64,000 nt of DNA. It comes from Microglena sp. YARC. Taxonomy: Eukaryota > Chlorophyta > Chlorophyceae > Chlamydomonadales > Chlamydomonadaceae. How positions within the stretch are numbered: the first letter of the stretch is position 1; every line of letters begins with the position of its first letter. The DNA lies in contig CM039464.1 of assembly GCA_022414725.1 (NCBI GenBank), forward strand, positions 28,554,917 through 28,618,916. The letters run 5' to 3'. This document shows, one piece after another, positions 1 to 64,000 of this stretch. The notes beneath the pieces are model-generated. The model did not search any database. It was not told the origin of the DNA and was given only the letters and a program-made list of their open reading frames with translations. The translations under genes and the position numbers were made by a program.

Positions 1-470
1 TCCTATCACCCACCTGTCAATACGCCATGCCAGGTGAGGCATTACCGCTCTTTCTTCTTTGGGCTATACGTAGCAGCTTCTAGGCAGCTCCTATCACCCA
101 CCTGTCAATTCGCCATGCCAGGTGAGGCAATACGGCTTTTGTTTTTGGAATACACGTAGCAGCTTCTAGGCAGCTCCTTTCACCCACCTGTCAATACGCC
201 ATGTCAGGTGAGGCATTAACACTATTACTTTTTTGGGCTACACGTAGCAGCTTCTAGGCAGCTCCTTTCACCCACCTGTCAATACGCCATGTCAGGTGAG
301 GCATTAACACTATTACTTTTTGGGGCTACACATAGCAGCTTCTAGGCAGCTCCTTTCACCCACCTGTCAATACGCCATGCCATGTGTGGCATTAACGCTT
401 ACTTTTTGGGGCTACATGTAGCAGCTTCTAGGCAGCTCCTTTCAACCACCTGTCAATACGCCATGTAAGG
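1..470. repeat. Tandem repeat, period about 87 bp, about 5.4 copies
   Basis: Each unit holds a pyrimidine stretch, the motif AGCAGCTTCTAGGCAGCTCC, a short block CACCCACCTGTCAATACGCC and a donor-like CAGGTGAGG. The AGCAGCTTCTAGG part is the same as the terminal inverted repeat of a fold-back element family found at 2.2, 26.9 and 27.4 kb, so the array seems to have amplified from one end of such an element. Every unit also has an acceptor-like AG followed 34 bases later by a donor-like GT, which would make a micro-exon if spliced. Nothing shows that it is. Confidence 0.8.
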
Positions 471-596
471 TGAGATTACCTAAATAAGTTAACATTTTAA
501 ATTTGAAAATTTGAAGTGCTAACGCCTTGCCACCGTGCGTGAGGTTAAACGAACCTTCCCCTAGCTTGCACTGGTGAAGGTTACTGTGGGTTTTGA

Positions 597-952
597 TTTC
601 GCAGACCTCAACAACACTGACCACATAACCCCCTCTCTCCCACGTCACACCTCCTCTGATGTAGACTGTCCACCACTACTGGGATGGGGATGAGATCTGT
701 GGCATCCTAAGCAACCCCTAGATATACCTAGGGATCGGCAAATCATATGATACTGACCAAAAGCGAGTATGATATCATATGATATATACAAATTGCATCA
801 TATGATATTGTACGTAAATGTTAACTTTAGCCTAGGCAGACTGCAGGCATCATATGATATCATATTATGACATGATATTGTGTTGCCGTTCCCTAGTTAT
901 ACCCCAACAACACTGACCACATAAACCCCTCCCTACCACATCACTGGTGTAG
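597..952 (+). repeat. Decayed copy of the exon-1 acceptor region
   Basis: Bases 597-728 and 894-952 together repeat the acceptor (GATGTAG/GGTGTAG) and first part of the exon that begins at 953, including a degraded GGCATCC..GCAACCCC and a CCCCAACAACACTGACC segment. A small AT-rich transposon at 731-893 splits the copy. It is the first example in this window of an intron carrying a duplicate of its own downstream exon border. Confidence 0.7.
731..893. mobile_element. MITE family A, copy 1 (TA target duplication)
   Basis: Terminal inverted repeats read GGGATCGGCAA at the left and TTGCCGTTCCC at the right, flanked on both sides by TA. The interior is AT-rich with short palindromes built on ATATGATATCAT. 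It has no coding capacity. TA duplication with GGGA(A/T)CGG ends suggests a Tc1/mariner-type non-autonomous element. Two relatives lie at 2377-2557 and 21634-21807. Confidence 0.7.
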
Positions 953-1322
953 ACTGTGGATAAATACTGGAGTGAGAATGATATCTGCGGCATCCCAGGC
1001 AACCCCCAGGTGTACCCCAACAACACAGACCTCTACACCAGAGTTTGTGGGGGTATCCTAAACAGGCACCCCTTGATTAATTTTGGGGCTGGGAGCCCGA
1101 CATACGGCTCCATTCTAGTGTGGCGCGACTACAATGACCAGCTGTTCATCACAGTTACTTTGGATGGCCTTGACAGTGCACAAGTTAATGGCCAGGCCTA
1201 CATTGAGAACAATGCAAGTGCTTCACAGCCTGCTCTGGCCATCTCTGTAATGTCAGATTTCAACTCCCTTCCGCCCAGTCAGCCGGCTGCATATCGCAAT
1301 GTGTTTCCCTACCAGGGACTCG
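953..1322 (+). CDS. Pherophorin-like gene, exon 1 seen in window (5' partial)
   Basis: The exon begins after the acceptor GGTGTAG and ends at the donor G|GTGAGT (phase 0 in, phase 1 out), encoding about 123 residues without a stop. The protein is Cys-containing and Asn/Thr-rich (DKYWSENDICGIPGNPQVY at the start, FITVTLDG in the middle) and resembles the globular part of secreted volvocalean wall proteins rather than any enzyme I recognise. No signal peptide is visible, so the true start lies upstream of the window or was missed. The phase-1 donor joins exactly to the phase-1 acceptor of the exon at 2846, which supports the model. The decayed copy at 597-952 supports 953 as a real junction. 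The family call rests mainly on the downstream exons. Confidence 0.6.
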
Positions 1323-1343
1323 GTGAGTGTATGTATGTATGTT

Positions 1344-1430
1344 ACAGTCCAGGGGTAGGCCAAATAGGCTAAAGTGAATTGCCTGAACAACCATGATAGG
1401 AAGGGCTTAAAAAGAAAAAGCTGGGGAGTA
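1344..1430 (+). repeat. Dispersed repeat D, copy 1
   Basis: The core ACAGTCCAGGGGTAGGC is followed by AAATAGGCTAAAG and an A-rich tail. The same core recurs at 8751 (+), 12842 (+, decayed) and 23922 (+), and in reverse at 8690, 16836 and 24935. It is a short non-coding dispersed element (SINE or MITE); no inverted ends are visible. Confidence 0.7.
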
Positions 1431-1440
1431 CAGAAAGTTT

Positions 1441-2165
1441 TGCGAACGGCTAGCTGAGTGCCTGCGGTGGAGAATCAGTGTCTTAGTGCTTGGATTGCTG
1501 TGGCTGAAGCATGAGAATGGCTAGCTGAGTGCCTAGGGTGGAGAATTAGTGTGACTGTGTCTCAGTGCTTGGATTGCTGTGGCTGAAGCATGAGAATGGC
1601 TAGCTGAGTGCCTAGGGTGGAGAATTAGTGTGACTGTGTCTCAGTGCTTGGATTTCTGTGGCTGAAGCGTGAGAATGGCTAGCTGAGTGCCTGGGGTGGA
1701 GAGTTAGTTTGACTGTGTCTCAATGCTTGGATTGCTGCAGCTGAAGCGTGAGAATGGCTAGCTGATTGCCTGGGGTGGAGAATTAGTGTGACTGTGTCTC
1801 AGTGCTTGGATTGCTGTGGCTGAAGCATGAGAATGGCTAGCTGATTGCCTGGGGTGGAGAATTAGTGTGACTGTGTCTCAGTGCTTGGATTGCTGTGGCT
1901 GAAGCATGAGAATGGCTAGCTGATTGCCTGGGGTGGAGAATTAGTGTGACTGTGTCTCAGTGCTTGGATTGCTGTGGCTGAGGCATGGGAATGGCTAGCT
2001 GAGTGGCTGGGGTGGATAATCAGTGACTCAGTGCTTGGATGGATGTGGCTAAAGTGTTGGGAATGGCTAGCTGAGTGCCTGGGGTGTAGTATCAGTGTCT
2101 CAGTGCTTGGATTGCTGTGGCTAAAGTGTGAGAATGGCTAGCTGATTGCCTGGGGTGGGGGATCA
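1441..2165. repeat. Tandem repeat, period about 80 bp, about 9 copies
   Basis: Units share GAATGGCTAGCTGAGTGCC, GGGGTGGAGAATTAGTG and TCAGTGCTTGGATTGCTG. Copies range from about 73 to 81 bases with scattered substitutions. It lies in the intron between the exons at 953 and 2846. No open frame is kept across units. Confidence 0.85.
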
Positions 2166-2201
2166 GCCCGCTGCATATCACAATGTGTTTCTCTACTAGG
2201 T
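2164..2201 (+). repeat. Decayed copy of exon-1 3' end
   Basis: CAGCCCGCTGCATATCACAA and the following bases match the end of the exon at 953-1322 (CAGCCGGCTGCATATCGCAA) but the donor is lost (CTACTAGGTTTC). It is an exon-end duplicate inside the downstream intron. Confidence 0.65.
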
Positions 2202-2374
2202 TTCTTTTTTGGGCTATGCGTAGCAGCTTCAAGCAGCTCCTTTCCCCCGTCCTTTGGGGAAAACTGAAGCTAGCTTGTGTGCCTGAAATCTGACATGACA
2301 GGCATTCCAGCATAGCCGAAAGCAGTGGCTGAACCAGTGGCTGGCTAATGGAGCTGGCTGGAAGCTATCATGTG
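2202..2374. mobile_element. Fold-back MITE family B, copy 1
   Basis: Imperfect inverted ends: TAGCAGCTTCAAGCAGCTCC near the left and GGAGCTGGCTGGAAGCTATC near the right. About 170 bp, non-coding. Related copies lie at 26,909 and 27,418, and the left-end motif makes up the tandem array at 1-470. It abuts a MITE A copy. Confidence 0.6.
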
Positions 2375-2376
2375 TA

Positions 2377-2557
2377 GGGAACGGCAACTAAAATTAGTGT
2401 TTGAAAAACTAAAGCTCACTAATATTATTACAGTGTCACAAAAATATTAGTTTTTCAAATCAATTGGAAATTCTGGTGAGACGGCTTGTCCTACTAATAT
2501 TATCTAATATTATGTAATATTATTTATTCATTAATAGTATATAACATAGCGGACCCC
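2377..2557. mobile_element. MITE family A, copy 2 (decayed)
   Basis: The left end GGGAACGGCAACTA is flanked by TA, and the right end ..TAGCGGACCCC is followed by TA. The interior is AT-rich with TAATATTA palindromes. The ends match less well than in copies 1 and 3. Confidence 0.5.
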
Positions 2558-2678
2558 TAATCATGTGTCATCACACCCCAAAAAGAAACAGTGCCAAGAA
2601 ACAGTGCCAAGTGAGAAATACTTCTTATTAATCTCCCCAAATAATGTCCCTTGCCCCACCACAGCATCCTGTCTCCTC

Positions 2679-2845
2679 CTCACAGGGAAGTACATTGGCA
2701 CCACCTTTACCATTAATCTGAAAAAGTACACTGGCACCACCTTTTGCCGTTAATCTGACAAGTGCACTGTCTCCCCCTTGCAGGGAAATACACTGGCACC
2801 ACCTTTGCCATAAATATTTAAAAGTACATTGGCACCACCTTGCAG
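2679..2845 (+). repeat. Three decayed copies of the exon-2 acceptor region
   Basis: The element CAGGGAAGTACATTGGCACC and variants of it occur four times before and at the real exon start at 2846. Copies at 2679, 2725 and 2782-2845 carry stop codons or lack the AG. This is exon-start duplication upstream of a real acceptor. Confidence 0.75.
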
Positions 2846-3024
2846 GGAAGTACACTGGCACAACCTTTGCGGTCAATCTGAAAAAGGTTTGCAATGGCCT
2901 GACCTCGGTTTACAACCCAAGCTTCCTGGTTGACAACAATTGCCAGTGCCTGCCTGGCATTTTGTCCTGCCCTCCCACGGATTTGTCTGCTTATCCTAGC
3001 TTGTGGGTCCACATCCAGGCAGTG
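2846..3024 (+). CDS. Pherophorin-like gene, exon 2
   Basis: The exon runs from the acceptor CCTTGCAG to the donor GTG|GTAAGT, phase 1 in and phase 0 out, and encodes about 60 residues beginning KYTGTTFAVNLKKVC. It has four or more cysteines in a CQCLPG..LSCPP pattern, as in secreted disulphide-bonded domains. Joined to exon 1 it completes a Gly codon and stays open. Of the several repeated candidate acceptors upstream, this one is the only one that gives an uninterrupted frame in the needed phase. A partial copy of its middle (PSFLVDNNC) lies in the next intron at 3104. The function beyond wall or extracellular-matrix structure is unknown. Confidence 0.6.
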
Positions 3025-3103
3025 GTAAGTATGGCAGCTATTGCGCATCATTGTGTTTAATCCACTAATGATGTCATTATCATAATTGTTTTTGTTGTAT
3101 ATT

Positions 3104-3170
3104 TATAGCCCTAGCTTCCTGGTTGACAACAATTGTGAGTGCCTGTCAGGCATCTTATCAACTCCACAGC
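3104..3170 (+). repeat. Decayed copy of exon-2 interior
   Basis: CCTAGCTTCCTGGTTGACAA followed by CAATTG(T/C) repeats bases around 2917-2960 of exon 2. Here the sequence has become TTGTGAGTG, which resembles a donor. It lies in the intron just after the real exon. Confidence 0.7.
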
Positions 3171-3187
3171 CACTTTTCTTTTTGTTA

Positions 3188-3350
3188 GCCGCGTCGTCAT
3201 TCCGTCGCTGCATGGCACTGCATGGTCTGTCTAAACTAGCCAGAAATGCCCCTCCAAATCCCCTGGGCTAAGCGCTTTGCACTCCATGGGGTGCCGGGGG
3301 CAGCGGGTCGCACTGGGGTCGCACCAAGTCGCTCAATTTGCGATGCGCCA
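3188..3350 (+). mobile_element. Dispersed element C, copy 1 (full)
   Basis: GC-rich unit beginning GCGTCGTCATTCCGTCGCTG and ending TTGCGATGCGCCAC, with an internal GGGTCGCACTGGGGTCGCAC. Copies in reverse orientation occur at 21,292-21,470 (full) and as fragments at 10,323 and 13,138. No coding capacity. The class is unknown; the ends are only weakly inverted. Confidence 0.6.
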
Positions 3351-3765
3351 CATAAAAAAAAGTGCCCACAGTCACAGGATGCCTAGGGCTCGTATTGACC
3401 CCATAAAGCAGCAGTACGTCCCCTAACTAGGCTCTTTTGCGGCCATTGTGGATGGGTCACCCAATCCGTGCATAGGGCTCGACAGCTCAGCTCCTGCACT
3501 ATATGATTATATATATTATATGTATCCTTGGTCACAAAGGGCTAGGTTTTATCATATGCGCCTTTTCCTGGTTTCCCCTTGTAAAATCATATATGTAATA
3601 TGGATGTGCGAAGATATACTGCTGGGGCCAAGATATGCTGCTGGGGGGCGTACTGCTGGGGTGCCGATGTGGGCCGGCGGTTAGGGCTAAGCGCAGCCAA
3701 ATTAGCCCTAATGAGAGTAGATTATCTTAGCCAAACGTATTCAAACAAATCCTGAAAAATACCAT
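3351..3765. other. Intron, no gene seen
   Basis: This 415-base stretch is single-copy intron sequence between exons 2 and 3, with a few AT palindromes (ATATATTATAT). I see no further element in it. Confidence 0.4.
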
Positions 3766-4124
3766 TTGTCCAGGAGAGTGTTGTTATGCATCCGACTAAC
3801 ATCAAGACTTCTCATGTCCTGCAGGCTACCACCTATTCTGTCAACAATGCAAATTGTAGACTATCTTAGCCAAATGTATTCAAACAAACCCAGAATGATA
3901 TCATATGTCCAGGCTGTGCCCAGGAGAGTGTTGTTATGCATCCTAATAACATCAAGACTTCTCATGTCCTGCAGGCTACCACCTATTCTGTCAACAATGC
4001 AAATTGTAGACTATCTTAGCCAAATGTATTCAAACAAACCCAGAATGATATCATATGTCCAGGCTGTGCCCAGGAGAGTGTTGTTATGCATCCTAATAAC
4101 ATCAAGACTTCTCATGTCCTGCAG
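3766..4124 (+). repeat. 153-bp tandem repeat of the exon-3 acceptor region
   Basis: Two full copies and one partial copy of a 153-bp unit precede exon 3. Each holds CTCATGTCCTGCAG followed by GCTACCACCTATTCTGTC, i.e. the real acceptor and the first bases of exon 3. Only the last copy leads into the open exon at 4125; in the others the exon part is cut off after AATTGTAGACTATC. The units read through in one frame, producing a long but repetitive spurious ORF. Confidence 0.85.
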
Positions 4125-4565
4125 GCTACCACCTATTCTGTCAACAATACAAATTGTGGCTCTCCTGTGGCTTCCGTGCCCTTACTCAACATCCTCAGTG
4201 TCATCAGCCCTCAGAACTGTGGCACACTACCTCCAACACCCCCCCCTGCTCCGCCGATTCCTCCTACTCCTCCACCACGCCCTTCACCCCCATCTCCTCC
4301 TTCTCCACCCCTACCGCCGAATTTTGATAAGTTCAGCTCAATCAGTGTATCCAAGCTGGATGGCGTCTTTGACCCAGTCACTGCCTGTGCTGCTATGGAA
4401 TCTGTACTACAAGAGTACTATAACGGTACTACAACGCTCCCAATCGCCTACACCACAACCTGCTACATATATCCCCAACCAAGGGAATTACAATATCAAG
4501 GGACATCAGGAACTGCCAGCAATATCACCTTCAACATATACTACGCAAACCCACTCGACGTTAAC
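4125..4565 (+). CDS. Pherophorin-like gene, exon 3 (globular end, Pro linker, globular start)
   Basis: Phase 0-0 exon of 147 codons: acceptor CCTGCAG, donor AAC|GTAAGT. The order is a Cys module end (ATTYSVNNTNC...), a Pro linker of PPTPPPAPP and PPSPP type (about residues 43-70), and the first half of a module containing FDPVTACAAMESVLQEYYNG and TTTCYIY, ending NITFNIYYANPLDVN. The layout of PPSPP spacer between Cys domains is that of volvocalean pherophorin-like extracellular-matrix glycoproteins; the Pro residues would be hydroxylated and glycosylated in the secretory pathway. The second half of the module is in the next exon. Exon 4 is a clear paralogue of this exon. Confidence 0.75.
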
Positions 4566-5334
4566 GTAAGTTGAATGCTGTAGTGGTAGTGCTGCTGCTA
4601 TTGTTGTAGTGCCACTGTTGATTCAGCATATAATACTCAAACTGACTCGATGTAGAAGTTAGTTGCATGTTGTAGTGGCTGTGCTTATGTTCAATGCTGT
4701 ACTGGTAGTGCTGCTGTTGTTGTAGTGCCACTGTTGATTTAGCATATACTACTCCAACCCAACTGATGCAGACGTGAGTTGAATGTTGTAATGGTAGTGC
4801 TGCTTTTGTTGTAGTGCTGCTGTTCAATGCTGTAGTGGTAGTGCTGCTGCTGTTGTAGTGCCACTGTTGATTTGGCATAAACTACTTCAACCCAGCCGAT
4901 GCAGGCGTAAGTTGAATGTTGTCATGGTAGTGCTGCTTTTGTTGTAGTGCTACTGTTGAATGCTGTAGTGGTAGTGCTGCTGTTGTTGTAGTGCCGCTGT
5001 TGATTCAGCCTATCATATTCAAACTGACTCAATGTAGACGATAGTCGAATGTTGTTATGGTGGTGGAGCTGTTGTTGTAGTGCTGCTGTTGAATGCTTTA
5101 GTGGTAGTGCTGTTGCTGTTGTAGTGCTGCTATTGTAGTGCCACTATTAAATGCTGTAATGGTAGTGCTGCCGTAGTGGTGGTGTTGTTGTTGTTGTAGT
5201 GCTGCTGTTGAATGCTGCAATGGTAGTGCTGCTAGTAAATGCTGTAGTGGTAGTGCTGCTGTTGTTGTACTGCTACTGTTGAATGCTGTAATGGTACTGC
5301 TGTTGTTGTGGTAGTGCTGCTGTTTTGGCAGTAC
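4566..5334 (+). repeat. Tandem copies of the exon-3 end with its donor
   Basis: GTAGTGGTAGTGCTGCTGTT units dominate. Interspersed every 85-130 bases at 4630, 4745, 4870 and 5010 are degraded copies of the exon-3 end and donor (CATATACTACTCCAACCCA, then GACGTGAGTTGAATG). It is the same unit as in the intron after exon 4 but more decayed. Confidence 0.75.
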
Positions 5335-5353
5335 CCCCCCCCCCCCCCCCCCC
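5335..5353 (+). repeat. Poly-C tract
   Basis: Run of about 18-19 C on the coding strand, within the acceptor-proximal part of the intron. Similar runs occur at about 7585, 8500, 8627, 8911, 11422, 18968 and 20017. Confidence 0.85.
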
Positions 5354-5390
5354 TCCCGACCCCCATCAATCCTACCCCTGCATATCTATT

Positions 5391-5782
5391 CCCACCTATG
5401 TCACTATGCAGTACATGTTCTACATTATGAACAACCCATTGTCCTGATACCCATCAAGCACCTACTTTGACACGCTGAGTACCATCCAACTCAGTGCCTT
5501 GGTCTCTCCCTGTTCCTGGCCAACCTATCTCCATGACTCCCCCCCCCCCACACACACACACCCTCCCTCCTCTTCCCGCATCAATCCTATCTCTTTCCTA
5601 CTTTCTTTTTCCCCCTGTCCCATGATTTTCTTCCCATGAATTTCCTCCTCTTCCCATGCTAGAGAAGAATCCTGCATTCCCCCTCTTCCCGCATCAATTC
5701 TATCTCTTTCCTACTTTCCTACTCTCCCTGCCTCTCATCTCCCCCCTCTTCCCGCATCAATCCTATCTCTTTTGCTACGCAG
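5391..5782 (+). repeat. Decayed exon-5-type copy and CT-rich acceptor repeats
   Basis: At 5405-5520 a degraded exon start is visible: ACTATGCAG, then TACATGTTCTACATTATGAA, then TACTTTGACACGCTGAGTAC, all resembling the exon at 9064. It is followed by several CCGCATCAATCCTATCTC units ending in the real acceptor TTGCTACGCAG. Confidence 0.7.
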
Positions 5783-6288
5783 TCCTTGCTCACCATCATG
5801 GCCAACTCTGCAATATGGATCAATCTCTTCGATGCGCTAAACACAGGCTGCGGCCCCGCAGGCCTTTACTCAGACACCCTGCGTCCTGGCATCCTCATCC
5901 GTGCCTGCACAGTCGTTCAAGGGAATACTCAGCCTGTGTTGTGCGACTTGGCGATTGGAGGATATATTTGTTCCCTTCCTCCCCCTGCACCCCCCCATCT
6001 CCACCACCTGCCCCCCCATCTCCCCCACCTGCACCCCCATCTCCTCCTCCTCGTCCACCCCTACCACCCAACCTTGATAGCTTCGCATCAATCAGCATAT
6101 CCAAGAGGGATGGCCTCTTCGACCCAGTCACTTCCTGTGCTGCGGTACAATCAGTTCTGGGGCTGTACTACAACCTGTTCCCCAGCGCCTACACCACAGA
6201 CTGCTACATTTATTCCTCATCTGGCTCATCAGGAACCTCAAGTAATGTCACCTTCAACATATACTACTCCAACCCAGGCGACATAAGC
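5783..6288 (+). CDS. Pherophorin-like gene, exon 4 (with a 1-base frame break)
   Basis: Acceptor TTTGCTACGCAG and donor AGC|GTAAGT. The first part encodes the second half of a module (NSAIWINLFDALNTGCGP, CDLAIGGYIC), then a PPAPPSPPP linker, then a new first half (SISISKRDGLFDPVTSCAAV, TDCYIY, NVTFNIYYSNPGDIS). It is the paralogue of exon 3 (second part) and exon 5 (first part). Its length, 506, is not a multiple of three, although both neighbours need phase 0-0. The frame shifts inside a run of seven C at 5990-5996. Eight (or five) C would restore one open frame across the exon, as exon 5 has at the same place. A sequencing or assembly error in the homopolymer is the likeliest cause. Confidence 0.72.
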
Positions 6289-7080
6289 GTAAGTTGAATG
6301 TTGTAATGGTAGGGCTGCTGTTGTTGTAGTGCCACTGTTGATTCAACATATACAGCTCCAACCCAGGTGATATAAGCGGAAGTTGAATGTTGTAATGGTA
6401 GTGCTGCTGTTGTTGTAGTGCCACTGTTGATTCAACATATACTACTCCAACCCAGGCGACATAAGCGTAAGTTGAATGTTGTAATGGTAGTGCTTCTGTT
6501 GTTGTAGTGCCACTGTTGATTCAACATATACAGCTCCAACCCAGGTGATATAAGCGGCAGTTGATTGTTGTAATGGTAGTGCTGCTGTTGTTGTAGTGCC
6601 ACTGTTGATTCAACATATACAGCTCCAACCCAGGGGATATAAGCGGAAGATGAATGTAGTAATGGTAGTGCTGCTGTTGAATGTTGTAGTGCCACTGTTG
6701 ATTCAACATATACAGCTCCAACCCAGGTGATACAAGCGGAAGTTGAATGTTGTAATGGTAGTGCTGCTGTTGTTGTAGTGCCACTGTTGATTCAAAATAT
6801 ACAGCTCCAACCCAGGTGATATAAGCGGTAGATGAATGTTGTAATGGTAGTGCTGATGTTGAATGTTGTAGTGGCAGTGCTGATGTTGAACAATGGAATG
6901 GTAGTGCTGATGTTGAATGATGGAGTGGTAGTGGTGCTGTTGCTGTAGTGCCACTTTTGAATGTTGTACTGGTAGTGCTGCTGTTGTGGTAGTGCTACTT
7001 TTGAATGCTTTCATGGTAGTGATTCTGTTGTTGTAGTGCCACTGTTGAATGCTGTAATGGTAGTGATGCTGTGGTATTCG
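6289..7080 (+). repeat. 88-bp tandem repeat of the exon-4 end and donor, about 6 clear copies
   Basis: From the real donor onward, units alternate TTGTAATGGTAGTGCTGCTG with copies of the exon end (CATATACTACTCCAACCCAG, GATATAAGCG) and a donor-like GTAAGTTG or GGAAGTTG. Clear copies lie near 6341, 6432, 6521, 6610, 6703 and 6791; later units (6840-7080) keep only the TAGTGCTG part. The copy at 6432-6475 is base-for-base almost the exon end with an intact GTAAGT. Confidence 0.85.
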
Positions 7081-7450
7081 TGTTGCCTTGGTTGCTGGAA
7101 CAAGGTGTGTGTGCTTGTGTCTACATGTACATGTACATAAGATGTACATGGTATATGTTGACAACTTGACATGTACATGAGATATACATGGGATGTAAAT
7201 GGGATGGGTCAAGACTGTCGACATGTCTATGAGATGTGTCGACATGTACATGAGATGTACATGGGATGCACATTGATGTGTCGACATGACGACATGTACA
7301 TGAGATGTACATGGGATGTACATGGATGTGTCGACATGTGCATGAGATGTACATGGGATGTACACGAGATGTGTCGACATGTACATGAAATGTACATGGG
7401 ATGTACATGATATGTGTCTAAATGTACATGAGATATACATGAGATTTTCT
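7081..7450. repeat. ACATGTACATGAGATG satellite with GTCGACATG spacers
   Basis: Degenerate tandem of GATGTACATG and TGTGTCGACATG motifs. Both strands are partly open as His/Met/Cys-rich frames, a by-product of the repeat. It is intronic, between exons 4 and 5. Confidence 0.8.
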
Positions 7451-7619
7451 TGCCTCCCAAATTGATATACTGCCTGGCCCCTCATGTCACCCTGAGTGTG
7501 CAGTGGGTCCTGTTAACACCAGCCAACTCTGCACCTTGATCTTTCATAGCTCTCCCTGTTACTGGGCAACCCATCTAACTGATCCCCCCCCCCCCCCCCC
7601 CCCCCCTTTGCCATCAATC

Positions 7620-7843
7620 CTATCTCCTCATATCTCTTTCCCACCCCTGTTGCTACACAGCACATGTTGTACACCATGAACAACCCATCTTCCTGATTCT
7701 CCTCCTCTAAACCCTCCCCTACCCCCTACCCCCACCCCCCATTCTGCCATCAATCATATCTACTCACATCGCTTTCCCACCCCTGTTGCTATGCATCACA
7801 TGTTGTACACCATGAACAACCCATCTTCCTGTTTCTATTCCCC

Positions 7844-7886
<43 letters not shown>

Positions 7887-9063
7887 CCACACCCCTTCTG
7901 CCATCAATCTTATCTCCTCATATCTCTTTCCCACCCCTGTTGCTATGCAGCGTATGTTGTACACCATGAACATCACATCTTCCTGTTTCTACTCCCCCCC
8001 TCCCCCTCCCCCACACCCCTTCTGCCATCAATCTTATCTCCTCATATCTCTTTTCCACCCATGTTGCTATGCAGCGCATGTTGTACACCATGAACATCCC
8101 ATCGTACTGTTTCTCCCCCCCCTCCCCCTCTCCTTTCTGCCATCAATCCTATTTCCTCACATCTCTTTCCCACCCCTTTTGCTACGCATCACATGCTGTA
8201 CACCATGAGCAGCCCATCTTCCTGATTCTCCTCCCCTAAACCCTCCCCTCCCCACCCACCCACCCATTATGCCATCAATCATATTTCCTCATATCTCTTT
8301 CCCACCCCTGTTGCTACACAGCACATGTTGTGCACCATGAACAACCCACCTTCCTGATTCCCCTCCCCCTCCCCCTCCCTCTTCTCCCCCTTCATCTTCC
8401 CGTTCCCCTTCCCTCACCAATCATACATTGTCATATATCTTTCCCACGTATAGCTCTATAAAGTTCATGTTGTACACCATGAACAACCTACCTTCCTGAC
8501 CCCCCCCCCCCCCCCCCCTCCCCTTCCCCCCTTCCCCATCAATCCTACCTTGTTATATCTCTTTCCCACCTATATCGCTATGAAGTACAATGTTGTAGAC
8601 CATGAACAACCCATCTCCTTGACCTCCCCCCCCCCCCCCCCCCTTTCCCCCAACAATCCTATCTCTTCATATCTCTTTCCTACCTTATTTGGATACCCCT
8701 GGACTGTACAAGTACATGCATACATCTCTTCCCTACCTGTATGTATGCTACAGTCCAGGGGTAGGCCCAATAGGCTAAAGGGACTTGCCCAACCGTGACA
8801 GAAAGTGAAAAAAAGAAAAGGCATTGATGAACTGAAACCCACCTATGTACTTCACTGTGGGGCACTCTCTACAATGTGCTTAAGACAGGCTGTGCACACC
8901 ACCCCTATGACCCCCCCCCCCCCCCCCTCCCCCCTCTTTCCCCATCAATCATATCTCTTGACCACCTTCATCACTACGCAGTACATGTTCTACTTTGACC
9001 TATGTACTTCCCCCCTGCACAGTACATGTTCTACTTCAAACTTTGTACTTCCCACCTGTGCAG
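7620..9063 (+). repeat. About ten copies of the exon-5 acceptor region, period about 120-150 bp
   Basis: Each unit holds CCATCAATCCTATCTC, TTTCCCACC, an acceptor-like GTTGCTACACAG and the exon start CACATGTTGTACACCATGAA, then a C-rich stretch. Copies start near 7650, 7790, 7940, 8065, 8180, 8315, 8460 and 8575, with two short ones at 8970 and 9018. Several still have the AG. The last, at 9061, opens the real exon. A relic of deeper exon sequence (GGGGCACTCTCTACAATGTG) is seen at 8858-8890. Confidence 0.85.
8687..8830. repeat. Dispersed repeat D, inverted pair
   Basis: CCCCTGGACTGTACAAGTAC at 8695 faces GCTACAGTCCAGGGGTAGGC at 8748, forming a possible hairpin with a loop rich in ATGTATG. The right arm continues with the usual ATAGGCTAAAGGGACTTGCC tail. 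Confidence 0.7.
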
Positions 9064-9584
9064 TACATGTTCTACACCATGAACAACCCGGCCATGTGGG
9101 GCACTCTCTACAATGTGCTTAACACAGGCTGTGGCCCGACAGGCATCTACTTCGACACCCTGAGTACCACCAACTACATCCGTGCATGCACTGACTTCGT
9201 TGGAGTGTGTAACTTTGTCATTGGAGGATACTTGTGTGCCCCTCCTCCGCCTGCACCCCCATCTCCGCCTTCTCCTCCACCACCACCGCGGCCTCCTTTG
9301 CCACCCGGCCCAACCACTCCTCCACTACCTCCTACCCCGCCGCCCTCTCCTTCACCACCACCACTCCCTCCAGCACCCTCCCCCCCATCCCCTCCTGCAT
9401 GTGCGATGGTGATCAACTTCCAAGGACCCCAATTGTATCAATTCTCGACAAGAGAGTGTGAGAGCCTGGCAAGCCAAGCCACTCTGGCGTACATCCAAGG
9501 CATAGTTTGGTACTGCCAATACCAGACCTTATCTTCAATGTCAATGTCTGTGTTCGCATTCCTTACAGGCGCACAACCTCAAGC
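9064..9584 (+). CDS. Pherophorin-like gene, exon 5
   Basis: Acceptor CACCTGTGCAG, donor AAGC|GTGAGT; phase 0 in, phase 2 out, 173 codons and two bases. It begins YMFYTMNNPAMWGTLYNVLN, contains the TGCGPTGIYFDTLSTTNYI and VIGGYLCAP segments shared with exon 4, then a long PPSPP/PPLPP linker (about residues 60-115), then a new module start ACAMVINFQGPQLYQF with REC..LASQATLAYIQG. The Cys pattern and linker are of the pherophorin-like type. Many decoy copies of its start lie upstream, and copies of its end (CACAACCTCAAGCGTGAGT) lie in the next intron. Phase 2 fits the one-base start of exon 6. Confidence 0.75.
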
Positions 9585-9599
9585 GTGAGTACAAGGGTT

Positions 9600-9640
9600 T
9601 AGGGTTTAGAAAAACTAAAACTTTAAACCCTAAACCCATT
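9600..9640. repeat. Telomere-like inverted pair
   Basis: GGGTTTAGGGTTTAG faces TTAAACCCTAAACCC across about 13 bases. These are two TTTAGGG units in each orientation, the plant/Chlorophyta-type telomere motif, forming a short hairpin just inside the intron. Confidence 0.6.
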
Positions 9641-10322
9641 CCTTACTGTCACACAACCTCAAGCGTGAGTAAAAGCATGTATTCAGAAGGTGCATGTGAT
9701 CGTAATCAGATGTTCAACCAAGGCGTAGTGTATATCCAATATCAACCCAATAACGGATACCGATAAATGCATAGTGTGTGTAACCAATAATGACCCAATA
9801 ACAAATAATGATCAGTACATAGTGCGTATAACCAATACCAAACCAATAACGAATAATGATAAAGGCATAGTGCATATAACCAATATCAAACCAATAAAAA
9901 TAATGTTCAAGGCACAGCGTACACTGTACAACATACAATATTGACCCGATAACGAAAACCAATACATGCACACCATACTGACAGGAAAATTTGACGTTTC
10001 TAAAATTTGACGGTCGTTTTGAGGGGTTTTATTGTAATTTGAAGTTTTAAATTTGACGTTTAATTCCAGAGGAATATGGTTTGACGTTATACATTTGACA
10101 GATTTTATTTTAATGAATATGGATCCATAGTGTGTGTAACCAATATTGAACCAATAATGACTAATGACCAAGGCATAGTGTGTACAACCAAAATCAAACA
10201 TTGTCTACCATGTAAATGTCTGTGCTCACACTCCTTACTGCCACACAACCTCAAGCGTGAGTAAAAGCATGTATTCAGAAGGGTGCATGTGATTGTGATC
10301 AGATGTAAAACCAAGGGTTAGG
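9641..10322 (+). repeat. Two exon-5-end copies and a CCAATA-type degenerate tandem
   Basis: Copies of the exon-5 end with donor (CACAACCTCAAGCGTGAGTA) sit at 9652-9671 and 10244-10263, each followed by AAAGCATGTATTCAGAAG. Between them are units of about 60 bases with AACCAATA, CATAGTG and AATAATGA motifs. No other feature is seen. Confidence 0.75.
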
Positions 10323-10392
10323 GTGGGGCGTTTCTGACTAGTTCAGCCGGACCCATGCATCGCCATGCAGCGACGGAATGGCGACGCGTCGC
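10323..10392 (-). mobile_element. Dispersed element C, partial copy
   Basis: Starts GGGGCGTTTCTGAC and ends GCAGCGACGGAATGGCGACG, matching one end of the full copy at 21,292-21,470. The middle part is missing. Confidence 0.55.
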
Positions 10393-10439
10393 ACAAAAAA
10401 AAGTACCAATCATACCACACTACAACTACTGAATTACCA

Positions 10440-10813
10440 CCTTCTTCTGTCATCCAGTTTCCTGTCTTCCTTTGCGGCGGAGATGGCGTTTGCCGAGGTT
10501 ATCACCTCCTCCTACCTGGATACTAAGTTCGAGGGTTGCGGCATGGCTTACACAATTTCGCATATCCATCGCTTAGGTCTTAGCCCCCCTAGGGGCCGAC
10601 CAACTACTGAATCACCACCTTCTTCTGCCATCCAGTTTTCTGTCTTCCTTTGCGGCGGAGATGGCGTTTGCCGAGGTTATCACCTCCTCCTACCTGGATA
10701 CTAAGTTCGAGGGTTGCGGCATGGCTTACACAATTTCGCATATCCATCGCATAGGTCTTAGCCCCCCTAGGGGCCGACCAACTACTGAATCACCACCTTC
10801 TTCTGCCATCCAG
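10440..10813 (+). repeat. 178-bp tandem repeat of the exon-6 acceptor and start
   Basis: Two copies upstream of the real exon contain TCTGCCATCCAG, the first about 100 bases of exon 6 (from TTTCTGTCTTCCTTTGCGGC to GGCATGGCTTA) and then a different tail CACAATTTCGCATATCC. They are nearly identical to one another. If spliced in, each would add part of the domain and then run into the tail. Confidence 0.88.
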
Positions 10814-11108
10814 TTTTCTGTCTTCCTTTGCGGCGGAGATGGCGTTTGCCGAGGTTATCACCTCATCCTACCTGGATACTAAGTTTGAGGGTTGTGGCAT
10901 GGCTTATCAAGCCATATCTGGTTGTGGGCTCCCTACAGTCGCATGGACATCTGCCAACCTGACAAGCCTAGCCTGCCCACCATCCCCCCCTAGGCCCCCA
11001 GTGCCCCCACCTCCACCACCTGCCCCTCCACCAGGACAAGGCCACTCTAGACCTCCACCTAGTCCTCCCCCCCCTGGTACAACCGAGGGATGGACCTTCA
11101 CAGCACAG
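10814..11108 (+). CDS. Pherophorin-like gene, exon 6
   Basis: Acceptor GCCATCCAG and donor CAG|GTGAAC; phase 2 in, phase 0 out. It completes the Ala codon from exon 5 and continues FLSSFAAEMAFAEVITSSYL, FEGCGMAYQAISGCGLP and TSLACPPSPP, i.e. the second half of the module started in exon 5. A PPVPPPPPPAPPPG linker and the tail EGWTFTAQ follow. The phase match and identity of the module order with the exon 3/4 and 4/5 pairs make this exon well supported. Both of its borders are heavily duplicated in the flanking introns. Confidence 0.72.
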
Positions 11109-12815
11109 GTGAACGAAGAGAGAATGATGGGGATTTAAACTTTACCCAAGGGTCTTTTACCCGGCTTTTACCTACAATTATTTTTACCCAAAGGTATTGT
11201 TTATCACGGTCTTATACTCATGGTTATTTTATCGTGGGCGCAGGTGAACAAAGAGAGAATGATGGGGATTCAAATTGTACCTATGGGGATTTTACCTAAT
11301 AGTATTGTCACCCAAGGGTATTTTATTAATGGTATGTACCAAGGGTATTTTTACCCAAGGATATTTTACGGCACCTGCCCCCCCGCCAGGACAAGGCCAC
11401 TCTAGTCCTTAACCTAGTCCTCCCCCCCCCCCCCCCCCCCCCCCCCCCCCTGGGAGTACTGAAGGATGGAACTTCACAGCAGAGGTGACGAGGGTTTAGG
11501 GAGTACCCGGGGATAGACCTTCACAGCAGAGGTGAAGAGGGTTAAGGGTTTTAGGGAGTACTGGGGTATGGACCTTCACAGCAGAGGTGAAGAGGGTTTA
11601 GGGTTTTAGGGAGTACCTGGGGATGGACCTTCAAGGAACAGGTGAAGAGGGTTTAGGATTTTAGGGAGTAGCGGGGGATGGACCTACACAGCACAGGTGA
11701 ACGAAGAGAGAATGACGGGGATCTAAATTGTACCTACAGGTATTTTGCCTTTACCTAGTATTTTCACCCAAGGGTATTTTATTTTGGGTATTTACCAAGG
11801 GTATTTTTACCCAAGGATATTGTATGACACCTGCCCTTCCTCTTGTGGAGGACAAGGCCACTCTAGTCCTCCACCCAGTCCTCCCCCCCCTGGGAGTACT
11901 GAGAGATGGACCTTCACAGCAGAGGTGAAGAGGGTTTATGATTTTAGGGAGTGCCAGGGGATGACCGTATACAGCAGAGGTGAAGAGGGTTTATGGTTTT
12001 AGGGAGTACCAGGGGATGACCGTATACAGCAGAGGTGAAGAGGGTTTATGGTTTTAGGGAGTACCAGGGGATGACCGTATACAGCAGAGGTGAAGAGGGT
12101 TTATGGTTTTAGGGAGTACCAGGGGATGACCGTATACAGCAGAGGTGAAGAGGGTTTATGGTTTTAGGGAGTACCAGGGGATGACCGTATACAGCAGAGG
12201 TGAAGAGGGTTTATGGTTTTAGGGAGTACCAGGGGATGACCGTATACAGCAGAGGTGAAGAGGGTTTATGGTTTAGGGAGTACCAGGGGATGACCCTATA
12301 CAGCAGAGGTGAAGAGGGTTTATGGTTTTAGGGAGTACCAGGGGATGACCGTATACAGCAGAGGTGAAGAGGGTTAATGGTTTTAGGGAGTACCAGGGGA
12401 TGCCCCTATACAGCAGAGGTGAAGAGGGTTTATGGTTTTAGGGAGTACCAGGGGATGACCGTATACAGCAGAGGTGAAGAGGGTTTATGGTTTTAGGGAG
12501 TACCAGGGGATGACCCTATACAGCAGAGGTGAAGAGGGTTTATGGTTTTAGGGAGTACCAGGGGATGCCCCTATACAGCAGAGGTGAAGAGGGTTTATGG
12601 TTTTAGGGAGTACCAGGGGATGACCCTATACAGCAGAGGTGAAGAGGGTTTATGGTTTTAGGGAGTACCAGGGGATGACCGTATACAGCAGAGGTGAAGA
12701 GGGTTTATGGTTTTAGGGAGTACCAGGGGATGCCCCTATACAGCAGAGGTGAAGAGGGTTTATGGTTTTAGGGATTACCAGGGGATGACCCTTTGCAGCA
12801 GAGGTGAAGAGAGAA
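11109..12815 (+). repeat. About 20 copies of the exon-6 end and donor, mostly a 58-bp tandem
   Basis: Early units (11,230-11,700) keep GGATGGACCTTCACAGCAGA followed by GGTGAAGAGG. From 11,905 to 12,800 there is a very regular 58-60-bp array (CAGCAGAGGTGAAGAGGGTT, TATGGTTTTAGGGAGTACC). Every unit retains an AG|GTGAAG donor-like site. Larger copies that also include the Pro-linker end (CAAGGCCACTCTAG, CCTCCCCCCCCTGG) lie at 11,390-11,480 and 11,850-11,930. The first includes a 29-C run (11,422-11,450). Confidence 0.9.
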
Positions 12816-12841
12816 TGATGGGTATGTGTGTTTGTATTTTT

Positions 12842-12905
12842 ACAGTCCAGGGTAGCCAAATAGGCTAAATGGACTTGCCCAACCTCACTAAACAAGAAAG
12901 GCAGT
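12842..12905 (+). repeat. Dispersed repeat D, decayed copy
   Basis: TACAGTCCAGGGTAGCCAAA then TAGGCTAAATGGACTTGCCC and an A-rich tail. Confidence 0.6.
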
Positions 12906-12972
12906 TAGAAAAAAACTGGCGAACTGAACCCTGAACTGAATCCCAAGAAATTGTGAACGATGGGGATATCGA

Positions 12973-13135
12973 TTGTGTGTGCGGGGTGTGTGTGTGTGTG
13001 TGTGTGGGGGGGGGGGGGTCTGGAAGAGGGATCTGCCATGAGGATCAGTTTTCACATCCACCTTCCCCCCACCTTCCTCCACCTGCCCCCCACCCCCACA
13101 CACTCCACACACATACACACACACACACACGTGAG
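12973..13135. repeat. GT-rich and CA-rich simple repeats with C-rich middle
   Basis: GTGTGTG and a G run at 12,980-13,018, a C-rich stretch CCACCTTCCTCCACCTGCCC, then a CA repeat ending near 13,130. Non-coding. Confidence 0.75.
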
Positions 13136-13137
13136 AT

Positions 13138-13235
13138 GGTGATTCGGCGCGACTCGCTGCAACTCGGTGCGACCCCAGTGTGACGTGCTGCTCCTCAGAT
13201 GCCCCCCGGGCCTCTGCACTTTGCACTCTGCCCTA
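13138..13235 (-). mobile_element. Dispersed element C, partial copy
   Basis: GGCGCGACTCGCTGCAACTC, CAGTGTGACGTGCTGC and CCCCCGGGCCTCTGC match the left part of the copy at 21,292. This accounts for the open frame starting at 13,199, which is not an exon. Confidence 0.55.
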
Positions 13236-13620
13236 TATCATGCAACAGCACAATCCTCAAATCAGGCTTGCATTGCAAATTATGCTACACAACTGGAAAT
13301 GCAGAAAGCTGTACAAATCCCAGTGATTTGTACCATGTTGCATTGAGATGGGCGAAAAGTTTCTTCACCTCTTCCCTGTCTTCCTTGTATTCTGTAGCAC
13401 TTTACATGTGGATAAGTAATGTCCTAAAGTAGTGCACCAATAATGTGTGCTAAAGCTAGATTAAGAGTCTCACTGCCAGATTTAGTGCAATATGTGCGGA
13501 AAAGCTTGATTAAGACTGATATTTCAGATAGATTCCAGGAGAGGGTTTTATTCACTTTGCGTGACATGAGTCATCAAACTGTTATGCCATGTACTGACAC
13601 TATCATGTCTTTTTGTTTTA
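13236..13620. other. Intron, no gene seen
   Basis: Single-copy intron sequence between element C and the microsatellite block. The Cys-containing frame continuing to 13,432 has no donor or homologue that I can see. Confidence 0.4.
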
Positions 13621-14150
13621 TGTCATGTGTCGTGTCGTGTCGTGTCGTGTCGTGTCGTGTCGTGTCGTGTCGTGTCGTGTCGTGTCGTGTCGTGTCGTGT
13701 CGTGTCGTGTCGTGTCGTGTCGTGTCGTGTCGTGTCGTGTCGTGTCGTGTCGTGTCGTGTCGTGTCGTGTCGTGTCGTGTCGTGTCGTGTCGTGTCGTGT
13801 CGTGTCGTGTCGTGTCGTGTCGTGTGTCGTGTCGTGTCGTGTCGTGTCGTGTCGTGTCGTGTCGTGTCGTGTCGTGTCGTGTCGTGTCGTGTCGTGTCGT
13901 GTCGTGTCGTGTCGTGTCGTGTCGTGTCGTGTCGTGTCGTGTCGTGTCGTGTCGTGTCGTGTCGTGTCGTGTCGTGTCGTGTCGTGTCGTGTCGTGTCGT
14001 GTCGTGTCGTGTCGTGTCGTGTCGTGTCGTGTCGTGTCGTGTCGTGTCGTGTCGTGTCGTGTCGTGTCGTGTCGTGTCGTGTCGTGTCGTGTCGTGTCGT
14101 GTCGTGTCGTGTCGTGTCGTGTCGTGTCGTGTCGTGTCGTGTCGTGTCGT
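13621..14150. repeat. (TGTCG)n microsatellite, about 105 units
   Basis: Almost perfect 5-bp repeat, with one extra TG at about 13,825 that shifts the phase. Open in all frames only because the unit lacks stops. Confidence 0.98.
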
Positions 14151-14740
14151 GTGGAGTGGAGTGGAGTGGAGTGGAGTGGAGTGGAGTGGAGTGGAGTGAG
14201 TGGAGTGGAGTGGAGTGGAGTGGAGTGGAGTGGAGTGGAGTGGAGTGGAGTGGAGTGGAGTGGAGTGGAGTGGAGTGGAGTGGAGTGGAGTGGAGTGGAG
14301 TGGAGTGGAGTGGAGTGGAGTGGAGTGGAGTGGAGTGGAGTGGAGTGGAGTGGAGTGGAGTGGAGTGGAGTGGAGTGGAGTGGAGTGGAGTGGAGTGGAG
14401 TGGAGTGGAGTGGAGTGGAGTGGAGTGGAGTGGAGTGGAGTGGAGTGGAGTGGAGTGGAGTGGAGTGGAGTGGAGTGGAGTGGAGTGGAGTGGAGTGGAG
14501 TGGAGTGGAGTGGAGTGGAGTGGAGTGGAGTGGAGTGGAGTGGAGTGGAGTGGAGTGGAGTGGAGTGGAGTGGAGTGGAGTGGAGTGGAGTGGAGTGGTG
14601 TGGAGTGGTGTGGAGTGGTGTGGAGTGGTGTGGAGTGGAGTGGAGTGGTGTGGAGTGGTGTGGAGTGGTGTGGTGTGGAGTGGTGTGGAGTGGAGTGGAG
14701 TGGAGTGGAGTGGAGTGGAGTGGTGTGGTGTGGTGTGGAG
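14151..14740. repeat. (TGGAG)n microsatellite, about 118 units
   Basis: Starts directly where the TGTCG array stops. One base is missing at about 14,198. The last 150 bases alternate with TGGTG variants. Confidence 0.98.
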
Positions 14741-14858
14741 TACATACATACATACATACATACATACATACATACATACATACATACATACATACATACA
14801 TACATACATACATACATACATACATACATACATACATACATACATACATACATACATA
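14741..14858. repeat. (CATA)n microsatellite, about 29 units
   Basis: Third block of the compound microsatellite, perfect to its end, 80 bases upstream of exon 7. Confidence 0.98.
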
Positions 14859-14938
14859 CTTGAATCTTGAATCTTTAGGTTCGAATCTTTCGAATCGTTC
14901 AAGCTGGAATTGTGAATTGTGATCTTCTTATGGTGCAG

Positions 14939-15031
14939 GTTTTCTCTATAGGTGGCTCAGGCGATCTGAATTGTGATGTCATGCTTATCAGCCTCCGTTC
15001 TCTCATAAATCTACTTGGCGTGCAAACTCAG
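14939..15031 (+). CDS. Pherophorin-like gene, exon 7
   Basis: A 31-codon phase 0-0 exon between TATGGTGCAG and the donor CAG|GTGAGA. It encodes VFSIGGSGDLNCDVMLISL followed by RSLINLLGVQTQ. It joins in frame to exon 6 (…FTAQ) and exon 8 (GAPTCYLAG…). Independent support is that eight degenerate copies of its end and donor follow it in the intron, the same pattern as at the other real exons. The short length makes the call less certain than for exons 3-6. Confidence 0.6.
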
Positions 15032-15905
15032 GTGAGACTTTAATACAATAAAATATATGAATACATAATATGAATTGTGATGGAATGCTTATCAGCCTCC
15101 ATCCCCTCATAAATCTAGTTGGTGTTCCAACCAGGTGAGACGTGAATACAATAAAATAAAATATATGAATACATAATCTGAATTGTAAAGCCATGCTTAT
15201 CAGTCTCCATTCCCCCAGAAATCTAGTTGGCATGCAAACCCAGGTGAGACTTGACTACAATGAAATAAAACATATCAATGCATAATCTGAATTGTGTTGC
15301 CATGCTTATCAGCCTCCATTCCCCCAGAAATCTAGTTGGCATGCAAACCCAGGTGATACGTTAATACAATAAGATATATAAATAAATAATACGAATTGTG
15401 ATGCCATGCTTATCAGCCTCCATTCCCCCAGAAATCTAGTTGGCATGAAAACCCAGGTGATACGTTAATACAATAATATATATAAATAAATAATACGAAT
15501 TGTGATGCCATGCTTATCAGCCTCCATTCTCTCATAATCTACTTGACATGCATAACCAGGTGAGGCTTGAATACAATAAAATACGGCAAAATATATAATA
15601 CATAATATTAATTATTGTGCCATGCCAGCCTCCATTCCCTCATAAATCTCAATGACATGCTAACCCAGGTGTGACTCAAATACAACAAAATATATGAATA
15701 TATAATATGAATTGTGATGTAATGCTTATCAGTTTCCACTCCCTCATAAATCTAGGTGGCATGCAAAACCAGGTGAGACTTGAATACAATCAAATTCCAT
15801 AAAAATATAAATAAATATTTTGAATTGTTATGCCATGCTTAGCAGCCTACTTTCTCTCAGAAATCTACTTGGCATGCAAACCCAGGTGAGACTTGAATAC
15901 AATTA
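15032..15905 (+). repeat. Eight copies of the exon-7 end and donor, period about 105 bp
   Basis: Units contain TGCTTATCAGCCTCCATTCC, AGAAATCTAGTTGGCATGC, AAACCCAG|GTGAGA and an AT-rich spacer with AATACAATAAAATATATGAA. Donor-like sites are intact in about half of the copies (near 15,132, 15,240, 15,558, 15,769 and 15,884). Confidence 0.88.
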
Positions 15906-16549
15906 GGGTTGAGCCAACTTATGAACGTATATTCATACGTTTATAAGCTCGAACGTATATATACGCTGTATATTTTTTCTCGGAACGTATGAGTATAAGT
16001 CGTATATAAACTCACGATTAATACTTCGAAAAGTACAGCACACATACCGGGACTTCACTTTCTTGGTTTTCATTACATTAACTTCAATTTGATTAATTTA
16101 AAGTGTTAGATTCATTTAGTTAGCTCATCGGAAAGCTATTGACTTCATCTTTCAAAATGTGCAATCAAGTTAACCTTGCACTTGCACCATTTTGTTTAAA
16201 TGTGGCCTAAAGTTTGATTTAGATAGCCAGGATGGCACACATTTCAGAGCGCCACCTAGTCTTCCATTCCACAAGCTGTGCTACTACATGGGCTTGAGGG
16301 ATTAATGGTGAAAGCCTAGTGCAATGTGAACATGGACAATAGTTCAATATTCTTATATACTTACATGTGTATGTTATAATATTATTGGAATTGAATGGCT
16401 CCCTTAGATTGGCACAGCGCTTCTAGGTCGACGCGCTTTCTGGTCTTGATTTCTTTTTCTGAGAGTTGGACAGCCTTACCTTGCCAGATTTTTTTCTGAG
16501 AGTTGATATGTGCAAGGCGGTGTATTTTATTTTATCGTCTATTGTATAT
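15906..16549. other. Intron, AT palindromes, no gene seen
   Basis: At 15,918-16,010 there are palindromic ACGTATAT motifs (ATGAACGTATATTCATACG). The rest is unique AT-rich intron. Confidence 0.45.
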
Positions 16550-16625
16550 TGTATTGTATTGTATTGTATTGTATTGTATTGTATTGTATTGTATTGTATT
16601 GTATTGTATTGTATTGTATTGTATG
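16550..16625. repeat. (GTATT)n microsatellite
   Basis: About 15 units of a 5-bp repeat. Confidence 0.95.
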
Positions 16626-16929
16626 TATTTGTTCATTTTATTGTGTTTATTTTACACAGTATGAGATACAATGTGTTTGTATTATTGTACAGTATCTTGG
16701 TGGCTGGCCCCCTCAACCTCATGCCTCATTAGTCATAATAAGGTGTACTATTTATATATTGTACAGTATGTGCTGTTGCACATGTTTGTATTGCAGTGTG
16801 CGTTTTGCTAGATCTGTAGATCCTTTAGCCTATTTGGACTACCCCTGGACTGTAACTTACGTACAGATATGTACTAATGCTATATTTTGTGTTGCCAGAC
16901 ATTGTGCATATTATGTAGCTTGCATATGT

Positions 16930-17880
16930 TGTTGTTACAGTCTACAGGTGAAAGAATCAAATAGGCTATAGGGAACACTAATAGAGCCAAATAGGCTAAA
17001 GGGAACACTAAAAGACTAAAACAATAGGTCAGGTTACACTAACAGGGTCAAATAGGCTAAAGGGAACACTAACAGAATAAAACAATAGGTCGGGGAACAC
17101 TATCAGGGTCACAAAGGCTAAAATGAAACATTAAAAGACTAAAAAACTAGGTCAGGGAGCACTAACAGGGTGAGATAGGCTAAAGGAAACACTAAAAGGC
17201 TTAAAAACTAGGTCAGGGAACACTAATATGGCCAAATAGGCTAAAATGAAACACTACAAGACTAAAATAATAGGTCAGGGAACACTGATAGGGTCAAATA
17301 GGCTAAAATGAAACACTAAAAGACTAAAACAATAGGTCAGGTTACACTAACAGGGTCAAATAGGCTAAAGGGAACACTAAAAGGCTTACAAACTAGGCCA
17401 GGGCACACTAACAGGGTCAACTAGGCTCAAGGGAACACTAACAGAATAAAATAATAGGTTGGGGAACACTATCAGGGTCAAAGAGGCCAGAGGGAACATT
17501 AACAGACTAAAAAACTAGGTCTGGGAACACTGATAGGGTCAAATAGCCTAAAATGAAACACTAAAAGACTACAATACTAGGTCAGGGAACACTATCAGGG
17601 TCAAATATGCTAAATGGGACACTAGAAGGATTCAAATAAGCTTATAGCAATTCAGGGGATGAACTGGACAAAATGTTTCCGCGAGAACTCGTACTTTGTA
17701 CTTAGTCGAGAGTTTTGGCCTGGAAATCCGAGAATTCTCGACAATTTGGCCTGTAATTCTCGACAATTCTCGACGAAGTACGAAATGTTTGTCCAGTTCA
17801 TCCCCTGAGTTGCTATAAGGGAACACTAACAGGGCTAAATAGGCTGAAGGGAACTAAAAGGAAACAATGAAACAACTTAT
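16930..17880. repeat. Tandem repeat, period about 58 bp, derived from repeat D tail
   Basis: About a dozen units with AAATAGGCTAAAGGGAACAC, TAACAGGGTCAAATAGGC and AATAGGTCAGG. The first unit starts from a repeat-D-like CAGTCTACAGGTG, so the array probably grew from that element. It is interrupted by the fold-back element at 17,641-17,822. The end (17,881-17,930) carries a relic of the exon-8 start. Confidence 0.85.
17641..17822. mobile_element. Fold-back MITE family E
   Basis: Long inverted ends: CTTATAGCAATTCAGGGGAT, then GAACTGGACAAA, against TTTGTCCAGTTC and CCCCTGAGTTGCTATAAG. The inner arms CGAGAACTCGTACTT and GACGAAGTACG add further pairing. 182 bp, non-coding, inside the 58-bp array. 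Confidence 0.75.
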
Positions 17881-18096
17881 GATTTCTGCTCGGATCATTG
17901 GCAAGTCCTCTGGCAGTGATCCGAATAGAGCTAAAAAAAAACTCAAAACACTGGAAACCACTGAAAAGTCTGAAAACACTAAGTGATTATAAAATACATC
18001 TGTCTGCAGAACACTGAAAAACACTGATAACACTGGAAAACACTGAAAAACACTGATAACACTAAATGGCTAAAAAAACGAAACATCTGTCTGCAG
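17881..18096 (+). repeat. Exon-8 start relics and ACACTGAAAA repeats
   Basis: At 17,890-17,930 GGCAAGTCCTCTGGCAGTGA repeats exon-8 bases around 18,118. At 18,000-18,010 CTGTCTGCAGAACACTG is a decoy of the acceptor CTGTCTGCAG. The remainder is an ACACTGAAAA simple repeat. Confidence 0.65.
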
Positions 18097-18642
18097 GGTG
18101 CCCCTACCTGTTACTTGGCAGGTCCCCTGGCAGTGATCCGTGCGGAGATCACAAATCCTGCTGATGGCCTGCGCTTCACATCCTTCTTCACCACCAACCT
18201 CAACTACTTCGTCCAAGGTGGTGCCATTCCGTGTGGGAGCACTATCGTCCTCCACTCTGGATTCCTCCCGATTGCGATTGAAACATGCTCCCCTGAAGTT
18301 CCAGCTCTGTGCTGTGGGAACACTCCCACTCGTATCCCCTCTGCCCCGCCTCCACCATATTGGCATGAGTGGTTCTCACCTCCTCCACCTGTGCACGTCG
18401 CCTCTCCTCCCTCTCCTCCTCCCCATGGTGGCGTATTCCCCATCCCCCCACCACCTGTGCACGTCGCGTCTCCTCCCTCTCCTCCTCCCCCATGGTGGCG
18501 TATTCCCCCATCCCCCCCACCACCTGTGCACGTCGCCTCTCCTCCCTCTCCTCCCCCACCTACTCATGTCACCTTTCCCTCTCCCCCACCCCCCTGGTGG
18601 CATGTTCCCGCCATCCCCCCCACCGCCATATCATTACATCAG
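18097..18642 (+). CDS. Pherophorin-like gene, exon 8
   Basis: Acceptor CTGTCTGCAG. The donor is either CAG|GTCTCC at 18,642 (phase 0, chosen because exon 9 needs phase 0) or TTG|GTAAGA at 18,658 (better consensus, wrong phase). It encodes GAPTCYLAGPLAVIRAEITN, a Cys pair ALCCGN, then three near-identical linker units of PPPVHVASPPSPPP with WW/HGG breaks, ending AISLHQ. Early residues look like a secreted Cys domain; the linker is a Pro/His-rich variant of the PPSPP spacers in earlier exons. Copies of the linker end and of both donor candidates lie downstream at 18,959-19,255. Confidence 0.62.
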
Positions 18643-18735
18643 GTCTCCACCACCATTGGTAAGAATATAAATAAGCAGCTACCAAGCAGCTTCCCTTATA
18701 ATCATGCTTGAATATTAAAATCTCCTCTCTGTCTT

Positions 18736-18955
18736 CCCAGGGATTTTCCGCTATATATAGCGATTGCTAGTTTTGACCCCGTTTCAGCAAAATTATCGCT
18801 ATACAAAAGCAAAAAAAAGTTTTGTTGTGCGCCCTAAACGGCCCTAGAAAGGTACAAAAAGCTATAATTAGCCATAGAAAGCACTACTACGCTGTCCATG
18901 GAGGAGGTCTAGAACCATAAAGCTAGGGAAAATCCACTTTAAGATTTGAAAAGAA
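18736..18955 (+). mobile_element. Dispersed repeat F, copy 1
   Basis: About 215 bp from TTCCGCTATATATAGCGATT through GCTAGTTTTGACCCC and CACTACTACGCTGTCC to an A-rich end. A second copy is at 23,262-23,478. Non-coding; class unknown. Confidence 0.7.
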
Positions 18956-18958
18956 ATC

Positions 18959-19255
18959 ACTGCGTCTCCCCCCCCCCCCCCCCCCCCCCTCCCTGGTGGT
19001 ATATTCCCCCACTCCACTCCCCACCTACTCATTTTTCCTCTCCCTCTTCTCCCCCCCCCCTGATGGCATATTCCCCCATCCCCACCCACCTACTCATTTC
19101 ACCGCTCCCTCTCCCCCTCCCCCCTGATGGCATATTCCCCATCCCCACCCACCTACTCATTTCACCGCTTCCTCCTCCTCCCCCTGGTGGCATGTTCCCC
19201 CATCCCCCCCACCGCCATATCATTACATCAGGTCACCACCACCACCGGTAAGAAT
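18959..19255 (+). repeat. Copies of the exon-8 linker end and donor
   Basis: A poly-C run, then CTGGTGGTATATTCCCCCA and CCCACCTACTCATTTCACC units, ending CATATCATTACATCAGGTCA and GGTAAGAATATAAATAAGC, identical in layout to the real exon end at 18,600-18,680. Confidence 0.8.
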
Positions 19256-19760
19256 ATAAATAAGCAGCTACCAAGCAGCTTCCCTTATAACCATGCTTTG
19301 AACATTGCAATGCCCTTTGCAGCTACCAATAAGCTTCCCTTATTACCATGCTTTGAACATTGCAATGCCCTTTGCAGCTACCAAGAAGCTTCCCTTATTA
19401 CCATGCTTTGAACATTGCAATGCCCTTTGCAGCTACCAAGAAGCTTCCCTTATTACCATGCTTTGAACATTGCAATGCCCTTTGCAGCTACCAAGAAGCT
19501 TCCCTTATTACCATGCTTTGAATATTGAAATGCCCTTTGCAGCTACCAAGCAGCTTCCCTTATTACCATGCTTTGAATATTGAAATGCCCTTTGCAGCTA
19601 CCAAGAAGCTTCCCTTATTACCATGCTTTGAATATTGAAATGCCCTTTGCAGCTACCAAGCAGCTTCCCTTATTACCATGTTTTGAACATTGCAATGCCC
19701 TTTGCAGCTACCAAGCAGCTTCCCTTATTACCATGCTTTGAACATTGAAATGCCCTTTCA
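19256..19760. repeat. 60-bp tandem repeat, about 8 copies
   Basis: Units TTGCAGCTACCAAGCAGCTT, CCCTTATTACCATGCTTTGA, ACATTGCAATGCCC. It starts from the sequence just after the exon-8 donor, so it is a further amplification of the intron 5' end. Each unit has an acceptor-like TTTGCAG. Confidence 0.9.
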
Positions 19761-20036
19761 AGGCTCCCCCACTCATCCATTACCTAGATCAGATGCATAT
19801 CCACTTTTCTGTGTGCCCTTGGCAGCCTCTTCCACCCATCCATTACCTAATCAGATCTCCATCCACTTTTCTGTCTGCCCTTGGCAGCCTCTTCCACCCA
19901 TCCATTACCTAAAACCAGATCTCCTTCCACTTGTATATCTGCCCTTTGCAAACCTCCCCCACCCATCCATTATCTAAAATCAGATGTTCATCCACTTTTC
20001 TGTCTGCCCTTGGCAGCCCCCCCCCCCCCCCCCCCC

Positions 20037-20094
<58 letters not shown>

Positions 20095-20212
20095 ACACAT
20101 CCATTACCTAAATCAGATCTCCATCCACTTTTCTGTCTGCCCTTTGCAACCTCCCCCACCCATCCATTCCCTAAATCAGATGTCCATCCACTGTTCTGTC
20201 TGCCCTTTGCAG
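19761..20212 (+). repeat. Copies of the exon-9 acceptor region, about 65 bp each
   Basis: TTTTCTGTCTGCCCTTGGCA, then G and CCTCCCCCACCCATCCATTA, repeated five times (near 19,805, 19,868, 19,930, 19,996 and 20,130) before the real junction at 20,212. In two copies the AG has become AA. One copy is expanded by C runs of 20 and 43 (20,017-20,036 and 20,038-20,080). Confidence 0.88.
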
Positions 20213-20353
20213 CCTCCCCCACCCATACATTATGAGCCATTGGATGTGGAGCGTAGTTTCACAATACTTACTCCAGCACAATTGCAAGGCACCCCCCTCT
20301 CTGGTACCTACGTGCGTGAGCAGCTGTGCCCTGTTTTGCTGCATGGAATAACG
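20213..20353 (+). CDS. Pherophorin-like gene, exon 9
   Basis: Acceptor GCCCTTTGCAG, donor ACG|GTGAGG; 47 codons, phase 0-0. It encodes PPPPIHYEPLDVERSFTILT, then PAQLQGTPLSGTYVREQLCP and VLLHGIT. It closes the Pro linker and begins a new globular segment. The frame is fixed because the other two frames stop within 40 bases. The upstream series of duplicate acceptors supports the junction. Confidence 0.6.
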
Positions 20354-20413
20354 GTGAGGCTAAGTTACAACCACTTCAAAACTCCAGTCTTGCTGTCGCA
20401 GCTGCGATTTGAT

Positions 20414-20572
<159 letters not shown>

Positions 20573-20589
20573 AAGGGTACATAACTTCC

Positions 20590-20655
20590 TAGCTTGCCAA
20601 GTTACAACTACTTCAAACCTCTTGTCTTGTTGTTTCAGCTGCGATTTATTTGTGT
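20590..20655 (+). repeat. Copy of the sequence just after the exon-9 donor
   Basis: CCAAGTTACAACTACTTCAA and TTTCAGCTGCGATTT match GCTAAGTTACAACCACTTCA and GTCGCAGCTGCGATTT at 20,357-20,415, on the other side of the GAT array. Confidence 0.65.
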
Positions 20656-20699
20656 TGATTAGTAGTATTAGTATAAGTATTAGTTTTAGTGTTAGTGTT

Positions 20700-20735
20700 A
20701 TTATTATTAATTTTAATACTATTAATTTTTAATTT

Positions 20736-20769
<34 letters not shown>

Positions 20770-20821
20770 TATTTATTATTATTATTAATACTATTATCGG
20801 CTATTATTATTATTATTATTA

Positions 20822-20862
<41 letters not shown>

Positions 20863-20865
20863 GGC
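20700..20865. repeat. (ATT)n imperfect array
   Basis: Trinucleotide AT-rich repeat with a short CGGC break at about 20,800. Confidence 0.95.
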
Positions 20866-21291
20866 ATCAGGCAACTGCGGATGAAAGTTGAACGAGTCTT
20901 CATGTGCTCATCTACTTGTCAACTTGGTTGTACATATATTGCAATGGCCTAAGTTTTTGACCCAAGATGGTTCAAAACGTACATCTATTGCAATGGCATA
21001 TGACCCAGGGTGGTTCAAAATCTATGTGTTTGCTTGACAAAGGAAAACAACGCGCACACTCCAGAGGTGTGAGTGTGTGTTTTCACGCACACTCTAACTA
21101 TGATGTGTGTGTTTTGGGACTGGCACGTAATGTGCATAAGTTTACTTAGCTTTTATTTAGTTTATTTAGTTTTTATTTTAGTTAGTTAGTTCTTAGTTTA
21201 GTTAGTTTTTAGTTAGTTTGATAGCTACATGATGATATCCCTGTGAGGCAATGCATGATGCCATGTTCACATCAGTTTTTTTTAAGTTGTG

Positions 21292-21470
21292 AGGGGCGTC
21301 GCCAAGTGTGCGACTCGGTGCGACTCCAGTGTGACACGCTGCCCCCCAAACCCTGCGGAGCATGAAGCGCAGAGCCCGGGGGTCCGGGGGGACAGTTCTG
21401 ACTAATTTACACAGACTCATGCATCCTTATGCAGCGACGGAATGGCGACAGAATGGTGATGCGTTGTTGA
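21292..21470 (-). mobile_element. Dispersed element C, copy 2 (full)
   Basis: Reverse of the copy at 3188-3350: begins GGGCGTCGCCAAGTGTGCG and ends GCAGCGACGGAATGGCGACA. A GC-rich island within AT-rich intron, non-coding. Confidence 0.6.
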
Positions 21471-21633
21471 AAACAAAAACACTGGTTTACATCATTCATA
21501 TATGATCTGCTTGGTTATCTACTTGGTTTACATCACCAACATATGATCTGCTTGGTTATTGCAATAGCTTGAGCTGACATCTAGATCTAGATGTCCTAAA
21601 GAGCTCCCGTAGCCTAGCAGTTCCTGACGAGTA

Positions 21634-21807
21634 GGGAACGGCAATATGATGTCATATTAAATCATGTCATCATCTGATATCAAATGATTCCGGCAGTCTG
21701 ACTGGGCTAAATTTACCATTTATATACAATTACATACGATGCAACTTGTATGATATCATATTATGTCATACTCTCCTTTGTTCAATATCATATGATATTC
21801 CGGTCCC
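21634..21807. mobile_element. MITE family A, copy 3
   Basis: GGGAACGGCAATATGAT at the left and ATCATATGATATTCCGGTCC then C at the right, flanked by TA on both sides. The interior has palindromic ATATGATATCAT motifs like copy 1. Confidence 0.7.
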
Positions 21808-21912
21808 TACTGATCACTTACATGCACTGTGCCACGTAATATACTGTACCACAAGATGCACTGTGAGGAAATGCTTGATGCCATGTTCAAAACACTCATA
21901 AACGATTTGCAG

Positions 21913-21975
21913 GTTATGTTCAATGAGCTTCGCCTGACAAATGGGCTGGACTATGTCATCGATCCAGAGTGCAAG
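21913..21975 (+). CDS. Pherophorin-like gene, exon 10
   Basis: 21 codons, phase 0-0: VMFNELRLTNGLDYVIDPEC then K, between AACGATTTGCAG and the donor AAG|GTGAGA. It continues exon 9 (…HGIT) in frame. A duplicate of the exon end with donor-like GTGATA follows at 22,043-22,086, as at other real exons. It is short and has no family match of its own. Confidence 0.5.
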
Positions 21976-22042
21976 GTGAGAAAACTCGTTTAAAAAAAAA
22001 CGTTTTGTGTTTCAGTTTTTTCAACAAAAACTTGTTCTATCA

Positions 22043-22086
22043 ACAAAGACGGGCTGGACTATGTCATTAATCCAGAGTGCAAGGTG
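22043..22086 (+). repeat. Copy of the exon-10 end
   Basis: ACGGGCTGGACTATGTCATT then AATCCAGAGTGCAAGGTGAT repeats exon-10 bases 21,939-21,978 with one coding change. Confidence 0.8.
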
Positions 22087-22130
22087 ATATAACTCGTTTA
22101 TTAAACAGCTGGCACTTTTCTGCTTGCCCA

Positions 22131-22217
22131 TGTATGTATGTATGTATGTATGTATGTATGTATGTATGTATGTATGTATGTATGTATGTATGTATGTATG
22201 TATGTATGTATGTATGT
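22131..22217. repeat. (TATG)n microsatellite
   Basis: About 21 perfect units. Confidence 0.97.
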
Positions 22218-22879
22218 ACGGTAGCCCGTGTGGCCGGTGGCCACCCTCCACCCATCTCACCCAGGCCCTGGGTTCTGGTCTGGGTAGCGGGTTACGTCCT
22301 TGTTTGTACTCCCCTACCCCACCCACGCCCCTCATCTTTCCCCTTCCGGCATACACACAGTCAAGATATTTCCCCCAACGCATGCCCCCCCTTCCCCCCT
22401 CCCACCCCATCTACACTCTTTCTCTTTTCTCCCCCCCTCCCCTCACCCCAGTTATTTCCACCCTGGTGGGCCACCCTCGACCGCCCCCCAACCCCACCCC
22501 ACCCGCCCTCTCTTTTCCCGACCACCGGCACGCATGCGTTATCCCCTTCTCCCTTCCACTCCAGCTGTGGGCCTAGATCATGCAGAAATACGAAGTGGAT
22601 ATAGAGCAGGCTGCGGATCCAACCTGCCAGTAGCTCGCAAAAGCCGGGTGTGCGCAATCACAAAGCAACATACCTGCAGCTTCTTCTTTGCGCGGAACGT
22701 AGTTGGGTCTGCAGCTGTTGTTGTGACCAGGAAATATCAGCCAGTTTTATACCGCAACATGCTAAGCAACTGATGTATCAATGCTTGCAACAATGAAAAT
22801 ATATTGGAGGAGGGGTGCAAGGGCCATATCGCATAGGGTAGGTAATGCCAGTGGAGGTCTGAAGAAATTCAAAAATATC
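22218..22879. other. Intron or unassigned, C-rich then mixed
   Basis: From 22,300 to 22,560 the + strand is very C-rich (CCCCCTTCCCCCCTCCC). From 22,570 on it is unique sequence without a supported gene. Confidence 0.4.
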
Positions 22880-23300
22880 TCACAATAATTGCCTGCCGAC
22901 CAGACAACGCGATGGCATGACGTTGATGCAGAGGATGATATATTGCGAATTGCGCGCGGCAGCCTGCCTCGCAGCATGAGACTCACGTCTTGTCTGGTTA
23001 TTAACCTGACGTTGATTTTCAGGACTGGTTGCATGAGCTTCCCGCCTGGCCTGGTTGTAAGTCGCGCGCTGCTGTGGGTTAGCAGGCATATCTGAACTCA
23101 AACGCCGACGCTGGTTTGCTTAGCTCCTTTTCTCGTCGGTCTGAACTCTGAAGAGCTCGCCTTGCACGCTGAGTGGCTGAGTATGCTGCCCTTATGTCAT
23201 TCAAAAGTTGTTGGTCATGCGGTAGCAATGGTGGCATCAAGAAGCAGGAGCAGGTATTTTTATTTCCGCTATATATAGCGATCGCTAGTTTTGACCCCAT
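22880..23300 (-). pseudogene. Fragment of a transposon-type Arg/Gln/Asn-rich ORF
   Basis: Two overlapping minus frames read LLNDIRAAYSATQRARRALQ, then (other frame) NPQQRATYNQARREAHATS and NQRQVNNQTRRESHAARQAA. Short repeated RR/QA..A motifs of this kind are common in Helitron and other transposon-encoded proteins, but no helicase or transposase motif is present, so the class stays open. It lies antisense in the intron between exons 10 and 11 and needs at least one frameshift. Confidence 0.4.
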
Positions 23301-23478
23301 TTTAGGGAAATTATCGCTATAAAAAAAGTATACAAAAAAAAGTTTTTTTTTTTGCCCTCAATGGCTCTAAAAAGCTACAAAAAGCTACAGAAAGCACTAA
23401 AACGCTGTCCCTGGAGGAGGCCTACAACCATAAAGCTAGAAGAAACCCACTTTCAGGTTTGAAAAAAAATCTCTGAGC
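23262..23478 (+). mobile_element. Dispersed repeat F, copy 2
   Basis: TTCCGCTATATATAGCGATC, GCTAGTTTTGACCCC, CACTAAAACGCTGTCC and CATAAAGCTAGAAG match copy 1 in order. Confidence 0.7.
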
Positions 23479-23847
23479 AGAGGTTGTTATAATTATCAAC
23501 CTGAGCGCCATTTTTTTGTTTATTCGGCGAGAAAGCGAACGAAGTGGACGAAGGATTGAATTTTGTTTCAGGCATTGTACGGAAATTAGACCACAACAGC
23601 AAGACAATTGTGGTACGTGAACGTGAAAGGTAGGGCTGTGTGTGGAGTTTGCAGAGAAGCGAAGGGCATAGGAGAAGCGAAGCGAAGGGCGCAGAAGGCC
23701 GGCAGAAGGTGAGATTCGAAATTTGCACGCATTCCCACGGTACAGTACAGCAGGCCGTGTCATATGTCCGTGAGTACTACAATTGTCTGTGCCCCCCGCC
23801 CCCCTATGACACGAGGAACGAAGATATCGCGGGAATCCATGTATGTC

Positions 23848-23850
<3 letters not shown>

Positions 23851-23890
<40 letters not shown>
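23851..23890. repeat. (AT)n microsatellite
   Basis: About 20 units. Confidence 0.95.
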
Positions 23891-23893
<3 letters not shown>

Positions 23894-23921
23894 AATACAT
23901 GGTATAGATGGTATAGTCCAG

Positions 23922-23990
23922 GGGTAGGCTAAAATAGGCTAAAGGGACTTGCCCAACCATGACAGGAAGGGCTAAAAAGAAAAATGACTG
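23922..23990 (+). repeat. Dispersed repeat D
   Basis: AGTCCAGGGGTAGGCTAAAA, TAGGCTAAAGGGACTTGCCC, AACCATGACAGGAAGGGC then an A-rich tail; the most complete copy. Confidence 0.75.
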
Positions 23991-24099
23991 TACAAATACA
24001 TACATGCATACTTGAGTCTACTGAACGTTATGTAATGTCTACCTCCAGACTTTGATAGAGTCTAATCATCAGCATCATAAGGATGATCCCACATTACTA

Positions 24100-24300
24100 T
24101 ACCTCATGCCCCTCATCCCATGGCCCCATGCCCCCACATCCCATACACCATGCCCCATACCCCATACCCATGCCCGCACATCCCATACACTATGCCCATA
24201 CCCATACCCAATTCCCCATACCCCATGCCCCATGCCCCACATCCCATACCCCATACCCCCACGTCCCACATCCCATGCCCAATGCCCCTCCTCATCATGA
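24100..24300. repeat. CCCATACCCC-type low-complexity array
   Basis: Irregular CCCATGCCCC, ACATCCCATAC motifs. Open in several frames on both strands but not coding. Confidence 0.85.
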
Positions 24301-24499
24301 TAATGATGATAACTGATCAAGCAATTGTGTCTCTTTCTCCTTGATCTATGCAGATCTCAACCTCATAACTCATCATACAAGTCTTTCAAGTGTCTTATCC
24401 ACATATTAATCTCCCTATTTTCTGTTGGTATCACACGGAAGGACTTTGAATTGGAAGACGGTGAACATCCTAGAGTTGGCTGAAAAACTATGGAGCAAT

Positions 24500-24660
24500 T
24501 CAATCCAATCCAACCTCTCAACCACACAGTACATCTCCTCTTCTCCCATGCAGATAGCAATCCAATCCAAACTAACAGTACATGTCCTCCTCTCCCATGA
24601 AGATCGCCATCCAATGCAACCTTTAGTGCATCTCCTCTTCTGCCATGCAGATCGTAAATT
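24500..24660 (+). repeat. Repeats resembling an exon-11 acceptor
   Basis: Three CATGCAG|AT(A/C)G-type junctions near 24,550, 24,602 and 24,653 with CATCTCCTCTTCT tracts. They may be decoys of the exon at 25,030 (TTTCAG|ATTGTC); the match is short. Confidence 0.4.
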
Positions 24661-24679
24661 TTAATGACCTCGGTAGCAC

Positions 24680-24885
24680 GAACTCAGGGCCTCTGTAGGG
24701 TAAACAATTTTGGGGGGCCTCAGAGCCTCTGGGCCTATGCAGGGTAAATCAATTTTGGGGGGCCTCTGGGCCTCTGTAGGGTTAAATGATTTTGGAGGGC
24801 CTCAGGGCCTTTGGGCCTGTGCAGGGTAAAACAATTTTAAGGGGCCTCTGGGCCTCTGTAGGGGGAAACGATTTTGGGGGGTCCA
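24680..24885. repeat. GGGCCTCTGTAGGGTAAA tandem, about 4 units
   Basis: Units of about 50 bases with GGGCCTCTG, (T/G)(A/C)AGGGTAAA and ATTTTGGGGGGCCTC. Each contains a donor-like GGGTAAA. Confidence 0.8.
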
Positions 24886-24924
24886 GTTCATCAATGTTTG
24901 TTTTCTCTTCAGCCCCTCCTGATA

Positions 24925-24978
24925 TCGAGGTTGGGCAAATCCCTTCAGCCTATTTGCCTACCCCTGGACTGTAGAATA
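24925..24978 (-). repeat. Dispersed repeat D, reverse copy
   Basis: GGTTGGGCAAATCCCTTCAG, CCTATTTGCCTACCCCTGG, ACTGTAG: reverse complement of the D core. Confidence 0.75.
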
Positions 24979-25029
24979 CATACATTGATACTCACGATAT
25001 GTCAATAAACCTATTCTTCTCCCTTTCAG

Positions 25030-25080
25030 ATTGTCCACACCCGTTCGGAGCGTGGAATCTTCTACAAACTGACCATGCAA
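25030..25080 (+). CDS. Pherophorin-like gene, candidate exon 11
   Basis: After the good acceptor CTCCCTTTCAG, phase 0 reading gives IVHTRSERGIFYKLTMQ, which fits directly after exon 10 (…DPECK). The end is uncertain: GTATTG after 25,080 is a weak donor, and the frame otherwise continues to a stop at 25,287 through a repeated segment. The 3' end of the gene, its stop and its poly-A signal were not identified. Confidence 0.4.
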
Positions 25081-25189
25081 GTATTGTCAAATACTGCAAG
25101 CAGTCTCCTTCATTACCTGATTTATCTCGACACTTTTAGCATCTTCGTCCAGAATGCCCGTGTTTTGTGTCAATCAGAATTTCGTCTGG

Positions 25190-25600
25190 AAGGCGAGGAT
25201 GGGTTGAGACACCTGGTGCATGATTCTGCCCATGCCTGGCCCCTGGATCCATATGACTGGCAGCATACTTGCCAAGATCGTTTATGAGCTTGCACAGAAC
25301 GCCTGGAGGGCGAGAATGGATTGAGACACCTGGTGCAAGATTCTGCCCATGCTTGGCCTCTGCATTCATACAACTGGCAGCATACTCGCCAGTTGATCAG
25401 TTAGATTGTTTATGAGCTTGCATGGAGCGCCTGCATTGCCCATGCTTGGCGTCTGGACCCATACAACTGGCAGCATCAATACAGTTGATTTTGGCAAGTA
25501 TGCTGCCAGCGTGCATAATTCCGCCCATGCTTGGCCTCTGGATCCATTCGACTGTAAGCATACTTGTCAAGATCGTTTATGAGCTTGCATAGAACGTCTG
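25190..25600. repeat. Three degenerate copies of a 125-bp unit
   Basis: TTGAGACACCTGGTGCA, TTCTGCCCATGCTTGGCC, CATACAACTGGCAGCATAC, TCGTTTATGAGCTTGCA recur near 25,200, 25,318 and 25,430-25,590. Confidence 0.75.
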
Positions 25601-25869
25601 CATAGCAGGGTACTACATTTTGTCAAATTGGTCAGTGCTTAAAGCGCACAAACGTCAAATTGGTCAGCACTTAGTAGTGTGAAAAGCACAAAAACTGCGC
25701 GCTGCGTCCACAGGGGGTTGAAAAAACTGCGTGGAAAGCGCAGTGGTGCTCAAAAAGCGTGCGCAAAATCGCGCTGCCGCGCGCGCTTTATAGTACCCTG
25801 CTGCATTGTCCCCTCCATCCAGTCAATATCGGTTCTTGCATGCGAGTAAGCAACAAGTGCTCACCTTTT

Positions 25870-26370
25870 CCTTGTCTTTTGTGACAATGCACTGTTGGCT
25901 GCCTGATGCCAGAGGCCGGATGCCTGATGCTAGATGCCTGATGCCTGGTGGCATCTAGCACCAGGCATGACATTTTTGCTAGCTCATCAGGCATCTAGCG
26001 TATGACTGCCTGATGCTAGATGCCTGATGCCTGGTGGCATCTAGCACCAGGCATGATATTTGTGCTAGCTCATCAGGCATCTAGCTGATGACTGCCTTGT
26101 GACATGCCTGATGCTAGATGCCTGGTGGCTGGTGGCATCTAGCACCAGGCATCTAGCACCAGGCATGATATTTGTGCTAGCTCATCAGGCATCTAGCTGA
26201 TGACTGCCTTGTGACTTGCCTGATGCTAGATGCCTGGTGGCTGGTGGCATCTAGCACCAGGCATCTACCACCAGGCATGATATTTATGCTAGCTGATGCC
26301 TGCCTGGTGACAGATGCCTGATGCCAGATGCCTGATGCCTAGTGGCATCTAGCAGCAAGCATGAAATTTC
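25870..26370. repeat. Palindromic repeat cluster built on GATGCCTGATGC
   Basis: About four units in which GATGCTAGATGCCTG and its complement CAGGCATCTAGCA occur face to face around GGTGGC or TTTGTGCTAGCTC, so that each unit can fold on itself and with its neighbours. Units begin near 25,930, 26,008, 26,110 and 26,220. No coding capacity. Confidence 0.8.
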
Positions 26371-26494
26371 ATTTGTCTGTATAGCTTTTTTTGTCTGTCC
26401 AGGTCACTGTTATTTTTGCGTCGCCAGTACGAATCTCAAACGGTGTAGGATGCGGGACAGTGGTACAATGCGCATGCGCACCTGACGCTTGCAG

Positions 26495-26820
26495 TCAGCA
26501 GCCCATGCACTCCCATGCAGTCCACAGTGCAGAGGGTAGGCGAGAATGCTCATGATTGCACCCATGCACTCCCATGCAGTCCACAGTGCAGAGGGTAGGC
26601 GAGAATGCTCATGATTGCACCCATGCACTCCCATGCAGTCCACAGTGCAGAGGGTAGGTGAGAATGCTCATGATTGCACTCATGCACTCCCATGCAGTCC
26701 ACAGTGCAGAGGGTAGGCGAGAATGCTCATGATTGCACCCATGCACTCCCATGCAGTCCACAGTGCAGAGGGTAGGCAAGAATGCTCATGATTGCACCCA
26801 TGCACTCCCATGTGCAGTCC
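26495..26820. repeat. 59-bp tandem repeat, about 5.3 copies
   Basis: Nearly identical units: TCCACAGTGCAGAGGGTAGG, CGAGAATGCTCATGATTGCA, CCCATGCACTCCCATGCAG. Confidence 0.93.
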
Positions 26821-26908
26821 TCATCGGGCATCTAGCTAATGAATGCCTGATATTGATGACAAGCACTGGAATACCATACGACACGGTTATACAGTGTTTT
26901 TTCTTTTT

Positions 26909-27047
26909 CAGCTTTGAGCAGCAGCAGCTTCTAGGCAGTTCCCATGACTGGCTATTCAGCCAAACTTGGCGCAACCTCAAGCACCTTGAATCTGACATAA
27001 TCAAGTGTTCGGCTCGGGGAGCTACCTAGAAGCTGCTATAAAAAGCT
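26909..27047. mobile_element. Fold-back MITE family B, copy 2
   Basis: Inverted ends AGCAGCAGCTTCTAGGCAG and CTACCTAGAAGCTGCT, flanked outward by AGCTTTG and AAAAGCT. 139 bp, non-coding. Confidence 0.7.
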
Positions 27048-27417
27048 TAAAAATAAAAACCCTGTCATATACAGATGATCTTGTTTAACAGGTTAACAAG
27101 TTATTTCTTTATATATGACTAGCATCTGAGCCCGTCGTTCCGACGGGCGGACCACCCCCGTGGCCACGTCAGCGACAGGTCACGAAAAATCGAGATCCGA
27201 AACCACTGAAACCAAAAGCCCAACTGCCTGGGCCAAAAGGGCTAAACCATATCACGGCCATGCTACTTTATATAATAAGATATATGTGAAAATTGTTTTT
27301 GATGAGTTCTTCTACTGCATTGTTATATTATCTTTCCAGATTTTTCAAATACATTTGTCCACAAAGGTTCCAAGTGGATGCAGCTTTCTCGGTCCGTTTT
27401 GCACACATTGTACTGTT
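27048..27417. other. No gene seen
   Basis: Contains a GC-rich hairpin CCCGTCGTTCCGACGGG at 27,130; otherwise unassigned. Confidence 0.4.
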
Positions 27418-27603
27418 TTGGACACTTATGGCAGCTTCTCGCCAGCTCCAATAACCAGCCACTGGGCCAAACCAAATGGCTTGCAGCTGCATTGAAATGC
27501 CTGTCATGTCAGCTTTCAGCCGCACTATCTAGCTTCAGGTATGATTCAAGGACAGGGAAAAGGGGCTGCCTAGAAGTTGCAACCCGTAGCTCAAAAAGTA
27601 ACA
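27418..27603. mobile_element. Fold-back MITE family B, copy 3
   Basis: Ends GGCAGCTTCTCGCCAGCTCC and GGGGCTGCCTAGAAGTTGC, with outer TTTTGGACACTTAT and GTAGCTCAAAAAG. 186 bp. Confidence 0.65.
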
Positions 27604-28524
27604 AACCTGCTTGACTACAAACCTGTTTTCTTTCTGTGTATTGCCATCAATCCATGATGATGTTGATGAGGAGGGATGATATTATTATTGGTATGTTGAC
27701 TCTTTATTCTTCAATGTGACTTGGTCTTTTTCATTTTTTGCAGAGCCCCCCCTTCTGGGGGGCGACAGCTCCCAGATTCACCCCTTTGTCCGTCTGTGCG
27801 ACCAACCAACCAACCGACCGACGACCGAGACGAAGCTTGGCTCTTTATTCTCCAATGTTACTTGGTCTTTTTCATTTTTACTATTGTCATTTTTTTTCGC
27901 TTTATTTGAGTGCTGCTGTGTGCTCTTGTGGGATAATCAGCTCTCTGGCGATTTCCCTCCAACCTTCTGGTTTAAACCCTTTTCTGTTGCTAAGTCGCTT
28001 CTCACTTTCTGAGAGAGGTCAACTCCGGTCAACTTGGGTCAACTTTATTTTTTTATTTGCTTCCTTGTAATGCCAGACTTAAATCCCAGAACCTAGAAAT
28101 CAGAGGACTACCATAATCCAAACTAATTTGTGTGTTCCCCCAATTACGATGATGGACATGGTGTACTTCTGAAGCACTACGATGCGTGCGAGGGGGTGCT
28201 TGTGGGTCAACGCGCCCACAATGTTAATCGTTGCACACTTGCACGGTGTATTACAGGTACGAAACGTATATTAGTGTATTACCTGTAATACACACCCAGA
28301 ACGAACACTATGCATTAAGACATTAACTCTGTTTAAACAACGCACGGCGCTGAGCCTAATTGCTGGCTGGGGCTTTGTAACAAAGTTCAAGTTCAAGTTT
28401 ACGCAAAGCTCTCTGTAGGAACCCCAAATACTACCAACATCTCGGTGTTTCTCATTTGATGAGCTATTGAATTCAGATCTCTCCGAAAGATTAAAACACT
28501 TTCATTCCAAGGTATGTACCGGTA
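27604..28524. other. No gene assigned
   Basis: Two stretches repeat TGACTTGGTCTTTTTCATTTT (27,717 and 27,858). At 28,366-28,470 a block with AAGTTCAAGTTCAAGTTTAC resembles 39,794-39,870 near the LINE 3' end. No coding exon could be supported. Confidence 0.4.
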
Positions 28525-29097
28525 TTGTCATATGGTACGAGTAACTACACCATTCGAATTTCCCATGTAACCTTCTCGCTACTCATTCTCCTTCTTAGCA
28601 TTCGCGTAGCGCATTCGCATCCTCCTGCGTCTGCGCTACCGAATGATACCACCTGCTCTCTGTTTCGTGCAGTTTTGGTCAACTCTCCCCGAAACTGCAA
28701 CCAAACAGGAGCTCATGCTTCCGCAGAGGCGATGCTGCTATCGAAGTGGCTGTCTTCAACATCTGACGCGAGTCGCAGCAATCGCTGTGATCGCAGGGTG
28801 ATATGCAGTTATTTTGGTCGGCTGCACCTCTGGGCAGTCGGAAGTATGAATTTCCGGACAGAACGCGCCTCTCCCTGGACTTCCCAACAGGGGGGGATGC
28901 AAAGCGCGTATCCCTGGTGCATTCTGATGGTCGCTGCCAGGAGCGAAGGCTCCATGCAATCGAGAAACCTACTAACGAACACTTTCCCCCTCCATGCAGG
29001 TACCCAGGACAAGCTACCTGCTTTTTTCGAACGCGGACCTTCCCACCGAGCGTCACATTACCCTTCTGAACGCGGACCCGCAGACCGATCGTCATAA
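28525..29097 (+). other. Unassigned open frame (190 codons)
   Basis: The frame starts MSYGTSNYTIRISHVTFSLL with a hydrophobic stretch (LLILLLSI) near residues 18-26 that could be a signal or membrane segment, followed by an ordinary mixed sequence. I recognise no domain. It lies 1.4 kb upstream of the LINE coding region and could be its 5' part, an exon, or chance. Low confidence that it is expressed. Confidence 0.2.
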
Positions 29098-29631
29098 ACG
29101 ACTCCTGGCAACTACCACAAATACTAAGGCCTCATCACTCGAACAGCTCAAGCGCGACACAACCTGCCCAATCATGTACAAAATTAGCCCCCGTGCCGCA
29201 CAAGAATTGCATAAGCAAGGAGAGTCGAAACAAGAAAAGCCGAAGCAGGGTAAGATCCATACTAGCGGCTCTGCGAATATAGAACACCGCCTTGCTACCA
29301 ATTCCAACCTAACGCGACCATGCGATCAGGGTCACCAGCGACCTCAGATCACCAACCTGCCGCCAGGACCCACATGAGACGATTTCTCAACCATGCAACC
29401 ATGCGACCAGGTGACCATGCCAACACCCAAAATCCAGATCACCAACTTGCTGTCAATACCCACCTGAAGAGACCATGCCACCTTGCAATCATACCATCGT
29501 ACGACCCTTCACACACAACATGCCCCCACAAAAAAGTCATCATCATAATAAAACACCAAAGTCTCCCCCAAAGGAGCACAAGCCTCTCTCCAAAAGAGCA
29601 CAAGTCTTCCTCCCAAAAGAACAAGCTTCCT

Positions 29632-29870
29632 AACAAGCCTCATTTACAAACGAGCACAAGTCTTCCTACAAAGAAGCAACAAGCCTCATTACAAACGAGC
29701 ACAAGTCTTCCTACAAAGAAGCAACAAGCCTCATTACAAAACGAGCACAAGTCTTCCTACAAAGAAGCAACAACAAGCCTCATTACAAACGAGCACAAGT
29801 CTTCCTACAAAGAAGCAACAAGCCTCATTACAAACGAGCAAGTCTTCCTACAAAGGAGCAACAAGCCTTC
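29632..29870. repeat. 45-48-bp minisatellite, about 5 copies
   Basis: Units CAAGCCTCATTACAAACGAG, CACAAGTCTTCCTACAAAGA, AGCAA. It is open in the + frame as a Lys/Ser/Thr-rich repeat (HKSSYKEATSLITNE), within a longer open stretch 29,320-29,964. It may belong to the LINE's first ORF. Confidence 0.8.
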
Positions 29871-30539
29871 CTCCAAAGAAGCACAAATCTTCCCCCAAAG
29901 AAGTAACAAGCCTTCCCACAAAGAAGCTAAAAGCCCCTCTCCCCAAAAGCATCCAGTAGAGTAGGCACCCTGGCCCAATATGTACACCATGTGCAACCTA
30001 GGTGTGATCAGAGGATGGCCCAAAGACACTCCTGGGTAAATCCATACTGAGCATGTGCCCTCATGGTGATACCATTTCTAGTATTTTTTCGGTGGTGGCT
30101 CACTCCCTATGCCTCAGACGCATGGCCCAGGGGCTCATACTATGGAACATTATAATAGCGGGATGGGCATTAATCACCACATGCATCTACCTGACCCTGC
30201 CAGACTGCCCCCCCCCTACCCTAAACAGAGCTACTAGACGTAGACAGGGAAGAGGCAGCAAGGCTTTTATCTATAAGGCACGGAGATGCTCATGTAAGAA
30301 GACGTGGTCCCCTGCCGCCCCCTGCCTCATCATCGGAAACCTCCATGCTATTATATTACCTCCCGGTAACCACCTGCTTGTATTACCTCATGACTCCCCA
30401 GGTCATCACCAGCCTCATACACCTCACCATCCTCACTAGCCTAATTACACCTCAACCCGCTTGCCTGCCCCCTCACCCCACCTGTAGAGGAAGGGGTCAG
30501 ACCTCGCCCCCACTCCATACCCCCTACCCCCGCCCCACC

Positions 30540-32030
30540 CCTCATACTGGGAACCTCAAGTATTCGACCTCTGCCAGGCCCACTCAATGAATAGCCAACT
30601 TGGGGGGTCCCCAGGCCACCAACAGCCTCCCCCACCCAGCCATCCCCACCAGCCTAAACACATCCAGATCCAACTGCCCACCCCCCCACCCACGTGTAGA
30701 GGAGGAGACCAACCCCCTCTCCCCCTCCCTCTTCTCCCCTCCCAACCCCACCTCCCATACTGGGAACCCCAAGCATATAATTTCTGCCAGTCCCACGCCA
30801 TAAAATACCTACCTAGGAGGTCCGTACATAGAACCCCTAGCTATCCTCGCATATACGCTGATCACCTCCACACCAGCCGCCGTAGAATTAGGGACGAGCA
30901 CTACACAACTGGACACGGCCAGGGCAACTTCTCAGTCCCCCTGCTTAGCTCCTTCCTGCATCTACACCACACCCCATTGTGGGCATCCTCACCCCGTTGT
31001 ATAACCCCCCTTACACCCCTGCTCAGCTTCCCCTTCCTAACCATGGACACCGAGAGACATACCCCAAGGGCATCATGCCGGGCAGCACAAAGGAACAGAT
31101 ATTAGAGCGCCTCCACCCCCACCAGGCATGCATACTCAACTTCAGCACGGTATTTGGCCATGCAGCCACAATCAAACACTTCCAGGGTGAGTGGTACTTG
31201 ATAGACTCTCTCAAACACCAACCCATTCTCCTGAACACCCCTCGTAAATGGGCGAGCATCCAGGGCCACACCTATACACTACAACCAGGACAACCCAATG
31301 AAGCATGGCTAGATCACAACCCCATCAACCCTATGGAGGAGGACCTCCCGGAGGACCCCATGGAGGAGGACCAAGCCACCACCCCCACCCCCGCCGTACA
31401 AACAACCCAGACCACCCACCGCACACCAATCTCCCATATTGGGAACCCCAAATCGACTCCAACTGCCAAATACACTCCATCAACATTTACCTGGGGTACA
31501 AAGCTCTTGATTCTTGACGAAATCCTAGACTTTTCTGTAAAATTAGACACTCATGTGCGCAACTATACGTGCCAACAATGGACCCTAGAAGGGCACTATG
31601 ACAGTCTCACTGGTAACTATTCTAGCAATCTTATTAATTTCTACCTTTCTTCCAACAAATCTCACCTTGGCCTCCTTACTAAAGCACACCAACCCAAGAT
31701 ACATTCCCCACCATATTAGCCCCCACACAGAAATCGCAGGGACTTCACTGACCTACTCTGAAGGTATCATGCTGGGGCAGCTCACAGATGCAGATCCTAC
31801 AACGCATCCCTACCAACTGCTCTTGCTTCCTCCTACATTATCACTCTGGATATGGACATGCTAAGGCTATTAAGCAACTGGACGGTGAGTGGTGGGATAT
31901 GAACTCTGACGGCCCCTATCCCCTGAAGCCTCCTGACTGGCAACATCTTCAAGGGCACATTTACACCCTTACAGACACATCTGGACTACCCTGCCCTCAA
32001 CTTTTCCAGCCTGAAATTTACTATGAACCA
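30540..32030 (+). pseudogene. LINE 1: partly duplicated cysteine-protease-like region
   Basis: The motif YWEPQ-x4-CQ-x-H(S/A)(I/M) occurs at 30,545 (DLCQAHSMN), 30,758 (NFCQSHAIK) and 31,438 (NCQIHSIN). It resembles the NC-x-x-HALN catalytic Cys block of Josephin-type and related papain-fold proteases. A matching His/Asp block follows twice: FGHAATIKHFQGEWYLIDS at 31,153 and GYGHAKAIKQLDGEWWDMN at 31,851, each followed by a W..(I/L)QGH(T/I)YTL segment. The region thus has three Cys blocks and two His blocks, i.e. a tandem duplication. Frames change between Cys and His blocks, so it is broken. Protease function is inferred from the motifs only. Confidence 0.6.
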
Positions 32031-32582
32031 AACAACCCAACTCAAACTATCATTATAGACCTACCCTACCACTCTTACTCACAATGCTACCGACTCCTCA
32101 GACCAGATAGTTCTTACAGACCAGATGGATCTTACAGACTCCTCACAACTTCAACAACTTCTCTCAGACCTTCCACACCCTACAGATCACATTCACCCTG
32201 CAGATCCTACAGAGCCCCCAGCTCCTACAGAAACTGTAGACCTTGTCTCTGATGATGAAGAGCCTCCCAAATCTAAGAAACCTAAAAAGAACCTCTACCC
32301 GTTGCAAACCCCACTTCCCTCCACTCAAACTCTACACATAAATCACCGACCACCAAAAAAACACCCAGGGATACAACTCAACCTCCCAAGACTAACCTTC
32401 CTATCCCTACTAGACCTGCCATACCCGACAGCAACAAGATGCGCCAGAGCAGGATCTTTGGAGCAGAACCTCCTACCAAGAAACCTACTCCCCCCAGACT
32501 CACCACAAAAACCCTTCCAACGAAAAGAATTAAAATAACCCACACTACCTCATATCCTGTTCAACAGCAGCAAAATGCACTC

Positions 32583-33245
32583 TATCTCACTAACATTATC
32601 ACTTCCAACTGCAGAGGCATCTTCTCATCCTGGGAAACACTCTACGACCATATTCGAACTAATGAGCCAGACATTGCTATTCTCACCGAAACAAAACTCA
32701 CCTCTAACAACACAGGTATAAATAATATGATCAAACAAGACCTATCTGACTACCACTTTCATCACAGCAGCAAAACCATTAAGCAAGCTACCAATGCAGA
32801 CAACATTGTAAACCCGCTCAGCTGGAGTTATCACACTTATAAAAAAGACTCTTACTACACATCCAATTAAACATGAAGTCCCCACTGACATAGCTGGTCA
32901 TCTCACTCATCAAACTATTAACAACACTACCCACATTTTAGGCGTCTACATGCCCTGCAATGACCCTGACAAAAGAGCCCGAATTTATGAACACATTCAC
33001 TACATTATATCCCCAAACCCCTCTCATCACTATATTGCAGGGGAGACTGGAATGCAGCCTACTACCTTACTGATAGAAGCAACACAATCAAGCACCTGGA
33101 GGACCAGCCCCACTATCAACACCTTAATAAATATCCAATTCACATTCAACCGTCACCACGTCCCCACACTTACTCAGACAAACACTTCCTACAGTAGCAG
33201 GATAGATGACATCATTCTCATCAACCCCCAACTGCAACCACGGTG
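32583..33245 (+). pseudogene. LINE 1: APE-type (EEP) endonuclease
   Basis: IITSNCRGIFSSWETLYDHI and PDIAILTETKLTS match the first two conserved blocks of APE/EEP endonucleases (the Glu of TETK is catalytic). Then, after frame changes, ILGVYMPCNDPDKRARIYEH, GDWNAA (33,044-33,062, the D/N block) and SRIDDIILINP follow. These would nick target DNA for target-primed reverse transcription. At least two frameshifts separate the blocks. Confidence 0.7.
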
Positions 33246-34100
33246 ACAGAAACTGCACACCAAATGGGAGACACACTGGACCACTTGACCCTGGAACAAC
33301 ACATTACCTCCTCTCTCTTTCCCCCTCCTAACCTTGACATACCACCTCACAATCCAACACCTCAACTGCAGCTTCCTCTCAAGCAACAAGACATGGCCAA
33401 AGCTAAAGAAGCCAACTCTAATCAATTTCTCCATCAATTCCAGCACAGCCACATTAACATAGATAAAGCCTGGACTATAGCACAAACTTTACTGGGAGAA
33501 GATAAAACATCTGCACACATTCAATCTATTAGACAAGAACTCAAAGCCACCATACCAGAAGACCTTAACAGCATGACAAATCATCTCATGGTCACTCTTC
33601 ACCAAGCTCTCTCCATCATGACTGACACCTGCCCTACCAAGCCTAGTACACCAGGCACCTTCCTGCCAAGACAAACTGCCATAACCTACAGAAGACTTAA
33701 CTACCCTAATAAACACATTAAAGCACTCCGAACAGCTTCCAACCACCTTGACCAACAACAATACATGGAACTTAGAAGCACACCTCACACGGCAGGCACA
33801 TACTCACCTACCACTAAAATTAAAATACAACAGCACTTTCAAAATTTACTCCTCTCTGACTATTGTCTCTCCTTAACTGCTGATATTAAACAAAGTATTA
33901 CAGAATTACGTCACATGCAGGTTGCACTCAAAGAGGAGAGAGCAACCGCCTCCATTAAGAAATTCCGACGCCGCCTTAGTAAGCACGACAAACTCACAGG
34001 TATATTTTCTCTCCTGAAAATCACACACACACACCCACTGCTCTACTGGACGCATCCACACACACACTCAGCACTAGCACCCAGGGTCTCCTGGAAGTTA
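33243..34100 (+). pseudogene. LINE 1: linker between endonuclease and RT
   Basis: An 286-codon open stretch beginning after GATGACATC at 33,206. It contains a helical Lys/Gln-rich part (LKQQDMAKAKEANSNQFLHQ) as commonly seen between APE and RT domains of LINEs. No catalytic motif. Confidence 0.5.
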
Positions 34101-34344
34101 TGACTAAACATCTGGGAAAATTCATTCCCACTCCACCCATCTCAGATGACTATACACGACACGCCACCCCCCCTCCATGGGAAATACACACAGACAAATA
34201 CCACTTGGAAACTCCAGCCAACTCCATACAAAACACTGCCTCTCCCTACACCTTTCTCTCCTCCTCAACCACCTATGCTGACTGTATTAGGAAACTCTCT
34301 ACAACAAAGCCACTGGCCCAGACGGCATACCTAATGAATTACTT

Positions 34345-35430
34345 ATGTGCCTCCCACAGGAAATGCACCTCATCATACACAAACTCATGCAGCTAGTATG
34401 GATCCTGGGAGAAACACCAGACTGCTGGAAAACCTCACACACAGTCATGCTCTACAAAAAATCAGATCCTTGCTTACCTCAAAACTACAGGCCAATAGGC
34501 CTTAACAATGCTGTAGCCAAACTCTGGACCTCCCTTGTACTAACACTATTACTACCTACTCTGAAACCAACCACATTCTTAGCGCCTGCCAAGAAGTTTC
34601 AGAAAAGACAAAAGTACCTATAGACAACTCTTGAACCTACTCCACAACATTGAGGACGCTGCCCTCTTCCCACCAGGACCTCTATGCTGCCTACTTCGAC
34701 TTTAGCTCTGCTTTTAACATGATTGATCACCAAAAACTTCTCTGCATCATGCACAGCTTGGGTTACACCCACGACACTATAGACACTATTAAAGGAATCT
34801 ACACAAACTCTACTACACATATTCTCCTTAACAATACACCTGGCTCCCCCATCCCCATCACTAGGGGCACCATCCAGGGGGATACTCTCTCCCCCCTACT
34901 CTTCATTATCTTTCTAGAACCCCTACACAGATGGCTCCGTTCTGGGGGACGAGGATACAGAGCAGCATCCCTACCCTCCAAAACAGCAGATGAACACCAC
35001 ACCAGCAGCTTGGGGTATGCTGACGACACTGCTGTCCTAACCGGCAGCTCAGAGGACCTTCGCATCCAATGTGGTAAAGTTCAAACTTTTAGCATCTGGT
35101 CGGGCATTCCTCTTAACGCCACCAAATGTGTGGTCAGTGGCATACTCCACAAAATCACACCCCTCTCAACCTACTCACAACAACACTCTCAAACAAAGGC
35201 TAGATAAAATTCCACTAGGAAACTCCTATGCTACCTACCAGCCGCCTGACCAAGCCTACAAATACTTGGGGGTTCACATCTCACTTACCTTAAATTGGAA
35301 AACTCAACTCCACTCTACTATTGAAACCATTCACAATAAAGGGCTGAGTATCCTCACCAAAGCTAAAAACAGGGCACCCCCCACCCAATGCTTACGAATA
35401 ATTTTCACAATGTGTCAGAGCAGCTATTAA
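34345..35430 (+). pseudogene. LINE 1: reverse transcriptase domain
   Basis: Blocks in order: PDCWKTSHTVMLYKK and NYRPIGLNNAVAKLW (RT block 1), YAAYFDFSSAFNMIDHQKLL (motif A with catalytic Asp), RGTIQGDTLSPLLFIIFLEP (motif B), LGYADDTAV at about 35,010-35,040 (motif C), GIPLNATKC (motif D) and YKYLGVHISLTLNWKTQL (thumb). Reading requires frame changes near 34,625 and 35,200. The motifs themselves are intact. Confidence 0.85.
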
Positions 35431-37950
35431 ATACCCCATGATAGTAGCTCCCTTCTCACTAACCGACATTCACGTCATTGACAGAGCAGTATTAAAAACA
35501 GTTAAACTCTGTTGCTCCCTTCCCAGATCTTTTCCGACAAGAGCACTCCACCTCCCTAAAACAGAGGCAGGACTACGGGTGCCCTCCCTACTCACTGAAT
35601 ACACCCAGATTACTGCAACAGCCCTCACCCAGTCCATGATCGACCAAGGTCACCTGGGAATCCTCACTAGAGCTCTCCTTAATAAATCAACTTCCACCAT
35701 GACCACTCTAGATCCTCTCTCTCTATCCCGCAAGCAACTTAAGTATATGTCCCTAGCCCCGCCAGCTGGAAATTATTAAAAAATCTGAACATAACAATTT
35801 GTTGGAATGACACAGAACTTCTTGACAAACTTAACATACACTCTCTTCCTCTCCCTCCACAGGCAATCCCTGTATCACTCATGACTCCATTCCATGACCT
35901 GGCCATCTATTTCATACCATGACCGGTCACCCCCATGGGAACTCACCTTGTCAGCACTACAGATCTCTCTCTTATCACCTTACACAAAGTTACTAAACAC
36001 CACAAACGGTCCCTGAACCGCCTCACCGCTCACCTCTCCTCCCTCCAAACTGTCGCCTCCCCAATACACTCTGACCACTTCCCCTCTCACACCGACAAAC
36101 TTGCGCCCGGTTACGCAATTGCGCAGAACAACAACCGATAACGTTAAATCTCCTGCTTCTATTGAACCCTCCACCCACCCACCAGCGTTACCAACCTCAC
36201 GCCACTGTTACTGACGCAGACTACGAGGCGGATTCCATTGGACCTGGAAGGAAACCAATGGTGGGCGTGGCCCACGCAGACCGAAGGCAGTCACGCGCAC
36301 CAAGCATGGGGCTGCCCCAGCAGTGATGCCACCTGGGCAGCACGCCACTACTTGTGCAAATCCTGGATCCGTCACTCCTCCCACCTCTAAATTTTACCGT
36401 GCATATAGAATAACTCCCACCTCACACCCGACAGGATCCGCGAGGCCATGACATCCCCCGACAGCAGCGCACCTGCACCACCGGCGCGCTGCTCCACCTT
36501 ACCTAACGGATCCCAATACAAAGCCCTGCACATCACGAGCTGGCGGGGCAAGCGCTCCTACAAACAACGACAAATTAGTCCACTTCCACTGTTGTCCACG
36601 TTCAAATGGGCCCCAACCATCATGCACAGAAACAACATATCAACTCCTACACACACATGGGAACAGCATCCACCACAGCACATCTTTACCTCCACTACCT
36701 CCACCATACATTGGAAACCCCAATCTCACAATGCGTCTCACCTTGTTGAACTTTTGGACAACCAGCATACGACCAATTAACCCACACTTTTAAAACTACT
36801 CCCCCATTAACCACGCACCTCGACCCTAGGAAGGACACCACCTTACTAACCTTGAACAACAAGGCCAATGGGCCACCTCCCCAGGATTTAATGCTGGACA
36901 ACCACAACCTTGTTCAAAACTTCTGAAAATTGACACACACGACAGGCACCCAGACTGGGACATTCAACCACCCTCAGCCTACATTATACAAACAGGCATC
37001 CTACCACTCTGGATGACCAATCCACACACACACACACCAACGTTCATATCTTTATAACCCCACTGGTCACTGTCTTGGGCACATTCCCAACGACAGACTA
37101 ACCTCTCTCAAACAAAACTATGACCACTTCAAAAATCACCACCCCTAAAAACCAAATGGAACCAACTGACCCAAGGAGGAACATACCACACTGACTTAGC
37201 TGCCCTCTTTCACCAGATACAGAGCTGCTCCTGCTGCTACCAACACTCTTTCTCCTTTTCTCTACCAAGCAGCAGCTGCTCTGGGCATTACTCACCATCG
37301 TACTTCTAACCCCCTTAGCTACGACCAAAAGCCTCACCAGCTTCTCTTCTACCAGCCCTGCTGGATCAGCTCTTTGGCTCCAACAAGACCCCTTTCTTAC
37401 CATCTTGGACTGGGGGCTCACTGGTGGACATTCCTAACTCCACGACACAAGCACACCAAGCTTTAAGGTGGGCCCTAGCCAGTGCTGAACCATGCTGAAA
37501 ATACTCTCAGCCCTACCTGCACCCTGATGCTCCTCCCTGAACCTTGCTGCCCCTTACAAAAACCCTCCTCCACCACTCCTGGATTCCACTATATTGACTC
37601 CAGACCGCGTCCTGAATTTTATACTGACCTCTGAAATTTGGCTTGGCAGCAAATCTCACACTCCACCCTCCACCCCACAAACTACAACCTCATCCTTATA
37701 TGCAACCCCACAGCCAAGATACCTATTTTCCTAAACTCCCAGATTTTTATTGACCAATGGACATACTAACATGCAAAGCCTCTCCTCATCCTGGGAGCCC
37801 TCTACTATCACTCCACCTCCCACTCTTACCTTCTCTGACATTGTCATTACTTACCCCCGGGATACTCAAATCTCTTCGCCAAAAAATCCTTGGCAAACTC
37901 CACTCCAGCCAACACCCTCCTCCCTCTCTTCTTACCACTACTCACCCTTG
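35431..37950 (+). pseudogene. LINE 1: degenerate region between RT and RNase H
   Basis: Short frames (35,438-35,779 with RALHLPKTEAGLRVPSLL, a common post-RT motif; 36,448-36,780; 37,757 onward) on the + strand alternate by frameshift. No other domain is recognised. The composition matches the flanking element. Confidence 0.45.
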
Positions 37951-37978
37951 TCTTCACCTAGCTACCCCCTCCTCAGGC

Positions 37979-38420
37979 CTCCAGGTCTACACAGATGGTA
38001 GCCTAATAAAAGGTAAACCAGGGCACCCTAGTAAAATAGGTTGCTGCAGTATATGTCCCGGCTGCAGGACAAAGCTACACCATCAATCCCTGGGGGAAGT
38101 AGGGCCACCAAAACTAACAACAGGGTAGAAAGGGTAGATCACCACCAAGCCCTTCTCAACATTGACTACGACAAATCCCTTACACTCCATACAGACAGCC
38201 TCTGCTCTCTTGCAACTTATTAAAAAAAATGATTCATGACTCTACCACAACAACCCGTTCCATTCATACTGAACTTCTGCAATCAATTCAAAAACACCTC
38301 ATTCAACGCATCCTGCATGGCTCACACACCACTCTTTGTAAAGTCCGTTTCCCACACAGGTAATCCTTGGAAAATGACAGGGCAGACATTCTGGCACGCA
38401 AGGCAGCTGAGCACCCTGCC
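37979..38420 (+). pseudogene. LINE 1: RNase H domain
   Basis: LQVYTDGSLIKG (first Asp), NNRVERVDHHQALLNI (Glu), LTLHTDSLCS (second Asp) and NDRADILARKAAEHP (last Asp) reproduce the D-E-D-D order and spacing of LINE-encoded RNase H1. The blocks fall in three frames. It would remove the RNA strand after reverse transcription. Confidence 0.75.
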
Positions 38421-38794
38421 TCCACCAATTTTACTGACAAACACTGGGGAAATCCCCCGCCACAATGTCTACTGGCCCGCAGTTCAACCTCCTCGCACAC
38501 CCATGGGAGATATTCCCCCACGCATCTCCTAGCACCTAACCTTACACAAGGTATCACCTCTAACCTGCCCACTAGCTGCCAACTTGGCCAACACCCTCTT
38601 AAAGGGATTTGATGCAACCACCTGGGCTGATAACACTCTCCCACCAACTTCCTCATGCAAGTAACAAATTTTGGACCTCAACCCTTATCCAACATAAACT
38701 AAATTCCACATCCTTAAAGCCCGCTGGGTAGACTGTGGAACCGTAAACTTGCATTCCGCTGGAAACTCCCTTATATTACAAGCACTCACCCACC

Positions 38795-39300
38795 CACGAA
38801 CTCCCTATGCCCCATTTGCCACACCTGTGAGTGACGGAGCGGGCCACATCCTGGCGGGCTGCACACACCGGACTTTCAAGGGGCTCTATATCAAAGAGAC
38901 ATGAGCCGCAGTGCGACTCATCCACAAGGCATTTGCACCGGAGCCCTGGGATCCCGCAGAATGATCATGGACGCTGGCAAGGAAGAGGACCTCCCCAGGG
39001 GGTCCTGGGCAAAAACGTCTCCCTGACTGGTGACGCCCCTCCACTATTACTGGTAGCGGACTGGAGAGAATGAGACCTGATCTTGCCGCTCCTGACATAG
39101 ACTCTCCTATCTGTATGTCTGATAAAGAACTCTGGGTTCTTGAGCTTGGATACTGCTCTGATACAACCCATGCTACTAAGTTTATCATACAAGCACGCCA
39201 GCATGTTGAATTAGTAATGGCCTTAGATCGGCTGATACCTTTCGTTCACACTATGAAGTTATCACCGTGGAACAACTGGTACTATTCCTCCAACCTCTTT
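38795..39300 (+). pseudogene. LINE 1: zinc motif and restriction-like endonuclease
   Basis: CPICHTC at 38,811 followed, after a frame change, by GAGHILAGCTHRTFKGLYIK gives a C-x2-C..H..C..H cluster as in R2-type elements. At 39,071 RPDLAAPDIDS, LWVLELGYCSDTTHATK and ARQHVELVMALDRL match the PD…(E)…K restriction-like endonuclease of R2/Dualen elements. The last open stretch ends with TGA at 39,322. Confidence 0.65.
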
Positions 39301-39793
39301 TTTGACTTCTATGACCACTCTTGACTTCAGAGATCAGTGTGCCCTCAAACTGGCGGACACAGTCCACTCCCACACCATCACTAGCTTCAGAGTATTTTAC
39401 AGTGGCAGACGTTTATGGAAGCACACCCGGGTCGATACCCGGGACTAAGCACACAGACCGTCCCCCTCTCAGGTTTTTGTCTGCCAGCTGCATTGTGTCG
39501 GTGCTTCCAACCGGGGTGAAAAAACCCCTCGTATTAAGCTTGCACTGGCATGATGTGGCTACGGTGCCTGCCGGTCCAGGCATCGGTGGTAATTCTTTTT
39601 ACTGAGGTGGCCCTACGGTGACTATAGCTAGCTCCGGCTTACGCTATGGTTTCCTTAACTTCACGTCCTGTGAGTAACGGTTCTACACGGATGTAACAAT
39701 TTCAATTTCAAATTTCAATACCGGTATTGTCCGAGCATTTGAGGCAAAAATTGATTCTGACCGAAGACAGCAAACAGGAAAAATTAATTTCTG

Positions 39794-39875
39794 GCTGGAG
39801 CCCGGTAACCAAGTTCAAGTTCAAGTTGACGCTGAGGCTTTGGCATTGAATGAGAGCCCCTGTAGTCCTGTACCA
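39794..39875 (+). repeat. LINE 1 3' UTR block also present at 28.37 kb
   Basis: CTGGCTGGAGCCCGGTAACC and AAGTTCAAGTTCAAGTTGAC, then GCC(C)CTGTAG…CCAAATAC, resemble 28,358-28,440 in the same order and orientation. Confidence 0.5.
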
Positions 39876-40039
39876 AATACAAGAACTTGCAAGTGAAACG
39901 AAAACTTACTTAATACGGCACCCGTAAGGCTGAGACTGATTCTCGATTTGCTCATATATGTGCTCCACGTAGGATACATATATGATAACAAAACAGTGAA
40001 GGATTTGGCTAGGATTTTATACATGCAAGTTTAGACTTT

Positions 40040-40322
40040 AACATGTAATTAATGTAATAAACGTAATGTACGTATGTGTGATTTAATGTGATGACATGGT
40101 AATGTAATGTTGATGTAATGTGAGGTGATGCAATGTAATGTAAATGTAATGTATTGTAATGTAATGTAATGTAACTGTAAATGTAATGTATGTAATGAAT
40201 GTTATGTATGTAAATGTAATGTAATGTAATGTAATTAATGTAATGTAATGTAATGTAATTAATGTAATGTAAATGTAATTAATGTAATGTAATGTAATGT
40301 AATGTAATGTAATGTAGTGTAA
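40040..40322 (+). repeat. LINE 1 tail: (TGTAA)-rich microsatellite
   Basis: Starts after GACTTTAACATGTAA and consists of TAATG/TGTAA/ATGTAA units. The second LINE, on the other strand at 51.7 kb, has the same boundary words. Confidence 0.85.
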
Positions 40323-43300
40323 ATGCTCACTAACAACAGATGTTCACATGTGGTGATGTGGACTTGATTTTTTAAGTAGGATTTTCGCCTCAAGGGTGTG
40401 TCTATGCCTGGAACCCACGTGTGTAATTGTGTATGATTGCGCGTGATTGTATGAAGGGATTCGATCAAGTATATTTTTAGACGTGTATTGTTTTTAATGT
40501 CGATGTTACAAAGCCGAAGGAAGGGAGCGGCGAGCAGCCTGACAGGTTCAAATTGGTTTGTAGCGAACCAAGATAACTTAGATCCCTTACACTTGCTCTC
40601 CTTGTCCTGGAGTGGCTTCGCGCATCGTCAACAATTAGGGATACGATACGTCTGATAGGTTTATTATGGCTACGTAGCGTTTCTCCCACCCCCAGACTTC
40701 GAAATTGAAACCGTCCAGGGAGGCCAGCCACTAGAAGCTAGCTAGATAGACCCCCCCCCCCCCCCCCCCGCCCGCGTCCGTCCCGTCGTGTCCCCGTTCC
40801 CACGGGCGCCATACCATTGGAAATGGTCAAAAAACCGAGCAGGTCCCTTGGTGCCTCTTCAAGTATTGAATTAGTGCCTTACGATAAGCAACGCCTGCCG
40901 GTAGCCGTCGCCCCCACGCCCGCCCTGTATCCCATGCCCCCCCCCCCCACCCCCCCCCCCCCCCCCGATGCTTACTCCAGCACCTCCTTCCTGTTCGCGA
41001 ACTGGGATCGTTGACGGAACCCCAGCCAGACCCTGGGCAGACCTCTGAAACCCATACCTAGGGGGAAGCTAATATCTCGAGTATTTACTATGTACGCGGA
41101 AACTGTGGCCGCGCACGTGTCGCGTCTCCTCACCTTTCCAAATTATGCTTGCGAGCATTCGGCCTGTCGTTGACAGACGGGGAAAATATGAGCCGAGATT
41201 AGGGATTTCGTAATATGTGGTGTGCACATGCCCCCAGGGGGGCACATGGGGGTGGGGGGGTGGGGTGGGTGGGGGGGCGAAAACCGCTAAACCCGGGGCA
41301 CGGGCCCACTCATCGACGGTACGCGAAGTCAGGGAGTCCACCAAGTAGCCCGAAATTCCGTACTGCCGAATGTTGCTGGCATTCCTAATGCAAGCTTTCC
41401 TCAACAGCAACTGGGGACGCTCCCGGTTTTGACAGTTGCTTTTTTTTTGGGTTCGCAGCTTGTTCTCTCAGTGCGGGTAGTCTTTTCCGCAATGCGGTTT
41501 CGCTGAATGATCCATGCACTTAGCGTAGAACACCACTGTGGCTGTAGCTTAAGACCGCTATGACAACTTGGATTCCAACTCCTTACTTTCGAGCATCAAC
41601 GGTCCGCAAGTAGAGAAAGCAAAGAAGCGCGGGAGCGTATAGAAGTAGCTAGCAGACGATTATAGTTTTGCCGAGCATTTCGCAACTGGCCCGTCACACA
41701 CGATGGCCTACGGGTTGCTGACACCTGCAAACGGGATGCTTCTAAATCAGGAGCTCTGTTGATAGCGCTATTCCCCGACGCCAACTGTGTCAGGTAGCTA
41801 CAGGAAAGCTTTGACGGATTGGGTGTAAGCTTCAAAAAGTTTTTATGGCAACGCTCCCGTTTCTGCAAAACCCATCTTCAGTGCCTGCCAGATATCGCGA
41901 GTTAGACACGGAGGCAAGCACCAACACCAAAAGTTGGAATTGGGTTTTCGGATGAGTGGGATGCTCGGATGTCTAGCTGCGAATGGGTCGTCCATTGCTC
42001 TTTGCGCGCAGCACCCGCAATGCCCCTCCACACGGACAACCCACACCCACCGACAGATCACCGGACACGGAACCCAGCCACTTTGTCCGACCATGCCCCA
42101 TCCGTCCCCTTATTTGTCAACAGTGCCGCACGCACCACGCGGGGGCACGCTGCTCGTCATTCGCTAGATCATTCATCCTCCATTGTACATCATCCATCCA
42201 CCAACTGATTTCGCCCTGACGCGCGTTTGGGCCCACGTCTCCACTAACCAGCGTCCAGGCTCTCCCCCCCCTCCCCCCCCCCTAACACCACACCACTGCG
42301 CTTTTTCACAGGTTTTTCCGACCATACCCATGTCTCTGCCTAACATTTCATGCCACCTCCACACGCGCCCCATAGGCATGGCACGGCTACCCCAATCCTA
42401 TGCCCTGGTAGTCCCCGCCCCCCCGCGCGAAACGTATGGTCCAGCCACTCCGCGCTTATGCTGGCGTGACCGCCCATGCAAACCCCGCATCATCGGGACA
42501 TCCCTCTATACCCCTCAGCAAGGCTTAAGATGAAACTATTTCTGTCTGGGTACCCAATCCCCACCGTGAAAGATTTAAGCCACGCACACCATAAACTACG
42601 GCTGAAGGGCCGCGTAGGGTGACGTTCTGGTTTGGGTGACAGCAGGGTATGTGAATGGGGTAGGTGCGGGTTGTGGCATGGGTCAAAGTACCGATGAGGT
42701 GTAGGCGTTTGGAAGCTGCGTGAGAATTTATGTGCAGTCGCATCGCTCCCGTTGCTTGCAAAGAGCACAGCAAGAGCCCCAGCCGGAATTTCCAACCGGC
42801 TTGCCGCGCAACCCAACGCGTGCCCGAACCATAATTTTGCGCCAGCCGGGTGGCCGTTGGCACATGCAGACAGCAGAGAACGCGGCCGAGTCTGGCGGAA
42901 CGGGGCCACTATAGGGGACTCGGGGGTTGCATTGTTTTAAAGAGCGGATTCGCGGACAAAGTAACAAGCGATGCGGTCACCCTCGTTTCCGACTGCCTGG
43001 CTGGACTAGGCCAGAAAATGAACGGCTATGGGCGAAACTGCTGGTTTTTAGTTTGCCTGTTGATGATATTTGCCGTTGTCCGCCTCGCCAGCTTGAAAGC
43101 CAAGTCGAATTCGTATTGGAAAATCCGCAGAAGCACGCCGGGCTCCATAACCCAGAACGAGCGACAGACTGGCGGTGTGGGTTAACGGACCCCACCGCCT
43201 GGTTCTTATGCACCCCCACGCCTCTGCGTTCTAAACTGAAAAGCTGAGCGTGAGAGTAGACGGGTCTGGGACACTGATTGCACTCTTGCAAAGACTGTCT

Positions 43301-43979
43301 TGCCTTAAATTGAAACAGGCACAAGACTCTACTTCTTACGACTATATGTTCACCCTGCTCTTTGTGGCCTTAAATCGCCTTCTCCCGGCACCTACTTAAA
43401 CTTTTTAACTGGTTCCTAGGCCTCTTTATTACATGGGGCCCCAGCCCCTAAGCCCTCATATGAATTTCATCCTACCTTAAACCAAAAAATTTCCCCACAA
43501 CTCTCAATCTTTTTACTGTAGTTCTAAGCCCTCGGCATTTGCAGCCCAGCCCCCCCCCACTGGTTCGCATCAACTAAACCTTCCAACACCTTATTTGTAG
43601 CAGACTGGTTGACAATTTTTGGACAAAGCACGGGCCCAGCGAGGCTTGAGACTGGGCTTCCTAGGCTTTGGAGATAGCTCTCAGGGTTTCTTTACACAAA
43701 AACAATGACTACTTAAACCTGTGTCGGGGGGGTGCGTCTGGAGGACAAAGCTGACTTTGCCACACGGACTCAAACCATTTCCAACTCCTTATGGAAGAAT
43801 CCAGGATGCATGTGAACGCTCGGGTGCGTGGCCAAGCTGGGGTTGGGTTTGTCTGTGTGGTACTGGTTGGCCGTGACTTGTTAAGCGTGCCATTTCCCAA
43901 CTATTATGGAAGGATACATATGTTGTATAAATTTGCCTCAGGTGCGATGGCCAGCTGGGTTTGGGGTTTAACTGGGTTC
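40323..43979. other. No gene assigned (3.7 kb)
   Basis: Contains poly-C runs at 40,751-40,769 and 40,940-40,966. An open frame at 40,817-41,014 has a Pro-rich part and ends SSTSFLFANWDR; it could be an exon but has no partner. A frame at 42,850-43,185 has one hydrophobic segment (WFLVCLLMIFAVVRL). Neither is recognised. No transposon motif seen. Confidence 0.35.
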
Positions 43980-44626
43980 TGCTGTCCGTCCTGAGCTGTG
44001 CCTTGTGCCTTCCTTTGCTGTGCTGTCCTGTGCTGGTGCTGCTGCTTACCGTGACTGTCCTGTCATGAGCTTTTGCTGTGCTCGGTGCTTCCGTGCTGGG
44101 GTCCCTGTCATGAGCTTGTTGCTGAGACACTGTGCTGTGCTTTCCTGGCTGTCTTGGTCCGATGAGCTGTGCTGTTGCTTCCTGTGCTGTCCTGTCCTGA
44201 GCTGTGCTGGCGGTGCCGCTGGTGCCTGTGGCTTCCTGTGGCTGATGTCCTTGGTCATGTGCTGTGCTATGCTGTGCGCGTCTGTTGCTGTGCTGTCTGC
44301 CCTGAGCTGTGTAGTCTTCCTGGTCCGTCCTGAAAGCTGTGCTTCCTGTGGCTGTCCTGATCTTATCTGATCTGTGCTGAATGCTTGCTTCCTGTGCGTG
44401 TCCTGACTGTGCTGTGCCTGTCCTGATTGAGCCTGGTGCTATTGGGGCTGTGCTTGTGCTTGCCTTTGGCCGGTCCCGTGTCCTGAAGCTGAGTTCTGTT
44501 GGCTGTGCTGGGCTTCTGTGCTGTCCCCTTGTCCTGAGCGCGGCTGTCTTTGATCTTGAGTCTGTGCACGTGCTTGCTTTCCTGGCCTGAGCTGTTGCTG
44601 TCTTGGTCCTAAGCTGGTGCGTGCTT
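43980..44626. repeat. Degenerate TGTGCTGTCCTGAG repeat beside the gap
   Basis: Irregular mixture of TGCTGTGCTGTCCTG, GAGCTGTGCT and CTTCCTGTG words continuing into the gap. The irregular single-base changes look like a tandem repeat with uncorrected read errors. Confidence 0.7.
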
Positions 44627-45626
44627 NNNNNNNNNNNNNNNNNNNNNNNNNNNNNNNNNNNNNNNNNNNNNNNNNNNNNNNNNNNNNNNNNNNNNNNNNN
44701 NNNNNNNNNNNNNNNNNNNNNNNNNNNNNNNNNNNNNNNNNNNNNNNNNNNNNNNNNNNNNNNNNNNNNNNNNNNNNNNNNNNNNNNNNNNNNNNNNNNN
44801 NNNNNNNNNNNNNNNNNNNNNNNNNNNNNNNNNNNNNNNNNNNNNNNNNNNNNNNNNNNNNNNNNNNNNNNNNNNNNNNNNNNNNNNNNNNNNNNNNNNN
44901 NNNNNNNNNNNNNNNNNNNNNNNNNNNNNNNNNNNNNNNNNNNNNNNNNNNNNNNNNNNNNNNNNNNNNNNNNNNNNNNNNNNNNNNNNNNNNNNNNNNN
45001 NNNNNNNNNNNNNNNNNNNNNNNNNNNNNNNNNNNNNNNNNNNNNNNNNNNNNNNNNNNNNNNNNNNNNNNNNNNNNNNNNNNNNNNNNNNNNNNNNNNN
45101 NNNNNNNNNNNNNNNNNNNNNNNNNNNNNNNNNNNNNNNNNNNNNNNNNNNNNNNNNNNNNNNNNNNNNNNNNNNNNNNNNNNNNNNNNNNNNNNNNNNN
45201 NNNNNNNNNNNNNNNNNNNNNNNNNNNNNNNNNNNNNNNNNNNNNNNNNNNNNNNNNNNNNNNNNNNNNNNNNNNNNNNNNNNNNNNNNNNNNNNNNNNN
45301 NNNNNNNNNNNNNNNNNNNNNNNNNNNNNNNNNNNNNNNNNNNNNNNNNNNNNNNNNNNNNNNNNNNNNNNNNNNNNNNNNNNNNNNNNNNNNNNNNNNN
45401 NNNNNNNNNNNNNNNNNNNNNNNNNNNNNNNNNNNNNNNNNNNNNNNNNNNNNNNNNNNNNNNNNNNNNNNNNNNNNNNNNNNNNNNNNNNNNNNNNNNN
45501 NNNNNNNNNNNNNNNNNNNNNNNNNNNNNNNNNNNNNNNNNNNNNNNNNNNNNNNNNNNNNNNNNNNNNNNNNNNNNNNNNNNNNNNNNNNNNNNNNNNN
45601 NNNNNNNNNNNNNNNNNNNNNNNNNN
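44627..45626. other. Assembly gap, exactly 1000 N
   Basis: The round length suggests a gap of unknown or estimated size. The repeat on its left and the tRNA array on its right are likely the reason assembly stopped. Confidence 0.99.
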
Positions 45627-46414
45627 GCGATGCTCCTATTTTGCCTAGGATGCTAGTAGTGCCTAAGTAGTTCTGACGCTGATAAATCTTGTTGCTACCG
45701 ATCTGTATTATCTGAATCCATTCCAGGGATTGCTTTCCGCCATCAAGATCCCGACGGACTGTTTAACTGCAATCCCGTCCTTGGTTGTCGTAGAAAGAAC
45801 TTGTAAACAGGCTTTCCAGCTCCGATCCGAGGCCCCAAATCCTTTTGCTGGGACGACCTTCGTGGGACGCTCTTGTTGACCAAGTACAGCTAGGAATAGG
45901 CATGCATGCACACCATCAGTTCATCCCTCGTTCTTAACTTGTACGACTGGTGATCGAGGACTCGTGAGAGAATACTGCACCAAGTTGGTTCCCTGCCAGC
46001 ATGAATATGTGGCATTGGCTGTAGTAGTGTGGCTGGGCACTTTCTGTCTATTCACGGCGGTTTTCCAACCCATAGGTTCTCATCTCCATAGTGTTCCTTA
46101 AAAAACATTATGCCGGGCGTTAGGGCTTCATTTCAGCTACCATGCCTTTGATAGGCTTGTCCTGGCTTGGATACCGGATATTACTCACAATGGTACCAGA
46201 TGAGGCATTGCCTTAAGGTGCGGCGAAAACACCGAGCGAGGGGGCGGGTGGATGTGGGGTGGGTGTTGGGCCCCCCACCAGGGCTTATAGCTGACGCATT
46301 CTATATCCTCGCCCCGGCCGTGGCGTTTAAAGCTGCCTTTCACGATTTCCTCACTTAGACCCGTGTCTAACTTTATGGCGTTTTCGCCCTCCTTTCCCCA
46401 CCCTCACTAAAACA

Positions 46415-46511
46415 TCCCTCCTTCCCAGGATCGAACTGTGACACACTGGATCAACGCTTCCGTCAGCTTGAACTATACAGTCCAGTGCTCTACCAAAACT
46501 GAGCTAAGGGG
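46415..46511 (-). tRNA. tRNA-Tyr(GTA), copy 1 (indel-damaged)
   Basis: Same gene as the copy at 48,071-48,170 but with one-base losses in the acceptor, anticodon arm and T arm and an extra A near the D arm. As sequenced it would not fold, but the errors are like the rest of this noisy unit. Confidence 0.6.
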
Positions 46512-46515
46512 TAAG

Positions 46516-46603
46516 CGCCCATCGAGGGGCTCGAACCCTCGACCACAAAGATGATGTCTGCTCATAAGAGTCCTGCGCCTCTGCCAAACTGAGCTAGACG
46601 GGC
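46516..46603 (-). tRNA. tRNA-Lys(CTT), copy 1 (indel-damaged)
   Basis: Reverse strand starts GCCCGTCTAGCTCAGTTTGG and ends TCGATGGGCG, with intron after the anticodon. It has one-base differences from copies 2 and 5. Confidence 0.65.
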
Positions 46604-46786
46604 TGATGGAATCACAAGCCCCAAGATGAAGTACACCGGCATTCAAAAGCCCAAGGGGATCTGACGAGCAGTACAGTAACAAAAAAGGTGTCTCCAGTCA
46701 GAATTCCACAGCCTCCAATTTGGATGAGAGAGCCGTCGTGAAAGACGGGACACCCGAACGCAGTAATACCCTCGAACAACAGAACC

Positions 46787-46825
46787 ATCCCACATGGCCG
46801 CGACCTCCCCTATATTATCAATGCA
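46787..46825 (+). promoter_or_regulatory. USE + TATA promoter, unit 1 (TATA damaged)
   Basis: ATCCCACATGG at 46,787 and CTATATTATC about 15 bases on. See the entry at 49,931. Confidence 0.45.
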
Positions 46826-48070
46826 TGGACACCGACTGCGATATTGGAGTGCCAAAGGTAATGGACACGCCTCGGCGCTACCCGCTTTGAATCTGTCAAT
46901 GTCCGAAGTGAAACGACTCACTTCATGACGAAGTTAGAAACTCTGAAAAACAAGCTGAAAAAGGGTCTGGAGGGGGGGGCCCGTGACCAAGGACCATGGG
47001 GACAAGAGCATCACTCGATTCAGGTAGTTGCGTCTGACCTTTCTAGGTTTTTGACCTCTATTAAGATTTTTGAGAAACCAACGCTGTTATACGACATCTC
47101 GACAGAGTTTGAAAATATTATGTTCCGCGCACATCCGTTCCAATCATGTACCGGTAATTCAGCCCATTGTTTACAATCACTATGTGCCGCTCTTTCCATC
47201 TCTTCCCCGCATTATCGCAGCGATGCGTCTATTTTGCCTAGGAGTGACCTAGTAGTGCCTAGTAGTTCTGGGACAGCTGATAACTCTTGTTGCAGCCTAC
47301 CGTATCTTTGATATATCTGATCCATTCCAGGGATTGCTTTTGCCGCCATCAAGATCGACGCGAGCTGTTACTGAATAAGTGGTTCAGCGAATGCAGGCGT
47401 ATCGGTCCTTGGTTAGTCGTAGGAAGGACTTGTAGCAGGCTTCCAGCTCGGGACTCTTGCGAGGCCCCCCAAAATCCTTTGCTGGGGAAGACTTCGTGTA
47501 GGGGAACAGCTCTTTTAGTTGACCAAGACAGCAGGAGTAGCATGCATGGCACACTCAAAATCAAGTCATCCCCGTTCACCTTGTACACAAAACACTGTTA
47601 TCAGATGTGAGGATACTGCAACCCACAATTGGTTCCCTGCCAGCATGAATATGTGGCATTGGCTTGTAGTAGTGTGCTGGCACGCTGTCTATTCACGGCG
47701 GTTTTCCAACCCATAGGTTCTCATCTCAGTGTTGCTAAAACATTGTATGCGCGGCGTAGGGGCTTCATTTCAGCTACCATGGCCTTGATAGTTTCCTGCC
47801 TTGATACCGGTTATACTTCACAATGGTACCAGATAGACTGCCTAAGTGGCGGCGAAAACACCGAGCGAGGTGGGGGGGTGGGGTGCTAAATATTACTCGA
47901 TGTTGGGATTGTGGGGCGTGTTGGCACCGCCCACCAGCTGCTGACGTCATTCTATACCTCGTGCCCGGCGTTGGGTAAAGCGGTGCCTTCACGATTTTCC
48001 TCACTCATGACCGTGTCTAACTTTTTATGGCGTTTCGGCGCCTCACCTTCCCGCCACCCTCACTAAAACA

Positions 48071-48170
48071 TCCCTCCTCCCAGGATCGAACTGGGGACAC
48101 CTGGATATCGACGCTTCCGTCAGGCTTGAACTATTACAGTCCAGTGCTCTACCAACTGAGCTAAGGAGGG
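48071..48170 (-). tRNA. tRNA-Tyr(GTA) with 27-base intron, copy 2 (reference copy)
   Basis: Read on the minus strand: acceptor CCCTCCT pairs with AGGAGGG, D arm GCTC/GAGC, anticodon stem CTGGA/TCCAG, T arm CCCAG-TTCGATC-CTGGG, discriminator A. The loop is CTGTAA, then an intron of 27 bases, then A, so the anticodon is GTA with the intron one base 3' of it, the usual place for nuclear tRNA-Tyr. Mature length 73. A TTTT tract four bases past the 3' end (plus-strand AAAA at 48,065-48,068) is a Pol III terminator. The tRNA-Lys gene ends 5 bases upstream with no terminator between, so one transcript may carry both. Confidence 0.93.
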
Positions 48171-48175
48171 TAAAG

Positions 48176-48266
48176 CGCCCATCGAGGGCTCCGAACCCTC
48201 GATCACAAGAGTCTGTCATGTCAGCGCTTAAGAGTCTTGCGCTCTTGCCAACTGAGCTAGACGGGC
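48176..48266 (-). tRNA. tRNA-Lys(CTT) with short intron, copy 2
   Basis: Minus strand: acceptor GCCCGTC/GATGGGC (one G-T pair), D arm GCTC/GAGC, anticodon stem CAAGA/TCTTG, loop CTCTTA + intron + A, anticodon CTT, T arm GAGGG/CCCTC around TTCGAGC. The intron is about 15 bases and differs slightly between copies. This copy has one-base changes in the T arm and intron. It is placed upstream of tRNA-Tyr with only CTTTA between. Confidence 0.88.
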
Positions 48267-48424
48267 TGATGGACCACAAGCAGACACCGGCATTCAAACA
48301 GCCAAGGGGATCTGACGAGCAGCTTACCCCCACCCACCTACAACAAAAAAGTGTCTCCATCAGATTCCCAGCCTCATGAGACCGGATCGTGAACACCTCG
48401 AACAGTTACCCCTCGAACAGACTC

Positions 48425-48460
48425 ATCCCACATGGCCGCGACCTCCCCTATATATAATGC
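48425..48460 (+). promoter_or_regulatory. USE + TATA promoter, unit 2
   Basis: ATCCCACATGG at 48,425-48,435 and TATATATAATG from 48,449. See the entry at 49,931. Confidence 0.55.
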
Positions 48461-49591
48461 ATGGCGACTGCGATATAGTGCCAAAGGACACGCCTCGGCC
48501 CGCTACGCTTTGATCTGTCAATGTCCGAAGTGAAACGACTCACTCAGGACGAAGTTTTAGAAACTCTGAAACAACAGTGAAAAGGTCTGTGAGGGGGGGG
48601 CCGTGGACAGGGACCTGGGACAAGAGCATCACTCGATCAGGTAGTTGCGTTGACCTTTCTAGGTTTTCTGACCTTTTAGATTTTTGAGAAAGCCGCTGTA
48701 AAATATCGAAGATTGAAATATTTGTTCCGCGCACATCCGTTCCATCTGTACCGTAATCAAGCCATTGTTTACATCACTATGTCCGCTCTTCCCATTTCCC
48801 GCATTATCGCAGCTGCTCTATTTGCCTAGGAGTGCCTAGTAGTGCGCTAGTAGTTCTGACAGCTGGATAATCTTGTGCTACCGTATCTTTGTATATCTGA
48901 TCCATTTCCAGGGATTGCTTTCCGCCATCAAGATCCGACGACTGTTTACTGCATCGGTCTTGGTTAGTCGTAGAAGGACTTGTAACAGGCTTCCAGCTCG
49001 GGACTCGAGGCCCCCAAATCCCTTTGCTGGGTGACGGACTTCGTGGGGACGCTCTTGTTGACCCAAGACGGCAGGAGTAGCATGCAATGCACACCATCAG
49101 TCATCCCGTTCACCTTGTACACACTGGTATCAGATGTGAGATACTGCACCAAGTTGGTTCCCTGCCAGCATGAATATGTGGCATTGCTGTAGTAGTGTGC
49201 TGCACTTCTGTCTATTCACGGCGGTTTCCAACCCATAGGTTCTCATCTCCATGTGTTGCTAAAAACATTATGCGCGGGCGTAGGGCTTCATTTCAGCTAC
49301 CATGGCCTTGATAGGTTGTCCTGCCTTGATACCGGGTATACTTCACAATGGTACCAGATGAGGCTGCCTAAGGTGGCGGCGAAAACACCGAGCGAGAGGG
49401 GTTGGGGTGGATGTGGGGTGGGGGTTAGGCCGCCACCGCCTTTGCTGACGTCATTCTATACCTCGTGCCCGGCGTCAACGGTGGTAAGAGCGGTTGCCTT
49501 CACGATTTTCCTCACTCAGTCAATTCTATATACCGTGTCTCAAACTTTTTATGGCGTTTCGCGCCTTCTTCCCGCCACCCTCACTAAAACA

Positions 49592-49687
49592 TCCTCCTCC
49601 CAGGATCGAACTGGACACCTGGATATCGACGCTTCCGTCAGGCTTGAACTATTACAGTCCAGTGCTCTACCAACTGAGCTAAGAGAG
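49592..49687 (-). tRNA. tRNA-Tyr(GTA), copy 3
   Basis: As copy 2, with small losses in the acceptor (CTCTCTT) and T arm (CCAG instead of CCCCAG). Anticodon region and 27-base intron are intact. Confidence 0.82.
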
Positions 49688-49692
49688 TAAAG

Positions 49693-49782
49693 CGCTCCCA
49701 TCGAGGGGCTCGAACCCTCGACCACAAGATGTCATGTTCAGCTCTTAAGAGTCTTGCGCTCTGCCAACTGAGCTAGACGGGC
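49693..49782 (-). tRNA. tRNA-Lys(CTT), copy 3
   Basis: As copy 2, with an extra base in the 3' acceptor strand (GATGGGAGC). Intron of about 15 bases (AGAGCTGAACATGAC). Spacer to tRNA-Tyr is 5 bases. Confidence 0.88.
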
Positions 49783-49930
49783 TGATGACACAAGCAGTAC
49801 ACCCGGCATTCTCAAACAGCCTAAGGGGATCTGACGATGCAGCATTACAACAAAAAAGTGTCTCCAGTCAGATTCCCAGCCTCATGAGAGCCCGTCGTGA
49901 ACACCTCGAACAGTACCCTCGAACAGACTC

Positions 49931-50180
49931 ATCCCACATGGCCGCGACCTCCCCTATATATAATGCATGGCGATGCGATAGTGCCAAAGGACACGCCTCG
50001 CGCTACGCTTTGATCTGTCAATGTCCAGAAGTGAAACGACTCACTCAGGACGAAGTTAGAAACTCTGAAAACAAGCTGAAAAGGGTCTGGTATTGAGGGG
50101 GGGGCCGTGGACAGGACCTGGGACAAGAGCATCACTCGAATCAGGTAGTTTGCGTTGACCTTTCTAGGTTTTTGACCTTT
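49931..50180 (+). promoter_or_regulatory. Plant-type USE + TATA promoter and putative small-RNA gene
   Basis: ATCCCACATGG (49,931-49,941) fits the plant snRNA upstream element RTCCCACATCG at all but one position, and TATATATAA starts 13 bases after it (49,955). This short spacing is typical of Pol III-type snRNA genes (U6-like); Pol II ones have about one more helical turn. Downstream, a start is expected near 49,985, and a TTTTT run at about 50,168 could end a transcript of about 185 bases. I could not match the transcribed part to U1-U6, U3, SRP, RNase P or MRP. On the opposite strand the same TATA precedes an about 90-base stretch ending in TTTTTT just upstream of tRNA-Lys, so the direction is not settled. 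The block is conserved in units 1-4. Confidence 0.5.
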
Positions 50181-50661
50181 TAGATTTTTGAGAAAGCCGC
50201 TGTAAATATCGACAGATTGAAATATTTGTTCCGCGCACATCCGTTCATCTGTACCGTAATCAGCCATTGATTTACATCACTATGTTTCCGCTCTTCCATT
50301 TCCCGCATTATCGCAGCGATGCATTTGCCTAGGAGTGCCCTAGTAGTGCCTAGTAGTTCTGACAGCTGGATAATCTTGTTGGCTACGACGTATCTTTGTA
50401 TATCTGATCCATTCCACTGGGATTGCTTTCCGCCATCAAGATTCGACGAACTGTTACTGCATCGGCCCTTGGTTAGTCGTAGAAGGACTTGTAACAGGCT
50501 TCCAGCTCGGGACTCGAGGCCCCCAAATCCTTTGCTGGGGACGACTTCGTGGGGACGCTCTTGTTGACCCAAGACAGCAGGAGTATAGCATGCATGCACA
50601 CCATCAGTCATCCCGTCTCACCTTGTGACACACTACTGGTATCAGATGTGAGATACTGCAC

Positions 50662-50965
50662 TATCAGCTTGGATAACACTCCGGACTATGACTTTGATGT
50701 GTGCATCACGCCAATCTATAAATGCGGAGACGAGAGAATAAGTTACAAGCACAGGAGACCCTATTAAGGGGCACCAGTGAGGAAAAGGGGAGCGGTAGCC
50801 TGGAACCGTGATCAGGGGTACAGGCTAGACAGCGCGTGTCAGAAGAACCGATGACGCAGTCAACAGGAAGCTGACATAGTACTGTCAGGACCGATAGTTC
50901 TAAGGGAGTACACAAGGAGTCACCAAGACATAAAACAAGCGAGAGCAACCGCTTTCATGCTGATA
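50662..50965. repeat. Left terminal direct repeat
   Basis: Matches 58,033-58,328 with scattered indels, e.g. TATAAATGCGGAGACGAGA, CAGCGCGTGTCAGAAGAAC and AAGACATAAAACAAGCGAGA in both. Confidence 0.88.
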
Positions 50966-51690
50966 CTCCACCTATGACGCAAGGTGACATACAATACTAG
51001 TACTCCACCTATGGCACTGGGGACATAGAACCATAAACTGGTAGCAAACAAAAATTACTAAGGAACGCGGCAAAAAACAGGAAACCAAGAAGAAAGCCTT
51101 GTCTAAAATAAAAGATGAGAAAGGATGAACCAAAACCCACTTGCAGTTACTCCGAAAATGTAGCAGCAAAAACTTGGGACATACCGAGCTGAGCTGGAGA
51201 CCAAAATGGAAATGTAACCATCCATGGTAAGCGCAAAAATACTATTCATCCAGAATAGTAGGCACCAAACCCAGAAAATCACAGCGGAGGCCAAACAGAA
51301 ATCAATTCCTAATCACCAAAGGAAGGGGAACAACGGTGACTGAAAGAACCGAGAACTTAACCTAAGAGAAAGACTGAAAAATCATATATCAAAGTTGGGG
51401 AACAACGGGTATAGAGAAAACCCGATCCGGGAATAAGGAACCTAACGCCAATCAATGAATATAACCAAAGAGACGGATTGAAATATCGTGTTGAGCGCAG
51501 CTCACGAGAGAAATAAAAGCCTAAAGGACGCAGACAAGAGGACACTAAAACTCGATGGAAAAAAAAAAGTCGATGGAAAAATCCACTACTTAAAACTATT
51601 CTTAGCATAGAATTCATGACTAGGTTGGGATGAAAAAACCATGATGAACTGGTTTCTCACTCAAAGATGGAAGTAAGAAGATGTATGAAA
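50966..51690. other. Element interior, no gene seen
   Basis: A-rich, with ACTCCACCTATG repeated at 50,966 and 51,002. Minus-strand frames are hydrophobic and short, without a recognised domain. Confidence 0.4.
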
Positions 51691-52139
51691 CATTACATTA
51701 CATTACATTACATTACATGTTAAAGTCTACTTGACACCGCGAGGGTGTATGAGACTCTGTGCTTTAAACAAAAGAAAAAGCACCCACAAAGCAAAAAACC
51801 CCATTACATCAGGTTTAGGTTGTCGAGGACAAACAAACCAAAAACTCCCAACCACCGTTTTTGGTGGCGTAGGTATTAACCCCTTAGAGCAGGACCCAGA
51901 TCTCAACCCATTACAGTGGCGGAGGTAAGAAGCTAACAAATGAGAGTCTCAAGAAGAAAAAAAAGGGATAATAATTTACAGGTGCCACTAAGCAGTCCAG
52001 GGCTTCCTGTCTTGCTCTTCTACAAGTAGAAAGATAGTCGGCTAGGTTGCTCCCAAAAAGACTTAGTGCCATTTCCATTCATAAAGGTTCTGAATGTGGA
52101 ATCGCAGAATTCCACATTCCATACGGTTAAGTCGGTATC

Positions 52140-53200
52140 CTCATGGACATGCCTATAAATATCTTAAACAGATTCTGGTAGCGGAGGCGAATATAATTAT
52201 AAAAGGGCACTCAACATATGCATTTCATCCTCAGTTTTTTGGAACCACACATTTGACAGTGTCTCATTGAGCGAGGGATGTGTGCTCTATCCACCACCCT
52301 CATTCTTTCTGTGTTCAGTCCCAATGGGAACCCATTCTAAACTGTGCTATAGAACGAATCTGATCCTGCTTATGTAAGGCGGATGTAAAAGGGAATCAAG
52401 CCATTCTCATCATTGCTGTTGGCTGCGAACCATTTTTTGGTATCGGAGGCGTTTAAAGCCAACCCTTCTCTCATCAGGGATGTCTCTAACTGCATTGGTG
52501 TCACTTGGGTACTTAAACCTCCATGACTCAATAAACTTCAGACATAATACCTTCGACATCGACAGCCTCCAAAATGTTGATGTTTTTACTGGATCCTAGC
52601 TTGTGGAGAGCACAACGCAAGTCATGAACCCAGCCAGTGTTGGAGTCAAAAAGATTCCTCAAGAGCCATTCTAATGAGATCCTCAGGTTCTTTATGTATG
52701 TCTTGTTCCAGAAGCGCAAAAGCTTGTTTTAAGCCAAGCAAAAACACAACGGGGTTCTACCCAGCTCTTTCCATGATAATATTAGATGTAGTAAGATTGG
52801 AAAACACCCAACATTTGTTTAAGTATACCTCTATGCCATTTCTCACAAGCATGGTCATTTGAGATAAGTGTGTTTGTTCAGAATAGAAGGAGCCCACACC
52901 TCACAGCCAAAATTCAGGATAGTGGTTGTACAAGAGAATCAAACAGGTGGGTGAGAATATCAATATTGTATATCTCCATAGTATGGCATCGCCTACGAAG
53001 CATGTGGTGTGCCTTTTGGGCCTTAGTGAGCATCCTAGAAAAAGCAGCTTTTCCACGATTGCTTGAGTCACCATCCACAAAGAGGGATCCAAGTAGATAA
53101 AAGATAACTTTGTAGAAAGTTGTGCTCCATCATAGACAAATTTTGTAATCAGGATCCATGCGGGCCTCATCACAGAATTGTTTGTTGAAAACGACAATCT
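52140..53200 (-). pseudogene. LINE 2: RT thumb and C-terminal region
   Basis: Minus-strand reading gives, across frames, GSLFVDGDSSNRGKAAFSRM, KAQKAHHMLRRRCHTMEIYN and HLFDSLVQPL, the YLG..F / A..LRRRC / LFD.LV.P pattern that follows the RT in many LINEs. Multiple stops follow. Confidence 0.6.
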
Positions 53201-53239
53201 CAGTTTTTCTTTATATTCACAGCCATCTTAGTAGCCTCG

Positions 53240-54240
53240 CAGAAATCTCTCAGGCAGTCAAGCATCGCTTGCATATCTGCCGGGGATTCTGCCATTATAG
53301 CTAGGTCATCAGCATAAGTAACAGTTGCAGAATCTTTTCCCTAGCTCAGCCCCTACATTTGGGAGCTTGGATTGGAGGAACGATTCAATTCTATCAATGA
53401 ACAGACGAATAGGAGTGGGGATAGGGGTCTCCTTGTTTAACTCCTACAAGGGATGGAAAGGAGGATCCAATGTCCCCATGTAGGCGAACTTGGAAAACAA
53501 CATGATTATACATGGACTTCAGAATACTGAGATAGGGGTCCTTGACTCCTAGCCTTGCTAAGCAATCCCATAGCAAGTCTCTGTTGACCCAATCATAAGC
53601 CTTCTTGAAATCAACAAAAGCCACAAAGAGTGGTTTTTTCTTTTCTCTATATTTATCTACAATATGGTTAAGAATGAATGATGCATCTGCAGTACCCCTA
53701 CCACTTCTAAATCCATATTGGCCAGCGGCTCTGAGGTTGAATTCTCTTCTGACCAATCATCTAGTCTACGTAGCATGCAAAAGGGAGAAGATCTTTCCTA
53801 TGGAGTTGCTCACCGCAAGAACCTCGATAGTTGTCCTTGTCATACACACTGCCTTTGATTTGGGTACGGTACCAAGGCAGCTGCAGCCATTGGCTAGGGT
53901 AAGAAGTCTTCCAGATGAGATTAAACAGGTTAGTCATAGCTTGTACAAATCGGGAGTTGGCCTCATGGGAAGCAAATCTGTACCATTCTGCAGGGATACC
54001 ATCTACCCCGGGGGAAGGAGTTTTTCCGTAGGGATTGGAGAACAGAAAACACCTCCTGGGTGGTAAAGTCTTGACATAACCATGTTGGTGCGGCTCTATC
54101 TGAGGTCCATCAGCTTTGAGGGACAAAGTCCTAGCATCCAGACTTGGATCAATACCTACTTGCACATCAAAGAGGTCTGCAAAATAATCAGTCCAATCAT
54201 GAATTGTGATATCTGCCGTAGTGGCCTTTGTTAGGCTCAC
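53240..54240 (-). pseudogene. LINE 2: reverse transcriptase domain
   Basis: Minus strand: GKTPSPGVDGIPAEWYRFA (block 0), KGSVYDKDNYRG (block 1), QYGFRSGRGTADASFILNHI (block 2), FVAFVDFKKAYDWVNRDLLW (motif A), GVKQGDP (motif B) and ATVTYADDLAIMAESPADMQ near 53,330-53,270 (motif C). The stretch 53,394-54,240 needs one frame change; another lies before YADD. Confidence 0.85.
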
Positions 54241-54640
54241 GCACGTCTTTCCAAAAACTTTTCGGATTATGCCGAAGATTCGTATGAAGGTTCTCCATGC
54301 GTGTTTCTAGCCACTTCCTCTTCTTTCTTCTGAGAATCCTCTTGTACTCCTTGTGCATAGAACCAGCCAAGTCAGAGCTAGAGCCATGTTGATGTTCTGC
54401 TTGGCTTGCTGCCTGTCTAGCACGATTTGCATTCATCATCATACCATGCGTTCACGGGCCCGTGCTTACGCTTAGCTACAGGTTTGTGACATGGTGTGCA
54501 TTTGCTTATGGCTAGTTCAATAGCACTAGCAATCCCCTTCTCTGAATCTTCCATAGATGAGCTATGGAGTGCATTGTCAAGTAATCGGTTTAACGTCTGG
54601 ATCACGCTTAATTGTGTGTGCATACATCTGGACATAGTTG
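54197..54640 (-). pseudogene. LINE 2: linker between endonuclease and RT
   Basis: Contains AISKCTPCHKPVAKRKHGPV, WYDDECK and RILRRKKRKWLETRMENLH, a basic segment like that between APE and RT in LINEs (W(Y/W)D.EC motif). Confidence 0.6.
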
Positions 54641-54667
54641 TCTTTCCATTTCAGTTTGGGCGAAGGT

Positions 54668-55054
54668 TTACCACAGCAGGTGTACTAATAGTACCTTTGA
54701 GAAAGGCCTAAGGGCAGCATCTGGTATGTGGAGTGTGATAGGCATGTGGTCAAACTTTCCACCCCCGGGCCTGAGAGGGCAGTCATGCTTGGGAGCCACA
54801 CTAAACTTGACTCCTGGGGTGTTGAGAAGACTAGGGGCGGCTAGCGCATAATCAATGACAGATTTCTTGTCCATGCCATCTGCAAAGAAGGTATGTGCAC
54901 CTTGCATATCACCTTCTGTTCTACCGTTAAGGATGATAAGACCAGTTACTACACATAGCTGGAGTAGGGCCCCCCCCAATCGATTGGGGGGAGCTGTGTC
55001 CATGCTACACCTCGGTTGAATGGTTTGGTAAAGGTTTGGAAAGTTAATTATCAT
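54668..55054 (-). pseudogene. LINE 2: APE endonuclease, C-terminal half
   Basis: RLGGALLQLCVVTGLIILNG, GAHTFFADG, KSVIDYALA and KFDHMPITLHI match the later blocks (SVIDY Asp and the SDH-like His block). The earlier catalytic Glu block is absent, consistent with 5' truncation. Confidence 0.7.
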
Positions 55055-55060
55055 AAATCC

Positions 55061-58032
55061 CCAGCTACGGCACTAACGAAAAACAGTCTAAGAGGTGGGT
55101 ATCGCACCGCAAAGAACTCGTGCACTCAAGACAAACCAAGCGCCTAACTAAAGCAAACCAAACCTGCAGCAACTGAAAAAATCCAAAGGAAGCGAAGTTA
55201 AAATTTTCAAGAAACTTGTAACCAACAAAGGAAACACAGTTCAATGAACAATAGAAGGGTAGATGTACAACCATAGTAACAAAAACCTATTGTCCACCTG
55301 AAAAATAGGAAACGCAGAAAAAGGGACTTCAAAGAATTTACTGCAAAGGAAGGAATGAAAGGGCGCTTGAAATACACTCGGAAGAACAAGAAAGAGGTGA
55401 GCGGCGGTACATCTGCAAGTACAACTGCAAGGACATCTGCAAGTACAACTGCAAGATGACCCAGCCCACCAAATTACAGTAAAATCCAAAGGGAAATAAC
55501 TACTACACTCCACAAAAAGTTCCAATCACATGAGGGGCTGGTGATCTAAAAACAGTGTGGAGTAAAAAGAAATAGCTAATCTATGATGAGCTCCACCGAA
55601 CGAACCATCTGCCTATGGAACTAAGAGTCAGAAACCATCAAGACGCTTTAACGGTGGTCTGAATTAAGTACCACCTTCCACCAAAACCAAGAAAGACAGC
55701 TGAAAGGAAAGCTGCCTAAACAAAGCGTCGTAACGCTCCACCAATCTAGACTACCCTATAAGTCAGTCTAGGAGGTGCTGAGGAATAGGCACTCACACAT
55801 AGGGCCATGTTAACCTACGTATGAGAACCAGCAGCACCTAAAACAATGAATCCTGGGTTGACTGTAACACCCCAGCCATACGCAGTATCAAGCTAGACCA
55901 GTGTTCAAGATCATCACTTACCCATTCGGCAACGGCTACATCATCACATGGGCTTGACCCCGAGTAATCCACCAGGGACGACAGGAGGCGTCGGAATTAT
56001 CGACACCCGCGAGCCATCCGAGGTGGTCGGAGGTTGGCGACTATTAGTCAATGGACCTGATCCAGGTACCACTATGATCGAAGGCTGTCTAAAATCCTAA
56101 AGCTTCACCGCTAAAACGTGGCACAGAGGAGGGCCTGGCGACCCCCTGAGATTCGGCTAAGATTATAGTTGGATATCCAACTCCCCCCCGCCCTGAAACT
56201 TCACACACAATACAGCAAGATCAGGCCCTGGACTAGAATGCAACAATGATACATCCAGCCAGGCCAGCCAACAACAATTGGGGTTGTTAAAGGGCGTAGG
56301 GAATTACCGGTAAACATAAAATATCACCGTTTGATGACAGGAGGGATGCAAGCGGGCACGGGGACCCATACTAATGGAGAACCCAGGAAGACAGTTTAGA
56401 ACTGAACTGGAGATAGAGAGTACATCACTACTCACTACTAACTGGCGCAACATTGGAAACCCAAATATAAATAACCCTTACTCACCAGGGAATTACCCAA
56501 CCAGTCTACAAATAATGCCTTTCTAACTAGCTTGTTGCGTGACTGGGCCAATACTAAGATTACATAGCAAGGGCAACCAAACAAACGCAACAACGACACA
56601 TCAGGTGCAACGCCCCCAAAGAAAAGCTCCGAAGGAGTCTTGTCTCCCTAGATGAACACGCGATTGCAAAGAATAACACACTAGCACCATGCTGAGCAGT
56701 GTCATCATCAACAACTCATGCATGCCCCAACTAATCGAGATCAACCATGCCTCTATACCACTTAACTAAAAATTCCTAAGCCCTATCAGAACTCAAACAC
56801 TTGAACCCAAAACTCGCGTAGCTAAGGCATACACTAAGGGGGGAACCAGGGGCACGGGAAGACAAAGTAGTAACCTCTGACGAACGCACGGAACGCACCC
56901 AGGGGGTCACAAGGAGCCTAAGAGAGAAAAATATCCACCAAGATATCATGCCAAAAGATCCTCCACGGCGCTGGACTAGGGGCCAGGACGGCGTCCACTG
57001 CGGCCTGTAGCATGGGCGAAGTCCGGCGCTGGCGAGACCTGGGATCACAGAAGGTGGGGAAGCGTTAGGTCGAAGTCGAGATTTGAGGTATGGGAAAAAG
57101 GAGACGAGAATGACAGTGCAGCAAGTCACACCTGGTGCAGAAAATCGCACCAATGGGCAGAAAATCGCAAATCGCAAGGGCAGAATTCGAACATTTATCG
57201 CTAGGATGCGAAGAGCAGAGCCGAGGCAATGTAAAGGTCCTAATATCCCGCCGTCGATGATCAGTCAATCTCAAGTCCCCCCCTCTATCGCTCGACTCAC
57301 CCGGTTTGGGGGGTAGAGGGAGCAGCACCCGTAGTGGGTGCTGACATACCCCCTGCTTCCTACCACCTCCAGAATCTCCAGGTCGTCCTCCTCTGGCGAA
57401 CCCTACGGGCAGTGCCGGCGATCCGCCAGCTTGATCGAAAAAATTCTCCAGAAGGAGCCAGAGCACTAGAGCGCAAGCTCATGCCAGTAGCCGACCGTCG
57501 GCTGGGCAGAGCAAAGGGGGCAAAGACGACGTAGACATCAGCAGGGAGCTTGGTCGGCTTGGCAACCTCCGGTATGCAGGCAGGCCTCAAACACCGGAGA
57601 AAGGTTAGCGACGTCAAGGACGCGAGCAGACGAAGACGGGGTATCTCCACCGATGTCCAGGCTAGTCGCCGACTTGAGTCTGCACGTCACAGTCATCTAC
57701 GACAGACGGGAGGAGGCGACAGACGGCAGGGGAGGAAATAAAGGAAGAGAAGATGGAAGGAAGAGGAATGACCGGGGGGGGGGTTTACTTCACGATGGCG
57801 GAAGGACTCTCATGACGCTAGCAGAGGCAGCTGGTGCACAAACGTCTAGCCAATCATTAAGAGGAGCCGTTCCTCCGTTGGAAGGATTGGTCGCAGCCAT
57901 CGCTGAGAATGATACTGCGCATCCCGCGCGTCCAGGAAAGACCATCCATGTCATGGAGTTTCTCAAAATGGCGGGAGGTCCTCGCGGAAGTTGCATCGCA
58001 AAGCAGTGGTAGTAAATGAAGGGCGTATAACC
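55061..58032. other. Element interior, no gene assigned (3 kb)
   Basis: Minus- and plus-strand frames are short. A dense purine stretch at 57,711-57,785 (AGGGGAGGAAATAAAGGAAG) might be polypurine-tract-like but lies 250 bases from the right terminal repeat. TGCAAGTACAACTGCAAG is repeated at 55,410-55,455. Confidence 0.4.
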
Positions 58033-58328
58033 TATCAGCTTGGATAACACTCCGGAGAGTGGACTTTGTGTGTGCAGCACGCCAATCTATAAATGCGGAG
58101 ACGAGAATAGGTTTACAAGCACAGGAGACCATTAAGGGGCACCAGTGGAGGAAGGGGGCGGTAGCCTGGAACCTGATCAGGTACCAGGCTAGACAGCGCG
58201 TGTCAGAAGAACGGATGACGCGTCAACAGGAAGCTGACATAGTACTGTCAGGACCGATAGTTCTAAGGGAGTACACAAGGAGTCACCAAGACATAAAACA
58301 AGCGAGAGCACCGCTTTTCATGCTGATA
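58033..58328. repeat. Right terminal direct repeat
   Basis: See the left repeat at 50,662. Followed directly by the TGCAC target duplication. Confidence 0.88.
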
Positions 58329-58756
58329 TGCACCAAGTTGGTTTCCTGCCAGCATGAATATGTGGCATTGGCTGTAGTAGTGTGCTGGCACTTCTGTCTA
58401 TTCACGGCGGTTTCCAACCCATAGGTTCTCATCTCCATGTGTTGCTAAAAACATTATGCGCGGGGCGTAGGGGCTTCATTTCAGCTACCATGGCCTTGAT
58501 AGGTTGTCCTGCCTTGATACCGGTATACTTCACAATGGTACCAGATGAGGCTGCCTAAGGTGGCGGCGAGAACACCAAGCGAGGGGGTGGGGTGGATGTG
58601 GGGTGGGGGGGTAGGCCCGCCCACCAGCTTTGCTGACGTCATTCTAGACCTCGTGCCCGGCGTGGGTAAAGCGGTGCCTTCACGATTTCCTCACTCAGAC
58701 CGTGTCTAACTTTTTATGGCGTTTCGCGTCTCCTTCCCGCCACCCTCACTAAAACA

Positions 58757-58854
58757 TCCCTCCTCCAAGGATCGAACTGGGGATACCTGGACATCGACGT
58801 TTCCGTCAGGCTTGAACTATTACAGTCCAGTGCTCTACCAACTGAACTAAGGAT
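58757..58854 (-). pseudogene. tRNA-Tyr, truncated duplicate
   Basis: Anticodon arm and T arm are as in the other copies, but the 5' acceptor strand is lost: where AGGAGGG is expected, the plus strand reads AAGGATG and then jumps back to the CCTTCACGATTTCC that normally lies upstream of tRNA-Tyr. This is the left copy of a tandem duplication and has no tRNA-Lys partner. Confidence 0.75.
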
Positions 58855-58887
58855 GTGCCTTCACGATTTCCTCACTCAGACCGTGTC

Positions 58888-59861
58888 TAAGGGTGGATTC
58901 CCATTGGGGCAGGATGGGTCTGGATGGGTCGTTAAGTACGGATAACCGACGACCCATCCAGTGTTTACCTTCCCATAGGGGTTTTGGATGGTTCGTATTT
59001 GTACGGATGTACTGACGAAATACCTATCCAGACGACCCATCCAAAAGCCAAAATCCATCCAGGCCTCGACCGAGGTGTGGGTTGGATGGCTCTGGATGGG
59101 GGTCGCAAAATATCCGGCTTCCTTCCGGCACAGTCCGGCATTGATCCGTCGACTAGGTCGCAGTGGCAACTGACGCGTATTGCTTTTCTTCAAACCGACC
59201 TGCTAGTTCATTAGCCAGGAGTTTCCGAACTTTTGGATCACAGATCATCTTCGAAGCAAGACAGGAATCTGGGAGCATCTCTAACAATTTCTTCTCCCAT
59301 TCGACGCCTTCTTCATTCTAGCTTTTCTTTTTCGTCTTTTCATCGCTCTGCAACATGGCGACGGAAGGCTTGTGGGATTATGCCACCGATGCCGAATTGG
59401 ACGCCGCGAACTCGCTCAAATACAGACTGCAGCTGTGGACACTGTTCTGCAAACTCATTTCCGGCGTTCCTCGTCAACAGCAGGCAGCACGACAACCCTA
59501 AGCTCCCGAAGGAGTTGGCTAGGCAGGCAGGCAAGGCAGGAGGCAAGGCAGCAGGCAAGGGAGCAGATGGATCTAGATGGATCAGCGCAAGAGAATTGAA
59601 CTGTCAACGATCGATAAGTCTTTTCTTGGCGGACTATTGATTGAAAGTACCAGCGAAGGTTCCCGGTGTACAGTGCGTCATATTGCTGCACCCCATCCAG
59701 TCGCTTGCAATGGGAGTGCGTTTTGGATGGGTGGCCGTGTACGGATGCACGAACCATCCAAAGAGCTCAACGACCATCCAAAGGGCCCAACGACAAATAC
59801 GCGACCACTTCCAGTAATACAACCGACTTTACCCATCCAGTCCAATGGGAATCCACCCTAA
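58888..59861. mobile_element. PIF/Harbinger-like non-autonomous element, 968 bp
   Basis: Perfect 17-bp inverted ends GGGTGGATTCCCATTGG / CCAATGGGAATCCACCC at 58,891 and 59,858, flanked by a 3-bp TAA on both sides. Other array units have the empty site GTGTCTAACTTTTTATGG. Inner ends carry many (T)GGATGG(G/T) motifs in both orientations, likely transposase-binding sites. No transposase. A 3-bp T(A/T)A duplication is the hallmark of PIF/Harbinger; the ends themselves are not a known family to me. Confidence 0.85.
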
Positions 59862-59908
59862 CTTTTTATGGCGTATCGCGTCACCTTCCCGCCACCCTCA
59901 CTACAACA

Positions 59909-60007
59909 TCCCTCCTCCCAGGATCGGACTGGGGACACCTGGATATCGACGCTTCCGTCAGGCTTGAACTATTAGCAGTCCAGTGCTCTACAACTGAGCT
60001 AGGAGGG
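59909..60007 (-). tRNA. tRNA-Tyr, copy 5 (one base inserted next to anticodon)
   Basis: All arms as in copy 2, but the plus strand reads TTAGCAGTCCAG instead of TTACAGTCCAG, adding a base in the anticodon loop, and one C is missing near the D loop. Either a sequencing error or a broken gene. Confidence 0.72.
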
Positions 60008-60012
60008 TAAAG

Positions 60013-60099
60013 CGCCCATCGAGGGGCTCGAACCCTCGACACAAGATGTCATGTCTGCTCATAAGAGTCTTGCGCTCTGGCCAACTGAGCTAGACGGGC
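60013..60099 (-). tRNA. tRNA-Lys(CTT), copy 5
   Basis: Acceptor, D arm, T arm intact. Intron TGAGCAGACATGAC (14 bases) after CTCTTA. One base short in the variable loop. Five bases (CTTTA) to tRNA-Tyr. Confidence 0.88.
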
Positions 60100-60239
60100 T
60101 GATGGGGACAAGGCAGTACACTGCATTCAAAAGCCAAGGGGATCTGACGAGCAGTACAACAAAAAAAGTGTCTCCAGTCAGATTCCCAGCCTCATGAGAG
60201 CCGTCGTGAACCCTCGAACAGTACCCCTCGAACAGACTC

Positions 60240-60490
60240 ATCCCACATGGCCGCGACCTCCCCTATATATAATGCATGGCGACTGCGATAGTGCCAAAGG
60301 ACACGCCTCGGCGCTAGCGCTTTGATCTGTCAATGTCCGAAGTGAAACGACTCACTCAGGACGATTAGTTAGAACTCTGAAAACAAGCTGAAAAGGGTCT
60401 GGAGGGGGGGGCCGTGACAGGACCTGGGACAAGAGCATCATCGATCAGGTAGTTGCGTTGACCTTCTAGGTTTTTGACCTTTTAGATTTT
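60240..60490 (+). promoter_or_regulatory. USE + TATA promoter, unit 4
   Basis: ATCCCACATGG at 60,240-60,250 and TATATATAATG from 60,264, with the same spacing as in unit 3, and a TTTTT at about 60,472. Confidence 0.5.
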
Positions 60491-60849
60491 TGAGAAAGCC
60501 GCTGTAAATATCGACAGATTGAAATATTTGTTCCGCGCACATCCGTTCCATCTGTACCCGTAATCAGCCATTGTTTACATTACTATGTCCGCTCTTCCCA
60601 TTTCCCGCATTATCGCAGCGATGCTCTATTTTGCCTAGGAGTACCCTAGTAGTGCCTAGTAGTTCTGACAGCTGGATAATCTTGTTGCTACCGTATCTTG
60701 TATATCTGATCCATTCAGGGATTGCCTTTCCGCCATCAAGATCCGACGACTGTTACTGCAATCGGTCGTCTTGGTTAGTCGTGAGGAAGGACTTGTAACA
60801 GGCTTCCAGCTCGGACTCGAGGCCCGCAAATCCTTTGCTGGGGACGACT

Positions 60850-62609
60850 TCGTGGGGCAGGGATATGCATAAGGATTTGGGCATAAACATTAAAAATCGT
60901 GGCACCGATGTCCAGGTTGTCAAGAGTTTGGGAATGGGGAAACATTAAAATCGTGGCAGCCGATGCCTAGGTGTAGAGTTTGGGAAGGTGGAAAACATAA
61001 AAAAATCGTGGCAGCCGATACCTACAAGGTGTAGCTTTTTAGGCCAAGGTGGAAACATTCTATATCGGGCGTCGCTTGTTTGGGCTTGCCCGATGCAGTA
61101 TGCCAGCAGGCACATAAAAAAGAGTTTCGGGTAGGTTTGAGAGGGGGGTGGCCTGAGGGGAGGGAAGGCTTGGTGGTGGCTGGGATGATATCAGCATCAA
61201 GAAAGCCTTCTCAGGGTCGGCATAGCTCTGACGGAGTACCGACTTTCGACCAGACGAGAGCGGGGGAGAGGAGGTAAACGGGGAGGAGAGGGAGAGTAGG
61301 GGGAGGGGGAGGAGCAGCATGGGGGGGAAAGGGTGGGGACCTGAAGAGGGGGAGAGGGGGGGATGGATAATTAAATTATAGAAGCATTGGACTCAAGCAT
61401 GACCAGGACAATCCCGACAGGCAGAGATGGAGGTTGCCTTGGGCGTCGACAGCTAAAGAGACAGCCATTTCTGAGCGCAGCAAAAACAAGCAAGCTAGCC
61501 AATTCTCGAGACAAAATCAATCAGTGGCACTCTGGCTCACATAATCGGGTCAATGGCCTGGGCTGGTGGATGCCCAAAACGACGACAGCTAGATTGGGCA
61601 AACAAAGCAAGCAAGCAAGCTAGACAATTCAGCGAGACAAGATCATCAGTGCACTCTGTTCGCAGCAGAATCCGTTTTGTCAAAGCCCGGGCTGGTTGAT
61701 GCTCAAGTACGACGACAGCTAAAATTGAAAGGGCAAAACAAGCAAGCAAGCTAGACAATTTCACGGACATAGATCATAATTTTCCGCGCAAAAATTCCGG
61801 TCAGGCAAAATCTTAATGCGGATAGCATACCTGCGTTCTCCGCGTATCATCGGCAGAGCCATCATCAATCAATCACGACAACTGTAAGAGGGGGGAGAGG
61901 GGGAGGGGTCAGTAAATTATAATTGGTGGCAGATTGAGCATCGCAAACAAGCAAAGCAGAACACCGAAACGACTCTTGGCACAAGGCATGGAAAAGGGGA
62001 GAGCATCGCCGAGCAAAGCGCAACCCATTGCGTCTTGGGGGGTGGCCGAACACGGACCGGAGCTATGACAGCCTTGAGCCTTCCGAAAATAGTTCCTCCA
62101 GTTGCCTGGGGATGGACGTCGGACGCTCGCGTTTGTCGGCCGATCTTGCATGACTGACAGCTAAAATGGGAATGCCTAAAATGATTCGTCAAGAGTTCGT
62201 CTATTTATACGACCAAAAGGACGTAACGCTCGGGGTCGCGCTGTATGTTTGTTTGATTTGTCGGTGTGTGCTTGTCGGTAATGTGTGGACGGCGCGTGGT
62301 CGTCGCGTGCTAGTAGGCAACGTGGCTATCGCCAGGTGCCACCTCATCAACTTGCTGGTGAATATAGCGCGCGATGCCCTCGAACTGTTTCAAGCATTTT
62401 AAAAATCGTGGCACACGATGCGCAGGTGTAGCTTTGGGGGAGGTGGAAACATTACTTATCGTGGGCGCCGATGCCCAGGTGTAGCATCTGGGAACCTCGG
62501 AAACATTAACACACCTGGGGGCGCGATGGACCAAAACGGGAATAAACATTATATATCGCGCGTTTTATGCGCGATATAAATCGTGGTTATGCATTTCGCT
62601 GTCGTGGGG
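60850..62609. mobile_element. hAT-like non-autonomous element, 1744 bp
   Basis: TCGTGGGG is duplicated at 60,850-60,857 and 62,602-62,609, an 8-bp target duplication. Ends are CAGGGATATGCATAA at the left and TTATGCATTTCGCTG at the right (13 of 15 inverted). CAG(G/N)G ends plus 8 bp are typical of hAT. Near both ends there are units with AATCGTGGCA, CCGATGCCCAGGTGTAG and GGAAACATTA (60,895-61,070 and 62,400-62,520). The middle has two long degenerate repeats (AAGCAAGCAAGCTAGACAAT). No transposase seen. Confidence 0.85.
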
Positions 62610-63145
62610 ACGCTCTTGTTTGACCAAGACAGCAGGACTAGCATGCATGCATTACACATCAGTCATCCCCGTTCACCTTGTACAGACCACTGGTATCAGA
62701 TGTGAGATACTGCACCAAGTAGGTTCCCTGCCAGCATGAATATGTGGCATTGGCTGTAGTAGTGTGCAGGCACTTCTGTCTATTCACGGCGGTTTCCACT
62801 CCATAGGTTCCTTCATCTCATGTGTTGCTAAAAAACATTATGCGCGGTCGTAGGGCTACATTTCAGCTACAAGATATGGCCTTGATAGGTTGTCCTGCCT
62901 TGATACCGGGTATACTTCACAATGGTACGAGAATGAGGCTGCCAAAGGTGGCCGGCGAGAACACCAAGCGAGGGGTGGGGTGGATGGGTTGGGGGGGTAG
63001 GCCCGCCCACTAGCTTGGCTGACGTCATTCTAGACCTCGTGCCCGGCGTAGGTACAGCGGTGCCTTCGACGATTTCCTCACTCAGACCCGTGTCTAACTT
63101 TTTTATGGCGTTTCGCGTCTCCCTTCCGCCACCTCACTAGAAACA

Positions 63146-63243
63146 TCCCTCCTCCCAGATCGGAACTGGGGACACCTGAATATCAACGTTTCGTCAGGCT
63201 TGAATCATATTGTAGTCCATACCAACGTGAGGCTATGGAGGGG
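63146..63243 (-). pseudogene. tRNA-Tyr pseudogene
   Basis: T arm and acceptor 3' strand are near-intact, but the D arm and anticodon arm are heavily altered (TGTAGTCCATACCAACGTGA on the plus strand). Confidence 0.75.
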
Positions 63244-63247
63244 AAAG

Positions 63248-63339
63248 CGCCCATGCGAGGGGCTCGAACCCTGGATGCACAAGATGTCACCGCTCATGCA
63301 CCGAAGAGCCTTCCGGTCTGCCAACTGAGGAAGACGGGC
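63248..63339 (-). pseudogene. tRNA-Lys pseudogene
   Basis: Recognisable by GACGGGC and GAGGGGCTCGAACC on the plus strand, but D arm (CAACTGAGGAA), anticodon stem and T stem are mismatched. Confidence 0.75.
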
Positions 63340-63418
63340 TAATGGACACATGGTGTACACCGGCGTTCAAACAGCCAATGCCGATCTGACGAGCAGTACT
63401 AACAAAAAAAGTGTGCTC

Positions 63419-64000
63419 TGGTTAAAACTGACCTCCTTATTTCTAAGGGACCCGGGTTCGATCCTCGCAGGGGGTCGAAACGGATGAGTCGCATTCCACT
63501 AACGGGAATTGGATCGTCTTACCTCGGAGGGCACTTCATCGCGTACGGATCTCAGAGTTGTGGACTGTGGACGCGGTGCAATAAATAATGTTAATACCCA
63601 CCGTGGATGAACTCACTGCTTCTCGATTCGGGTCTCTACCCGGCGATGTAAAGATCCTTCACCTTTATCCGGAATACCCTGCTTCAGCCAGTCGCTGGAC
63701 CCATGGAAATACCGTTGGTCTCAGGTATGAATACGCCAACATGGGAAACTGACATTAGTTTTAGCCCAGTCTGGAGGGCGGTATGGTCCAGATCCCGTTG
63801 GGTAGAGCTCACGCCGAACGGGTGATGTTCGATCCCACTGCCGAAGAGCAGTGGTGTTCGGAGTCCGTTCCTTCGAGGGCGTTGGTGTTTCCACTGCCAG
63901 GGTAAGTGGCCATTGTAATCTTTTAATCTTTTTTCTTTTCTCTGGCCTCTCTGTTTTCGGCTGGCCTCCCCCTTTCCTTCATGGGGTGTCTATGGTTATC
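63419..64000. other. Unassigned end of window
   Basis: Contains GGGTTCGATCC at about 63,453, a Pol III B-box word, without a matching tRNA. Small palindromes (CCACTGCCGAAGAGCAGTGG at 63,836) occur. It may be the edge of another retroelement. Confidence 0.35.

Follow-up and report, generated by a model that had tools for sequence, protein, structure and literature searches.

Local tandem duplication that takes in exon borders probably fills introns with splice-junction copies in a green-alga-like genome

The introns of one gene in the 64,000-nucleotide stretch of DNA analysed here (the window) are studded with direct copies of their own exon borders, and unrelated genes of the same genome carry such copies too. 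We consider it very probable that these arise from local direct tandem duplication within introns, borders included, and are retained if splicing at the exon-proximal sites leaves the mRNA unchanged. Border copies are as frequent as copies of the neighbouring intron DNA, and it is this equality that separates the proposal from readings in which the junction itself is the target.

The window gene

The window gene (gene B) was rebuilt as 12 exons and 11 introns, from window position -1073 to 25,287 (Table 1). The preliminary description had placed it at 1..25100; the gene actually begins upstream of the window, and its end lies at 25,287. All 11 introns are GT-AG, and the exons share a single reading frame, broken once, by a frameshift in exon 4. 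Exons 0-8 and 10 are backed by P0001, a protein model that is almost identical, and exons 9 and 11 are placed by their by-eye likeness to the paralogue P0002. The donor of exon 8 (after 18,642) is placed provisionally: phase requires CATCAG/GTCTCC, a weak site. Protein searches gave weak matches to Chlamydomonas sp. UWO 241 proteins and a C. incerta pherophorin-domain protein, hence the description of the genome as green-alga-like. A Pfam search with eight ORF pieces returned a single, non-significant match (VIR_N, E 0.26).

Table 1. Exons of gene B and the arrays and junction copies around them (window positions)
Feature	Position	Strand	Basis or detail
Exon 0			real donor at -912/-911, upstream of window
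Exon 1	953..1322	+	P0001 match; frame
Exon 2	2846..3024	+	P0001 match; frame
Exon 3	4125..4565	+	P0001 match; frame
Exon 4	5783..6288	+	one frameshift near C-run at about 5995; P0001 match
Exon 5	9064..9584	+	P0001 match; frame
Exon 6	10814..11108	+	P0001 match; frame
Exon 7	14939..15031	+	P0001 match
Exon 8	18097..18642	+	donor provisional; frame
Exon 9	20213..20353	+	frame; by-eye likeness to P0002
Exon 10	21913..21975	+	P0001 match
Exon 11 with stop	25030..25287	+	frame; by-eye likeness to P0002 C-terminus
88-bp donor-side array, 5.4 units in window	1..474	+	exon-0 tail and donor ..AATACGCCATGCCAG/GTGAGG; TRF
Exon-0 tail and donor copies	208, 296	+	scored; real donor upstream
Exon-2 start, acceptor-side copies 2686, 2784	2688..2884	+	continue into real exon; TRF and scored
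150-bp array across exon-3 acceptor	3770..4157	+	98% matches; TRF
Exon-3 acceptor copies	3825, 3975	+	best 40/40; real start 4125; scored
Exon-3 end, donor-side copies 4658, 4774	4570..5127	+	TRF and scored
89-bp array from within exon 4, tail and donor	6253..6861	+	TRF
Exon-4 donor copies	6378, 6467, 6556, 6645, 6738, 6827	+	scored
124-bp array, intron 5 acceptor side	7583..9075	+	units like exon-5 start by eye; TRF
Exon-5 acceptor copy	9023	+	scored
Exon-5 donor copies	9665, 10257	+	scored
178-bp array, 93 exon-6 bases	10423..10906	+	97% matches; TRF
Exon-6 acceptor copies	10458, 10636	+	real start 10814; scored
55-bp arrays	11464..12811	+	units like exon-6 tail by eye; TRF
Exon-6 donor copy	11697	+	scored
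104-bp array, 65-68 exon-7 bases and donor	14967..15903	+	TRF
Exon-7 donor copies	15244, 15353, 15457, 15560, 15669, 15773, 15886	+	scored
Exon-8 tail and donor copy 19232	18982..19258	+	TRF and scored
63-bp array; exon-9 acceptor copies 19826, 19888, 20017, 20150	19751..20232	+	TRF and scored
Exon-10 donor copy	22084	+	scored
Last-coding-exon copies past stop codon	25288..25600	+	scored; extent by eye

Junction copies in gene B and elsewhere in the genome

Each border was taken as 40 bases (20 exon and 20 intron), its best copy was sought in the same intron, and matches of at least 29/40 were counted. In gene B, 10 of the 11 introns contain a copy of at least one of their borders. Copies occur at 13 of 22 borders: eight of 11 donors (introns 1, 4, 5, 6, 7, 8, 9 and 11) and five of 11 acceptors (introns 2, 3, 5, 6 and 9). 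The other nine borders fall short of this threshold, both ends of intron 10 among them. The earlier claims of copies in at least nine introns and at both intron ends are thus borne out. Shuffled introns of gene B (20 shuffles per border) reached 26/40 at best. A copy may include as many as 93 exon bases, and TRF arrays cross the borders at 2846, 4125, 6288, 9064, 10814, 15031 and 20213. The stop codon seems to behave as a border as well, since it is copied at 36/40 in one case; the last 60 coding bases recur at 53/60 within 1.5 kb downstream. No upstream copy of the start codon border was found (20/40).

The same pattern appears in other introns of the genome. Border copies were found in two paralogues, nine of 11 dynein heavy-chain loci and one chaperonin (CCT) gene; the total over all tested genes, from three unrelated families, is 55 copied borders out of 115. 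The dynein figures are 13/30 donors and 12/30 acceptors, with five of 35 introns left out (weak sites or under 150 bp) and weakly supported flanks at two or three of the retained junctions. Among the 11 dynein loci, C3 0.9 Mb retained no intron after filtering, and C1 3.39 Mb has copies at 0/4 borders. Two of five introns and one donor were left out for gene A, as was one of nine introns for gene C (under 150 bp). The CCT count covers the two placeable introns, of which intron 1 has no border copy. Two intron-poor paralogues have copies at 0/8 borders. Over the tested borders, copies number up to dozens, and many of them have ceased to be contiguous.

Genes A, B and C have two introns in common (window-gene E4/E5 and E5/E6), at homologous positions and phases. 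Their homologous introns carry copies of their own borders at 18 of 22 borders and match each other's borders in 0/34 comparisons.

Borders, neighbouring intron DNA and exons

Local duplication affects 53 of 111 borders (48%) and 403 of 852 intron 40-mers lying within 100 bp of an intron end (47%). Border and intron-end rates are 13/22 and 85/168 in gene B, 4/13 and 29/106 in gene A and the C1 genes together, 25/60 and 203/457 in the dyneins, and 11/16 and 86/121 in gene C. Dynein intron interiors (>300 bp) are duplicated more often (678/951) than the ends. The suggestion that duplication is centred on junctions therefore finds no support.

In exons, most of the copied sequence lies no more than about 120 bp from a border. 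In successive 40-bp bins of dynein exons, copying falls through 41, 27, 17, 5, 1 and 0% on the donor side and 45, 18, 3, 0, 0 and 3% on the acceptor side, where 13 of 397 exon 40-mers still match at distances above 200 bp. Gene B declines similarly with distance; on its donor side, 7 of 301 windows beyond 160 bp still match.

A per-kilobase profile shows much local duplication in genes A, B and C, along their long introns, and little in most of the other DNA covered. Between 27 and 64 kb of the window it is mostly near zero, with a maximum of 0.32 in any kilobase bin (29 kb, simple sequence excluded); this region holds a reverse-transcriptase element within 28-40 kb and a decayed one near 54 kb (ORFs by eye). 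Four 3-kb samples from arbitrary pre-set places gave 0.53, 0.00, 0.00 and 0.75. The profile suggests intron-specific mutation, with age a confounder because the comparison DNA contains transposon remnants. Such unevenness means that something besides uniform slippage may favour long transcribed introns.

Orientation, phase and quality of the copies

Direct copies occur at 42 of 95 junctions, and an opposite-strand search found inverted copies at 0/111 (0/95 and 0/16). Comparisons between introns of gene B matched in two of 220 cases, both between the homologous introns 4 and 5. Transposed elements or introners, which would put one unit at many loci in either orientation, were rejected as a source on these counts, together with the 0/34 matches between genes A, B and C. 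Copies often form head-to-tail arrays (TRF), and they lie in the half of the intron next to their own junction for 82% of 142 donor copies (many from a single array) and 90% of 40 acceptor copies. Slippage or unequal exchange, already proposed in the preliminary description, fits because the copies are direct, local and often head-to-tail.

The phase of the copies is near random: 59 of 182 (95 junctions) are in phase, and chance predicts about one third. The earlier statement that only the real junction keeps the phase was thus too strong, although just three of the 182 are both in phase and stop-free. Thirteen of the 95 junctions have a copy of at least 38/40, seven of them perfect, so the local 40 bases cannot choose the real site there and position or wider context must. 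At 29 of the 42 junctions with a copy, the best one matches at 29-37 of 40.

Splice dinucleotides are kept in 108 of 156 donor copies (GT) and 40 of 44 acceptor copies (AG), and GT-keeping donor copies score 3.47 of 4 in strength, against 3.55 for real sites. Mismatch between copies, from an ungapped comparison of copies picked by a similarity threshold, is lower in the exon-derived than in the intron half (0.13 versus 0.29 for donors, 0.14 versus 0.27 for acceptors). The difference is taken here to mean that a fixed exon served repeatedly as the source, but it could also hint at constraint. Mismatch is lowest at the splice-site core (0.08 on both sides).

Origin of the copies

In our proposal, many introns of this genome would keep acquiring local tandem duplications in direct orientation, each unit some 30-180 bp long. 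One that spanned a border would place an exon end and donor downstream of the real donor, or an acceptor and exon start upstream of the real acceptor. If the splice sites nearest the exon were still used, the mRNA would be unaltered and the duplication, being close to neutral, would persist; duplications entering the mRNA out of frame would be lost. The in-frame 69-bp coding repeat that survives in exon 8 (18385-18554) is counted for this explanation. Judged from protein homology and frame, the copy closest to the exon appears to be the real site, which is what exon definition would lead one to expect where introns are long. PMC9225289 reports that with large introns the preferred sites are those closest across the exon. 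Choice of the closest pair across the exon would leave the real junction outermost at both intron ends, and repeated rounds of duplication and decay would fill the intron with junction copies. With the exon-proximal splice sites still yielding the right message, the copies seem harmless.

A junction-directed process (splicing, R-loops or reverse splicing) could instead duplicate borders preferentially, so that introns grow from both ends. The concentration of copies in the half next to their own junction is what it would produce, and so is the abundance of duplicated sequence that genes A, B and C show in their long introns. However, borders are copied no more often than the adjoining intron, and dynein interiors exceed the ends; with equal rates, junction-targeted duplication was rejected, and we regard such a process as improbable. 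Still less probable is that the copies are selected decoy splice sites tuning splicing or intron retention, as the preliminary description also proposed. Their frequent splice dinucleotides and near-normal donor strength favour this, as does the low mismatch at core positions (p 0.009 and 0.03 against intron-derived positions). Yet the same ungapped comparison of similarity-picked copies gives only p 0.05 (donor) and 0.06 (acceptor) against exon-derived positions, and is thus ambiguous. Furthermore, GT is missing from 48 of 156 donor copies, homologous junctions have no copies in common, and border copies are neither in excess nor in deficit over the intron background. There is no clear sign of copies acting as decoys, and we rejected this function.

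It is very hard to believe that the copies are birthmarks of introns created by tandem duplication of exon sequence (the AG/GT model). The C1 paralogues are without most of these introns, as that origin would allow. However, under the model the acceptor should be preceded by the end of the upstream exon and the donor followed by the start of the downstream one, and the geometry here is reversed, with copies beside their own junctions; it was rejected on this ground. The two introns common to genes A, B and C also contain private copies. Rogers 1989 and Zhuo 2007 reportedly derived introns from tandem arrays, with tandem duplication that includes splice sites explaining new introns, whereas here the common introns predate the private copies. 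Nor do we give any real credence to the idea that some copies are alternative or extra exons, or assembly artefacts. P0001 does join three copies of the exon-6 start, but its paralogues P0002-P0004 carry that segment once and in-phase open copies are rare. The imperfection of the best copy at most copied junctions is unlike false expansion by an assembler.

Relation to known systems

The preliminary description knew of no standard account of introns growing in this way, but the 'mirages' of lancelet genes (Adh3, globins, troponin C and PGBD5) are one. PMC3087553 and PMC3902484 describe them as minisatellite-like tandem duplications across intron-exon boundaries, both 5' and 3', with units of about 10-160 bp. 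AG/GT is kept in many units, though not all, and regular splicing is reportedly undisturbed (PMC3087553, PMC3902484), with RT-PCR as the criterion. Length polymorphism between haplotypes is a further trait of mirages. Set against these, the present copies are alike in that direct tandem units span the boundary, both boundaries are hit and many copies keep their splice signals. They differ from the gene-by-gene animal reports in their green-alga-like host, their spread over three unrelated families, their up to dozens of often non-contiguous copies and the measured background rate. Mirage-like border duplication and its pervasiveness in such a genome look new. In human duplicated genes, PMC2812944 (2009) reports internal tandem repeats that overlap exon-intron boundaries and either stay in the transcript or are removed by splicing, and discusses 27 intron modifications in recent paralogues as novel-intron formation. 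Here, by contrast, long introns take up copies of borders that already exist.

Significance

Boundary duplication as seen in the lancelet now extends to a green-alga-like genome, a very distant one, where roughly half of the borders tested are affected. Comparing rates is a simple way to tell neutral copying apart from targeting of junctions or a decoy role. The seven perfect 40-base copies are natural contests between identical splice sites, on which exon definition could be tested in an alga. Gene predictors can take copies for exons, as P0001 appears to show. It is conceivable, though we lean slightly against it, that local tandem duplication, borders included, is a main route of genome-wide intron lengthening in this lineage, tolerated because splice sites are paired across exons and not across introns. 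If so, junction copies would be fossils in the sequence that reveal the exon-definition rule without RNA data.

Border copies in the introns of gene B

The preliminary description held that exon borders recur as copies in at least nine introns of one gene, here gene B, with the real junction outermost. For each border, 20 exon and 20 intron bases were compared with the rest of the same intron, and the best ungapped copy was scored against a threshold of 29/40. The recurrence was borne out: copies of at least 29/40 were present at 13 of the 22 borders (8/11 donors and 5/11 acceptors), affecting 10 of the 11 introns, and shuffled sequence stayed below threshold. With 20 shuffles per border, the gene B control reached at most 26/40, and none of 950 shuffles in a further set (gene B, its paralogue gene A, the paralogous C1 genes and dyneins) reached 29/40. 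Perfect 40/40 copies occur at the acceptors of introns 3 and 6 and at the donor of intron 5, and several borders are crossed by arrays found with Tandem Repeats Finder.

Every one of the 11 introns is bounded by GT-AG. Exon 4 contains a single frameshift, whose cause may be a fault in the assembly or a true change; the frames on both sides are open and conserved. Protein model P0001 (EukProt gene29694-5127_t), which appears to represent gene B itself, is 80-100% identical to it over exons 0-8 and 10. Exons 9 and 11 were placed by eye from their resemblance to the paralogue P0002. The product is a proline-rich protein, here labelled pherophorin-like, with one weak match to a pherophorin-domain protein (E 8.6e-3). 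In the P0002 and P0003 genes two 5′ introns are retained and the sequence after them reads as a single long open frame (in P0002, 778 residues align); the loss of 3′ introns in both would fit cDNA-mediated intron loss.

Features of the window and related loci in the 568 Mb assembly (bare positions are window positions)
Feature	Location	Description
Window	C3:28554917-28618916	
Gene B	-1073 (upstream, outside window) to 25,287	12 exons
Exon-4 frameshift	about 5983-6010	at C-run
Intron 7 arrays	13627-14859	long (GTGTC)n, (GTGGA)n, (TACA)n, head to tail
LINE-like element	about 28400-39700	just 3′ of gene B; mostly without local duplications; limits by eye; reverse-transcriptase-like frames with what we take to be a YADD motif
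N run	about 44600-45640	in assembly
Reverse-transcriptase-like fragment	53761-54306 (-)	recognised by eye
Gene A (P0004)		paralogue, upstream neighbour of gene B
46-bp array	C3, about 28541883-28548785	location is that of gene A intron 3, which contains the array; 76 positions match donor border at 38/40 or better; GC replaces GT in some units
Gene C	C3, 28.69 Mb	third paralogue on C3
P0002 and P0003	C1:84.70-84.72 Mb (L014-L016)	intron-poor paralogues
Dynein exon (PF12774)	C1:61,043,188	profile positions 1-110, then seven fragments starting 63-68, ending 107-108
Dynein exon (PF12774)	C1:29,822,771	then four similar fragments, ends at 100-109
Dynein exons (PF12774)	C1:31,310,609 and C3:56,958,435	head fragments upstream

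Extent across genes and introns

Searching the whole genome with the dynein heavy-chain profile PF12774 made border copies visible without any gene model. Dynein introns were delimited with a purpose-written spliced aligner, using as reference a dynein encoded in this assembly, with its domain in a single open frame; 25 of 60 borders (30 introns) carried copies, in 9 of 11 loci. Copies were also present at 4/5 borders in gene A, 11/16 in gene C and 2/4 in a chaperonin (CCT) gene located with PF00118, and at 0/8 in the C1 genes, giving 55 of 115 borders over all genes tested. The PF00118 table held one clear exon-tail copy among 64 matches (C5:39,358,262); thus profile tables alone understate copying, or certain genes have less of it.

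Borders are neither preferred nor avoided relative to nearby intron DNA. Intron 40-mers within 100 bp of intron ends were copied in the same intron in 403 of 852 cases (gene B 85/168, gene A with the C1 genes 29/106, dyneins 203/457, gene C 86/121), against 53 of 111 borders (13/22, 4/13, 25/60 and 11/16, respectively). Exon 40-mers copied into the adjoining intron are mostly border-proximal in dyneins and gene B; per 40-bp bin outward, dynein exons gave 47/114, 28/105, 14/83, 4/75, 1/68 and 0/294 on the donor side, and 54/120, 21/116, 3/92, 0/81, 0/67 and 13/397 on the acceptor side. Junctions with copies rise with intron length, from 2/16 below 500 bp through 13/34 (500-1,000 bp) and 16/30 (1-2 kb) to 11/15 above 2 kb. 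The coding end of gene B is copied past the stop codon, as at borders (36/40), and its start codon has no upstream copy (best 20/40), both scored without a shuffle control. Exon 8 contains an internal, in-frame 69-bp repeat. Duplication density is uneven across the DNA examined, with age and transcription confounded as causes.

Properties and origin of the copies

The copies found are direct, with no inverted copy at 95 junctions or at a further 16 in the gene C set. Their exon-derived part has a median length of 42-45 bases (maximum 126); 59 of 182 copies are in phase and 3 of 182 both in phase and open. GT is present in 108 of 156 donor copies. The single 46-bp array in gene A intron 3 accounts for 88 of the 156; the remainder have GT in 48/68. 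AG is present in 40/44 acceptor copies. Copies are more alike in their exon-derived halves and splice cores than in their intron halves. An exon that stays the same and is copied time after time accounts for the likeness of the exon-derived halves; weak constraint is possible. Where borders are homologous between genes A, B and C, they were matched by own-gene copies in 18 of 22 tests and by copies from a different gene in 0 of 34; hence each gene gained or homogenised its arrays independently. As an exception, inside gene B, donor units are common to introns 4 and 5, which interrupt duplicated protein domains (2/220 cross-intron matches).

These introns often undergo local tandem duplication. 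An event that crosses a border would leave the mRNA unchanged while the exon-adjacent splice site stays in use, and would be retained for that reason. Under exon definition, the splice-site pair closest across the exon would be selected; Carranza et al. report such a choice among alternative sites where introns are large, and the reverse where they are short (PMC9225289). Such a nearest-pair rule would make the outermost site the one in use at either end of an intron, matching observation. A rule in which the first site transcribed wins would account for the donors and fail for the acceptors. We infer that exon definition chooses the outermost sites.

Implications

Lancelet mirages (tandem duplications spanning intron-exon boundaries) are a structure of the same kind, and boundary tandem repeats are already known in human duplicated genes. 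No description of border copies in algae or plants, or at this density, was found in a search thin on subscription journals that took in parts of the algal genome papers PMC11228838 and PMC8226300. The border copies are a known kind of structure, remarkable in lineage and extent. They are also an annotation hazard, as the P0001 model appears to show by joining three copies of the exon-6 start in series as exons.
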